In this document: piece by piece, positions 1-64,000 of the stretch | How the letters are laid out: every line of letters starts with the position of its first letter | Position numbering within the stretch: position 1 is the first letter of the stretch | From: Meghimatium bilineatum | Lineage: Eukaryota > Mollusca > Gastropoda > Stylommatophora > Philomycidae | Assembly: GCA_034231615.1 (NCBI GenBank) | Contig: CM067315.1 | Coordinates: 17,401,513 to 17,465,512 of the forward strand | Length of the DNA: 64,000 nucleotides | Direction of reading: 5' to 3' | Position numbers and translations under genes: made by a program | The notes under the pieces: model-generated | The model's input: only the letters and a program-made list of their open reading frames with translations | What the model was told of the DNA's origin: nothing | The model's database searches: none

Positions 1-22
1 TTACAATTTCTGGTGTAGTAAG
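1..22 (+). repeat. Partial monomer I at left window edge
   Basis: This is the 3' tail of an I monomer (TTACAATTTCTGG followed by TGTAGTAAG). It leads directly into the first complete A monomer at 23, so the array continues to the left of the window. Confidence 0.95.
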
Positions 23-82
23 CTGCAATACAACGAAATCACGTGTAATAGACCAGAATACACTCAATTCTAGCGTAGAATG
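23..82 (+). repeat. Monomer A (60 bp) of the reference L unit
   Basis: Monomer A opens with CTGCAATACAACG and usually ends in TAGAAAG; this copy ends in TAGAATG. It carries the palindrome CACGTG at 40-45. A is retained in all unit types (L, S, S' and T), so it is the most frequent monomer in the window. The join to B normally creates an AAGCTT (HindIII) site, lost in this copy by the AATG variant. Confidence 0.95.
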
Positions 83-141
83 CTTCAGTACAATGGGTTT
101 GTGAGTAATATGCTAGAATAACAGAGTTTTGGCGTACTAAA
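83..141 (+). repeat. Monomer B (59 bp)
   Basis: Monomer B opens CTTCAGTACAATGGG and ends GGCGTACTAAA. It shares the 16-base core TTTGTGAGTAATATGC with monomer H. That shared stretch is where B and H are fused in the three-monomer T units. Right-hand units often carry GTGGGTAAT instead of GTGAGTAAT. Confidence 0.95.
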
Positions 142-190
142 CTGCAATAGACCCAATTCGTGCGTTATACGACAATTCTGAAGTAGTAAG
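142..190 (+). repeat. Monomer C (49 bp, short class)
   Basis: Monomer C opens CTGCAATAGACCC and ends GAAGTAGTAAG. Relative to 60-bp monomers it lacks about 11 bases around the CCAGAATAC motif. It exists in GCGTTATACG and GCGTAATACG forms. The TAATACG form is usual in S units and the TTATACG form is usual in L units. Confidence 0.95.
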
Positions 191-241
191 CTACAATACA
201 CCAAATTCGTGTGTCCAGAATACAATTTCTGTTCTAGTAAG
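191..241 (+). repeat. Monomer D (51 bp, short class)
   Basis: Monomer D opens CTACAATACACCAAA and ends TCTGTTCTAGTAAG. It is the closest relative of I, sharing the start and the 16-base stretch CAGAATACAATTTCTG, which marks the D/I fusion point in S units. In many right-hand L units from 33915 onward the D tail has become I-like (TCTGGTGTAGTAAG). Confidence 0.95.
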
Positions 242-299
242 CTGCAGTACACAATTTGTTAGTTATATACCAGAATACAACGAGATCTGACATACTAAA
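242..299 (+). repeat. Monomer E (58-60 bp)
   Basis: Monomer E opens CTGCAGTACAC (PstI) and ends GATCTGACATACTAAA, which includes AGATCT (BglII). Length depends on GTTAGATATGCC (58 bp) versus GTTAGTTATATGCC (60 bp). Here GTTAGTTATATACC is combined with loss of CT after GTACA, giving 58 bp. E, F and G are absent from S, S' and T units. Confidence 0.95.
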
Positions 300-350
300 C
301 AGCAAGAGACCTAATTTGTGTGTAGTACGCCAGTTTTCTGACGTCTTAAG
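300..350 (+). repeat. Monomer F (51 bp, short class)
   Basis: Monomer F opens CAGCAAGAGACC, the most diverged monomer start, and ends TCTGACGTCTTAAG. Its 3' end defines subfamilies: GACGTCTTAAG (51 bp), GACGTCTCTAG or GACGTTTCTAG (51 bp), and GACGTCAAG (49 bp). The last belongs to the 495-bp L subtype and creates an 8-base palindrome. Confidence 0.95.
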
Positions 351-410
351 CTGCAATACATCAAATTAGTGTATAAATTGCCAGGATATACAGAGTTCTG
401 TTGTAGAAAG
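351..410 (+). repeat. Monomer G (60 bp)
   Basis: Monomer G opens CTGCAATACATCA and ends GTTCTGTTGTAGAAAG, with the G-specific motif AAATTGCCAGGATATACAG. Variants include a 2-base loss (ATACAGTTCTG), GCCAGAATATAC, and GTTTTAG in the 495-bp L subtype. Confidence 0.95.
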
Positions 411-470
411 CTGCAGTACACTCAATTTGTGAGTAATATGCCAGAATACAACGAGTTCTAACGTAGTAAG
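411..470 (+). repeat. Monomer H (60 bp), best example of internal half-repeats
   Basis: Monomer H opens CTGCAGTACACTC and ends AACGTAGTAAG. Its two halves can be aligned: GTAAGCTGC, AGTAC, AATTTGTG against GTAATATGC, CAGAATAC, GAGTTCTA. This supports an older unit of about 30 bp. Indel variants are a 3-base loss giving ATACGAGTTC or ACAACTTCT, a 6-base loss near 25420, and AACGGTAAG in the 495-bp subtype. Confidence 0.93.
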
Positions 471-519
471 CTACAATACACCAAATTCGTGTTCAGAATA
501 CAATTTCTGGTGTAGTAAG
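471..519 (+). repeat. Monomer I (49 bp, short class), end of unit
   Basis: Monomer I opens CTACAATACACCAAA and ends TCTGGTGTAGTAAG; the next A monomer begins at 520. The middle reads GTGCAGATTAC mainly in the left third and GTGCAGAATAC mainly to the right, making it a useful subfamily marker. This copy reads GTGTTCAGAATAC. Confidence 0.95.
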
Positions 520-1013
520 CTGCAATACAACGAAATCACGTGTAATAGACCAGAATACACTCAATTCTAGTGTAGAAAGCTTCAGTACAATGGATGTGTG
601 AGTAATATGCTAGAATAACAGAGTTTTGGCGTACTAAACTGCAATAGACCCAATTCGTGCGTTATACGACAATTCTGAAGTAGTAAGCTACAATACACCA
701 AAGTCGTGTGTCCAGAATACAATTTCTGTTCTAGTAGGCTGCAGTACACTCATTTTGTTAGATATGCCAGAATACAACGAGATCTGACATACTAAACAGC
801 AAGAGACCTAATTTGTGTGTAGTACGCCATTTTTCTGACGTCTTAAGCTGCAATACATAATATTAGTGTGTAAATTGCCAGGATATACAGAGTTCTGTTG
901 TAGAAAGCTGCAGTACACTCAATTTGTGAGTAATATGCCAGAATACGAGTTCTAACGTAGTAAGCTACAATAAACCAAATTCGTGTGCAGATTACAATTT
1001 CTGGTGTAGTAAG

Positions 1014-1232
1014 CTGCAATACAACGAAATCACGCGTAATAGACCAGAATACACTCAATTCTAGTGTAGAAAGCTTCAGTACAATGGGTGTGTGAGTAAT
1101 ATGCTAGAATAACAGAGTTTTGGCGTACTAAACTGCAATAGACCCAATTCGTGCGTAATACGACAATTCTGAAGTAGTAAGCTACAATACACCAAATTAG
1201 TGTGTCCAGAATACAATATCTGGTGTAGTAAG
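1014..1232 (+). repeat. Reference S unit (219 bp, A-B-C-D/I)
   Basis: The unit holds intact A, B and C monomers followed by a chimera that starts as D (GTGTCCAGAATAC) and ends as I (TCTGGTGTAGTAAG). The next unit starts at 1233. The length equals L minus 278 bp: the second part of D, all of E, F, G and H, and the first part of I. D and I share CAGAATACAATTTCTG, so the deletion could have occurred by recombination within those 16 bases. S is the second commonest unit, with 53 copies counted. Confidence 0.94.
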
Positions 1233-1401
1233 CTGAAATACAACGAAATCACGTGTAATAGACCAGAATACACTCAATTCTAGTGTAGAAAGCTTCAGTA
1301 CAATGGGTTTGTGAGTAATATGCCAGAATACAACGAGTTCAAACGTAGTAAGCTACAATACACCAAATTCGTGTGCAGAATACAATTTCTGGTGTAGTAA
1401 G
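1233..1401 (+). repeat. Reference T unit (169 bp, A-B/H-I)
   Basis: The unit contains monomer A with the variant start CTGAAATAC, then a B/H chimera that begins CTTCAGTAC and ends like H (AACGAGTTCAAACG), then I. Its length equals L minus 328 bp: part of B, all of C to G, and part of H. The ten T units share the AGTTCAAACG variant where I checked and always follow an S unit. That suggests one founding deletion spread by duplication of an S-T pair. Confidence 0.93.
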
Positions 1402-4400
1402 CTGCAATACAACGAAATCACGTGTAATAGACCAGAATACACTCAATTCTAGTGTAGAAAGCTTCAGTACAATGGGTTTGTGAGTAATATGCTAGAATAA
1501 CATAGTTTTGGCGTACTAAACTGCAATAGACCCAATTCGTGCGTTATACGACAATTCTGAAGTAGTAAGCTACAATACACCAAAGTAGTGTGTCCAGAAT
1601 ACAATTTCTGTTCTAGTAAGCTGCAGTACACTCAATTTGTTAGATATGCCAGAATACAACGAGATCTGACATACTAAACAGCAAGAGACCTAATTTGTGT
1701 GTAGTACGCCAGTTTTCTGACGTCTTAAGCTGCAATACATCATATTAGTGTGTAAATTGCCAGGATATACAGAGTTCTGTTGTAGAAAGCTGCAGTACAC
1801 TCAATTTGTGAGTAATATGCCAGAATACAACGAGTTCTAACGTAGTAAGCTACAATACACCAAATTCGTGTGCAGATTACAATTTCTGGTGTAGTAAGCT
1901 GCAATACAACGAAATCACGTGTAATAGACCAGAATACACTCAATTCTAGTGTAGAAAGCTTCAGTACAATGGGTGTGTGAGTAATATGCTAGAATAACAG
2001 AGTTTTGGCGTACTAAACTGCAATAGACCCAATTCGTGCGTTATACGACAATTCTGAAGTAGTAAGCTACAATACACCAAATTCGTGTGTCCAGAATACA
2101 ATTTCTGTTCTAGTAGGCTGCAGTACACTCAATTTGTTAGATATGCCAGAATACAACGAGATCTGACATACTAAACAGCAAGAGACCTAATTTGTGTGTA
2201 GTACGCCAGTTTTCTGACGTCTTAAGCTGCAATACATAATATTAGTGTGTAAATTGCCAGGATATACAGAGTTCTATTGTAGAAAGCTGCAGTACACTCA
2301 ATTTGTGAGTAATATGCCAGAATACAACGAGTTCTAACGTAGTAAGCTACAATACACCAAATTCGTGTGCAGATTACAATTTCTGGTGTAAACAGCTGCA
2401 ATACAAAGAAATCACGTGTAATAGACCAGAATACACTCAATTCTAGCGTAGAAAGCTTCAGTACAATAGATTTGTGAGTAATATGCTAGAATAACAGAGT
2501 TTTGGCGTACTAAACTGCAATAGACCCAATTCGTGCGTAATACGACAATTCTGAAGTAGTAAGATACAATACACCAAATTCGTGTGTCCAGAATACAATT
2601 TCTGGTGTAGTAAGCTGCAATACAACTAAATTACGTGTAATAGACCAGAATACACTCAATTCTAGTGTAGAAAGCTTCAGTACAATGGGTTTGTGAGTAA
2701 TATGCTAGAATAACAGAGTTTTGGCGTACTAAACTGCAATAGAACCAATTCGTGCGTTATACGACAATTCTGAAGTAGTAAGCTACAATACACCAAATTC
2801 GTGTGTCCAGAATACAATTTCTGTTCTAGTAAGCTGCATTACACAATTTGTTAGTTATATGCCAGAATACAACGAGATCTGACATACTAAACAGCAAGAG
2901 ACCTAATTTGTGTGTAGTACGCCAGTCTTCTGATGTCTTAAGTTGCAATACATCAAATTAGTGTGTAAATTCCCAAGATATACAGAGTTCTGTTGTAGAA
3001 AGCTGCAGTACACTCAATTTGTGAGTAATATGCCAGAATACAACGAGTTCTAACGTAGCAAGCTACAATACACCAAATTCGTGTGCAGATTACAATTTCT
3101 GGTGTAGTAAGCTGCAATACAACGAAATCACGTGTAATAGACCAGAATACACTCAATTCTAGCGTAGAAACCTTCAGTACAATGGGTTTGTGAGTAATAT
3201 GCTAGAATAACAGAGTTTTGGCGTACTAAACTGCAATAGACCCAATTCGTGCGTAATACGACAATTCTGAAGTAGTAAGCTACAATACACCAAATTAGTG
3301 TGTCCAGAATACAATATCTGGTGTAGTAAGCTGAAATACAACGAAATCACGTGTAATAGACCAGAATACACTCAATTCTAGTGTAGAAAGCTTCAGTACA
3401 ATGGGTTTGTGAGTAATATGCCAGAATACAACGAGTTCAAACGTAGTAAGCTACAATACACCAAATTCGTGTGCAGAATACAATTTCTGGTGTAGTAAGC
3501 TGCAATACAACGAAATCACGTGTAATAGACCAGAATACACTCAATTCTAGTGTAGAAAGCTTCAGTACAATGGGTTTGTGAGTAATATGCTAGAATAACA
3601 TAGTTTTGGCGTACTAAACTGCAATAGACCCAATTCGTGCGTTATACGACAATTCTGAAGTAGTAAGCTACAATACACCAAAGTAGTGTGTCCAGAATAC
3701 AATTTCTGTTCTAGTAAGCTGCAGTACACTCAATTTGTTAGATATGCCAGAATACAACGAGATCTGACATACTAAACAGCAAGAGACCTAATTTGTGTGT
3801 AGTACGCCAGTTTTCTGACGTCTTAAGCTGCAATACATCATATTAGTGTGTAAATTGCCAGGATATACAGAGTTCTGTTGTAGAAAGCTGCAGTACACTC
3901 AATTTGTGAGTAATATGCCAGAATACAACGAGTTCTAACGTAGTAAGCTACAATACACCAAATTCGTGTGCAGATTACAATTTCTGGTGTAGTAAGCTGC
4001 AATACAACGAAATCACGTGTAATAGACCAGAATACACTCAATTCTAGCGTAGAATGCTTCAGTACAATGGGTTTGTGAGTAATATGCTAGAATAACAGAG
4101 TTTTGGCGTACTAAACTGCAATAGACCCAATTCGTGCGTTATACGACAATTCTGAAGTAGTAAGCTACAATACACCAAATTCGTGTGTCCAGAATACAAT
4201 TTCTGTTCTAGTAAGCTGCAGTACACAATTTGTTAGTTATATGCCAGAATACAACGAGATCTGACATACTGAACAGCAAGAGACCTAATTTGTGTGTAGT
4301 ACGCCAGTTTTCTGACGTCTTAAGCTGCAATACATCAAATTAGTGTATAAATTGCCAGGATATACAGAGTTCTGTTGTAGAAAGCTGCAGTACACTCAAT

Positions 4401-6585
4401 TTGTGAGTAATATGCCAGAATACAACGAGTTCTAACGTAGTAAGCTACAATACACCAAATTCGTGTGCAGATTACAATTTCTGGTGTAGTAAGCTGCAAT
4501 ACAACGAAATCACGTGTAATAGACCAGAATACACTCAATTCTAGCGTAGAATGCTTCAGTACAATGGGTTTGTGAGTAATATGCTAGAATAACAGAGTTT
4601 TGGCGTACTAAACTGCAATAGACCCAATTCGTGCGTTATACGACAATTCTGAAGTAGTAAGCTACAATACACCAAAGTCGTGTGTCCAGAATACAATTTC
4701 TGTTCTAGTAGGCTGCAGTACACTCAATTTGTTAGATATGCCAGAATACAACGAGATCTGACATACTAAACAGCAAGAGACCTAATTTGTGTGTAGTACG
4801 CCAGTTTTCTGACGTCTTAAGCTGCAATACATAATATTAGTGTGTAAATTGCCAGGATATACAGAGTTCTGTTGTAGAAAGCTGCAGTACACTCAATTTG
4901 TGAGTAATATGCCAGAATACAACGAGTTCTAACGTAGTAAGCTACAATACACCAAATTCGTGTGCAGATTACAATTTCTGGTGTAAAAAGCTGCAATACA
5001 AAGAAATCACGTGTAATAGGCCAGAATATACTCAATTCTAGCGTAGAAAGCTTCAGTACAATGGGTTTGTGAGTAATATGCTAGAATAACAGAGTTTTGG
5101 CGTACTAAACTGCAATAGACCCAATTCGTGCGTAATACGACAATTCTGAAGTAGTAAGCTACAATACACCAAATTCGTGTGTCCAGAATACAATTTCTGG
5201 TGTAGTAAGCTGCAATACAACTAAATCACGTGTAATAGACCAGAATACACTCAATTCTAGTGTAGAAAGCTTCAGTACAATGGGTTTGTGAGTAATATGC
5301 TAGAATAACAGAGTTTTGGCGTACTAAACTGCAATAGACCCAATTCGTGCGTTATACGACAATTCTGAAGTAGTAAGCTACAATACACCAAAGTCGTGTG
5401 TCCAGAATACAATTTCTGTTCTAGTAAGCTGCAGTACACTCAATTTGTTAGATATGCCAGAATACAACGAGATCTGACATACTAAACAGCAAGAGACCTA
5501 ATTTGTGTGTAGTACGCCAGTTTTCTGACGTCTTAAGCTGCAATACATCATATTAGTGTGTAAATTGCCAGGATATACAGAGTTCTGTAATAGAAAGCTG
5601 CAGTACACTAAATTTGTGAGTAATATGCCAGAATACGAGTTCTAACGTAGTAAGCTACAATAAACCAAATTCGTGTGCAGAATACAATTTCTGGTGTAGT
5701 AAGCTGCAATACAACGAAATCACGTGTAATAGACCAGAATACACTCAATTCTAGCGTAGAAAGCTTCAGTACAATGGGTTTGTGAGTAATATGCTAGAAT
5801 AACAGAGTTTTGGCGTACTAAACTGCAATAGACCCACTTCGTGCGTAATACGACAATTCTGAAGTAGTAAGCTACAATACACCAAATTCGTGTGTCCAGA
5901 ATACAATATCTGGTGTAGTAAGCTGAAATACAACGAAATCACGTGTAATAGACCAGAATACACTCAATTCTAGTGTAGAAAGCTTCAGTACAATGGGTTT
6001 GTGAGTAATATGCCAGAATACAACGAGTTCAAACGTAGTAAGCTACAATACACCAAATTCGTGTGCAGAATACAATTTCTGGTGTAGTAAGCTTCAATAC
6101 AACGAAATCACGTGTAATAGACCAGAATACACTCAATTCTAGTGTAGAAAGCTTCAGTACAATGGGTTTGTGAGTAATATGCTAGAATAACATAGTTTTG
6201 GCGTACTAAACTGCAATAGACCCAATTCGTGCGTTATACGACAATTCTGTAGTAAGCTACAATACACCAAAGTAGTGTGTCCAGAATACAATTTCTGTTC
6301 TAGTAAGCTGCAGTACACTCAATTTGTTAGATATGCCAGAATACAACGAGATCTGACATACTAAACAGCAAGAGACCTAATTTGTGTGTAGTACGCCAGT
6401 TTTCTGACGTCTTAAGCTGCAATACATCATATTAGTGTGTAAATTGCCAGGATATACAGAGTTCTGTTGTAGAAAGCTGCAGTACACTCAATTTGTGAGT
6501 AATATGCCAGAATACAACGAGTTCTAACGTAGTAAGCTACAATACACCAAATTCGTGTGCAGATTACAATTTCTGGTGTAGTAAG

Positions 6586-9500
6586 CTGCAATACAACGAA
6601 ATCACGTGTAATAGACCAGAATACACTCAATTCTAGCGTAGAATGCTTCAGTACAATGGGTTTGTGAGTAATATGCTAGAATAACAGAGTTTTGGCGTAC
6701 TAAACTGCAATAGACCCAATTCGTGCGTTATACGACAATTCTGAAGTAGTAAGCTACAATACACCAAATTCGTGTGTCCAGAATACAATTTCTGTTCTAG
6801 TAAGCTGCAGTACACAATTTGTTAGTTATATACCAGAATACAACGAGATCTGACATACTAAACAGCAAGAGACCTAATTTGTGTGTAGTACGCCAGTTTT
6901 CTGACGTCTTAAGCTGCAATACATCAAATTAGTGTATAAATTGCCAGGATATACAGAGTTCTGTTGTAGAAAGCTGCAGTACACTCAATTTGTGAGTAAT
7001 ATGCCAGAATACAACGAGTTCTAACGTAGTAAGCTACAATACACCAAATTCGTGTTCAGAATACAATTTCTGGTGTAGTAAGCTGCAATACAACGAAATC
7101 ACGTGTAATAGACCAGAATACACTCAATTCTAGTGTAGAAAGCTTCAGTACAATGGATGTGTGAGTAATATGCTAGAATAACAGAGTTTTGGCGTACTAA
7201 ACTGCAATAGACCCAATTCGTGCGTTATACGACAATTCTGAAGTAGTAAGCTACAATACACCAAAGTCGTGTGTCCAGAATACAATTTCTGTTCTAGTAG
7301 GCTGCAGTACACTCATTTTGTTAGATATGCCAGAATACAACGAGATCTGACATACTAAACAGCAAGAGACCTAATTTGTGTGTAGTACGCCATTTTTCTG
7401 ACGTCTTAAGCTGCAATACATAATATTAGTGTGTAAATTGCCAGGATATACAGAGTTCTGTTGTAGAAAGCTGCAGTACACTCAATTTGTGAGTAATATG
7501 CCAGAATACGAGTTCTAACGTAGTAAGCTACAATAAACCAAATTCGTGTGCAGATTACAATTTCTGGTGTAGTAAGCTGCAATACAACGAAATCACGCGT
7601 AATAGACCAGAATACACTCAATTCTAGTGTAGAAAGCTTCAGTACAATGGGTGTGTGAGTAATATGCTAGAATAACAGAGTTTTGGCGTACTAAACTGCA
7701 ATAGACCCAATTCGTGCGTAATACGACAATTCTGAAGTAGTAAGCTACAATACACCAAATTAGTGTGTCCAGAATACAATATCTGGTGTAGTAAGCTGAA
7801 ATACAACGAAATCACGTGTAATAGACCAGAATACACTCAATTCTAGTGTAGAAAGCTTCAGTACAATGGGTTTGTGAGTAATATGCCAGAATACAACGAG
7901 TTCAAACGTAGTAAGCTACAATACACCAAATTCGTGTGCAGAATACAATTTCTGGTGTAGTAAGCTGCAATACAACGAAATCACGTGTAATAGACCAGAA
8001 TACACTCAATTCTAGTGTAGAAAGCTTCAGTACAATGGGTTTGTGAGTAATATGCTAGAATAACATAGTTTTGGCGTACTAAACTGCAATAGACCCAATT
8101 CGTGCGTTATACGACAATTCTGAAGTAGTAAGCTACAATACACCAAAGTAGTGTGTCCAGAATACAATTTCTGTTCTAGTAAGCTGCAGTACACTCAATT
8201 TGTTAGATATGCCAGAATACAACGAGATCTGACATACTAAACAGCAAGAGACCTAATTTGTGTGTAGTACGCCAGTTTTCTGACGTCTTAAGCTGCAATA
8301 CATCATATTAGTGTGTAAATTGCCAGGATATACAGAGTTCTGTTGTAGAAAGCTGCAGTACACTCAATTTGTGAGTAATATGCCAGAATACAACGAGTTC
8401 TAACGTAGTAAGCTACAATACACCAAATTCGTGTGCAGATTACAATTTCTGGTGTAGTAAGCTGCAATACAACGAAATCACGTGTAATAGACCAGAATAC
8501 ACTCAATTCTAGTGTAGAAAGCTTCAGTACAATGGGTGTGTGAGTAATATGCTAGAATAACAGAGTTTTGGCGTACTAAACTGCAATAGACCCAATTCGT
8601 GCGTTATACGACAATTCTGAAGTAGTAAGCTACAATACACCAAATTCGTGTGTCCAGAATACAATTTCTGTTCTAGTAGGCTGCAGTACACTCAATTTGT
8701 TAGATATGCCAGAATACAACGAGATCTGACATACTAAACAGCAAGAGACCTAATTTGTGTGTAGTACGCCAGTTTTCTGACGTCTTAAGCTGCAATACAT
8801 AATATTAGTGTGTAAATTGCCAGGATATACAGAGTTCTATTGTAGAAAGCTGCAGTACACTCAATTTGTGAGTAATATGCCAGAATACAACGAGTTCTAA
8901 CGTAGTAAGCTACAATACACCAAATTCGTGTGCAGATTACAATTTCTGGTGTAAACAGCTGCAATACAAAGAAATCACGTGTAATAGACCAGAATACACT
9001 CAATTCTAGCGTAGAAAGCTTCAGTACAATAGATTTGTGAGTAATATGCTAGAATAACAGAGTTTTGGCGTACTAAACTGCAATAGACCCAATTCGTGCG
9101 TAATACGACAATTCTGAAGTAGTAAGATACAATACACCAAATTCGTGTGTCCAGAATACAATTTCTGGTGTAGTAAGCTGCAATACAACTAAATTACGTG
9201 TAATAGACCAGAATACACTCAATTCTAGTGTAGAAAGCTTCAGTACAATGGGTTTGTGAGTAATATGCTAGAATAACAGAGTTTTGGCGTACTAAACTGC
9301 AATAGAACCAATTCGTGCGTTATACGACAATTCTGAAGTAGTAAGCTACAATACACCAAATTCGTGTGTCCAGAATACAATTTCTGTTCTAGTAAGCTGC
9401 ATTACACAATTTGTTAGTTATATGCCAGAATACAACGAGATCTGACATACTAAACAGCAAGAGACCTAATTTGTGTGTAGTACGCCAGTCTTCTGATGTC

Positions 9501-12500
9501 TTAAGTTGCAATACATCAAATTAGTGTGTAAATTCCCAAGATATACAGAGTTCTGTTGTAGAAAGCTGCAGTACACTCAATTTGTGAGTAATATGCCAGA
9601 ATACAACGAGTTCTAACGTAGCAAGCTACAATACACCAAATTCGTGTGCAGATTACAATTTCTGGTGTAGTAAGCTGCAATACAACGAAATCACGTGTAA
9701 TAGACCAGAATACACTCAATTCTAGCGTAGAAACCTTCAGTACAATGGGTTTGTGAGTAATATGCTAGAATAACAGAGTTTTGGCGTACTAAACTGCAAT
9801 AGACCCAATTCGTGCGTAATACGACAATTCTGAAGTAGTAAGCTACAATACACCAAATTAGTGTGTCCAGAATACAATATCTGGTGTAGTAAGCTGAAAT
9901 ACAACGAAATCACGTGTAATAGACCAGAATACACTCAATTCTAGTGTAGAAAGCTTCAGTACAATGGGTTTGTGAGTAATATGCCAGAATACAACGAGTT
10001 CAAACGTAGTAAGCTACAATACACCAAATTCGTGTGCAGAATACAATTTCTGGTGTAGTAAGCTGCAATACAACGAAATCACGTGTAATAGACCAGAATA
10101 CACTCAATTCTAGTGTAGAAAGCTTCAGTACAATGGGTTTGTGAGTAATATGCTAGAATAACATAGTTTTGGCGTACTAAACTGCAATAGACCCAATTCG
10201 TGCGTTATACGACAATTCTGAAGTAGTAAGCTACAATACACCAAAGTAGTGTGTCCAGAATACAATTTCTGTTCTAGTAAGCTGCAGTACACTCAATTTG
10301 TTAGATATGCCAGAATACAACGAGATCTGACATACTAAACAGCAAGAGACCTAATTTGTGTGTAGTACGCCAGTTTTCTGACGTCTTAAGCTGCAATACA
10401 TCATATTAGTGTGTAAATTGCCAGGATATACAGAGTTCTGTTGTAGAAAGCTGCAGTACACTCAATTTGTGAGTAATATGCCAGAATACAACGAGTTCTA
10501 ACGTAGTAAGCTACAATACACCAAATTCGTGTGCAGATTACAATTTCTGGTGTAGTAAGCTGCAATACAACGAAATCACGTGTAATAGACCAGAATACAC
10601 TCAATTCTAGCGTAGAATGCTTCAGTACAATGGGTTTGTGAGTAATATGCTAGAATAACAGAGTTTTGGCGTACTAAACTGCAATAGACCCAATTCGTGC
10701 GTTATACGACAATTCTGAAGTAGTAAGCTACAATACACCAAATTCGTGTGTCCAGAATACAATTTCTGTTCTAGTAAGCTGCAGTACACAATTTGTTAGT
10801 TATATGCCAGAATACAACGAGATCTGACATACTGAACAGCAAGAGACCTAATTTGTGTGTAGTACGCCAGTTTTCTGACGTCTTAAGCTGCAATACATCA
10901 AATTAGTGTATAAATTGCCAGGATATACAGAGTTCTGTTGTAGAAAGCTGCAGTACACTCAATTTGTGAGTAATATGCCAGAATACAACGAGTTCTAACG
11001 TAGTAAGCTACAATACACCAAATTCGTGTGCAGATTACAATTTCTGGTGTAGTAAGCTGCAATACAACGAAATCACGTGTAATAGACCAGAATACACTCA
11101 ATTCTAGCGTAGAATGCTTCAGTACAATGGGTTTGTGAGTAATATGCTAGAATAACAGAGTTTTGGCGTACTAAACTGCAATAGACCCAATTCGTGCGTT
11201 ATACGACAATTCTGAAGTAGTAAGCTACAATACACCAAAGTCGTGTGTCCAGAATACAATTTCTGTTCTAGTAGGCTGCAGTACACTCAATTTGTTAGAT
11301 ATGCCAGAATACAACGAGATCTGACATACTAAACAGCAAGAGACCTAATTTGTGTGTAGTACGCCAGTTTTCTGACGTCTTAAGCTGCAATACATAATAT
11401 TAGTGTGTAAATTGCCAGGATATACAGAGTTCTGTTGTAGAAAGCTGCAGTACACTCAATTTGTGAGTAATATGCCAGAATACAACGAGTTCTAACGTAG
11501 TAAGCTACAATACACCAAATTCGTGTGCAGATTACAATTTCTGGTGTAAAAAGCTGCAATACAAAGAAATCACGTGTAATAGGCCAGAATATACTCAATT
11601 CTAGCGTAGAAAGCTTCAGTACAATGGGTTTGTGAGTAATATGCTAGAATAACAGAGTTTTGGCGTACTAAACTGCAATAGACCCAATTCGTGCGTAATA
11701 CGACAATTCTGAAGTAGTAAGCTACAATACACCAAATTCGTGTGTCCAGAATACAATTTCTGGTGTAGTAAGCTGCAATACAACTAAATCACGTGTAATA
11801 GACCAGAATACACTCAATTCTAGTGTAGAAAGCTTCAGTACAATGGGTTTGTGAGTAATATGCTAGAATAACAGAGTTTTGGCGTACTAAACTGCAATAG
11901 ACCCAATTCGTGCGTTATACGACAATTCTGAAGTAGTAAGCTACAATACACCAAAGTCGTGTGTCCAGAATACAATTTCTGTTCTAGTAAGCTGCAGTAC
12001 ACTCAATTTGTTAGATATGCCAGAATACAACGAGATCTGACATACTAAACAGCAAGAGACCTAATTTGTGTGTAGTACGCCAGTTTTCTGACGTCTTAAG
12101 CTGCAATACATCATATTAGTGTGTAAATTGCCAGGATATACAGAGTTCTGTAATAGAAAGCTGCAGTACACTAAATTTGTGAGTAATATGCCAGAATACG
12201 AGTTCTAACGTAGTAAGCTACAATAAACCAAATTCGTGTGCAGAATACAATTTCTGGTGTAGTAAGCTGCAATACAACGAAATCACGTGTAATAGACCAG
12301 AATACACTCAATTCTAGCGTAGAAAGCTTCAGTACAATGGGTTTGTGAGTAATATGCTAGAATAACAGAGTTTTGGCGTACTAAACTGCAATAGACCCAC
12401 TTCGTGCGTAATACGACAATTCTGAAGTAGTAAGCTACAATACACCAAATTCGTGTGTCCAGAATACAATATCTGGTGTAGTAAGCTGAAATACAACGAA

Positions 12501-13148
12501 ATCACGTGTAATAGACCAGAATACACTCAATTCTAGTGTAGAAAGCTTCAGTACAATGGGTTTGTGAGTAATATGCCAGAATACAACGAGTTCAAACGTA
12601 GTAAGCTACAATACACCAAATTCGTGTGCAGAATACAATTTCTGGTGTAGTAAGCTTCAATACAACGAAATCACGTGTAATAGACCAGAATACACTCAAT
12701 TCTAGTGTAGAAAGCTTCAGTACAATGGGTTTGTGAGTAATATGCTAGAATAACATAGTTTTGGCGTACTAAACTGCAATAGACCCAATTCGTGCGTTAT
12801 ACGACAATTCTGTAGTAAGCTACAATACACCAAAGTAGTGTGTCCAGAATACAATTTCTGTTCTAGTAAGCTGCAGTACACTCAATTTGTTAGATATGCC
12901 AGAATACAACGAGATCTGACATACTAAACAGCAAGAGACCTAATTTGTGTGTAGTACGCCAGTTTTCTGACGTCTTAAGCTGCAATACATCATATTAGTG
13001 TGTAAATTGCCAGGATATACAGAGTTCTGTTGTAGAAAGCTGCAGTACACTCAATTTGTGAGTAATATGCCAGAATACAACGAGTTCTAACGTAGTAAGC
13101 TACAATACACCAAATTCGTGTGCAGATTACAATTTCTGGTGTAGTAAG
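6586..13148 (+). repeat. 6563-bp cassette, copy 2
   Basis: Every unit start is copy 1 plus 6563, in the same L/S/T order. All private variants I spot-checked are reproduced at plus 6563, including those near 9031, 9193, 10832, 12151 and 12398. I saw no difference in the places compared, but did not align every base. Such identity implies a very recent duplication, or possibly an assembly artefact. Confidence 0.95.
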
Positions 13149-14070
13149 CTGCAATACAACGAAATCACGTGTAATAGACCAGAATACACTCAATTCTAGC
13201 GTAGAATGCTTCAGTACAATGGGTTTGTGAGTAATATGCTAGAATAACAGAGTTTTGGCGTACTAAACTGCAATAGACCCAATTCGTGCGTTATACGACA
13301 ATTCTGAAGTAGTAAGCTACAATACACCAAATTCGTGTGTCCAGAATACAATTTCTGTTCTAGTAAGCTGCAGTACACAATTTGTTAGTTATATACCAGA
13401 ATACAACGAGATCTGACATACTAAACAGCAAGAGACCTAATTTGTGTGTAGTACGCCAGTTTTCTGACGTCTTAAGCTGCAATACATCAAATTAGTGTAT
13501 AAATTGCCAGGATATACAGAGTTCTGTTGTAGAAAGCTGCAGTACACTCAATTTGTGAGTAATATGCCAGAATACAACGAGTTCTAACGTAGTAAGCTAC
13601 AATACACCAAATTCGTGTTCAGAATACAATTTCTGGTGTAGTAAGCTGCAATACAACGAAATCACGTGTAATAGACCAGAATACACTCAATTCTAGTGTA
13701 GAAAGCTTCAGTACAATGGATGTGTGAGTAATATGCTAGAATAACAGAGTTTTGGCGTACTAAACTGCAATAGACCCAATTCGTGCGTTATACGACAATT
13801 CTGAAGTAGTAAGCTACAATACACCAAAGTCGTGTGTCCAGAATACAATTTCTGTTCTAGTAGGCTGCAGTACACTCATTTTGTTAGATATGCCAGAATA
13901 CAACGAGATCTGACATACTAAACAGCAAGAGACCTAATTTGTGTGTAGTACGCCATTTTTCTGACGTCTTAAGCTGCAATACATAATATTAGTGTGTAAA
14001 TTGCCAGGATATACAGAGTTCTGTTGTAGAAAGCTGCAGTACACTCAATTTGTGAGTAATATGCCAGAAT
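13149..14070 (+). repeat. 6563-bp cassette, truncated copy 3
   Basis: The first unit (13149-13645) and most of the second (from 13646) match copies 1 and 2 at plus 6563. This includes GGATGTGTG near 13718, CTCATTTTG near 13876 and CGCCATTTTTC near 13951. Near 14065-14070 the H monomer reads ATACAACGAG where copies 1 and 2 read ATACGAG. The following unit is then an L instead of an S, so the duplication junction lies inside H. Confidence 0.9.
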
Positions 14071-15024
14071 ACAACGAGTTCTAACGTAGTAAGCTACAAT
14101 ACACCAAATTCGTGTGCAGATTACAATTTCTGGTGTAGTAAGCTGCAATACAACTAAATCACGTGTAATAGACCAGAATACACTCAATTCTAGTGTAGAA
14201 AGCTTCAGTACAATGGGTTTGTGAGTAATATGCTAGAATAACAGAGTTTTGGCGTACTAAACTGCAATAGACCCAATTCGTGCGTTATACGACAATTCTG
14301 AAGTAGTAAGCTACAATACACCAAAGTCGTGTGTCCAGAATACAATTTCTGTTCTAGTAAGCTGCAGTACACTCAATTTGTTAGATATGCCAGAATACAA
14401 CGAGATCTGACATACTAAACAGCAAGAGACCTAATTTGTGTGTAGTACGCCAGTTTTCTGACGTCTTAAGCTGCAATACATCATATTAGTGTGTAAATTG
14501 CCAGGATATACAGAGTTCTGTTGTAGAAAGCTGCAGTACACTAAATTTGTGAGTAATATGCCAGAATACGAGTTCTAACGTAGTAAGCTACAATAAACCA
14601 AATTCGTGTGCAGAATACAATTTCTGGTGTAGTAAGCTGCAATACAACGAAATCACGTGTAATAGACCAGAATACACTCAATTCTAGCGTAGAAAGCTTC
14701 AGTACAATGGGTTTGTGAGTAATATGCTAGAATAACAGAGTTTTGGCGTACTAAACTGCAATAGACCCAATTCGTGCGTAATACGACAATTCTGAAGTAG
14801 TAATCTACAATACACCAAATTCGTGTGTCCAGAATACAATATCTGGTGTAGTAAGCTGAAATACAACGAAATCACGTGTAATAGACCAGAATACACTCAA
14901 TTCTAGTGTAGAAAGCTTCAGTACAATGGATTTGTGAGTAATATGCCAGAATACAACGAGTTCAAACGTAGTAAGCTACAATACACCAAATTCGTGTGCA
15001 GAATACAATTTCTGGTGTAGTAAG
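14071..15024 (+). repeat. L end plus L-S-T string
   Basis: The second unit finishes at 14142, followed by L 14143 (494), S 14637 and T 14856. The L-S-T string resembles 5210-6091 and 21690-22571. It differs from 5210-6091 by GTTGTAG instead of GTAATAG in G, CCCAATT instead of CCCACTT in C, and the private GTAATCTAC near 14803. Confidence 0.92.
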
Positions 15025-18000
15025 CTGCAATACAACGAAATCACGTGTAATAGACCAGAATACACTCAATTCTAGTGTAGAAAGCTTCAGTACAATGGGT
15101 TTGTGAGTAATATGCTAGAATAACATAGTTTTGGCGTACTAAACTGCAATAGACCCAATTCGTGCGTTATACGACAATTCTGAAGTAGTAAGCTACAATA
15201 CACCAAAGTAGTGTGTCCAGAATACAATTTCTGTTCTAGTAAGCTGCAGTACACTCAATTTGTTAGATATGCCAGAATACAACGAGATCTGACATACTAA
15301 ACAGCAAGAGACCTAATTTGTGTATAGTACGCCAGTTTTCTGACGTCTTAAGCTGCAATACATCATATTAGTGTGTAAATTGCCAGGATATACAGAGTTC
15401 TGTTGTAGAAAGCTGCAGTACACTCAATTTGTGAGTAATATGCCAGAATACAACGAGTTCTAACGTAGTAAGCTACAATACACCAAATTCGTTCAGAATA
15501 CAATTTCTGGTGTAGCAAGCTGCAATACAACGAAATCACGTGTAATAGACCAGAATACACTCAATTCTAGTGTAGAAAGCTTCAGTACAATGGGTGTGTG
15601 AGTAATATGCTAGAATAACAGAGTTTTGGCGTACTAAACTGCAATAGACCCAATTCGTGCGTTGTACGACAATTCAGAAGTAGTAAGCTACAATACACCA
15701 AATTCGTGTGTCCAGAATACAATTTCTGTTCTAGTAGGCTGCAGTACACTCAATTTGTTAGATATGCCAGAATACAACGAGATCTGACATACTAAACAGC
15801 AAGAGACCTAATTTGTGTGTAGTACGCCAGTTTTCTGACGTCTTAAGCTGCAATACATAATATTAGTGTGTAAATTGCCAGGATATACAGAGTTCTATTG
15901 TAGAAAGCTGCAGTACACTCAATTTGTGAGTAATATGCCAGAATACAACGAGTTCTAACGTAGTAAGCTACAATACACCAAATTCGTGTGCAGATTAATA
16001 TTTCTGGTGTAAAAAGCTGCAATACAAAGAAATCACGTGTAATAGGCCAGAATACACTCAATTCTAGCGTAGAAAGCTTCAGTACAATGGGTTTGTGAGT
16101 AATATGCTAGAATAACAGAGTTTTGGCGTACTAAACTGCAATAGACCCAATTCGTGCGTAATACGACAATTCTGAAGTAGTAAGCTACAATACACCAAAT
16201 TCGTGTGTCCAGAATACAATTTCTGGTGTAGTAAGCTGCAATACAACTAAATCACGTGTAATAGACCAGAATACACTCAATTCTAGTGAAGAAAGCTTCA
16301 GTACAATGGGTTTGTGAGTAATATGCTAGAATAACAGAGTTTTGGCGTACTAAACTGCAATAGACCCAATTCGTGCGTTATACGACAATTCTGAAGTAGT
16401 AAGCTACAATACACCAAAGTCGTGTGTCCAGAATACAATTTCTGTTCTAGTAAGCTGCAGTACACTCAATTTGTTAGATATGCCAGAATACAACGAGATC
16501 TGACATACTAAACAGCAAGAGACCTAATTTGTGTGTAGTACGCCAGTTTTCTGACGTCTTAAGCTGCAATACATCATATTAGTGTGTAAATTGCCAGAAT
16601 ATACAGAGTTCTGTTGTAGAAAGCTGCAGTACACTAAATTTGTGAGTAATATGCCAGAATACGAGTTCTAACGTAGTAAGCTACAATAAACCAAATTCGT
16701 GTGCAGAATACAATTTCTGGTGTAGTAAGCTGCAATACAACTAAATCACGTGTAATAGACCAGAATACACTCAATTCTAGTGTAGAAAGCTTCAGTACAA
16801 TGGGTTTGTGAGTAATATGCTAGAATAACAGAGTTTTGGCGTACTAAACTGCAATAGACCCAATTCGTGCGTTATACGACAATTCTGAAGTAGTAAGCTA
16901 CAATACACCAAAGTCGTGTGTCCAGAATACAATTTCTGTTCTAGTAAGCTGCAGTACACTCAATTTGTTAGATATGCCAGAATACAACGAGATCTGACAT
17001 ACTAAACAGCAAGAGACCTAATTTGTGTGTAGTACGCCAGTTTTCTGACGTCTTAAGCTGCAATACATCAAATTAGTGTATAAATTGCCAGGATATACAG
17101 AGTTCTGTTGTAGAAAGCTGCAGTACACTCAATTTGTGAGTAATATGCCAGAATAAAACGAGTTCTAACAAAGTAAGCTACAATACACCAAATTCGTGTG
17201 CAGATTACAATTTCTGGTGTAGTAAGCTGCAATACAAAGAAATCACGTGTAATAGGCCAGAATACACTCAATTCTAGCGTAGAAAGCTTCAGTACAATGG
17301 GTTTGTGAGTAATATGCTAGAATAACAGAGTTTTGGCGTACTAAACTGCAATAGACCCAATTCGTGCGTAATACGACAATTCTGAAGTAGTAAGCTACAA
17401 TAGACCAAATTCGTGTGTCCAGAATACAATTTCTGGTGTAGTAAGCTGCAATACAACGAAATCACGTGTAATAGACCAGAATACACTCAATTCTAGTGTA
17501 GAAAGCTTCAGTACAATGGGTTTGTGAGTAATATGCCAGAATACAACGAGTTCAAACGTAGTAAGCTACAATACACCAAATTCGTGTGCAGAATACAATT
17601 TCTGGTGTAGTAAGCTTCAATACAACGAAATCACGTGTAATAGACCAGAATACACTCAATTCTAGTGTAGAAAGCTTCAGTACAATGGGTTTGTGAGTAA
17701 TATGCTAGAATAACATAGTTTTGGCGTACTAAACTGCAATAGACCCAATTCGTGCGTTATACGACAATTCTGTAGTAAGCTACAATACACCAAAGTAGTG
17801 TGTCCAGAATACAATTTCTGTTCTAGTAAGCTGCAGTACACTCAATATGTTAGATATGCCAGAATACAACGAGATCTGACATACTAAACAGCAAGAGACC
17901 TAATTTGTGTGTAGTACGCCAGTTTTCTGACGTCTTAAGCTGCAATACATCATATTAGCGTGTAAATTGCCAGGATATACAGAGTTCTGTTGTAGAAAGC

Positions 18001-18108
18001 TGCAGTACACTCAATTTGTGAGTAATATGCCAGAATACAACGAGTTCTAACGTAGTAAGCTACAATACACCAAATTCGTGTGCAGATTACAATTTCTGGT
18101 GTAGTAAG
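15025..18108 (+). repeat. 3084-bp cassette, copy 1 (8 units)
   Basis: Unit starts: 15025 L (495), 15520 L (497), 16017 S, 16236 L (494), 16730 L (497), 17227 S, 17446 T, 17615 L (494); these sum to 3084. Markers are AATTCGTTCAG near 15490, TGTAGCAAGC near 15511, GTTGTACG near 15661, AGATTAATATTTC near 15995, TAGTGAAGAAAG near 16285 and CTAACAAAGTAAG near 17165. All recur at plus 3084. Confidence 0.95.
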
Positions 18109-21100
18109 CTGCAATACAACGAAATCACGTGTAATAGACCAGAATACACTCAATTCTAGCGTAGAATGCTTCAGTACAATGGGTTTGTGAGTAATATGCT
18201 AGAATAACAGAGTTTTGGCGTACTAAACTGCAATAGACCCAATTCGTGCGTTATACGACAATTCTGAAGTAGTAAGCTACAATACACCAAAGTAGTGTGT
18301 CCAGAATACAATTTCTGTTCTAGTAAGCTGCAGTACACTCAATTTGTTAGATATGCCAGAATACAACGAGATCTGACATACTAAACAGCAAGAGACCTAA
18401 TTTGTGTATAGTACGCCAGTTTTCTGACGTCTTAAGCTGCAATACATCATATTAGTGTGTAAATTGCCAGGATATACAGAGTTCTGTTGTAGAAAGCTGC
18501 AGTACACTCAATTTGTGAGTAATATGCCAGAATACAACGAGTTCTAACGTAGTAAGCTACAATACACCAAATTCGTTCAGAATACAATTTCTGGTGTAGC
18601 AAGCTGCAATACAACGAAATCACGTGTAATAGACCAGAATACACTCAATTCTAGTGTAGAAAGCTTCAGTACAATGGGTGTGTGAGTAATATGCTAGAAT
18701 AACAGAGTTTTGGCGTACTAAACTGCAATAGACCCAATTCGTGCGTTGTACGACAATTCAGAAGTAGTAAGCTACAATACACCAAATTCGTGTGTCCAGA
18801 ATACAATTTCTGTTCTAGTAGGCTGCAGTACACTCAATTTGTTAGATATGCCAGAATACAACGAGATCTGACATACTAAACAGCAAGAGACCTAATTTGT
18901 GTGTAGTACGCCAGTTTTCTGACGTCTTAAGCTGCAATACATAATATTAGTGTGTAAATTGCCAGGATATACAGAGTTCTATTGTAGAAAGCTGCAGTAC
19001 ACTCAATTTGTGAGTAATATGCCAGAATACAACGAGTTCTAACGTAGTAAGCTACAATACACCAAATTCGTGTGCAGATTAATATTTCTGGTGTAAAAAG
19101 CTGCAATACAAAGAAATCACGTGTAATAGGCCAGAATACACTCAATTCTAGCGTAGAAAGCTTCAGTACAATGGGTTTGTGAGTAATATGCTAGAATAAC
19201 AGAGTTTTGGCGTACTAAACTGCAATAGACCCAATTCGTGCGTAATACGACAATTCTGAAGTAGTAAGCTACAATACACCAAATTCGTGTGTCCAGAATA
19301 CAATTTCTGGTGTAGTAAGCTGCAATACAACTAAATCACGTGTAATAGACCAGAATACACTCAATTCTAGTGAAGAAAGCTTCAGTACAATGGGTTTGTG
19401 AGTAATATGCTAGAATAACAGAGTTTTGGCGTACTAAACTGCAATAGACCCAATTCGTGCGTTATACGACAATTCTGAAGTAGTAAGCTACAATACACCA
19501 AAGTCGTGTGTCCAGAATACAATTTCTGTTCTAGTAAGCTGCAGTACACTCAATTTGTTAGATATGCCAGAATACAACGAGATCTGACATACTAAACAGC
19601 AAGAGACCTAATTTGTGTGTAGTACGCCAGTTTTCTGACGTCTTAAGCTGCAATACATCATATTAGTGTGTAAATTGCCAGAATATACAGAGTTCTGTTG
19701 TAGAAAGCTGCAGTACACTAAATTTGTGAGTAATATGCCAGAATACGAGTTCTAACGTAGTAAGCTACAATAAACCAAATTCGTGTGCAGAATACAATTT
19801 CTGGTGTAGTAAGCTGCAATACAACTAAATCACGTGTAATAGACCAGAATACACTCAATTCTAGTGTAGAAAGCTTCAGTACAATGGGTTTGTGAGTAAT
19901 ATGCTAGAATAACAGAGTTTTGGCGTACTAAACTGCAATAGACCCAATTCGTGCGTTATACGACAATTCTGAAGTAGTAAGCTACAATACACCAAAGTCG
20001 TGTGTCCAGAATACAATTTCTGTTCTAGTAAGCTGCAGTACACTCAATTTGTTAGATATGCCAGAATACAACGAGATCTGACATACTAAACAGCAAGAGA
20101 CCTAATTTGTGTGTAGTACGCCAGTTTTCTGACGTCTTAAGCTGCAATACATCAAATTAGTGTATAAATTGCCAGGATATACAGAGTTCTGTTGTAGAAA
20201 GCTGCAGTACACTCAATTTGTGAGTAATATGCCAGAATAAAACGAGTTCTAACAAAGTAAGCTACAATACACCAAATTCGTGTGCAGATTACAATTTCTG
20301 GTGTAGTAAGCTGCAATACAAAGAAATCACGTGTAATAGGCCAGAATACACTCAATTCTAGCGTAGAAAGCTTCAGTACAATGGGTTTGTGAGTAATATG
20401 CTAGAATAACAGAGTTTTGGCGTACTAAACTGCAATAGACCCAATTCGTGCGTAATACGACAATTCTGAAGTAGTAAGCTACAATAGACCAAATTCGTGT
20501 GTCCAGAATACAATTTCTGGTGTAGTAAGCTGCAATACAACGAAATCACGTGTAATAGACCAGAATACACTCAATTCTAGTGTAGAAAGCTTCAGTACAA
20601 TGGGTTTGTGAGTAATATGCCAGAATACAACGAGTTCAAACGTAGTAAGCTACAATACACCAAATTCGTGTGCAGAATACAATTTCTGGTGTAGTAAGCT
20701 TCAATACAACGAAATCACGTGTAATAGACCAGAATACACTCAATTCTAGTGTAGAAAGCTTCAGTACAATGGGTTTGTGAGTAATATGCTAGAATAACAT
20801 AGTTTTGGCGTACTAAACTGCAATAGACCCAATTCGTGCGTTATACGACAATTCTGTAGTAAGCTACAATACACCAAAGTAGTGTGTCCAGAATACAATT
20901 TCTGTTCTAGTAAGCTGCAGTACACTCAATATGTTAGATATGCCAGAATACAACGAGATCTGACATACTAAACAGCAAGAGACCTAATTTGTGTGTAGTA
21001 CGCCAGTTTTCTGACGTCTTAAGCTGCAATACATCATATTAGTGTGTAAATTGCCAGGATATACAGAGTTCTGTTGTAGAAAGCTGCAGTACACTCAATT

Positions 21101-21192
21101 TGTGAGTAATATGCCAGAATACAACGAGTTCTAACGTAGTAAGCTACAATACACCAAATTCGTGTGCAGATTACAATTTCTGGTGTAGTAAG
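18109..21192 (+). repeat. 3084-bp cassette, copy 2
   Basis: This is the same eight-unit order at plus 3084. Identity starts just after the mismatch at 15126 (t) / 18210 (g) and continues past the nominal end to about 21377, where AAAGTAGTG becomes AAAGTCGTG. The only internal difference I noticed is 17959 (c) versus 21043 (t). Confidence 0.95.
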
Positions 21193-24000
21193 CTGCAATA
21201 CAACGAAATCACGTGTAATAGACCAGAATACACTCAATTCTAGCGTAGAATGCTTCAGTACAATGGGTTTGTGAGTAATATGCTAGAATAACAGAGTTTT
21301 GGCGTACTAAACTGCAATAGACCCAATTCGTGCGTTATACGACAATTCTGAAGTAGTAAGCTACAATACACCAAAGTCGTGTGTCCAGAATACAATTTCT
21401 GTTCTAGTAAGCTGCAGTACACAATTTGTTAGTTATATGCCAGAATACAACGAGATCTGACATACTAAACAGCAAGAGACCTAATTTGTGTGTAGTACGC
21501 CAGTTTTCTGACGTCTTAAGCTGCAATACATCAAATTAGTGTATAAATTGCCAGGATATACAGAGTTCTGTTGTAGAAAGCTGCAGTACACTCAATTTGT
21601 GAGTAATATGCCAGAATACAACGAGTTCTAACGTAGTAAGCTACAATACACCAAATTCGTGTGCAGATTACAATTTCTGGTGTAGTAAGCTGCAATACAA
21701 CTAAATCACGTGTAATAGACCAGAATACACTCAATTCTAGTGTAGAAAGCTTCAGTACAATGGGTTTGTGAGTAATATGCTAGAATAACAGAGTTTTGGC
21801 GTACTAAACTGCAATAGACCCAATTCGTGCGTTATACGACAATTCTGAAGTAGTAAGCTACAATACACCAAAGTCGTGTGTCCAGAATACAATTTCTGTT
21901 CTAGTAAGCTGCAGTACACTCAATTTGTTAGATATGCCAGAATACAACGAGATCTGACATACTAAACAGCAAGAGACCTAATTTGTGTGTAGTACGCCAG
22001 TTTTCTGACGTCTTAAGCTGCAATACATCATATTAGTGTGTAAATTGCCAGGATATACAGAGTTCTGTTGTAGAAAGCTGCAGTACACTAAATTTGTGAG
22101 TAATATGCCAGAATACGAGTTCTAACGTAGTAAGCTACAATAAACCAAATTCGTGTGCAGAATACAATTTCTGGTGTAGTAAGCTGCAATACAACGAAAT
22201 CACGTGTAATAGACCAGAATACACTCAATTCTAGCGTAGAAAGCTTCAGTACAATGGGTTTGTGAGTAATATGCTAGAATAACAGAGTTTTGGCGTACTA
22301 AACTGCAATAGACCCAATTCGTGCGTAATACGACAATTCTGAAGTAGTAAGCTACAATACACCAAATTCGTGTGTCCAGAATACAATATCTGGTGTAGTA
22401 AGCTGAAATACAACGAAATCACGTGTAATAGACCAGAATACACTCAATTCTAGTGTAGAAAGCTTCAGTACAATGGGTTTGTGAGTAATATGCCAGAATA
22501 CAACGAGTTCAAACGTAGTAAGCTACAATACACCAAATTCGTGTGCAGATTAATATTTCTGGTGTAAAAAGCTGCAATACAAAGAAGTCACGTGTAATAG
22601 GCCAGAATACACTCAATTCTAGCGTAGAAAGCTTCAGTACAATGGGTTTGTGAGTAATATGCTAGAATAACAGAGTTTTGGCGTACTAAACTGCAATAGA
22701 CCCAATTCGTGCGTAATACGACAATTCTGAAGTAGTAAGCTACAATACACCAAATTCGTGTGTCCAGAATACAATTTCTGGTGTAGTAAGCTGCAATACA
22801 ACTAAATCACGTGTAATAGACCAGAATACACTCAATTCTAGTGTAGAAAGCTTCAGTACAATGGGTTTGTGAGTAATATGCTAGAATAACAGAGTTTTGG
22901 CGTACTAAACTGCAATAGACCCAATTCGTGCGTTATACGACAATTCTGAAGTAGTAAGCTACAATACACCAAAGTCGTGTGTCCAGAATACAATTTCTGT
23001 TCTAGTAAGCTGCAGTACACTCAATTTGTTAGATATGCCAGAATACAACGAGATCTGACATACTAAACAGCAAGAGACCTAATTTGTGTGTAGTACGCCA
23101 GTTTTCTGACGTCTTAAGCTGCAATACATCATATTAGTGTGTAAATTGCCAGAATATACAGAGTTCTGTTGTAGAAAGCTGCAGTACACTAAATTTGTGA
23201 GTAATATGCCAGAATACGAGTTCTAACGTAGTAAGCTACAATAAACCAAATTCGTGTGCAGAATACAATTTCTGGTGTAGTAAGCTGCAATACAACTAAA
23301 TCACGTGTAATAGACCAGAATACACTCAATTCTAGTGTAGAAAGCTTCAGTACAATGGGTTTGTGAGTAATATGCTAGAATAACAGAGTTTTGGCGTACT
23401 AAACTGCAATAGACCCAATTCGTGCGTTATACGACAATTCTGAAGTAGTAAGCTACAATACACCAAAGTCGTGTGTCCAGAATACAATTTCTGTTCTAGT
23501 AAGCTGCAGTACACTCAATTTGTTAGATATGCCAGAATACAACGAGATCTGACATACTAAACAGCAAGAGACCTAATTTGTGTGTAGTACGCCAGTTTTC
23601 TGACGTCTTAAGCTGCAATACATCAAATTAGTGTATAAATTGCCAGGATATACAGAGTTCTGTTGTAGAAAGCTGCAGTACACTCAATTTGTGAGTAATA
23701 TGCCAGAATACAACGAGTTCTAACGTAGTAAGCTACAATACACCAAATTCGTGTGCAGATTACAATTTCTGGTGTAGTAAGCTGCAATACAAAGAAATCA
23801 CGTGTAATAGGCCAGAATACACTCAATTCTAGCGTAGAAAGCTTCAGTACAATGGGTTTGTGAGTAATATGCTAGAATAACAGAGTTTTGGCGTACTAAA
23901 CTGCAATAGACCCAATTCGTGCGTAATACGACAATTCTGAAGTAGTAAGCTACAATACACCAAATTCGTGTGTCCAGAATACAATTTCTGGTGTAGTAAG
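21193..24000 (+). repeat. Mixed string; last T unit; reuse of 3084-cassette segments
   Basis: Unit starts: 21193 L, 21690 L (494), 22184 S, 22403 T, 22572 S, 22791 L (494), 23285 L, 23782 S. 21690-22571 parallels 14143-15024. From about 22550 onward the order and markers parallel 19065-20529 at an offset near 3471, including the AGATTAATATTTC motif. The I monomer closing the T unit at 22403 therefore looks like a junction between two parental strings. This is the last T unit in the window. Confidence 0.92.
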
Positions 24001-25483
24001 CTGCAATACAACGAAATCACGTGTAATAGACCAGAATACACTCAATTCTAGTGTAGAAAGCTTCAGTACAATGGGTTTGTGAGTAATATGCTAGAATAAC
24101 AGAGTTTTGGCGTACTAAACTGCAATAGACCCAATTCGTGCGTTATATGACAATTCTGAAGTAGTACGCTACAATACACCAAAGTCGTGTGTCCAGAATA
24201 CAATTTCTGTTCTAGTAAGCTGCAGTACACTCAATTTGTTAGATATGCCAGAATACAACGAGATCTAACATACTAAACAGCAAGAGACCTAATTTGTGTG
24301 TAGTACGCCAGTTTTCTGACGTCTTAAGCTGCAATACATCATATTAGTGTGTAAATTGCCAGGATATACAGAGTTATGTTGTAGAAAGCTGCAGTACACT
24401 CAATTTGTGAGTAATATGCCAGAATACAACGAGTTCTAACGTAGTAAGCTACAATAAACCACATTCGTGTGCAGAATACAATTTCTGGTGTAGTAAGCAG
24501 CAATACAACGAAATCACGTGTAATAGACCAGAATACACTCAATTCTAGCGTAGAAAGCTTCAGTACAATGGGTTTGTGAGTAATATGCTAGAATAACAGA
24601 GTTGTGGCGTACTAAACTGCAATAGACCCAATTCGTGCGTTATACGACAATTCTGAAGTAGTAAGCTACAATACACCAAATTCGTGTGTCCAGAATACAA
24701 TTTCTGTTCTAGTAAGCTGCAGTACACTCAATTTGTTAGATATGCCAGAATACAACGAGATCTGACATACTAAACAGCAAGAGACCTAATTTGTGTGTAG
24801 TACGCCAGTTTTCTGACGTCTTAAGCTGTAATACATCAAATTAGTGTGTAAATTGCCAGGATATACAGTTCTGTTGTAGAAAGCTGCAGTACACTCAATG
24901 TGTGAGTAATATGCCAGAATACAACGAGTTCTAACGTAGTAAGCTACAATACACCAAATTCGTGTGCAGAATACAATTTCTGGTGTAGTAAGCTGCAATA
25001 CAACAAAATCACGTGTAATAGACCAGAATACACTCAATTCTAGTGTAGAAAGCTTCAGTACAATGGGTGTGTGAGTAATATGCTAGAATAACAGAGTTTT
25101 GGCGTACTAAACTGCAATAGACCCAATTCGTGCGTTATACGACAATTCTGAAGTAGTAAGCTACAATACACCAAATTCGTGTGTCCAGAATACAATTTCT
25201 GTTCTAGTAGGCTGCAGTACACTCAATTTGTTAGATATGCCAGAATACAACGAGATCTGACATACTAAACAGCAAGAGACCTAATTTGTGTGTAGTACGC
25301 CAGTTTTCTGACGTCTTAAGCTGCAATACATAATATTAGTGTGTAAATTGCCAGGATATACAGAGTTCTGTTGTAGAAAGCTGCAGTACACTCAATTTGT
25401 GAGTAATATGCCAGAATACTTCTAACGTAGTAAGCTACAATACACCAAATTCGTGTGCAGATTACAATTTCTGGTGTAGTAAG
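24001..25483 (+). repeat. Three L units with variants shared at 30050
   Basis: Unit starts: 24001 L (497), 24498 L (495), 24993 L (491). The first has private markers GTTATATGAC, GTAGTACGCTAC, GATCTAACAT and GAGTTATGTTG. All of these recur at about plus 6049 in the unit at 30050. The third has lost 6 bases in H (GAATACTTCTAACG near 25416), and the second has lost 2 bases in G (ATACAGTTCTG). Confidence 0.92.
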
Positions 25484-27406
25484 CTGCAATACAAAGAAAT
25501 CACGTGTAATAGGCCAGAATACACTCAATTCTAGCGTAGAAAGCTTCAGTACAATGGGTTTGTGAGTAATATGCTAGAATAACAGAGTTTTGGCGTACTA
25601 AACTGCAATAGACCCAATTCGTGCGTAATACGACAATTCTGAAGTAGTAAGCTACAATACACCAAATTCGTGTGTCCAGAATACAATTTCTGGTGTAGTA
25701 AGCTGCAATACAACGAAATCACGTGTAATAGACCAGAATACACTCAATTCTAATGTAGAAAGCTTCAGTACAATGGGTTTGTGAGTAATATGCTAGAATA
25801 ACAGAGTTTTGGCGTACTAAACTGCAATAGACCCAATTCGTGCGTTATACGACAATTCTGAAGTAGTAAGCTACAATACACCAAATTCGTGTGCAGAATA
25901 CAATTTCTGGTGTAGTAAGCTGCAATACAACGAAATCACGTGTAATAGACCAGAATACACTCAATTCTAGCGTAGAAAGCTTCAGTACAATGGGTTTGTG
26001 AGTAATATGCTAGAATAACAGAGTTGTGGCGTACTAAACTGCAATAGACCCAATTCGTGCGTTATACGACAATTCTGAAGTAGTAAGCTACAATACACCA
26101 AATTCGTGTGTCCAGAATACAATTTCTGTTCTAGTAAGCTGCAGTACACAATTTATTAGTTATATGCCAGAATACAACGAGATCTGACATACTAAACAGC
26201 AAGAGACCTAATTTGTGTGTAGTACGCCAGTTTTCTGACGTCTTAAGCTGTAATACATCAAATTAGTGTGTAAATTGCCAGGATATACAGTTCTGTTGTA
26301 GAAAGCTGCAGTACACTCAATTTGTGAGTAATATGCCAGAATACAACGAGTTCTAACGTAGTAAGCTACAATACACCAAATTCGTGTGCAGAATACAATT
26401 TCTGGTGTAGTAAGCTGCAATACAACGAAATCACGTGTAATAGACCAGAATACACTCAATTCTAGTGTAGAAAGCTTCAGTACAATGGGTTTGTGAGTAA
26501 TATGCTAGAATAACAGAGTTTTGGCGTACTAAACTGCAATAGACCCAATTCGTGCGTTATACGACAATTCTGAAGTGTAAGCTACAATACACCGAATTCG
26601 TGTGTCCAGAATACAATTTCTGTTCTAGTAAGCTGCAGTACACTCAATTTGTTAGTTATATGCCAGAATACAACGAGATCTGACGTACTAAACAGCAAGA
26701 GACCTAATTTGTGTGTAGTACGCCAATTTTCTGACGTCTCAAGCTGCAATACATCAAATTAGTGTGTAAATTGCCAGGATATACAGAGTTCTGTTGTAGA
26801 AAGCTGCAGTACACTCAATTTGTGAGTAATATGCCAGAATACAACGAGTTCTAACGTAGTAAGCTACAATACACCAAATTCGTGTGCAGAATACAATTTC
26901 TGGTGTAGTAAGCTGCAATACAACGAAATCACGTGTAATAGACCAGAATACACTCAATTCTAGTGTAGAAAGCTTCAGTACAATGGGTTTGTGAGTAATA
27001 TGCTAGAATAACAGAGTTTTGGCGTACTAAACTGCAATAGACCCAATTCGTGCGTTATACGACAATTCTGAAGTAGTAAGCTACAATACACCAAAGTCGT
27101 GTGTCCAGAATACAATTTCTGTTCTAGTAAGCTGCAGTACACTCAATTTGTTAGATATGCCAGAATACAACGAGATCTGACATACTAAACAGCAAGAGAC
27201 CTAATTTGTGTGTAGTACGCCAGTTTTCTGACGTCTTAAGCTGCAATACATCATATTAGTGTGTAAATTGCCAGAATATACAGAGTTCTGTTGTAGAAAG
27301 CTGCAGTACACTCAATGTGTGAGTAATATGCCAGAATACGAGTTCTAACGTAGTAAGCTACAATAAACCAAATTCGTGTGCAGAATACAATTTCTGGTGT
27401 AGTAAG
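25484..27406 (+). repeat. 1923-bp cassette, copy 1
   Basis: Unit starts: 25484 S, 25703 S', 25920 L (495), 26415 L (498), 26913 L (494). Markers shared with copy 2 are TTCTAATGTAG, the S' unit, CACAATTTATTAG in E, GAAGTGTAAGC in C, ACCGAATTC in D, CGCCAATTTTC in F and GACGTCTCAAG. The 2-base loss in G of the first L explains the 1923 versus 1925 length. Confidence 0.93.
25703..25919 (+). repeat. S' unit (217 bp, A-B-C-I)
   Basis: This four-monomer unit has a true I monomer (GTGTGCAGAATAC) as its last member, not the D/I chimera. It is 280 bp shorter than L, equal to D plus E plus F plus G plus H. The exchange probably fell in the shared D/I start CTACAATACACCAAATTCG. It occurs only here and at 27626. 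Confidence 0.92.
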
Positions 27407-29331
27407 CTGCAATACAACTAAATCACGTGTAATAGACCAGAATACACTCAATTCTAGTGTAGAAAGCTTCAGTACAATGGGTTTGTGAGTAATATGCTAG
27501 AATAACAGAGTTTTGGCGTACTAAACTGCAATAGACCCAATTCGTGCGTAATACGACAATTCTGAAGTAGTAAGCTACAATACACCAAATTCGTGTGTCC
27601 AGAATACAATTTCTGGTGTAGTAAGCTGCAATACAACGAAATCACGTGTAATAGACCAGAATACACTCAATTCTAATGTAGAAAGCTTCAGTACAATGGG
27701 TTTGTGAGTAATATGCTAGAATAACAGAGTTTTGGCGTACTAAACTGCAATAGACCCAATTCGTGCGTTATACGACAATTCTGAAGTAGTAAGCTACAAT
27801 ACACCAAATTCGTGTGCAGAATACAATTTCTGGTGTAGTAAGCTGCAATACAACGAAATCACGTGTAATAGACCAGAATACACTCAATTCTAGCGTAGAA
27901 AGCTTCAGTACAATGGGTTTGTGAGTAATATGCTAGAATAACAGAGTTGTGGCGTACTAAACTGCAATAGACCCAATTCGTGCGTTATACGACAATTCTG
28001 AAGTAGTAAGCTACAATACACCAAATTCGTGTGTCCAGAATACAATTTCTGTTCTAGTAAGCTGCAGTACACAATTTATTAGTTATATGCCAGAATACAA
28101 CGAGATCTGACATACTAAACAGCAAGAGACCTAATTTGTGTGTAGTACGCCAGTTTTCTGACGTCTTAAGCTGTAATACATCAAATTAGTGTGTAAATTG
28201 CCAGGATATACAGAGTTCTGTTGTAGAAAGCTGCAGTACACTCAATTTGTGAGTAATATGCCAGAATACAACGAGTTCTAACGTAGTAAGCTACAATACA
28301 CCAAATTCGTGTGCAGAATACAATTTCTGGTGTAGTAAGCTGCAATACAACGAAATCACGTGTAATAGACCAGAATACACTCAATTCTAGTGTAGAAAGC
28401 TTCAGTACAATGGGTTTGTGAGTAATATGCTAGAATAACAGAGTTTTGGCGTACTAAACTGCAATAGACCCAATTCGTGCGTTATACGACAATTCTGAAG
28501 TGTAAGCTACAATACACCGAATTCGTGTGTCCAGAATACAATTTCTGTTCTAGTAAGCTGCAGTACACTCAATTTGTTAGTTATATGCCAGAATACAACG
28601 AGATCTGACATACTAAACAGCAAGAGACCTAATTTGTGTGTAGTACGCCAATTTTCTGACGTCTCAAGCTGCAATACATCAAATTAGTGTGTAAATTGCC
28701 AGGATATACAGAGTTCTGTTGTAGAAAGCTGCAGTACACTCAATTTGTGAGTAATATGCCAGAATACAACGAGTTCTAACGTAGTAAGCTACAATACACC
28801 AAATTCGTGTGCAGAATACAATTTCTGGTGTAGTAAGCTGCAATACAACGAAATCACGTGTAATAGACCAGAATACACTCAATTCTAGTGTAGAAAGCTT
28901 CAGTACAATGGGTTTGTGAGTAATATGCTAGAATAACAGAGTTTTGGCGTACTAAACTGCAATAGACCCAATTCGTGCGTTATACGACAATTCTGAAGTA
29001 GTAAGCTACAATACACCAAAGTCGTGTGTCCAGAATACAATTTCTGTTCTAGTAAGCTGCAGTACACTCAATTTGTTAGATATGCCAGAATACAACGAGA
29101 TCTGACATACTAAACAGCAAGAGACCTAATTTGTGTGTAGTACGCCAGTTTTCTGACGTCTTAAGCTGCAATACATCATATTAGTGTGTAAATTGCCAGA
29201 ATATACAGAGTTCTGTTGTAGAAAGCTGCAGTACACTCAATGTGTGAGTAATATGCCAGAATACGAGTTCTAACGTAGTAAGCTACAATACACCAAATTC
29301 GTGTGCAGAATACAATTTCTGGTGTAGTAAG
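27407..29331 (+). repeat. 1925-bp cassette, copy 2 (S' unit at 27626-27842)
   Basis: Unit starts: 27407 S, 27626 S' (to 27842), 27843 L (497), 28340 L (498), 28838 L (494). Order and markers match 25484-27406. Differences are ATACAGAGTTC restored in G, GACATAC versus GACGTAC near 26683, CAATACACC versus CAATAAACC in the last I, and a different A monomer at the start of the S unit. Confidence 0.93.
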
Positions 29332-32038
29332 CTGCAATACAACTAAATCACGTGTAATAGACCAGAATACACTCAATTCTAGTGTAGAAAGCTTCAGTAC
29401 AATGGGTTTGTGAGTAATATGCTAGAATAACAGAGTTTTGGCGTACTAAACTGCAATAGACCCAATTCGTGCGTTATACGACAATTCTGAAGTAGTAAGC
29501 TACAATACACCAAATTCGTGTGTCCAGAATACAATTTCTGTTCTAGTAAGCTGCAGTACACTCAATCTGTTAGTTATATGCCAGAATACAACGAGATCTG
29601 ACATACTAAACAGCAAGAGACCTAATTTGTGTGTAGTACGCCAGTTTTCTGACGTCTTAAGCTGCAATACATCAAATTAGTGTATAAATTGCCAGGATAT
29701 ACAGAGTTCTGTTGTAGAAAGCTGCAGTACACTCAATTTGTGAGTAATATGCCAGAATACAACGAGTTCTAACGTAGTAAGCTACAATACACCAAATTCG
29801 TGTGCAGAATACAATTTCTGGTGTAGTAAGCTGCAATACAACGAAATCACGTGTAATAGACCAGAATACACTCAGTTCTATTGTAGAAAGCTTCAGTACA
29901 ATGGGTTTGTGAGTAATATGCTAGAATAACAGAGTTTTGGCGTACTAAACTGCAATAGACCCAATTCGTGCGTAATACGACAATTCTGAAGTAGTAAGCT
30001 ACAATACACCAAATTCGTGTGTCCAGAATACAATTTCTGGTGTAGTAAGCTGCAATACAACGAAATCACGTGTAATAGACCAGAATACACTCAATTCTAG
30101 TGTAGAAAGCTTCAGTACAATGGGTTTGTGAGTAATATGCTAGAATAACAGAGTTTTGGCGTACTAAACTGCAATAGACCCAATTCGTGCGTTATATGAC
30201 AATTCTGAAGTAGTACGCTACAATACACCAAAGTCGTGTGTCCAGAATACAATTTCTGTTCTAGTAAGCTGCAGTACACTCAATTTGTTAGATATGCCAG
30301 AATACAACGAGATCTAACATACTAAACAGCAAGAGACCTAATTTGTGTGTAGTACGCCAGTTTTCTGACGTCTTAAGCTGCAATACATCATATTAGTGTG
30401 TAAATTGCCAGGATATACAGAGTTATGTTGTAGAAAGCTGCAGTACACTCAATTTGTGAGTAATATGCCAGAATACAACGAGTTCTAACGTAGTAAGCTA
30501 CAATAAACCAAATTCGTGTGCAGAATACAATTTCTGGTGTAGTAAGCTGCAATACAACGAAATAACGTGTAATAGACCAGAATACACTCAATTCTAGCGT
30601 AGAAAGCTTCAGTACAATGGGTTTGTGAGTAATATGCTAGAATAACAGAGTTGTGGCGTACTAAACTGCAATAGACCCAATTCGTGCGTTATACGACAAT
30701 TCTGAAGTAGTAAGCTACAATACACCAAATTCGTGTGTCCAGAATACAATTTCTGTTCTAGTAAGCTGCAGTACACAATTTATTAGTTATATGCCAGAAT
30801 ACAACGAGATCTGACATACTAAACAGCAAGAGACCTAATTTGTGTGTAGTACGCCAGTTTTCTGACGTCTTAAGCTGTAATACATCAAATTAGTGTGTAA
30901 ATTGCCAGGATATACAGAGTTCTGTTGTAGAAAGCTGCAGTACACTCAATTTGTGAGTAATATGCCAGAATACAACGAGTTCTAACGCAATAAGCTACAA
31001 TACACCAAATTCGTGTGCAGAATACAATTTCTGGTGTAGTAAGCTGCAATACAACGAAATCACGTGTAATAGACCAGAATACACTCAATTCTAGTGTAGA
31101 AAGCTTCAGTACAATGGGTTTGTGAGTAATATGCTAGAATAACAGAGTTTTGGCGTACTAAACTGCAATAGACCCAATTCGTGCGTTATACGACAATTCT
31201 GAAGTGTAAGCTACAATACACCGAATTCGTGTGTCCAGAATACAATTTCTGTTCTAGTAAGCTGCAGTACACTCAATTTGTTAGTTATATGCCAGAATAC
31301 AACGAGATCTGACATACTAAACAGCAAGAGACCTAATTTGTGTGTAGTACGCCAATTTTCTGACGTCTCAAGCTGCAATACATCAAATTAGTGTGTAAAT
31401 TGCCAGGATATACAGAGTTCTGTTGTAGAAAGCTGCAGTACACTCAATTTGTGAGTAATATGCCAGAATACAACGAGTTCTAACGTAGTAAGCTACAATA
31501 CACCAAATTCGTGTGCAGAATACAATTTCTGGTGTAGTAAGCTGCAATACAACGAAATCACGTGTAATAGACCAGAATACACTCAATTCTAGTGTAGAAA
31601 GCTTCAGTACAATGGGTGTGTGAGTAATATGCTAGAATAACAGAGTTTTGGCGTACTAAACTGCAATAGACCCAATTCGTGCGTTATACGACAATTCTGA
31701 AGTAGTAAGCTACAATACACCAAATTCGTGTGTCCAGAATACAATTTCTGTTCTAGTAGGCTGCAGTACACTCAATTTGTTAGATATGCCAGAATACAAC
31801 GAGATCTGACATACTAAACAGCAAGAGACCTAATTTGTGTGTAGTACGCCAGTTTTCTGACGTCTTAAGCTGCAATACATAATATTAGTGTGTAAATTGC
31901 CAGGATATACAGAGTTCTATTGTAGAAAGCAGCAGTACACTCAATTTGTGAGTAATATGCCAGAATACAACGAGTTCTAACGTAGTAAGCTACAATACAC
32001 CAAATTCGTGTGCAGATTACAATTTCTGGTGTAAAAAG
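29332..32038 (+). repeat. Mixed L-rich string
   Basis: Unit starts: 29332 L (499), 29831 S, 30050 L, 30547 L, 31044 L (498), 31542 L. 30050-30546 is the sister of 24001-24497. 30547-31541 resembles 27843-28837, with a private AACGCAATAAGC near 30987. 31542 returns to a left-type L (GGGTGTGTGAG, TAGTAGGCTGC, GTTCTATTG, GTAAAAAGC). Confidence 0.92.
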
Positions 32039-34908
32039 CTGCAATACAAAGAAATCACGTGTAATAGGCCAGAATACACTCAATTCTAGCGTAGAAAGCT
32101 TCAGTACAATGGGTTTGTGAGTAATATGCTAGAATAACAGAGTTTTGGCGTACTAAACTGCAATAGACCCAATTCGTGCGTAATACGACAATTCTGAAGT
32201 AGTAAGCTACAATACACCAAATTCGTGTGTCCAGAATACAATTTCTGGTGTAGTAAGCTGCAATACAACTAAATCACGTGTAATAGACCAGAATACACTC
32301 AATTCTAGTGTAGAAAGCTTCAGTACAATGGGTTTGTGAGTAATATGCTAGAATAACAGAGTTTTGGCGTACTAAACTGCAATAGACCCAATTCGTGCGT
32401 TATACGACAATTCTGAAGTAGTAAGCTACAATACACCAAAGTCGTGTGTCCAGAATACAATTTCTGTTCTAGTAAGCTGCAGTACACTCAATTTGTTAGA
32501 TATGCCAGAATACAACGAGATCTGACATACTAAACAGCAAGAGACCTAATTTGTGTGTAGTACGCCAGTTTTCTGACGTCTTAAGCTGCAATACATCATA
32601 TTAGTGTGTAAATTGCCAGAATATACAGAGTTCTGTTGTAGAAAGCTGCAGTACACTAAATTTGTGAGTAATATGCCAGAATACAACGAGTTCTAACGTA
32701 GTAAGCTACAATACACCAAATTCGTGTGCAGAATACAATTTCTGGTGTAGTAAGCTGCAATACAACGAAATCACGTGTAATAGACCAGAATACACTCAGT
32801 TCTATTGTAGAAAGCTTCAGTACAATGGGTTTGTGAGTAATATGCTAGAATAACAGAGTTTTGGCGTACTAAACTGCAATAGACCCAATTCGTGCGTTAT
32901 ACGACATTTCTGAAGTAGTAAGCTACAATACACCAAATTCGTGTGTCCAGAATACAATTTCTGTTCTAGTAAGCTGCAGTACACTCAATTTGTTAGTTAT
33001 ATGCCAGAATACAACAAGCTCTGACATACTAAACAGCAAGAGACCTAATTTGTGTGTAGTACGCCAGTTTTCTGACGTCTCTAGCTGCAATACATCAAAT
33101 TAGTGTGTAAATTGCCAGGATATACAGAGTTCTGCTGTAGAAACCTGCAGTACACTCAATTTGTGAGATATGCCAGAATACAACGAGTTCTAACGTAGTA
33201 AGCTACAATACACCAAATTCGTGTGCAGAATACAATTTCTGGTGTGGTAAGCTGCAATACAACGAAATCACGTGTAATAGACCAGAATACACTCAATTCT
33301 AGTGTAGAAAGCTTCAGTACAATGGGTTTGTGAGTATTATGCTAGAATAACAGAGATTTGGCGTACTAAACTGCAATAGACCCAATTCGTGCGTAATACG
33401 ACAATTCTGAAGTAGTAAGCTACTCGTACAATACACCAAATTCGTGTGTCAAGAATACAATTTCTGGTGTAGTAAGCTGCAATACAACGAAATCACGTGT
33501 AATAGACCAGAATACACTAAATTTTAGTGTAGAAAGCTTCAGTACAATGGGTTTGTGAGTAATATGCTAGAATAACAGAGTTTTGGCGTACTAAACTGCT
33601 ATAGACCCAATTCGTGCGTAATACGACAATTCTGAAGTAGTAAGCTACAATACACCAAATTCATGTGTCAAGAATACAATTTCTGGTGTAGTAAGCTGCA
33701 ATACAACGAAATCACGTGTAATAGACCAGAATACACTCAATTCTAGTGTAGAAAGCTTCAGTACAATGGGTTTGTGAGTAATATGCTAGAATAACAGAGT
33801 TTTGGCGTACTAAACTGCAATAGACCCAATTCGTGCGTAATACGACAATTCTGAAGTAGTAAGCTTCAATAGACCAAATTCGTGTGTCCAGAATACAATT
33901 TCTGGTGTAGTAAGCTGCAATACAACGAAATCACGTGTAATAGACCAGAATACACTCAATTCTAGTGTAGAAAGCTTCAGTACAATGGGTTTGTGGGTAA
34001 TATGCTAGAATAACAGAGTTTTGGCGTACTAAACTGCAATAGACCCAATTCGTGCGTTATACGACAATTCTGAAGTAGTAAGCTACAATACACCAAATTC
34101 GTGTGTCCAGAATACAATTTCTGGTGTAGTAAGCTGCAGTACACTCAATTTGTTAGTTATATGCCAGAATACAACGAGATCTGACATACTAAACAACAAG
34201 AGACCTAATTTGTGTGTAGTACGCCAGTTTTCTGACGTCAAGCTGCAATACATCAAATTAGTGTGTAAATTGCCAGGATATACAGAGTTCTGTTTTAGAA
34301 AGCTGCAGTACACTCAATTTGTGAGTAATATGCCAGATTACAACGAGTTCTAACGGTAAGCTACAATACACCAAATTCGTGTGCAGAATACAATTTCTGG
34401 CGCAGTAAGCTGCAATACAACGAAATCACGTGTAATAGACCAGAATACACTCAATTCTAGTGTAGAAAGCTTCAGTACAATGGGTTTGTGAGTAATATGC
34501 TAGAATAACAGAGTTTTGGCGTACTAAACTGCAATAGACCCAATTTGTGCGTAATACGACAATTCTGAAGTAGTAAGCTACAATAGACCAAATTCGTGTG
34601 TCCAGAATACAATTTCTGGTGTAGTAAGCTGCAGTACACTCAATTTGTTAGTTATATGCCAGAATACAACGAGATCTGACATACTAAACAGCAAGAGACC
34701 TAATTTGTGTGTAGTACGCCAATTTTCTGACGTCTCTAGCTGCAATACATCAAATTAGTGTGTAAATTGCCAGGATATACAGAGTTCTGTTGTAGAAAGC
34801 TGCAGTACACTCAATTTGTGAGTAATATGCCAGAATACAACGAGTTCTAACGTAGTAAGCTACAATACACCAAATTCGTGTGCAGATTACAATTTCTGGT
34901 GTAGTAAG
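32039..34908 (+). repeat. 2870-bp cassette, copy 1 (8 units)
   Basis: Unit starts: 32039 S, 32258 L, 32755 L, 33252 S (225 bp), 33477 S, 33696 S, 33915 L (495), 34410 L (499); the sum is 2870. It contains three S units in a row. The first of these carries a 6-base insertion (GCTACTCGTACAATAC near 33420). 33915 is the first L of the 495-bp subtype. Confidence 0.95.
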
Positions 34909-37277
34909 CTGCAATACAAAGAAATCACGTGTAATAGGCCAGAATACACTCAATTCTAGCGTAGAAAGCTTCAGTACAATGGGTTTGTGAGTAATATGCT
35001 AGAATAACAGAGTTTTGGCGTACTAAACTGCAATAGACCCAATTCGTGCGTAATACGACAATTCTGAAGTAGTAAGCTACAATACACCAAATTCGTGTGT
35101 CCAGAATACAATTTCTGGTGTAGTAAGCTGCAATACAACTAAATCACGTGTAATAGACCAGAATACACTCAATTCTAGTGTAGAAAGCTTCAGTACAATG
35201 GGTTTGTGAGTAATATGCTAGAATAACAGAGTTTTGGCGTACTAAACTGCAATAGACCCAATTCGTGCGTTATACGACAATTCTGAAGTAGTAAGCTACA
35301 ATACACCAAAGTCGTGTGTCCAGAATACAATTTCTGTTCTAGTAAGCTGCAGTACACTCAATTTGTTAGATATGCCAGAATACAACGAGATCTGACATAC
35401 TAAACAGCAAGAGACCTAATTTGTGTGTAGTACGCCAGTTTTCTGACGTCTTAAGCTGCAATACATCATATTAGTGTGTAAATTGCCAGAATATACAGAG
35501 TTCTGTTGTAGAAAGCTGCAGTACACTAAATTTGTGAGTAATATGCCAGAATACAACGAGTTCTAACGTAGTAAGCTACAATACACCAAATTCGTGTGCA
35601 GAATACAATTTCTGGTTAGTAAGCTGCAATACAACGAAATCACGTGTAATAGACGAGAATACACTCAGTTCTATTGTAGAAAGCTTCAGTACAATGGGTT
35701 TGTGAGTAATATGCTAGAATAACAGAGTTTTGGCGTACTAAACTGCAATAGACCCAATTCGTGCGTTATACGACATTTCTGAAGTAGTAAGCTACAATAC
35801 ACCAAATTCGTGTGTCCAGAATACAATTTCTGTTCTAGTAAGCTGCAGTGCACTCAATTTGTTAGTTATATGCCAGAATACAACAAGCTCTGACATACTA
35901 AACAGCAAGAGACCTAATTTGTGTGTAGTACGCCAGTTTTCTGACGTCTCTAGCTGCAATACATCAAATTAGTGTGTAAATTGCCAGGATATACAGAGTT
36001 CTGCTGTAGAAACCTGCAGTACACTCAATTTGTGAGATATGCCAGAATACAACGAGTTCTAACGTAGTAAGCTACAATACACCAAATTCGTGTGCAGAAT
36101 ACAATTTCTGGTGTGGTAAGCTGCAATACAACGAAATCACGTGTAATAGACCAGAATACACTCAATTCTAGTGTAGAAAGCTTCAGTACAATGGGTTTGT
36201 GAGTATTATGCTAGAATAACAGAGATTTGGCGTACTAAACTGCAATAGACCCAATTCGTGCGTAATACGACAATTCTGAAGTAGTAAGCTACTCGTACAA
36301 TACACCAAATTCGTGTGTCAAGAATACAATTTCTGGTGTAGTAAGCTGCAATACAACGAAATCACGTGTAATAGACCAGAATACACTCAATTCTAGTGTA
36401 GAAAGCTTCAGTACAATGGGTTTGTGAGTAATATGCTAGAATAACAGAGTTTTGGCGTACTAAACTGCTATAGACCAATTCGTGCGTAATACGACAATTC
36501 TGAAGTAGTAAGCTACAATACACCAAATTCATGTGTCAAGAATACAATTTCTGGTGTAGTAAGCTGCAATACAACGAAATCACGTGTAATAGACCAGAAT
36601 ACACTCAATTCTAGTGTAGAAAGCTTCAGTACAATGGGTTTGTGAGTAATATGCTAGAATAACAGAGTTTTGGCGTACTAAACTGCAATAGACCCAATTC
36701 GTGCGTAATACGACAATTCTGAAGTAGTAAGCTTCAATAGACCAAATTCGTGTGTCCAGAATACAATTTCTGGTGTAGTAAGCTGCAATACAACGAAATC
36801 ACGTGTAATAGACCAGAATACACTCAATTCTAGTGTAGAAAGCTTCAGTACAATGGGTTTGTGGGTAATATGCTAGAATAACAGAGTTTTGGCGTACTAA
36901 ACTGCAATAGACCCAATTCGTGCGTTATACGACAATTCTGAAGTAGTAAGCTACAATACACCAAATTCGTGTGTCCAGAATACAATTTCTGGTGTAGTAA
37001 GCTGCAGTACACTCAATTTGTTAGTTATATGCCAGAATACAACGAGATCTGACATACTAAACAACAAGAGACCTAATTTGTGTGTAGTACGCCAGTTTTC
37101 TGACGTCAAGCTGCAATACATCAAATTAGTGTGTAAATTGCCAGGATATACAGAGTTCTGTTTTAGAAAGCTGCAGTACACTCAATTTGTGAGTAATATG
37201 CCAGATTACAACGAGTTCTAACGGTAAGCTACAATACACCAAATTCGTGTGCAGAATACAATTTCTGGTGTAGTAAG
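34909..37277 (+). repeat. 2870-bp cassette, copy 2, lacking the last L (2369 bp)
   Basis: Unit starts: 34909 S, 35128 L (496), 35624 L, 36121 S (225), 36346 S (218), 36564 S, 36783 L (495). Two single-base losses, CTGGTTAGTAAG near 35615 and ATAGACCAATT near 36473, distinguish it. The 499-bp unit that closes copy 1 is missing: the 495-bp L runs directly into the next S. Confidence 0.95.
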
Positions 37278-39648
37278 CTGCAATACAAAGAAATCACGTG
37301 TAATAGGCCAGAATACACTCAATTCTAGCGTAGAAAGCTTCAGTACAATGGGTTTGTGAGTAATATGCTAGAATAACAGAGTTTTGGCGTACTAAACTGC
37401 AATAGACCCAATTCGTGCGTAATACGACAATTCTGAAGTAGTAAGCTACAATACACCAAATTCGTGTGTCCAGAATACAATTTCTGGTGTAGTAAGCTGC
37501 AATACAACTAAATCACGTGTAATAGACCAGAATACACTCAATTCTAGTGTAGAAAGCTTCAGTACAATGGGTTTGTGAGTAATATGCTAGAATAACAGAG
37601 TTTTGGCGTACTAAACTGCAATAGACCCAATTCGTGCGTTATACGACAATTCTGAAGTAGTAAGCTACAATACACCAAAGTCGTGTGTCCAGAATACAAT
37701 TTCTGTTCTAGTAAGCTGCAGTACACTCAATTTGTTAGATATGCCAGAATACAACGAGATCTGACATACTAAACAGCAAGAGACCTAATTTGTGTGTAGT
37801 ACGCCAGTTTTCTGACGTCTTAAGCTGCAATACATCATATTAGTGTGTAAATTGCCAGAATATACAGAGTTCTGTTGTAGAAAGCTGCAGTACACTAAAT
37901 TTGTGAGTAATATGCCAGAATACAACGAGTTCTAACGTAGTAAGCTACAATACACCAAATTCGTGTGCAGAATACAATTTCTGGTGTAGTAAGCTGCAAT
38001 ACAACGAAATCACGTGTAATAGACCAGAATACACTCAGTTCTATTGTAGAAAGCTTCAGTACAATGGGTTTGTGAGTAATATGCTAGAATAACAGAGTTT
38101 TGGCGTACTAAACTGCAATAGACCCAATTCGTGCGTTATACGACATTTCTGAAGTAGTAAGCTACAATACACCAAATTCGTGTGTCCAGAATACAATTTC
38201 TGTTCTAGTAAGCTGCAGTACACTCAATTTGTTAGTTATATGCCAGAATACAACAAGCTCTGACATACTAAACAGCAAGAGACCTAATTTGTGTGTAGTA
38301 CGCCAGTTTTCTGACGTCTCTAGCTGCAATACATCAAATTAGTGTGTAAATTGCCAGGATATACAGAGTTCTGTTGTAGAAACCTGCAGTACACTCAATT
38401 TGTGAGATATGCCAGAATACAACGAGTTCTAACGTAGTAAGCTACAATACACCAAATTCGTGTGCAGAATACAATTTCTGGTGTGGTAAGCTGCAATACA
38501 ACGAAATCACGTGTAATAGACCAGAATACACTCAATTCTAGTGTAGAAAGCTTCAGTACAATGGGTTTGTGAGTATTATGCTAGAATAACAGAGATTTGG
38601 CGTACTAAACTGCAATAGACCCAATTCGTGCGTAATACGACAATTCTGAAGTAGTAAGCTACTCGTACAATACACCAAATTCGTGTGTCAAGAATACAAT
38701 TTCTGGTGTAGTAAGCTGCAATACAACGAAATCACGTGTAATAGACCAGAATACACTCAATTCTAGTGTAGAAAGCTTCAGTACAATGGGTTTGTGAGTA
38801 ATATGCTAGAATAACAGAGTTTTGGCGTACTAAACTGCTATAGACCCAATTCGTGCGTAATACGACAATTCTGAAGTAGTAAGCTACAATACACCAAATT
38901 CATGTGTCAAGAATACAATTTCTGGTGTAGTAAGCTGCAATACAACGAAATCACGTGTAATAGACCAGAATACACTCAATTCTAGTGTAGAAAGCTTCAG
39001 TACAATGGGTTTGTGAGTAATATGCTAGAATAACAGAGTTTTGGCGTACTAAACTGCAATAGACCCAATTCGTGCGTAATACGACAATTCTGAAGTAGTA
39101 AGCTTCAATAGACCAAATTCGTGTGTCCAGAATACAATTTCTGGTGTAGTAAGCTGCAATACAACGAAATCACGTGTAATAGACCAGAATACACTCAATT
39201 CTAGTGTAGAAAGCTTCAGTACAATGGGTTTGTGGGTAATATGCTAGAATAACAGAGTTTTGGCGTACTAAACTGCAATAGACCCAATTCGTGCGTTATA
39301 CGACAATTCTGAAGTAGTAAGCTACAATACACCAAATTCGTGTGTCCAGAATACAATTTCTGGTGTAGTAAGCTGCAGTACACTCAATTTGTTAGTTATA
39401 TGCCAGAATACAACGAGATCTGACATACTAAACAACAAGAGACCTAATTTGTGTGTAGTACGCCAGTTTTCTGACGTCAAGCTGCAATACATCAAATTAG
39501 TGTGTAAATTGCCAGGATATACAGAGTTCTGTTTTAGAAAGCTGCAGTACACTCAATTTGTGAGTAATATGCCAGATTACAACGAGTTCTAACGGTAAGC
39601 TACAATACACCAAATTCGTGTGCAGAATACAATTTCTGGCGCAGTAAG
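37278..39648 (+). repeat. 2870-bp cassette, copy 3, lacking the last L (2371 bp)
   Basis: Unit starts: 37278 S, 37497 L, 37994 L, 38491 S (225), 38716 S, 38935 S, 39154 L (495). The 6-base insertion recurs near 38662. Neither single-base loss of copy 2 is present. Unlike copies 1 and 2, G of the second L reads GTTCTGTTGTAG instead of GTTCTGCTGTAG. Confidence 0.95.
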
Positions 39649-40643
39649 CTGCAATACAACGAAATCACGTGTAATAGACCAGAATACACTCAATTCTAGC
39701 GTAGAAAGCTTCAGTACAATGGGTTTGTGAGTAATATGCTAGAATAACAGAGTTGTGGCGTACTAAACTGCAATAGACCCAATTCGTGCGTTATACGACA
39801 ATTCTGAAGTAGTAAGCTACAATACACCAAATTCGTGTGTCCAGAATACAATTTCTGTTCTAGTAAGCTGCAGTACACAATTTATTAGTTATATGCCAGA
39901 ATACAACGAGATCTGACATACTAAACAGCAAGAGACCTAATTTGTGTGTAGTACGCCAGTTTTCTGACGTCTTAAGCTGTAATACATCAAATTAGTGTGT
40001 AAATTGCCAGGATATACAGAGTTCTGTTGTAGAAAGCTGCAGTACACTCAATTTGTGAGTAATATGCCAGAATACAACGAGTTCTAACGTAGTAAGCTAC
40101 AATACACCAAATTCGTGTGCAGAATACAATTTCTGGTGTAGTAAGCTGCAATACAACGAAATCACGTGTAATAGACCAGAATACACTCAATTCTAGTGTA
40201 GAAAGCTTCAGTACAATGGGTTTGTGAGTAATATGCTAGAATAACAGAGTTTTGGCGTACTAAACTGCAATAGACCCAATTCGTGCGTTATACGACAATT
40301 CTGAAGTGTAAGCTACAATACACCGAATTCGTGTGTCCAGAATACAATTTCTGTTCTAGTAAGCTGCAGTACACTCAATTTGTTAGTTATATGCCAGAAT
40401 ACAACGAGATCTGACATACTAAACAGCAAGAGACCTAATTTGTGTGTAGTACGCCAATTTTCTGACGTCTCAAGCTGCAATACATCAAATTAGTGTGTAA
40501 ATTGCCAGGATATACAGAGTTCTGTTGTAGAAAGCTGCAGTACACTCAATTTGTGAGTAATATGCCAGAATACAACGAGTTCTAACGTAGTAAGCTACAA
40601 TACACCAAATTCGTGTGCAGAATACAATTTCTGGTGTAGTAAG
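39649..40643 (+). repeat. Two L units resembling 30547-31541
   Basis: Unit starts: 39649 L (497) and 40146 L (498). They carry GAGTTGTGGCG, CACAATTTATTAG, GAAGTGTAAGC, ACCGAATTC and GACGTCTCAAG, as at 25920-26912, 27843-28837 and 30547-31541. This block appears four times in the window in different neighbourhoods. Confidence 0.93.
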
Positions 40644-41638
40644 CTGCAATACAACGAAATCACGTGTAATAGACCAGAATACACTCAATTCTAGTGTAGA
40701 AAGCTTCAGTACAATGGGTTTGTGAGTAATATGCTAGAATAACAGAGTTTTGGCGTACTAAACTGCAATAGACCCAATTCGTGCGTAATACGACAATTCT
40801 GAAGTAGTAAGCTACAATACACCAAATTCGTGTGTCCAGAATACAATTTCTGTTCTAGTAAGCTGCAGTACACTCAATTTGTTAGATATGCCAGAATACA
40901 ACGAGATCTGACATACTAAACAGCAAGAGACCTAATTTGTGTGTAGTACGCCAGTTTTCTGACGTCTTAAGCTGTAATACATCAAATTAGTGTGTAAATT
41001 GCCAGGATATACAGTTCTGTTGTAGAAAGCTGCAGTACACTCAATGTGTGAGTAATATGCCAGAATACAACGAGTTCTAACGTAGTAAGCTACAATACAC
41101 CAAATTCGTGTGCAGAATACAATTTCTGGTGTAGTAAGCTGCAATACAACAAAATCAACGTGTAATAGACCAGAATACACTCAATTCTAGTGTAGAAAGC
41201 TTCAGTACAATGGGTTTGTGAGTAATATGCTAGAATAACAGAGTTTTGGCGTACTAAACTGCAATAGACCCAATTCGTGCGTAATACGACAATTCTGAAG
41301 TAGTAAGCTACAATACACCAAATTCGTGTGTCCAGAATACAATTTCTGTTCTAGTAAGCTGCAGTACACTCAATCTGTTAGTTATATGCCAGAATACAAC
41401 GAGATCTGACATACTAAACAGCAAGAGACCTAATTTGTGTGTAGTACGCCAGTTTTCTGACGTCTCTAGCTGCAATACATCAAATTAGTATGTAAATTGC
41501 CAGGATATACAGAGTTCTGTTGTAGAAATCTGCAGTACACTCAATTTGTGAGTAATATGCCAGAATACAACGAGTTCTAACGTAGTAAGCTACAATACAC
41601 CAAATTCGTGTGCAGAATACAATTTCTGGTGTAGTAAG
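40644..41638 (+). repeat. About 991-bp duplication, copy 1 (L-L)
   Basis: Unit starts: 40644 L (495) and 41139 L (500). Markers are the 2-base loss in G (ATACAGTTCTG), CTCAATGTGTGAG in H, and a single-base insertion in A (AAAATCAACGTG near 41151) that destroys the CACGTG palindrome. Confidence 0.93.
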
Positions 41639-42625
41639 CTGCAATACAACGAAATCACGTGTAATAGACCAGAATACACTCAGTTCTATTGTAGAAAGCT
41701 TCAGTACAATGGGTTTGTAATATGCTAGAATAACAGAGTTTTGGCGTACTAAACTGCAATAGACCCAATTCGTGCGTTATACGACATTTCTGAAGTAGTA
41801 AGCTACAATACACCAAATTCGTGTGTCCAGAATACAATTTCTGTTCTAGTAAGCTGCAGTACACTCAATTTGTTAGATATGCCAGAATACAACGAGATCT
41901 GACATACTAAACAGCAAGAGACCTAATTTGTGTGTAGTACGCCAGTTTTCTGACGTCTTAAGCTGTAATACATCAAATTAGTGTGTAAATTGCCAGGATA
42001 TACAGTTCTGTTGTAGAAAGCTGCAGTACACTCAATGTGTGAGTAATATGCCAGAATACAACGAGTTCTAACGTAGTAAGCTACAATACACCAAATTCGT
42101 GTGCAGAATACAATTTCTGGTGTAGTAAGCTGCAATACAACAAAATCAACGTGTAATAGACCAGAATACACTCAATTCTAGTGTAGAAAGCTTCAGTACA
42201 ATGGGTTTGTGAGTAATATGCTAGAATAACAGAGTTTTGGCGTACTAAACTGCAATAGACCCAATTCGTGCGTAATACGACAATTCTGAAGTAGTAAGCT
42301 ACAATACACCAAATTCGTGTGTCCAGAATACAATTTCTGTTCTAGTAAGCTGCAGTACACTCAATCTGTTAGTTATATGCCAGAATACAACGAGATCTGA
42401 CATACTAAACAGCAAGAGACCTAATTTGTGTGTAGTACGCCAGTTTTCTGACGTCTCTAGCTGCAATACATCAAATTAGTGTGTAAATTGCCAGGATATA
42501 CAGAGTTCTGTTGTAGAAACCTGCAGTACACTCAATTTGTGAGATATGCCAGAATACAACGTTCTAACGTAGTAAGCTACAATACACCAAATTCGTGTGC
42601 AGAATACAATTTCTGGTGTGGTAAG
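41639..42625 (+). repeat. About 991-bp duplication, copy 2 (L-L)
   Basis: Unit starts: 41639 L (491) and 42130 L (496). The same AAAATCAACGTG insertion recurs near 42142. The first unit has also lost 4 bases in B (GGGTTTGTAATATGC near 41711). The second has lost 2 plus 2 bases in H (GTGAGATATGCC and ACAACGTTCT near 42540-42562). Confidence 0.93.
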
Positions 42626-44054
42626 CTGCAATACAACGAAATCACGTGTAATAGACCAGAATACACTCAATTCTAGTGTAGAAAGCTTCAGTACAATGGG
42701 TTTGTGAGTATTATGCTAGAATAACAGAGATTTGGCATACTAAACTGCAATAGACCCAATTCGTGCGTAATACGACAATTCTGAAGTAGTAAGCTACAAT
42801 ACACCAAATTCATGTGTCAAGAATACAATTTCTGGTGTAGTAAGCTGCAATACAACGAAATCACGTGTAATAGACCAGAATACACTCAATTCTAGTGTAG
42901 AAAGCTTCAGTACAATGGGTTTGTGAGTAATATGCTAGAATAACAGAGTTTTGGCGTACTAAACTGCAATAGACCCAATTCGTGCGTAATACGACAATTC
43001 TGAAGTAGTAAGCTTCAATAGACCAAATTCGTGTGTCCAGAATACAATTTCTGGTGTAGTAAGCTGCAATACAACGAAATCACGTGTAATAGACCAGAAT
43101 ACACTCAATTCTAGTGTAGAAAGCTTCAGTACAATGGGTTTGTGGGTAATATGCTAGAATAACAGAGTTTTGGCGTACTAAACTGCAATAGACCCAATTC
43201 GTGCGTTATACGACAATTCTGAAGTAGTAAGCTACAATACACCAAATTCGTGTGTCCAGAATACAATTTCTGGTGTAGTAAGCTGCAGTACACTCAATTT
43301 GTTAGTTATATGCCAGAATACAACGAGATCTGACATACTAAACAACAAGAGACCTAATTTGTGTGTAGTACGCCAGTTTTCTGACGTCAAGCTGCAATAC
43401 ATCAAATTAGTGTGTAAATTGCCAGGATATACAGAGTTCTGTTTTAGAAAGCTGCAGTACACTCAATTTGTGAGTAATATGCCAGATTACAACGAGTTCT
43501 AACGGTAAGCTACAATACACCAAATTCGTGTGCAGAATACAATTTCTGGCGCAGTAAGCTGCAATACAACGAAATCACGTGTAATAGACCAGAATACACT
43601 CAATTCTAGTGTACAAAGCTTCAGTACAATGGGTTTGTGAGTAATATGCTAGAATAACAGAGTTTTGGCGTACTAAACTGCAATAGACCCAATTTGTGCG
43701 TAATACGACAATTCTGAAGTAGTAAGCTACAATAGACCAAATTCGTGTGTCCAGAATACAATTTCTGGTGTAGTAAGCTGCAGTACACTCAATTTGTTAG
43801 TTATATGCCAGAATACAACGAGATCTGACATACTAAACAGCAAGAGACCTAATTTGTGTGTAGTACGCCAATTTTCTGACGTCTCTAGCTGCAATACATC
43901 AAATTAGTGTGTAAATTGCCAGGATATACAGAGTTCTGTTGTAGAAAGCTGCAGTACACTCAATTTGTGAGTAATATGCCAGAATACAACTTCTAACGTA
44001 GTAAGCTACAATACACCAAATTCGTGTGCAGAATACAATTTCTGGTGTAGTAAG
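42626..44054 (+). repeat. S-S-L-L string, first of two (1926-bp spacing)
   Basis: Unit starts: 42626 S, 42845 S, 43064 L (495), 43559 L (496). The first S joins the B monomer of the insertion-bearing S type (GAGTATTATGC, CAGAGATTTGG) to the D/I monomer of the next S type (TTCATGTGTCAAG). One whole S unit of the 2870-bp cassette has therefore been removed. The last L has H shortened to ACAACTTCTAACG and is followed by A/B TGTACAAAGC. Confidence 0.93.
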
Positions 44055-45980
44055 CTGCAATACAACGAAATCACGTGTAATAGACCAGAATACACTCAAT
44101 TCTAGTGTACAAAGCTTCAGTACAATGGGTTTGTGAGTAATATGCTAGAATAACAGAGTTTTGGCGTACTAAACTGCAATAGACCCAATTCGTGCGTTAT
44201 ACGACATTTCTGAAGTAGTAAGCTACAATACACCAAATTCGTGTGTCCAGAATACAATTTCTGTTCTAGTAAGCTGCAGTACACTCAATTTGTTAGTTAT
44301 ATGCCAGAATACAACAAGCTCTGACATACTAAACAGCAAGAGACCTAATTTGTGTGTAGTACGCCAGTTTTCTGACGTCTCTAGCTGCAATACATCAAAT
44401 TAGTGTGTAAATTGCCAGGATATACAGAGTTCTGTTGTAGAAACCTGCAGTACACTCAATTTGTGAGATATGCCAGAATACAACGAGTTCTAACGTAGTA
44501 AGCTACAATACACCAAATTCGTGTGCAGAATACAATTTCTGGTGTGGTAAGCTGCAATACAACGAAATCACGTGTAATAGACCAGAATACACTCAATTCT
44601 AGTGTAGAAAGCTTCAGTACAATGGGTTTGTGAGTATTATGCTAGAATAACAGAGATTTGGCGTACTAAACTGCAATAGACCCAATTCGTGCGTAATACG
44701 ACAATTCTGAAGTAGTAAGCTACAATACACCAAATTCATGTGTCAAGAATACAATTTCTGGTGTAGTAAGCTGCAATACAACGAAATCACGTGTAATAGA
44801 CCAGAATACACTCAATTCTAGTGTAGAAAGCTTCAGTACAATGGGTTTGTGAGTAATATGCTAGAATAACAGAGTTTTGGCGTACTAAACTGCAATAGAC
44901 CCAATTCGTGCGTAATACGACAATTCTGAAGTAGTAAGCTTCAATAGACCAAATTCGTGTGTCCAGAATACAATTTCTGGTGTAGTAAGCTGCAATACAA
45001 CGAAATCACGTGTAATAGACCAGAATACACTCAATTCTAGTGTAGAAAGCTTCAGTACAATGGGTTTGTGGGTAATATGCTAGAATAACAGAGTTTTGGC
45101 GTACTAAACTGCAATAGACCCAATTCGTGCGTTATACGACAATTCTGAAGTAGTAAGCTACAATACACCAAATTCGTGTGTCCAGAATATAATTTCTGGT
45201 GTAGTAAGCTGCAGTACACTCAATTTGTTAGTTATATGCCAGAATACAACGAGATCTGACATACTAAACAACAAGAGACCTAATTTGTGTGTAGTACGCC
45301 AGTTTTCTGACGTCAAGCTGCAATACATCAAATTAGTGTGTAAATTGCCAGGATATACAGAGTTCTGTTTTAGAAAGCTGCAGTACACTCAATTTGTGAG
45401 TAATATGCCAGATTACAACGAGTTCTAACGGTAAGCTACAATACACCAAATTCGTGTGCAGAATACAATTTCTGGCGCAGTAAGCTGCAATACAACGAAA
45501 TCACGTGTAATAGACCAGAATACACTCAATTCTAGTGTAGAAAGCTTCAGTACAATGGGTTTGTGAGTAATATGCTAGAATAACAGAGTTTTGGCGTACT
45601 AAACTGCAATAGACCCAATTTGTGCGTAATACGACAATTCTGAAGTAGTAAGCTACAATAGACCAAATTCGTGTGTCCAGAATACAATTTCTGGTGTAGT
45701 AAGCTGCAGTACACTCAATTTGTTAGTTATATGCCAGAATACAACGAGATCTGACATACTAAACAGCAAGAGACCTAATTTGTGTGTAGTACGCCAATTT
45801 TCTGACGTCTCTAGCTGCAATACATCAAATTAGTGTGTAAATTGCCAGGATATACAGAGTTCTGTTGTAGAAAGCTGCAGTACACTCAATTTGTGAGTAA
45901 TATGCCAGAATACAACTTCTAACGTAGTAAGCTACAATACACCAAATTCGTGTGCAGAATACAATTTCTGGTGTAGTAAG
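44055..45980 (+). repeat. L plus second S-S-L-L string
   Basis: Unit starts: 44055 L (497), 44552 S, 44771 S, 44990 L (495), 45485 L (496). The four units from 44552 repeat 42626-44054 at plus 1926. The fused S is present in both, so the S loss preceded this duplication. Differences include GGCGTAC versus GGCATAC, and ATATAATTTC near 45188. Confidence 0.93.
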
Positions 45981-46199
45981 CTGCAATACAACGAAATCAC
46001 GTGTAATAGACCAGAATACACTCAATTCTAGTGTACAAAGCTTCAGTACAATGGGTTTGTGAGTAATATGCTAGAATCACAGAGTTTTGGTGTAGTAAAC
46101 TGCAATAGACCCAATTCGTGCGTAATACGACAATTCTGAAGTAGTAAGCTACAATAGACCAAATTCGTGTGTCCAGAATACAATTTCTGGTGTAGTAAG
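45981..46199 (+). repeat. S unit with B variant GAATCACAGAG
   Basis: This 219-bp S unit contains the B variant TAGAATCACAGAGTTTTGG followed by TGTAGTAAACTGC. The same variant marks many B monomers to the right, at 46696, 50332, 53254, 56400, 58109, 58824, 61466 and 62678. It always follows the TGTACAAAGC form of the A end. Confidence 0.92.
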
Positions 46200-49100
46200 C
46201 TGCAATACAACGAAATCACGTGTAATAGACCAGAATACACTCAATTCTAGTGTAGAAAGCTTCAGTACAATGGGTTTGTGAGTAATATGCTAGAATAACA
46301 GAGTTTTGGCGTACTAAACTGCAATAGACCCAATTCGTGCGTTATACGACAATTCTGAAGTAGTAAGCTACAATACACCAAATTCGTGTGTCCAGAATAC
46401 AATTTCTGGTGTAGTAAGCTGCAGTACACTCAATTTGTTAGTTATATGCCAGAATACAACGAGATCTGACATACTAAACAGCAAGAGACCTAATTTGTGT
46501 GTAGTACGCCAGTTTTCTGACGTCTTAAGCTGCAATACATCAAATTAGTGTGTAAATTGCCAGGATATACAGAGTTCTGTTGTAGAAAGCTGCAGTACAC
46601 TCAATTTGTGAGTAATATGCCAGAATACAACTTCTAACGTAGTAAGCTACAATACACCAAATTCGTGTGCAGAATACAATTTCTGGTGTAGTAAGCTGCA
46701 ATACAACGAAATCACGTGTAATAGACCAGAATACACTCAATTCTAGTGTACAAAGCTTCAGTACAATGGGTTTGTGAGTAATATGCTAGAATCACAGAGT
46801 TTTGGTGTAGTAAACTGCAATAGACCCAATTCGTGCGTAATACGACAATTCTGAAGTAGTAAGCTACAATAGACCAAATTCGTGTGTCCAGAATACAATT
46901 TCTGTTCTAGTAAGCTGCAGTACACTCAATTTGTTAGTTATATGCCAGAATACAACGAGATCTGACATACTAAACAGCAAGAGACCTAATTTGTGTGTAG
47001 TACGCCAGTTTTCTGACGTTTCTAGCTGCAATACATCAAATTAGTGTGTAAATTGCCAGGATATACAGAGTTCTGTTGTAGAATGCTGCAGTACACTCAA
47101 TTTGTGAGTAATATGCCAGAATACAACGAGTTCTAACGTAGTAAGCTACAATACACCAAATTCGTGTGCAGAATACAATTTCTGGTGTAGTAAGCTGCAA
47201 TACAAAGAAATCACGTGTAATAGACCAGAATACACTCAATTCTAGTGTAGAAAGCTTCAGTACAATGGGTTTGTGAGTAATATGCTAGAATAACAGAGTT
47301 TTGGCGTACTAAACTGCAATAGACCCAATTCGTGCGTAATACGACAATTCTGAAGTAGTAAGCTACAATAGACCAAATTCGTGTGTCCAGAATACAATTT
47401 CTGGTGTAGTAATCTGCAATACAACGAAATCACGTGTAATAGACCAGAATACACTCAATTCTAGTGTAGAAAGCTTCAGTACAATGGGTTTGTGGGTAAT
47501 ATGCTAGAATAACAGAGTTTTGGCGTACTAAACTGCAATAGACCGAATTCGTGCGTTATACGACAATTCTGAAGTAGTGAGCTACAATACACCAAATTCG
47601 TGTGTCCAGAATACAATTTCTGGTGTAGTAAGCTGCAGTACACTCAATTTGTTAGTTATATGCCAGAATACAACGAGATCTGACATACTAAACAACAAGA
47701 GACCTAATTTGTGTGTAGTACGCCAGTTTTCTGACGTCAAGCTGCAATACATCAAATTAGTGTGTAAATTGCCAGGATATACAGAGTTCTGTTTTAGAAA
47801 GCTGCAGTACACTCAATTTGTGAGTAATATGCCAGATTACAACGAGTTCTAACGGTAAGCTACAATACACCAAATTCGTGTGCAGAATACAATTTCTGGT
47901 GTAGTAAGCTGCAATACAACGAAATCACGTGTAATAGACCAGAATACACTCAATTCTAGTGTAGAAAGCTTCAGTACAATGGGTTTGTGAGTAATATGCT
48001 AGAATAACAGAGTTTTGGCGTACTAAACTGCAATAGACCCAATTCGTGCGTAATACGACAATTCTGAAGTAGTAAGCTACAATAGACCAAATTCGTGTGT
48101 CCAGAATACAATTTCTGGTGTAGTAAGCTGCAATACAACGAAATCACGTGTAATAGACCAGAATACACTCAATTCTAGTGTAGAAAGCTTCAGTACAATG
48201 GGTTTGTGGGTAATATGCTAGAATAACAGAGTTTTGGCGTACTAAACTGCAATAGACCCAATTCGTGCGTTATACGACAATTCTGAAGTAGTAAGCTACA
48301 ATACACCAAATTCGTGTGTCCAGAATACAATTTCTGGTGTAGTAAGCTGCAGTACACTCAATTTGTTAGTTATATGCCAGAATACAACGAGATCTGACAT
48401 ACTAAACAACAAGAGACCTAATTTGTGTGTAGTACGCCAGTTTTCTGACGTCAAGCTGCAATACATCAAATTAGTGTGTAAATTGCCAGGATATACAGAG
48501 TTCTGTTTTAGAAAGCTGCAGTACACTCAATTTGTGAGTAATATGCCAGATTACAACGAGTTCTAACGGTAAGCTACAATACACCAAATTCGTGTGCAGA
48601 ATACAGTTTCTGGCGCAGTAAGCTGCAATACAACGAAATCACGTGTAATAGACCAGAATACACTCAATTCTAGTGTAGAAAGCTTCAGTACAATGGGTTT
48701 GTGGGTAATATGCTAGAATAACAGAGTTTTGGCGTACTAAACTGCAATAGACCCAATTCGTGCGTTATACGACAATTCTGAAGTAGTAAGCTACAATACA
48801 CCAAATTCGTGTGTCCAGAATACAATTTCTGGTGTAGTAAGCTGCAGTACACTCAATTTGTTAGTTATATGCCAGAATACAACGAGATCTGACATTCTAA
48901 ACAACAAGAGACCTAATTTGTGTGTAGTACGCCAGTTTTCTGACGTCAAGCTGCAATACATCAAATTAGTGTGTAAATTGCCAGGATATACAGAGTTCTG
49001 TTTTAGAAAGCTGCAGTACACTCAATTTGTGAGTAATATGCCAGATTACAACGAGTTCTAACGGTAAGCTACAATACACCAAATTCGTGTGCAGAATACA

Positions 49101-49835
49101 ATTTCTGGCGCAGTAAGCTGCAATACAACGAAATCACGTGTAATAGACCAGAATACACTCAATTCTAGTGTAGAAAGCTTCAGTACAATGGGTTTGTGAG
49201 TAATATGCTAGAATAACAGAGTTTTGGCGTACTAAACTGCAATAGACCCAATTTGTGCGTAATACGACAATTCTGAAGTAGTAAGCTACAATAGACCAAA
49301 TTCGTGTGTCCAGAATACAATTTCTGGTGTAGTAAGCTGCAGTACACTCAATTTGTTAGTTATATGCCAGAATACAACGAGATCTGACATACTAAACAAC
49401 AAGAGACCTAATTTGTGTGTAGTACGCCAATTTTCTGACGTCTCTAGCTGCAATACATCAAATTAGTGTGTAAATTGCCAGGATATACAGAGTTCTGTTG
49501 TAGAAAGCTGCAGTACACTCAATTTGTGAGTAATATGCCAGAATACAACGAGTTCTAACGTAGTAAGCTACTATACACCAAATTCGTGTGCAGAATACAA
49601 TTTCTGGTGTAGTAAGCTGCAATACAACGAAATCACGTGTAATAGACCAGAATACACTCAATTCTAGTGTAGAAAGCTTCAGTACAATGGGTTTGTGAGT
49701 AATATGCTAGAATAACAGAGTTTTGGCGTACTAAACTGCAATAGACCCAATTCGTGCGTAATACGACAATTCTGAAGTAGTAAGCTACAATAGACCAAAT
49801 TCGTGTGTCCAGAATACAATTTCTGGTGTAGTAAG
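46200..49835 (+). repeat. 2922-family cassette with one extra S-L pair (3636 bp)
   Basis: Unit starts: 46200 L (496), 46696 L (499), 47195 S, 47414 L (495), 47909 S, 48128 L (495), 48623 L (495), 49118 L (499), 49617 S. The length equals 2922 plus 714, where 714 is S (219) plus L (495). Markers are GACGTTTCTAG in F of 46696, GTAGAATGCTGC in G, GACCGAATTC with GTAGTGAGC in C of 47414, ATACAGTTTC near 48602 and GACATTCTAAAC near 48893. Confidence 0.94.
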
Positions 49836-52757
49836 CTGCAATACAACGAAATCACGTGTAATTGACCAGAATACACTCAATTCTAGTGTAGAAAGCTTCA
49901 GTACAATGGGTTTGTGAGTAATATGCTAGAATAACAGAGTTTTGGCGTACTAAACTGCAATAGACCCAATTCGTGCGTTATACGACAATTCTGAAGTAGT
50001 AAGCTACAATACACCAAATTCGTGTGTCCAGAATACAATTTCTGGTGTAGTAAGCTGCAGTACACTCAATTTGTTAGTTATATGCCAGAATACAACGAGA
50101 TCTGACATACTAAACAGCAAGAGACCTAATTTGTGTGTAGTACGCCAGTTTTCTGACGTCTTAAGCTGCAATACATCAAATTAGTGTGTAAATTGCCAGG
50201 ATATACAGAGTTCTGTTGTAGAAAGCTGCAGTACACTCAATTTGTGAGTAATATGCCATAATACAACTTCTAACGTAGTAAGCTACAATACACCAAATTC
50301 GTGTGCAGAATACAATTTCTGGTGTAGTAAGCTGCAATACAACGAAATCACGTGTAATAGACCAGAATACACTCAATTCTAGTGTACAAAGCTTCAGTAC
50401 AATGGGTTTGTGAGTAATATGCTAGAATCACAGAGTTTTGGTGTAGTAAACTGCAATAGACCCAATTCGTGCGTAATACGACAATTCTGAAGTAGTAAGC
50501 TACAATAGACCAAATTCGTGTGTCCAGAATACAATTTCTGTTCTAGTAAGCTGCAGTACACTCAATTTGTTAGTTATATGCCAGAATACAACGAGATCTG
50601 ACATACTAAACAGCAAGAGACCTAATTTGTGTGTAGTACGCCAGTTTTCTGACGTTTCTAGCTGCAATACATCAAATTAGTGTGTAAATTGCCAGGATAT
50701 ACAGAGTTCTGTTGTAGAATGCTGCAGTACACTCAATTTGTGAGTAATATGCCAGAATACAACGAGTTCTAACGTAGTAAGCTACAATACACCAAATTCG
50801 TGTGCAGAATACAATTTCTGGTGTAGTAAGCTGCAATACAAAGAAATCACGTGTAATAGACCAGAATACACTCAATTCTAGTGTAGAAAGCTTCAGTACA
50901 ATGGGTTTGTGAGTAATATGCTAGAATAACAGAGTTTTGGCGTACTAAACTGCAATAGACCCAATTCGTGCGTAATACGACAATTCTGAAGTAGTAAGCT
51001 ACAATAGACCAAATTCGTGTGTCCAGAATACAATTTCTGGTGTAGTAATCTGCAATACAACGAAATCACGTGTAATAGACCAGAATACACTCAATTCTAG
51101 TGTAGAAAGCTTCAGTACAATGGGTTTGTGGGTAATATGCTAGAATAACAGAGTTTTGGCGTACTAAACTGCAATAGACCGAATTCGTGCGTTATACGAC
51201 AATTCTGAAGTAGTGAGCTACAATACACCAAATTCGTGTGTCCAGAATACAATTTCTGGTGTAGTAAGCTGCAGTACACTCAATTTGTTAGTTATATGCC
51301 AGAATACAACGAGATCTGACATACTAAACAACAAGAGACCTAATTTGTGTGTAGTACGCCAGTTTTCTGACGTCAAGCTGCAATACATCAAATTAGTGTG
51401 TAAATTGCCAGGATATACAGAGTTCTGTTTTAGAAAGCTGCAGTACACTCAATTTGTGAGTAATATGCCAGATTACAACGAGTTCTAACGGTAAGCTACA
51501 ATACACCAAATTCGTGTGCAGAATACAGTTTCTGGCGCAGTAAGCTGCAATACAACGAAATCACGTGTAATAGACCAGAATACACTCAATTCTAGTGTAG
51601 AAAGCTTCAGTACAATGGGTTTGTGGGTAATATGCTAGAATAACAGAGTTTTGGCGTACTAAACTGCAATAGACCCAATTCGTGCGTTATACGACAATTC
51701 TGAAGTAGTAAGCTACAATACACCAAATTCGTGTGTCCAGAATACAATTTCTGGTGTAGTAAGCTGCAGTACACTCAATTTGTTAGTTATATGCCAGAAT
51801 ACAACGAGATCTGACATTCTAAACAACAAGAGACCTAATTTGTGTGTAGTACGCCAGTTTTCTGACGTCAAGCTGCAATACATCAAATTAGTGTGTAAAT
51901 TGCCAGGATATACAGAGTTCTGTTTTAGAAAGCTGCAGTACACTCAATTTGTGAGTAATATGCCAGATTACAACGAGTTCTAACGGTAAGCTACAATACA
52001 CCAAATTCGTGTGCAGAATACAATTTCTGGCGCAGTAAGCTGCAATACAACGAAATCACGTGTAATAGACCAGAATACACTCAATTCTAGTGTAGAAAGC
52101 TTCAGTACAATGGGTTTGTGAGTAATATGCTAGAATAACAGAGTTTTGGCGTACTAAACTGCAATAGACCCAATTTGTGCGTAATACGACAATTCTGAAG
52201 TAGTAAGCTACAATAGACCAAATTCGTGTGTCCAGAATACAATTTCTGGTGTAGTAAGCTGCAGTACACTCAATTTGTTAGTTATATGCCAGAATACAAC
52301 GAGATCTGACATACTAAACAACAAGAGACCTAATTTGTGTGTAGTACGCCAATTTTCTGACGTCTCTAGCTGCAATACATCAAATTAGTGTGTAAATTGC
52401 CAGGATATACAGAGTTCTGTTGTAGAAAGCTGCAGTACACTCAATTTGTGAGTAATATGCCAGAATACAACGAGTTCTAACGTAGTAAGCTACTATACAC
52501 CAAATTCGTGTGCAGAATACAATTTCTGGTGTAGTAAGCTGCAATACAACGAAATCACGTGTAATAGACCAGAATACACTCAATTCTAGTGTAGAAAGCT
52601 TCAGTACAATGGGTTTGTGAGTAATATGCTAGAATAACAGAGTTTTGGCGTACTAAACTGCAATAGACCCAATTCGTGCGTAATACGACAATTCTGAAGT
52701 AGTAAGCTACAATAGACCAAATTCGTGTGTCCAGAATACAATTTCTGGTGTAGTAAG
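49836..52757 (+). repeat. 2922-bp cassette core (7 units)
   Basis: Unit starts: 49836 L (496), 50332 L (499), 50831 S, 51050 L (495), 51545 L (495), 52040 L (499), 52539 S; these sum to 2922. Relative to 46200-49835 it lacks one S-L pair (714 bp). The unit at 51050 begins like 47414 (GACCGAATTC, GTAGTGAGC) and ends like 48128 (ATACAGTTTCTGGCGCAG), so the exchange point lies inside that L. Confidence 0.94.
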
Positions 52758-55700
52758 CTGCAATACAACGAAATCACGTGTAATTGACCAGAATACACTC
52801 AATTCTAGTGTAGAAAGCTTCAGTACAATGGGTTTGTGAGTAATATGCTAGAATAACAGAGTTTTGGCGTACTAAACTGCAATAGACCCAATTCGTGCGT
52901 TATACGACAATTCTGAAGTAGTAAGCTACAATACACCAAATTCGTGTGTCCAGAATACAATTTCTGGTGTAGTAAGCTGCAGTACACTCAATTTGTTAGT
53001 TATATGCCAGAATACAACGAGATCTGACATACTAAACAGCAAGAGACCTAATTTGTGTGTAGTACGCCAGTTTTCTGACGTCTTAAGCTGCAATACATCA
53101 AATTAGTGTGTAAATTGCCAGGATATACAGAGTTCTGTTGTAGAAAGCTGCAGTACACTCAATTTGTGAGTAATATGCCATAATACAACTTCTAACGTAG
53201 TAAGCTACAATACACCAAATTCGTGTGCAGAATACAATTTCTGGTGTAGTAAGCTGCAATACAACGAAATCACGTGTAATAGACCAGAATACACTCAATT
53301 CTAGTGTACAAAGCTTCAGTACAATGGGTTTGTGAGTAATATGCTAGAATCACAGAGTTTTGGTGTAGTAAACTGCAATAGACCCAATTCGTGCGTAATA
53401 CGACAATTCTGAAGTAGTAAGCTACAATAGACCAAATTCGTGTGTCCAGAATACAATTTCTGTTCTAGTAAGCTGCAGTACACTCAATTTGTTAGTTATA
53501 TGCCAGAATACAACGAGATCTGACATACTAAACAGCAAGAGACCTAATTTGTGTGTAGTACGCCAGTTTTCTGACGTTTCTAGCTGCAATACATCAAATT
53601 AGTGTGTAAATTGCCAGGATATACAGAGTTCTGTTGTAGAATGCTGCAGTACACTCAATTTGTGAGTAATATGCCAGAATACAACGAGTTCTAACGTAGT
53701 AAGCTACAATACACCAAATTCGTGTGCAGAATACAATTTCTGGTGTAGTAAGCTGCAATACAAAGAAATCACGTGTAATAGACCAGAATACACTCAATTC
53801 TAGTGTAGAAAGCTTCAGTACAATGGGTTTGTGAGTAATATGCTAGAATAACAGAGTTTTGGCGTACTAAACTGCAATAGACCCAATTCGTGCGTAATAC
53901 GACAATTCTGAAGTAGTAAGCTACAATAGACCAAATTCGTGTGTCCAGAATACAATTTCTGGTGTAGTAATCTGCAATACAACGAAATCACGTGTAATAG
54001 ACCAGAATACACTCAATTCTAGTGTAGAAAGCTTCAGTACAATGGGTTTGTGGGTAATATGCTAGAATAACAGAGTTTTGGCGTACTAAACTGCAATAGA
54101 CCGAATTCGTGCGTTATACGACAATTCTGAAGTAGTGAGCTACAATACACCAAATTCGTGTGTCCAGAATACAATTTCTGGTGTAGTAAGCTGCAGTACA
54201 CTCAATTTGTTAGTTATATGCCAGAATACAACGAGATCTGACATACTAAACAACAAGAGACCTAATTTGTGTGTAGTACGCCAGTTTTCTGACGTCAAGC
54301 TGTAATACATCAAATTAGTGTGTAAATTGCCAGGATATACAGAGTTCTGTTGTAGAAAGCTGCAGTACACTCAATTTGTGAGTAATATGCCAGAATACAA
54401 CGAGTTCTAACGTAGTAAGCTACAATACACCAAATTCGTGTGCAGAATACAATTTCTGGTGTAGTAAGCTGCAATACAAAGAAATCACGTGTAATAGACC
54501 AGAATACACTCAATTCTAGTGTAGAAAGCTTCAGTACAATGGGTTTGTGAGTAATATGCTAGAATAACAGAGTTTTGGCGTACTAAACTGCAATAGACCC
54601 AATTCGTGCGTAATACGACAATTCTGAAGTAGTAAGCTACAATAGACCAAATTCGTGTGTCCAGAATACAATTTCTGGTGTAGTAAGCTGCAATACAACG
54701 AAATCACGTGTAATAGACCAGAATACACTCAATTCTAGTGTAGAAAGCTTAAGTACAATGGGTTTGTGGGTAATATGCTAGAATAACAGAGTTTTGGCGT
54801 ACTAAACTGCAATAGACCCAATTCGTGCGTTATACGACAATTCTGAAGTAGTAAGCTACAATACACCAAATTCGTGTGTCCAGAATACAATTTCTGGTGT
54901 AGTAAGCTGCAGTACACTCAATTTGTTAGTTATATGCCAGAATACAACGAGATCTGACATACTAAACAACAAGAGACCTAATTTGTGTGTAGTACGCCAG
55001 TTTTCTGACGTCAAGCTGCAATACATCAAATTAGTGTGTAAATTGCCAGGATATACAGAGTTCTGTTTTAGAAAGCTGCAGTACACTCAATTTGTGAGTA
55101 ATATGCCAGATTACAAGGAGTTCTAACGGTAAGCTACAATACACCAAATTCGTTTGCAGAATACAATTTCTGGCGCAGTAAGCTGCAATACAACGAAATC
55201 ACGTGTAATAGACCAGAATACACTCAATTCTAGTGTAGAAAGCTTCAGTACAATGGGTTTGTGAGTAATATGCTAGAATAACAGAGTTTTGGCGTACTAA
55301 ACTGCAATAGACCCAATTTGTGCGTAATACGACAATTCTGAAGTAGTAAGCTACAATAGACCAAATTCGTGTGTCCAGAATACAATTTCTGGTGTAGTAA
55401 GCTGCAGTACACTCAATTTGTTAGTTATATGCCAGAATACAACGAGATCTGACATACTAAACAGCAAGAGACCTAATTTGTGTGTAGTACGCCAATTTTC
55501 TGACGTCTCTAGCTGCAATACATCAAATTAGTGTGTAAATTGCCAGGATATACAGAGTTCTGTTGTAGAAAGCTGCAGTACACTCAATTTGTGAGTAATA
55601 TGCCAGAATACAACGAGTTCTAACGTAGTAAGCTACTATACACCAAATTCGTGTGCAGAATACAATTTCTGGTGTAGTAAGCTGCAATACAACGAAATCA

Positions 55701-55900
55701 CGTGTAATAGACCAGAATACACTCAATTCTAGTGTAGAAAGCTTCAGTACAATGGGTTTGTGAGTAATATGCTAGAATAACAGAGTTTTGGCGTACTAAA
55801 CTGCAATAGACCCAATTCGTGCGTAATACGACAATTCTGAAGTAGTAAGCTACAATAGACCAAATTCGTGTGTCCAGAATACAATTTCTGGTGTAGTAAG
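52758..55900 (+). repeat. 2922-family cassette, 3143-bp variant
   Basis: Unit starts: 52758 L (496), 53254 L (499), 53753 S, 53972 L (497), 54469 S, 54688 L (495), 55183 L (499), 55682 S. 53972 is a hybrid. It starts as the 495-bp subtype (GACGTCAAGC in F) but from G onward reads like a 499-type unit (GTTGTAGAAAGC, AACGTAGTAAG). Private variants are CTTAAGTACAATG near 54749, ACAAGGAG near 55113 and CGTTTGCAG near 55152. Confidence 0.93.
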
Positions 55901-58327
55901 CTGCAATACAACGAAATCACGTGTAATTGACCAGAATACACTCAATTCTAGTGTAGAAAGCTTCAGTACAATGGGTTTGTGAGTAATATGCTAGAATAAC
56001 AGAGTTTTGGCGTACTAAACTGCAATAGACCCAATTCGTGCGTTATACGACAATTCTGAAGTAGTAAGCTACAATACACCAAATTCGTGTGTCCAGAATA
56101 CAATTTCTGGTGTAGTATGCTGCAGTACACTCAATTTGTTAGTTATATGCCAGAATACAACGAGATCTGACATACTAAACAGCAAGAGACCTAATTTGTG
56201 TGTAGTACGCCAGTTTTCTGACGTCTTAAGCTGCAATACATCAAATTAGTGTGTAAATTGCCAGGATATACAGAGTTCTGTTGTAGAAAGCTGCAGTACA
56301 CTCAATTTGTGAGTAATATGCCAGAATACAACGAGTTCTAACGTAGTAAGCTACAATACACCAAATTCGTGTGCAGAATACAATTTCTGGTGTAGTAAGC
56401 TGCAATACAACGAAATCACGTGTAATAGACCAGAATACACTCAATTCTAGTGTACAAAGCTTCAGTACAATGGGTTTGTGAGTAATATGCTAGAATCACA
56501 GAGTTTTGGTGTAGTAAACTGCAATAGACCCAATTCGTGCGTAATACGACAATTCTGAAGTAGTAAGCTACAATAGACCAAATTCGTGTGTCCAGAATAC
56601 AATTTCTGTTCTAGTAAGCTGCAGTACACTCAATTTGTTAGTTATATGCCAGAATACAACGAGATCTGACATACTAAACAGCAAGAGACCTAATTTGTGT
56701 GTAGTACGCCAGTTTTCTGACGTTTCTAGCTGCAATACATCAAATTAGTGTGTAAATTGCCAGGATATACAGAGTTCTGTTGTAGAATGCTGCAGTACAC
56801 TCAATTTGTGAGTAATATGCCAGAATACAACGAGTTCTAACGTAGTAAGCTACAATACACCAAATTCGTGTGCAGAATACAATTTCTGGTGTAGTAAGCT
56901 GCAATACAAAGAAATCACGTGTAATAGACCAGAATACACTCAATTCTAGTGTAGAAAGCTTCAGTACAATGGGTTTGTGAGTAATATGCTAGAATAACAG
57001 AGTTTTGGCGTACTAAACTGCAATAGACCCAATTCGTGCGTAATACGACAATTCAGTAGTAGTAAGCTACAATAGACCAAATTCGTGTGTCCAGAATACA
57101 ATTTCTGGTGTAGTAATCTGCAATACAACGAAATCACGTGTAATAGACCAGAATACACTCAATTCTAGTGTAGAAAGCTTCAGTACAATGGGTTTGTGGG
57201 TAATATGCTAGAATAACAGAGTTTTGGCGTACTAAACTGCAATAGACCGAATTCGTGCGTTATACGACAATTCTGAAGTAGTAAGCTACAATACACCAAA
57301 TTCGTGTGTCCAGAATACAATTTCTGTTGTAGTAAGCTGCAGTACACTCAATTTGTTAGTTATATGCCAGAATACAACGAGATCTGACATACTAAACAAC
57401 AAGAGACCTAATTTGTGTGTAGTACGCCAGTTTTCTGACGTCAAGCTGCAATACATCAAATTAGTGTGTAAATTGCCAGGATATACAGAGTTCTGTTTTA
57501 GAAAGCTGCAGTACACTCAATTTGTGAGTAATATGCCAGATTACAACGAGTTCTAACGGTAAGCTACAATACACCAAATTCGTGTGCAGAATACAATTTC
57601 TGGCGCAGTAAGCTGCAATACAACGAAATCACGTGTAATAGACCAGAATACACTCAATTCTAGTGTAGAAAGCTTCAGTACAATGGGTTTGTGAGTAATA
57701 TGCTAGAATAACAGAGTTTTGGCGTACTAAACTGCAATAGACCCAATTTGTGCGTAATACGACAATTCTGAAGTAGTAAGCTACAATAGACCAAATTCGT
57801 GTGTCCAGAATACAATTTCTGGTGTAGTAAGCTGCAGTACACTCAATTTGTTAGTTATATGCCAGAATACAACGAGATCTGACATACTAAACAGCAAGAG
57901 ACCTAATTTGTGTGTAGTACGCCAATTTTCTGACGTCTCTAGCTGCAATACATCAAATTAGTGTGTAAATTGCCAGGATATACAGAGTTCTGTTGTAGAA
58001 AGCTGCAGTACACTCAATTTGTGAGTAATATGCCAGAATACAACTTCTAACGTAGTAAGCTACAATACACCAAATTCGTGTGCAGAATACAATTTCTGGT
58101 GTAGTAAGCTGCAATACAACGAAATCACGTGTAATAGACCAGAATACACTCAATTCTAGTGTACAAAGCTTCAGTACAATGGGTTTGTGAGTAATATGCT
58201 AGAATCACAGAGTTTTGGTGTAGTAAACTGCAATAGACCCAATTCGTGCGTAATACGACAATTCTGAAGTAGTAAGCTACAATAGACCAAATTCGTGTGT
58301 CCAGAATACAATTTCTGGTGTAGTAAG
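55901..58327 (+). repeat. 2922-family cassette, short variant (2427 bp)
   Basis: Unit starts: 55901 L (499), 56400 L (499), 56899 S, 57118 L (495), 57613 L (496), 58109 S. Private variants are GTAGTATGCTGC near 56114, ATTCAGTAGTAG near 57052 and TTCTGTTGTAG near 57323. The string 57613-58823 matches 45485-46695 at an offset of 12128. Confidence 0.93.
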
Positions 58328-60969
58328 CTGCAATACAACGAAATCACGTGTAATAGACCAGAATACACTCAATTCTAGTGTAGAAAGCTTCAGTACAATG
58401 GGTTTGTGAGTAATATGCTAGAATAACAGAGTTTTGGCGTACTAAACTGCAATAGACCCAATTCGTGCGTTATACGACAATTCTGAAGTAGTAAGCTACA
58501 ATACACCAAATTCGTGTGTCCAGAATACAATTTCTGGTGTAGTAAGCTGCAGTACACTCAATTTGTTAGTTATATGCCAGAATACAACGAGATCTGACAT
58601 ACTAAACAGCAAGAGACCTAATTTGTGTGTAGTACGCCAGTTTTCTGACGTCTTAAGCTGCAATACATCAAATTAGTGTGTAAATTGCCAGGATATACAG
58701 AGTTCTGTTGTAGAAAGCTGCAGTACACTCAATTTGTGAGTAATATGCCAGAATACAACTTCTAACGTAGTAAGCTACAATACACCAAATTCGTGTGCAG
58801 AATACAATTTCTGGTGTAGTAAGCTGCAATACAACGAAATCACGTGTAATAGACCAGAATACACTCAATTCTAGTGTACAAAGCTTCAGTACAATGGGTT
58901 TGTGAGTAATATGCTAGAATCACAGAGTTTTGGTGTAGTAAACTGCAATAGACCCAATTCGTGCGTAATACGACAATTCTGAAGTAGTAAGCTACAATAG
59001 ACCAAATTCGTGTGTCCAGAATACAATTTCTGGTGTAGTAATCTGCAATACAACGAAATCACGTGTAATAGACCAGAATACACTCAATTATAGTGTAGAA
59101 AGCTTCAGTACAATGGGTTTGTGGGTAATATGCTAGAATAACAGAGTTTTGGCGTACTAAACTGCAATAGACCGAATTCGTGCGTTATACGACAATTCTG
59201 AAGTAGTGAGCTACAATACACCAAATTCGTGTGTCCAGAATACAATTTCTGGTGTAGTAAGCTGCAGTACACTCAATTTGTTAGTTATATGCCAGAATAC
59301 AACGAGATCTGACATACTAAACAACAAGAGACCTAATTTGTGTGTAGTACGCCAGTTTTCTGACGTCAAGCTGCAATACATCAAATTAGTGTGTAAATTG
59401 CCAGGATATACAGAGTTCTGTTTTAGAAAGCTGCAGTACACTCAATTTGTGAGTAATATGCCAGATTACAACGAGTTCTAACGGTAAGCTACAATACACC
59501 AAATTCGTGTGCAGAATACAATTTCTGGTGTAGTAAGCTGCAATACAACGAAATCACGTGTAATAGACCAGAATACACTCAATTCTAGTGTAGAAAGCTT
59601 CAGTACAATGGGTTTGTGAGTAATATGCTAGAATAACAGAGTTTTGGCGTACTAAACTGCAATAGACCCAATTCGTGCGTAATACGACAATTCTGAAGTA
59701 GTAAGCTACAATAGACCAAATTCGTGTGTCCAGAATACAATTTCTGGTGTAGTAAGCTGCAATACAACGAAATCACGTGTAATAGACCAGAATACACTCA
59801 ATTCTAGTGTAGAAAGCTTCAGTACAATGGGTTTGTGGGTAATATGCTAGAATAACAGAGTTTTGGCGTACTAAACTGCAATAGACCCAATTCGTGCGTT
59901 ATACGACAATTCTGAAGTAGTAAGCTACAATACACCAAATTCGTGTGTCCAGAATACAATTTCTGGTGTAGTAAGCTGCAGTACACTCAATTTGTTAGTT
60001 ATATGCCAGAATACAACGAGATCTGACATACTAAACAACAAGAGACCTAATTTGTGTGTAGTACGCCAGTTTTCTGACGTCAAGCTGCAATACATCAAAT
60101 TAGTGTGTAAATTGCCAGGATATACAGAGTTCTGTTTTAGAAAGCTGCAGTACACTCAATTTGTGAGTAATATGCCAGATTACAACGAGTTCTAACGGTA
60201 AGCTACAATACACCAAATTCGTGTGCAGAATACAATTTCTGGCGCAGTAAGCTGCAATACAACGAAATCACGTGTAATAGACCAGAATACACTCAATTCT
60301 AGTGTAGAAAGCTTCAGTACAATGGGTTTGTGAGTAATATGCTAGAATAACAGAGTTTTGGCGTACTAAACTGCAATAGACCCAATTTGTGCGTAATACG
60401 ACAATTCTGAAGTAGTAAGCTACAATAGACCAAATTCGTGTGTCCAGAATACAATTTCTGGTGTAGTAAGCTGCAGTACACTCAATTTGTTAGTTATATG
60501 CCAGAATACAACGAGATCTGACATACTAAACAACAAGAGACCTAATTTGTGTGTAGTACGCCAATTTTCTGACGTCTCTAGCTGCAATACATCAAATTAG
60601 TGTGTAAATTGCCAGGATATACAGAGTTCTGTTGTAGAAAGCTGCAGTACACTCAATTTGTGAGTAATATGCCAGAATACAACGAGTTCTAACGTAGTAA
60701 GCTACTATACACCAAATTCGTGTGCAGAATACAATTTCTGGTGTAGTAAGCTGCAATACAACGAAATCACGTGTAATAGACCAGAATACACTCAATTCTA
60801 GTGTAGAAAGCTTCAGTACAATGGGTTTGTGAGTAATATGCTAGAATAACAGAGTTTTGGCGTACTAAACTGCAATAGACCCAATTCGTGCGTAATACGA
60901 CAATTCTGAAGTAGTAAGCTACAATAGACCAAATTCGTGTGTCCAGAATACAATTTCTGGTGTAGTAAG
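58328..60969 (+). repeat. 2922-family cassette, 2642-bp variant
   Basis: Unit starts: 58328 L (496), 58824 S, 59043 L (495), 59538 S, 59757 L (495), 60252 L (499), 60751 S. The S at 58824 starts as the TGTACAAAGC/GAATCACAG type of L 46696, but ends like S 47195 (GTAGTAATCTGC). A 499-bp L has thus been deleted between them. 59043-60251 parallels 47414-48622 at plus 11629. Confidence 0.93.
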
Positions 60970-61465
60970 CTGCAATACAACGAAATCACGTGTAATAGAC
61001 CAGAATACACTCAATTCTAGTGTAGAAAGCTTCAGTACAATGGGTTTGTGAGTAATATGCTAGAATAACAGAGTTTTGGCGTACTAAACTGCAATAGACC
61101 CAATTCGTGCGTTATACGACAATTCTGAAGTAGTAAGCTACAATACACCAAATTCGTGTGTCCAGAATACAATTTCTGGTGTAGTAAGCTGCAGTACACT
61201 CAATTTGTTAGTTATATGCCAGAATACAACGAGATCTGACATACTAAACAGCAAGAGACCTAATTTGTGTGTAGTACGCCAGTTTTCTGACGTCTTAAGC
61301 TGCAATACATCAAATTAGTGTGTAAATTGCCAGGATATACAGAGTTCTGTTGTAGAAAGCTGCAGTACACTCAATTTGTGAGTAATATGCCAGAATACAA
61401 CTTCTAACGTAGTAAGCTACAATACACCAAATTCGTGTGCAGAATACAATTTCTGGTGTAGTAAG
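60970..61465 (+). repeat. L unit (496 bp)
   Basis: This L has ACAACTTCTAACG in H and TGTACAAAGC at the following A/B junction. It corresponds to 49836-50331 at an offset of 11134, but has CCAGAATAC where 49836 has CCATAATAC. Confidence 0.93.
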
Positions 61466-62677
61466 CTGCAATACAACGAAATCACGTGTAATAGACCAGA
61501 ATACACTCAATTCTAGTGTACAAAGCTTCAGTACAATGGGTTTGTGAGTAATATGCTAGAATCACAGAGTTTTGGTGTAGTAAACTGCAATAGACCCAAT
61601 TCGTGCGTAATACGACAATTCTGAAGTAGTAAGCTACAATAGACCAAATTCGTGTGTCCAGAATACAATTTCTGTTCTAGTAAGCTGCAGTACACTCAAT
61701 TTGTTAGTTATATGCCAGAATACAACGAGATCTGACATACTAAACAGCAAGAGACCTAATTTGTGTGTAGTACGCCAGTTTTCTGACGTTTCTAGCTGCA
61801 ATACATCAAATTAGTGTGTAAATTGCCAGGATATACAGAGTTCTGTTGTAGAATGCTGCAGTACACTCAATTTGTGAGTAATATGCCAGAATACAACGAG
61901 TTCTAACGTAGTAAGCTACAATACACCAAATTCGTGTGCAGAATACAATTTCTGGTGTAGTAAGCTGCAATACAAAGAAATCACGTGTAATAGACCAGAA
62001 TACACTCAATTCTAGTGTAGAAAGCTTCAGTACAATGGGTTTGTGAGTAATATGCTAGAATAACAGAGTTTTGGCGTACTAAACTGCAATAGACCCAATT
62101 CGTGCGTAATACGACAATTCTGAAGTAGTAAGCTACAATAGACCAAATTCGTGTGTCCAGAATACAATTTCTGGTGTAGTAATCTGCAATACAACGAAAT
62201 CACGTGTAATAGACCAGAATACACTCAATTCTAGTGTAGAAAGCTTCAGTACAATGGGTTTGTGGGTAATATGCTAGAATAACAGAGTTTTGGCGTACTA
62301 AACTGCAATAGACCGAATTCGTGCGTTATACGACAATTCTGAAGTAGTGAGCTACAATACACCAAATTCGTGTGTCCAGAATACAATTTCTAGTGTAGTA
62401 AGCTGCAATACACTCAATTTGTTAGTTATATGCCAGAATACAACGAGATCTGACATACTAAACAACAAGAGACCTAATTTGTGTGTAGTACGCCAGTTTT
62501 CTGACGTCAAGCTGCAATACATCAAATTAGTGTGTAAATTGCCAGGATATACAGAGTTCTGTTGTAGAAAGCTGCAGTACACTCAATTTGTGAGTAATAT
62601 GCCAGAATACAACTTCTAACGTAGTAAGCTACTATACACCAAATTCGTGTGCAGAATACAATTTCTGGTGTAGTAAG
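61466..62677 (+). repeat. 1212-bp duplication, copy 1 (L-S-L)
   Basis: Unit starts: 61466 L (499), 61965 S, 62184 L (494). The last L begins as the GACCGAATTC/GTAGTGAGC type with GACGTCAAGC. It then switches in G/H to the ACAACTTCT type followed by CTACTATACACC. TTTCTAGTGTAG near 62387 is private. Confidence 0.93.
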
Positions 62678-63890
62678 CTGCAATACAACGAAATCACGTG
62701 TAATAGACCAGAATACACTCAATTCTAGTGTACAAAGCTTCAGTACAATGGGTTTGTGAGTAATATGCTAGAATCACAGAGTTTTGGTGTAGTAAACTGC
62801 AATAGACCCAATTCGTGCGTAATACGACAATTCTGAAGTAGTAAGCTACAATAGACCAAATTCGTGTGTCCAGAATACAATTTCTGTTCTAGTAAGCTGC
62901 AGTACACTCAATTTGTTAGTTATATGCCAGAATACAACGAGATCTGACATACTAAACAGCAAGAGACCTAATTTGTGTGTAGTACGCCAGTTTTCTGACG
63001 TTTCTAGCTGCAATACATCAAATTAGTGTGTAAATTGCCAGGATATACAGAGTTCTGTTGTAGAATGCTGCAGTACACTCAATTTGTGAGTAATATGCCA
63101 GAATACAACGAGTTCTAACGTAGTAAGCTACAATACACCAAATTCGTGTGCAGAATACAATTTCTGGTGTAGTAAGCTGCAATACAAAGAAATCACGTGT
63201 AATAGACCAGAATACACTCAATTCTAGTGTACAAAGCTTCAGTACAATGGGTTTGTGAGTAATATGCTAGAATAACAGAGTTTTGGCGTACTAAACTGCA
63301 ATAGACCCAATTCGTGCGTAATACGACAATTCTGAAGTAGTAAGCTACAATAGACCAAATTCGTGTGTCCAGAATACAATTTCTGGTGTAGTAATCTGCA
63401 ATACAACGAAATCACGTGTAATAGACCAGAATACACTCAATTCTAGTGTAGAAAGCTTCAGTACAATGGGTTTGTGGGTAATATGCTAGAATAACAGAGT
63501 TTTGGCGTACTAAACTGCAATAGACCGAATTCGTGCGTTATACGACAATTCTGAAGTAGTGAGCTACAATACACCAAATTCGTGTGTCCAGAATACAATT
63601 TCTGGTGTAGTAAGCTGCAGTACACTCAATTTGTTAGTTATATGCCAGAATACAACGAGATCTGACATACTAAACAACAAGAGACCTAATTTGTGTGTAG
63701 TACGCCAGTTTTCTGACGTCAAGCTGCAATACATCAAATTAGTGTGTAAATTGCCAGGATATACAGAGTTCTGTTTTAGAAAGCTGCAGTACACTCAATT
63801 TGTGAGTAATATGCCAGATTACAACGAGTTCTAACGGTAAGCTACAATACACCAAATTCGTGTGCAGAATACAATTTCTGGTGTAGTAAG
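62678..63890 (+). repeat. 1212-bp duplication, copy 2 (L-S-L, 1213 bp)
   Basis: Unit starts: 62678 L (499), 63177 S, 63396 L (495). Order and markers follow copy 1 (GACGTTTCTAG, GTAGAATGC, GTAATCTGC, GACCGAATTC). The last L is here the ordinary 495-bp subtype throughout (GTTTTAG, AACGGTAAG). Confidence 0.93.
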
Positions 63891-64000
63891 CTGCAATACA
63901 ACGAAATCACGTGTAATAGACCAGAATACACTCAATTCTAGTGTAGAAAGCTTCAGTACAATGGGTTTGTGAGTAATATGCTAGAATAACAGAGTTTTGG
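63891..64000 (+). repeat. Partial unit at right window edge
   Basis: Monomer A is complete, with CACGTG, and is followed by 50 bases of B ending at AGAGTTTTGG. The array continues beyond the window. Confidence 0.95.

What the first reader, a model, noticed from the sequence alone, without database searches (positions are those of the whole stretch)
1..64000. Four-level nested satellite with no unique-sequence interruption over 64 kb
Half-monomer (about 30 bp), monomer (about 50/60 bp), nine-monomer HOR (497 bp) and cassettes of HOR units (1-6.5 kb) are all visible. The unit lengths I measured add up exactly to the cassette periods: 6563, 3084, 2870 and 2922. HOR satellites are known in several animals and plants. 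A HOR built from such short monomers with three deletion-derived unit types and another cassette layer is unusually rich. I do not recognise the family.
Basis: partly seen in the sequence, partly recalled or inferred. Interest (0 to 1): 0.7.

Follow-up and report, generated by a model that had tools for sequence, protein, structure and literature searches.

The report
Slug satellite DNA, probably centromeric
The whole stretch is a repeat-within-repeat satellite from what is by its chromosome sizes a land slug; it is part of one large block inside chromosome 18, and the same family sits at internal places on other chromosomes, as centromere DNA would, with an organisation much like human alpha satellite.

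Summary
All 64 kb align to one 499-bp unit at 98.5% identity with no foreign insert: 102 full units plus four deletion types, b 219, c 169, d 225, e 217 bp, built of nine 49-60-bp monomers. The cassette periods are real.

Monomers resemble each other most at a distance of three, and a ~171-bp three-monomer repeat exists by itself in older flanks and on chromosome 1. So the 499-bp unit is three ~166-bp units.

The window lies at 17.40-17.47 Mb on chromosome 18 of a genome whose chromosome lengths match the land slug Meghimatium bilineatum. The array spans about 17.09-17.75 Mb: diverged 171-type flanks, homogeneous 499-bp core. The family was found on 14 of 25 chromosomes; on the 10 with two or more places these lie within 1.25 Mb, independently shown on six.

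Best reading: (peri)centromeric satellite of the alpha-satellite kind, grown by unequal exchange. Kinetochore function is inferred. Mouse major satellite already shows similar nesting. New member of a known kind.

The parts
1..64000 (+). Part of the homogeneous core of the 499-bp HOR satellite array (C18:17,401,513-17,465,512); 167 units, all on + strand
1378..1874 (+). Example of a full A unit (497 bp, nine monomers = three ~166-bp trimers)
2372..2590 (+). Example of a b unit (219 bp): deletion joining monomer 4 to monomer 9 (96% alike, the most similar of 36 pairs); 50 copies
1209..1377 (+). Example of a c unit (169 bp): deletion joining monomer 2 to monomer 8, leaving one trimer length; 10 copies, all between 1209 and 22547
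33228..33452 (+). Example of a d unit (225 bp), junction also in monomers 4 and 9 but out of register; 3 copies (33228, 36097, 38467)
25679..25895 (+). Example of an e unit (217 bp): 4 x 9 exchange with a crossover point different from b (31 bp of exact homology); 2 copies (25679, 27602)
1..6563 (+). First copy of the 6563-bp cassette
6564..14072 (+). Second copy of the 6563-bp cassette and start of a further copy; identical to 1-7509 without a difference
14899..21491 (+). 3084-bp cassettes in tandem (14899-18407 versus 17983-21491, 99.5% with gaps)
31784..37507 (+). 2868-2870-bp spacing (31784-34639 versus the copy ~2.87 kb on), broken by small indels
31974..39885 (+). 5239-bp spacing (31974-34646 versus 37213-39885, 99.4%)
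47846..54422 (+). 2922-bp cassettes in tandem (47846-51500 versus 50768-54422, 99.7%)

Best explanation
A 30-bp element was doubled and varied into 60- and 50-bp monomers. Three of them make a ~171-bp unit of nucleosome size, which forms older, diverged arrays. On chromosomes 18 and 2, three such units became a 499-bp HOR that was amplified. Inside the amplified core, exchange between alike monomers cut out blocks (b, c, d, e), and segments of several units were duplicated in tandem as cassettes. Shown: the hierarchy, the junctions, the layering in samples of chromosome 18, and compact internal places on the chromosomes with two or more known places. Inferred: the order of events, unequal exchange as the mechanism, and that the block is the centromere or its direct neighbour, acting through helically phased, nucleosome-sized repeats rather than a canonical CENP-B box.
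For: (1) Place: 20,973 matches of a 24-base core (12,625 forward, 8,348 reverse; reversed-pattern control 0). The list is cut, but as it runs in contig order and reaches chromosome 2 it appears complete for chromosome 1: six matches, all at 70.126-70.412 Mb. Two rare-variant patterns gave 14 and 38 places. Together: 14 chromosomes; 10 have two or more known places, each within 1.25 Mb; 4 have one. On six (1, 2, 4, 9, 18, 20) the compactness rests on different variants, patterns or samples. The places lie 31-78% along the chromosomes (lengths). (2) Layering in samples of chr18: diverged copies at 17.092-17.211 Mb, 82-89% to the HOR consensus; core 17.213-17.736 Mb, 97-99%; inverted 171-type at 17.738-17.748 Mb; none at 17.765 Mb and beyond. 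(3) Chr2: none at 44.300, 171-type at 44.350, 499 HOR from ~44.359 to at least 45.3 Mb in samples, with 11 majority differences from chr18. (4) Junctions b, d and e all join monomers 4 and 9, rank 1 of 36 in similarity; c joins 2 and 8, tied third at 86%. (5) Neighbouring A units differ at 15.0 sites on average, units 1.5-3.5 kb apart at 12.8 with 16 identical pairs, units over 30 kb apart at 19-20. (6) Weak/weak dinucleotides repeat every 9.98 bp, 35 times the mean harmonic; 0 of 500 dinucleotide shuffles reach it. (7) Sixteen samples at or beyond the array edges (35.6 kb) hold no other tandem array over 330 bp.
Against: No CENP-A or chromatin data. 11 of 25 chromosomes gave no place with the sparse patterns; four have one place; on four more (8, 10, 23, 25) the two or three places share one variant and may be one local amplification, so compactness is biased there. 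No site with 0 or 1 mismatch to the 9-base CENP-B core; 255 sites with 2 mismatches on the minus strand and none on the plus strand, against 40 in one base shuffle of the plus strand. A paper on another slug, Laevicaulis alte, proposes holocentric chromosomes (PMC13336835, passages). The shift-3 signal for the trimer level is modest (p = 0.022). The 171-bp consensus was built from L107, so the 97% of L107 is not independent. The longest invariant run in the unit is not longer than chance (p = 0.13).
Confidence: 0.7

Rival explanations
1. Pericentromeric heterochromatin satellite: it marks the centromere region, but the kinetochore sits on other DNA nearby.
For: Mouse major satellite, whose nesting this resembles most, is pericentric (PMC8122249 and PMC3218096, passages). 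No CENP-B-like box. On the right of the chr18 array, fragments at 17.8-18.5 Mb match reverse transcriptase or RNase H families.
Against: Sixteen samples at or beyond the array edges (35.6 kb) show no other tandem array over 330 bp; these are small samples, so another array could have been missed.
Confidence: 0.21
2. Non-centromeric heterochromatin block (knob) or selfish satellite on chromosomes without a localised centromere.
For: Holocentry is proposed for the slug Laevicaulis alte (PMC13336835, passages).
Against: Compact internal places on the 10 chromosomes with two or more known places, six of them by independent variants, patterns or samples, fit a localised centromere better.
Confidence: 0.06
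3. The cassette level, above all the 6563-bp duplication without one difference over 7,509 bp, is an assembly error in a long satellite. (Compatible with any of the functional readings.)
For: Zero differences over 7.5 kb. The published assembly anchored 2521 contigs by Hi-C. No reads were available here.
Against: Other cassettes differ by 0.3-0.6%, and samples of the core outside the window have the same main unit types, so the lower levels do not depend on that duplication.
Confidence: 0.1

Closest known systems
Primate alpha satellite (human centromeres)
   Same: A 171-bp base unit, HORs in the core, diverged non-HOR copies at the flanks, chromosome-specific variants, deletion variants of the HOR (alpha-satellite features partly recalled, partly from passages).
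   Different: Sequence was not compared; the base unit is itself three 50-60-bp monomers; no canonical CENP-B box. The 171-bp agreement is numerical.
Mouse major satellite (MaSat)
   Same: 28/30-bp halves, 58/60-bp monomers, a larger unit (234 bp) and a 2154-bp HOR above it (PMC3218096, passages).
   Different: Here monomers also come in 49-51-bp form, the next unit is ~171 bp (three monomers) and then 499 bp; copies are 98.5% like the consensus, against a mean variability of ~15% reported for 234-bp MaSat arrays.
Cascading / tertiary HORs of human alpha satellite
   Same: HOR copies that contain repeats of parts of themselves; variants by deletion and duplication (PMC11157248, passages).
   Different: Different family and host; here the repetition above the HOR is whole cassettes of HOR and deletion units.
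Satellites of molluscs (Crassostrea gigas, Patella caerulea)
   Same: Mollusc repeats studied for centromere or satellite function.
   Different: In the oyster, CenH3-bound DNA is described as not uniform and dispersed (PMC7348941, abstract and outline); Patella PcH-Sat is proposed to come from a SINE (PMC11121367, search listing only).

Membership tests
Satellite DNA with higher-order repeats | Units much more alike between HOR copies than monomers within one copy | tested here: met
   98.5% to the HOR consensus versus 65-96% between monomers
Satellite DNA with higher-order repeats | Copies without the HOR occur, diverged, at the array edge | tested here: met
   171-type copies at the edges of the chr18 and chr2 arrays
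Centromeric satellite | One main block per chromosome at an internal place | tested here: inconclusive
   Compact on the 10 chromosomes with two or more places (six by independent variants, patterns or samples); 4 have one place; 11 of 25 gave none with sparse patterns
Centromeric satellite | Bound by CENP-A (CenH3) | not testable with these tools
   needs chromatin data
CENP-B-box satellites | TTCGNNNNANNCGGG core | tested here: not met
   0 sites with 0 or 1 mismatch on either strand of the window
Alpha satellite | Homology to the primate 171-bp monomer | not tested
   no alpha-satellite sequence was compared; only length and organisation are alike
Mouse major satellite | Homology to the 234-bp unit | not tested
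   only the published architecture was compared

The most novel reading that the evidence does not exclude
A mollusc has independently evolved an alpha-satellite-like centromere: a 171-bp nucleosome-sized unit with older flanks, a HOR core and chromosome-specific variants. The young HOR carries a perfect CACGTG palindrome (ATCACGTG) in 159 of 167 units, in every deletion type (97 of 102 A, 47 of 50 b, 10 of 10 c, 3 of 3 d, 2 of 2 e), where the older 171-type samples read ATCATGTG; a sequence-specific protein bound there could play the part that CENP-B plays on alpha satellite.
Probability: 0.08. Interest if true: 0.8.

Novelty: new member of a known kind. Interest (0 to 1): 0.5.

Why it matters
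It gives a probable centromere sequence for a land slug, a group in which one recent paper argues for holocentric chromosomes and for which none of the listings and passages I saw describes a centromere satellite. It shows the alpha-satellite pattern (171-bp unit, HOR core, older non-HOR flanks) outside primates, with an older step of the hierarchy still readable beside the newer one. CenH3 ChIP against this one sequence would decide monocentric versus holocentric for the species.

Tried and rejected
Coding, RNA and phage readings: nine ORFs of 82-91 aa that repeat with the unit, no Rfam match at gathering scores, no tRNA, no phage match for window 1-7000, no exact match of the 24-base pattern in viral contigs or GTDB genomes. 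Plasmid and E. coli collections were not searched.

CENP-B box: not found. CACGTG as a sign of function: CACGTG occurs 160 times, ATCACGTG 159 times in the window. In older samples ATCACGTG is 0 and ATCATGTG 4, 3, 1, 1, 3, 1, 2, 14, 8 and 8 (L011, L012, L097-L101, L107, L105, L106; L105 and L106 overlap), while the border locus L108 has 3 and 8. The longest invariant run in the unit lies elsewhere and is not longer than chance (p = 0.13), so this stays a speculation.

DNA methylation signature: C>T at CpG 21 of 1749 against 22 of 9781 at other C, but G>A at CpG 15 (of about as many sites) against 91 of 10482, no excess; mixed, not used.

Mended on the way: a first reading that the inverted right flank is an older 499-bp HOR was wrong, because my script printed forward-strand jumps for the reverse strand; redid it and the flank is 171-type. 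A note of mine called two inserts in the chr18 array LINEs; that is by eye only: the one ORF of L021 that was tested has no Pfam match and L036 was not tested. A note of mine gave ~113 bp for a repeat in L045; the computed period is 106-107.

Literature: sequence strings (39 papers hold at least one string, 20 listed, none on satellites by title); other searches: (no paper). No satellite database (Repbase, Dfam) was on hand, so 'family not described' rests on these searches of an open-licence library. The species name was recalled from genome size and chromosome number and then checked against the paper's table of chromosome lengths (passages).
Full report
What is there. The window is satellite from end to end. 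A dynamic-programming walk of the 64,000 bases over a 499-bp consensus (built from 12 units) gives 98.5% identity, 11 inserted bases, 65 long jumps and no 60-bp window below 86.7%. The unit string has 102 A, 50 b, 10 c, 3 d and 2 e (167 units). The consensus splits into 18 half-units, nine monomers of 49-60 bp. GC is even, 37.0-37.6% in 4-kb windows. Nine ORFs of 82-91 aa that repeat with the unit, no Rfam family, no tRNA.

How the deletion types arose. Units b, d and e all join monomer 4 to monomer 9; these two are 96% alike, the most similar of the 36 pairs. Unit c joins monomer 2 to monomer 8 (86%, tied third). The b and c junctions run into 16 bp and the e junction into 31 bp of exact homology; d is out of register, with no exact homology at the point called. 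Exchange between like monomers would leave such traces; d fits less well. The b and e junctions fall on different sides of a 2-bp length difference (219 versus 217 bp), so they look like separate events (inference).

Cassettes. Ungapped self-matches of at least 1.5 kb at 98% or more cover 79% of the window. The 6563-bp repeat has no difference over 7,509 bp; 3084 and 2922 are 99.5 and 99.7%; the 2870 period drifts between 2868 and 2870. Neighbouring A units differ more (15.0 sites, 56 pairs, none identical) than A units 1.5-3.5 kb apart (12.8, 301 pairs, 16 identical), and units more than 30 kb apart differ most (19.3-19.9): homogenisation is local and works on cassettes. The c units occur only up to 22547 in the window. 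In samples of the rest of the array they are seen at 17.25-17.38 Mb, not in two short samples at 17.220 and 17.235 Mb, and in none from 17.465 Mb on, where several samples are pure or nearly pure A.

A level between monomer and HOR. Mean similarity between monomers is highest at a distance of three (0.766 against 0.67-0.70 at other distances; with another aligner 0.805 against a permutation mean of 0.769, p = 0.022). A tandem ~171-bp repeat of three monomers exists by itself on chromosome 1: five samples of 301 bases (L142-L146) are 93-96% like the consensus without jumps, and L107, from which that consensus was made, 97%. Two overlapping loci near its edge (L105, L106) are less regular, 86-87% with 7 jumps each. 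It also fits the inverted right flank of the chr18 array (five of five samples, 86-90%, no jumps) and the left edge of the chr2 array (L133, 96%, no jumps). In the left layer of chr18 it needs fewer jumps than the 499-bp unit in 8 of 9 samples rescored (one tie; for L011 17 versus 46) at about the same identity; three further left samples (L085, L087, L088) and the partly satellite L036 were not rescored. One left sample has periods 171, 282 and 453, so 111-bp forms occur as well. The three thirds of the 499-bp unit are 87, 84 and 76% like the chromosome 1 consensus. So 30 -> 50/60 -> ~171 -> 499 -> cassettes is the simplest reading; the direction in time is inferred from divergence and from position at the edges.

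Where it is. The window is G000:C18:17401513-17465512 of a 1.612-Gb genome of 32 contigs. The lengths of its large contigs agree with those I saw for Meghimatium bilineatum (e.g. chr1 135.71, chr5 25.66, chr18 44.30, chr25 105.18 Mb; 25 chromosomes and seven unplaced scaffolds; PMC10770140, passages). TTAGGG-type telomere repeats begin 11 of the 32 contigs sampled at their start and end C18. On chr18 the samples show: at most scraps at 17.084 and 17.088 Mb, diverged layer from 17.092 to 17.211 Mb (82-89% to the HOR consensus) with non-satellite at 17.160 Mb and in most of the 17.180 Mb sample, homogeneous core from 17.213 to 17.736 Mb with one foreign insert seen at 17.503 Mb, inverted diverged layer at 17.738-17.748 Mb, its end within the 17.750 Mb sample, none at 17.765 Mb and beyond. 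Six ORF fragments from the right flank (17.8-18.5 Mb) and one from the insert were scanned: 5 of 7 match reverse transcriptase, endonuclease or RNase H families, one of these under its cut-off; the insert ORF has no match. The left flank was not scanned. Sixteen samples at or beyond the array edges hold no other tandem array over 330 bp.

Other chromosomes. The 24-base core pattern has 20,973 matches in the genome (reversed control 0). At the window's 3.66 per kb that is about 5.7 Mb; since 171-type arrays hold few matches the family may be larger; the genome paper lists 7.76 Mb of satellite in all. The list of places is cut, but in contig order it appears complete for chromosome 1: six matches, all at 70.126-70.412 Mb. 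Two rarer patterns gave 14 and 38 places. Together the family is known on chromosomes 1, 2, 4, 8, 9, 10, 14, 16, 18, 19, 20, 23, 24 and 25. Ten have at least two known places, always within 1.25 Mb. On 1, 2, 4, 9, 18 and 20 these come from different variants, patterns or samples; on 8, 10, 23 and 25 they share one variant and could be one local amplification; 14, 16, 19 and 24 have one place each. Chromosomes 3, 5, 6, 7, 11, 12, 13, 15, 17, 21 and 22 gave no place with these sparse patterns, which does not show absence. Chr2 has the same 499-bp HOR with 11 majority differences from chr18, 98.2% alike within itself over 17 units.

How it probably works. A compact internal block with a homogeneous core and older edges is what a centromere satellite looks like. 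The repeat has a strong 9.98-bp period of weak/weak dinucleotides (35 times the mean; 0 of 500 shuffles), and each of the 18 half-units is within 2 of a multiple of 10 bp (not tested against chance), so indels have kept helical phase; with a ~166-171-bp unit this suits regular nucleosomes. These are structural hints; that CENP-A sits here is inferred. No CENP-B core with 0 or 1 mismatch is present, which does not exclude a centromere.

Comparison. Mouse major satellite has nearly the same low levels (28/30, 58/60) and further levels above (234, 2154) (PMC3218096, passages), so nesting by itself is not new. The 171-bp unit with HOR core and older flanks is the plan of alpha satellite. I compared organisation, not sequence, so it is filed as a new family of a known kind and not as a member of either.

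Noticed in passing
C18 17,213,000-17,736,000 (L013-L025, L037-L044): Unit types change along the core in samples: A, b and c at 17.25-17.42 Mb, A and b further right, several pure or nearly pure A samples from 17.52 Mb on.
   Followed up: partly
L045 (C18 17,750,000) and L081 (C32 start): The right end of the array passes into a GC-richer sequence with a weak 106-107-bp period that by eye resembles part of the unplaced contig C32.
   Followed up: partly
L021 from position 2979 (C18 17.503 Mb); L036 from position 297 (C18 17.180 Mb): Foreign inserts inside the array; by eye remnants of non-LTR retrotransposons, one starting with TTC repeats. Not confirmed.
   Followed up: partly
consensus position 39-46 of each unit; older layers L011, L012, L097-L101, L105-L107: Young units carry ATCACGTG, older copies ATCATGTG.
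   Followed up: partly
first 700 bases of C2, C3, C5, C6, C7, C9, C14, C15, C16, C18, C19, C20, C26, C29: These 14 contigs begin with N, while 11 others (C4, C8, C10-C13, C17, C21, C23-C25) begin with telomere repeats; scaffold padding or withheld sequence, cannot tell.
   Followed up: no
window 1-14072: Two cassette copies of 6563 bp without one difference over 7,509 bp: very recent duplication or assembly error.
   Followed up: partly
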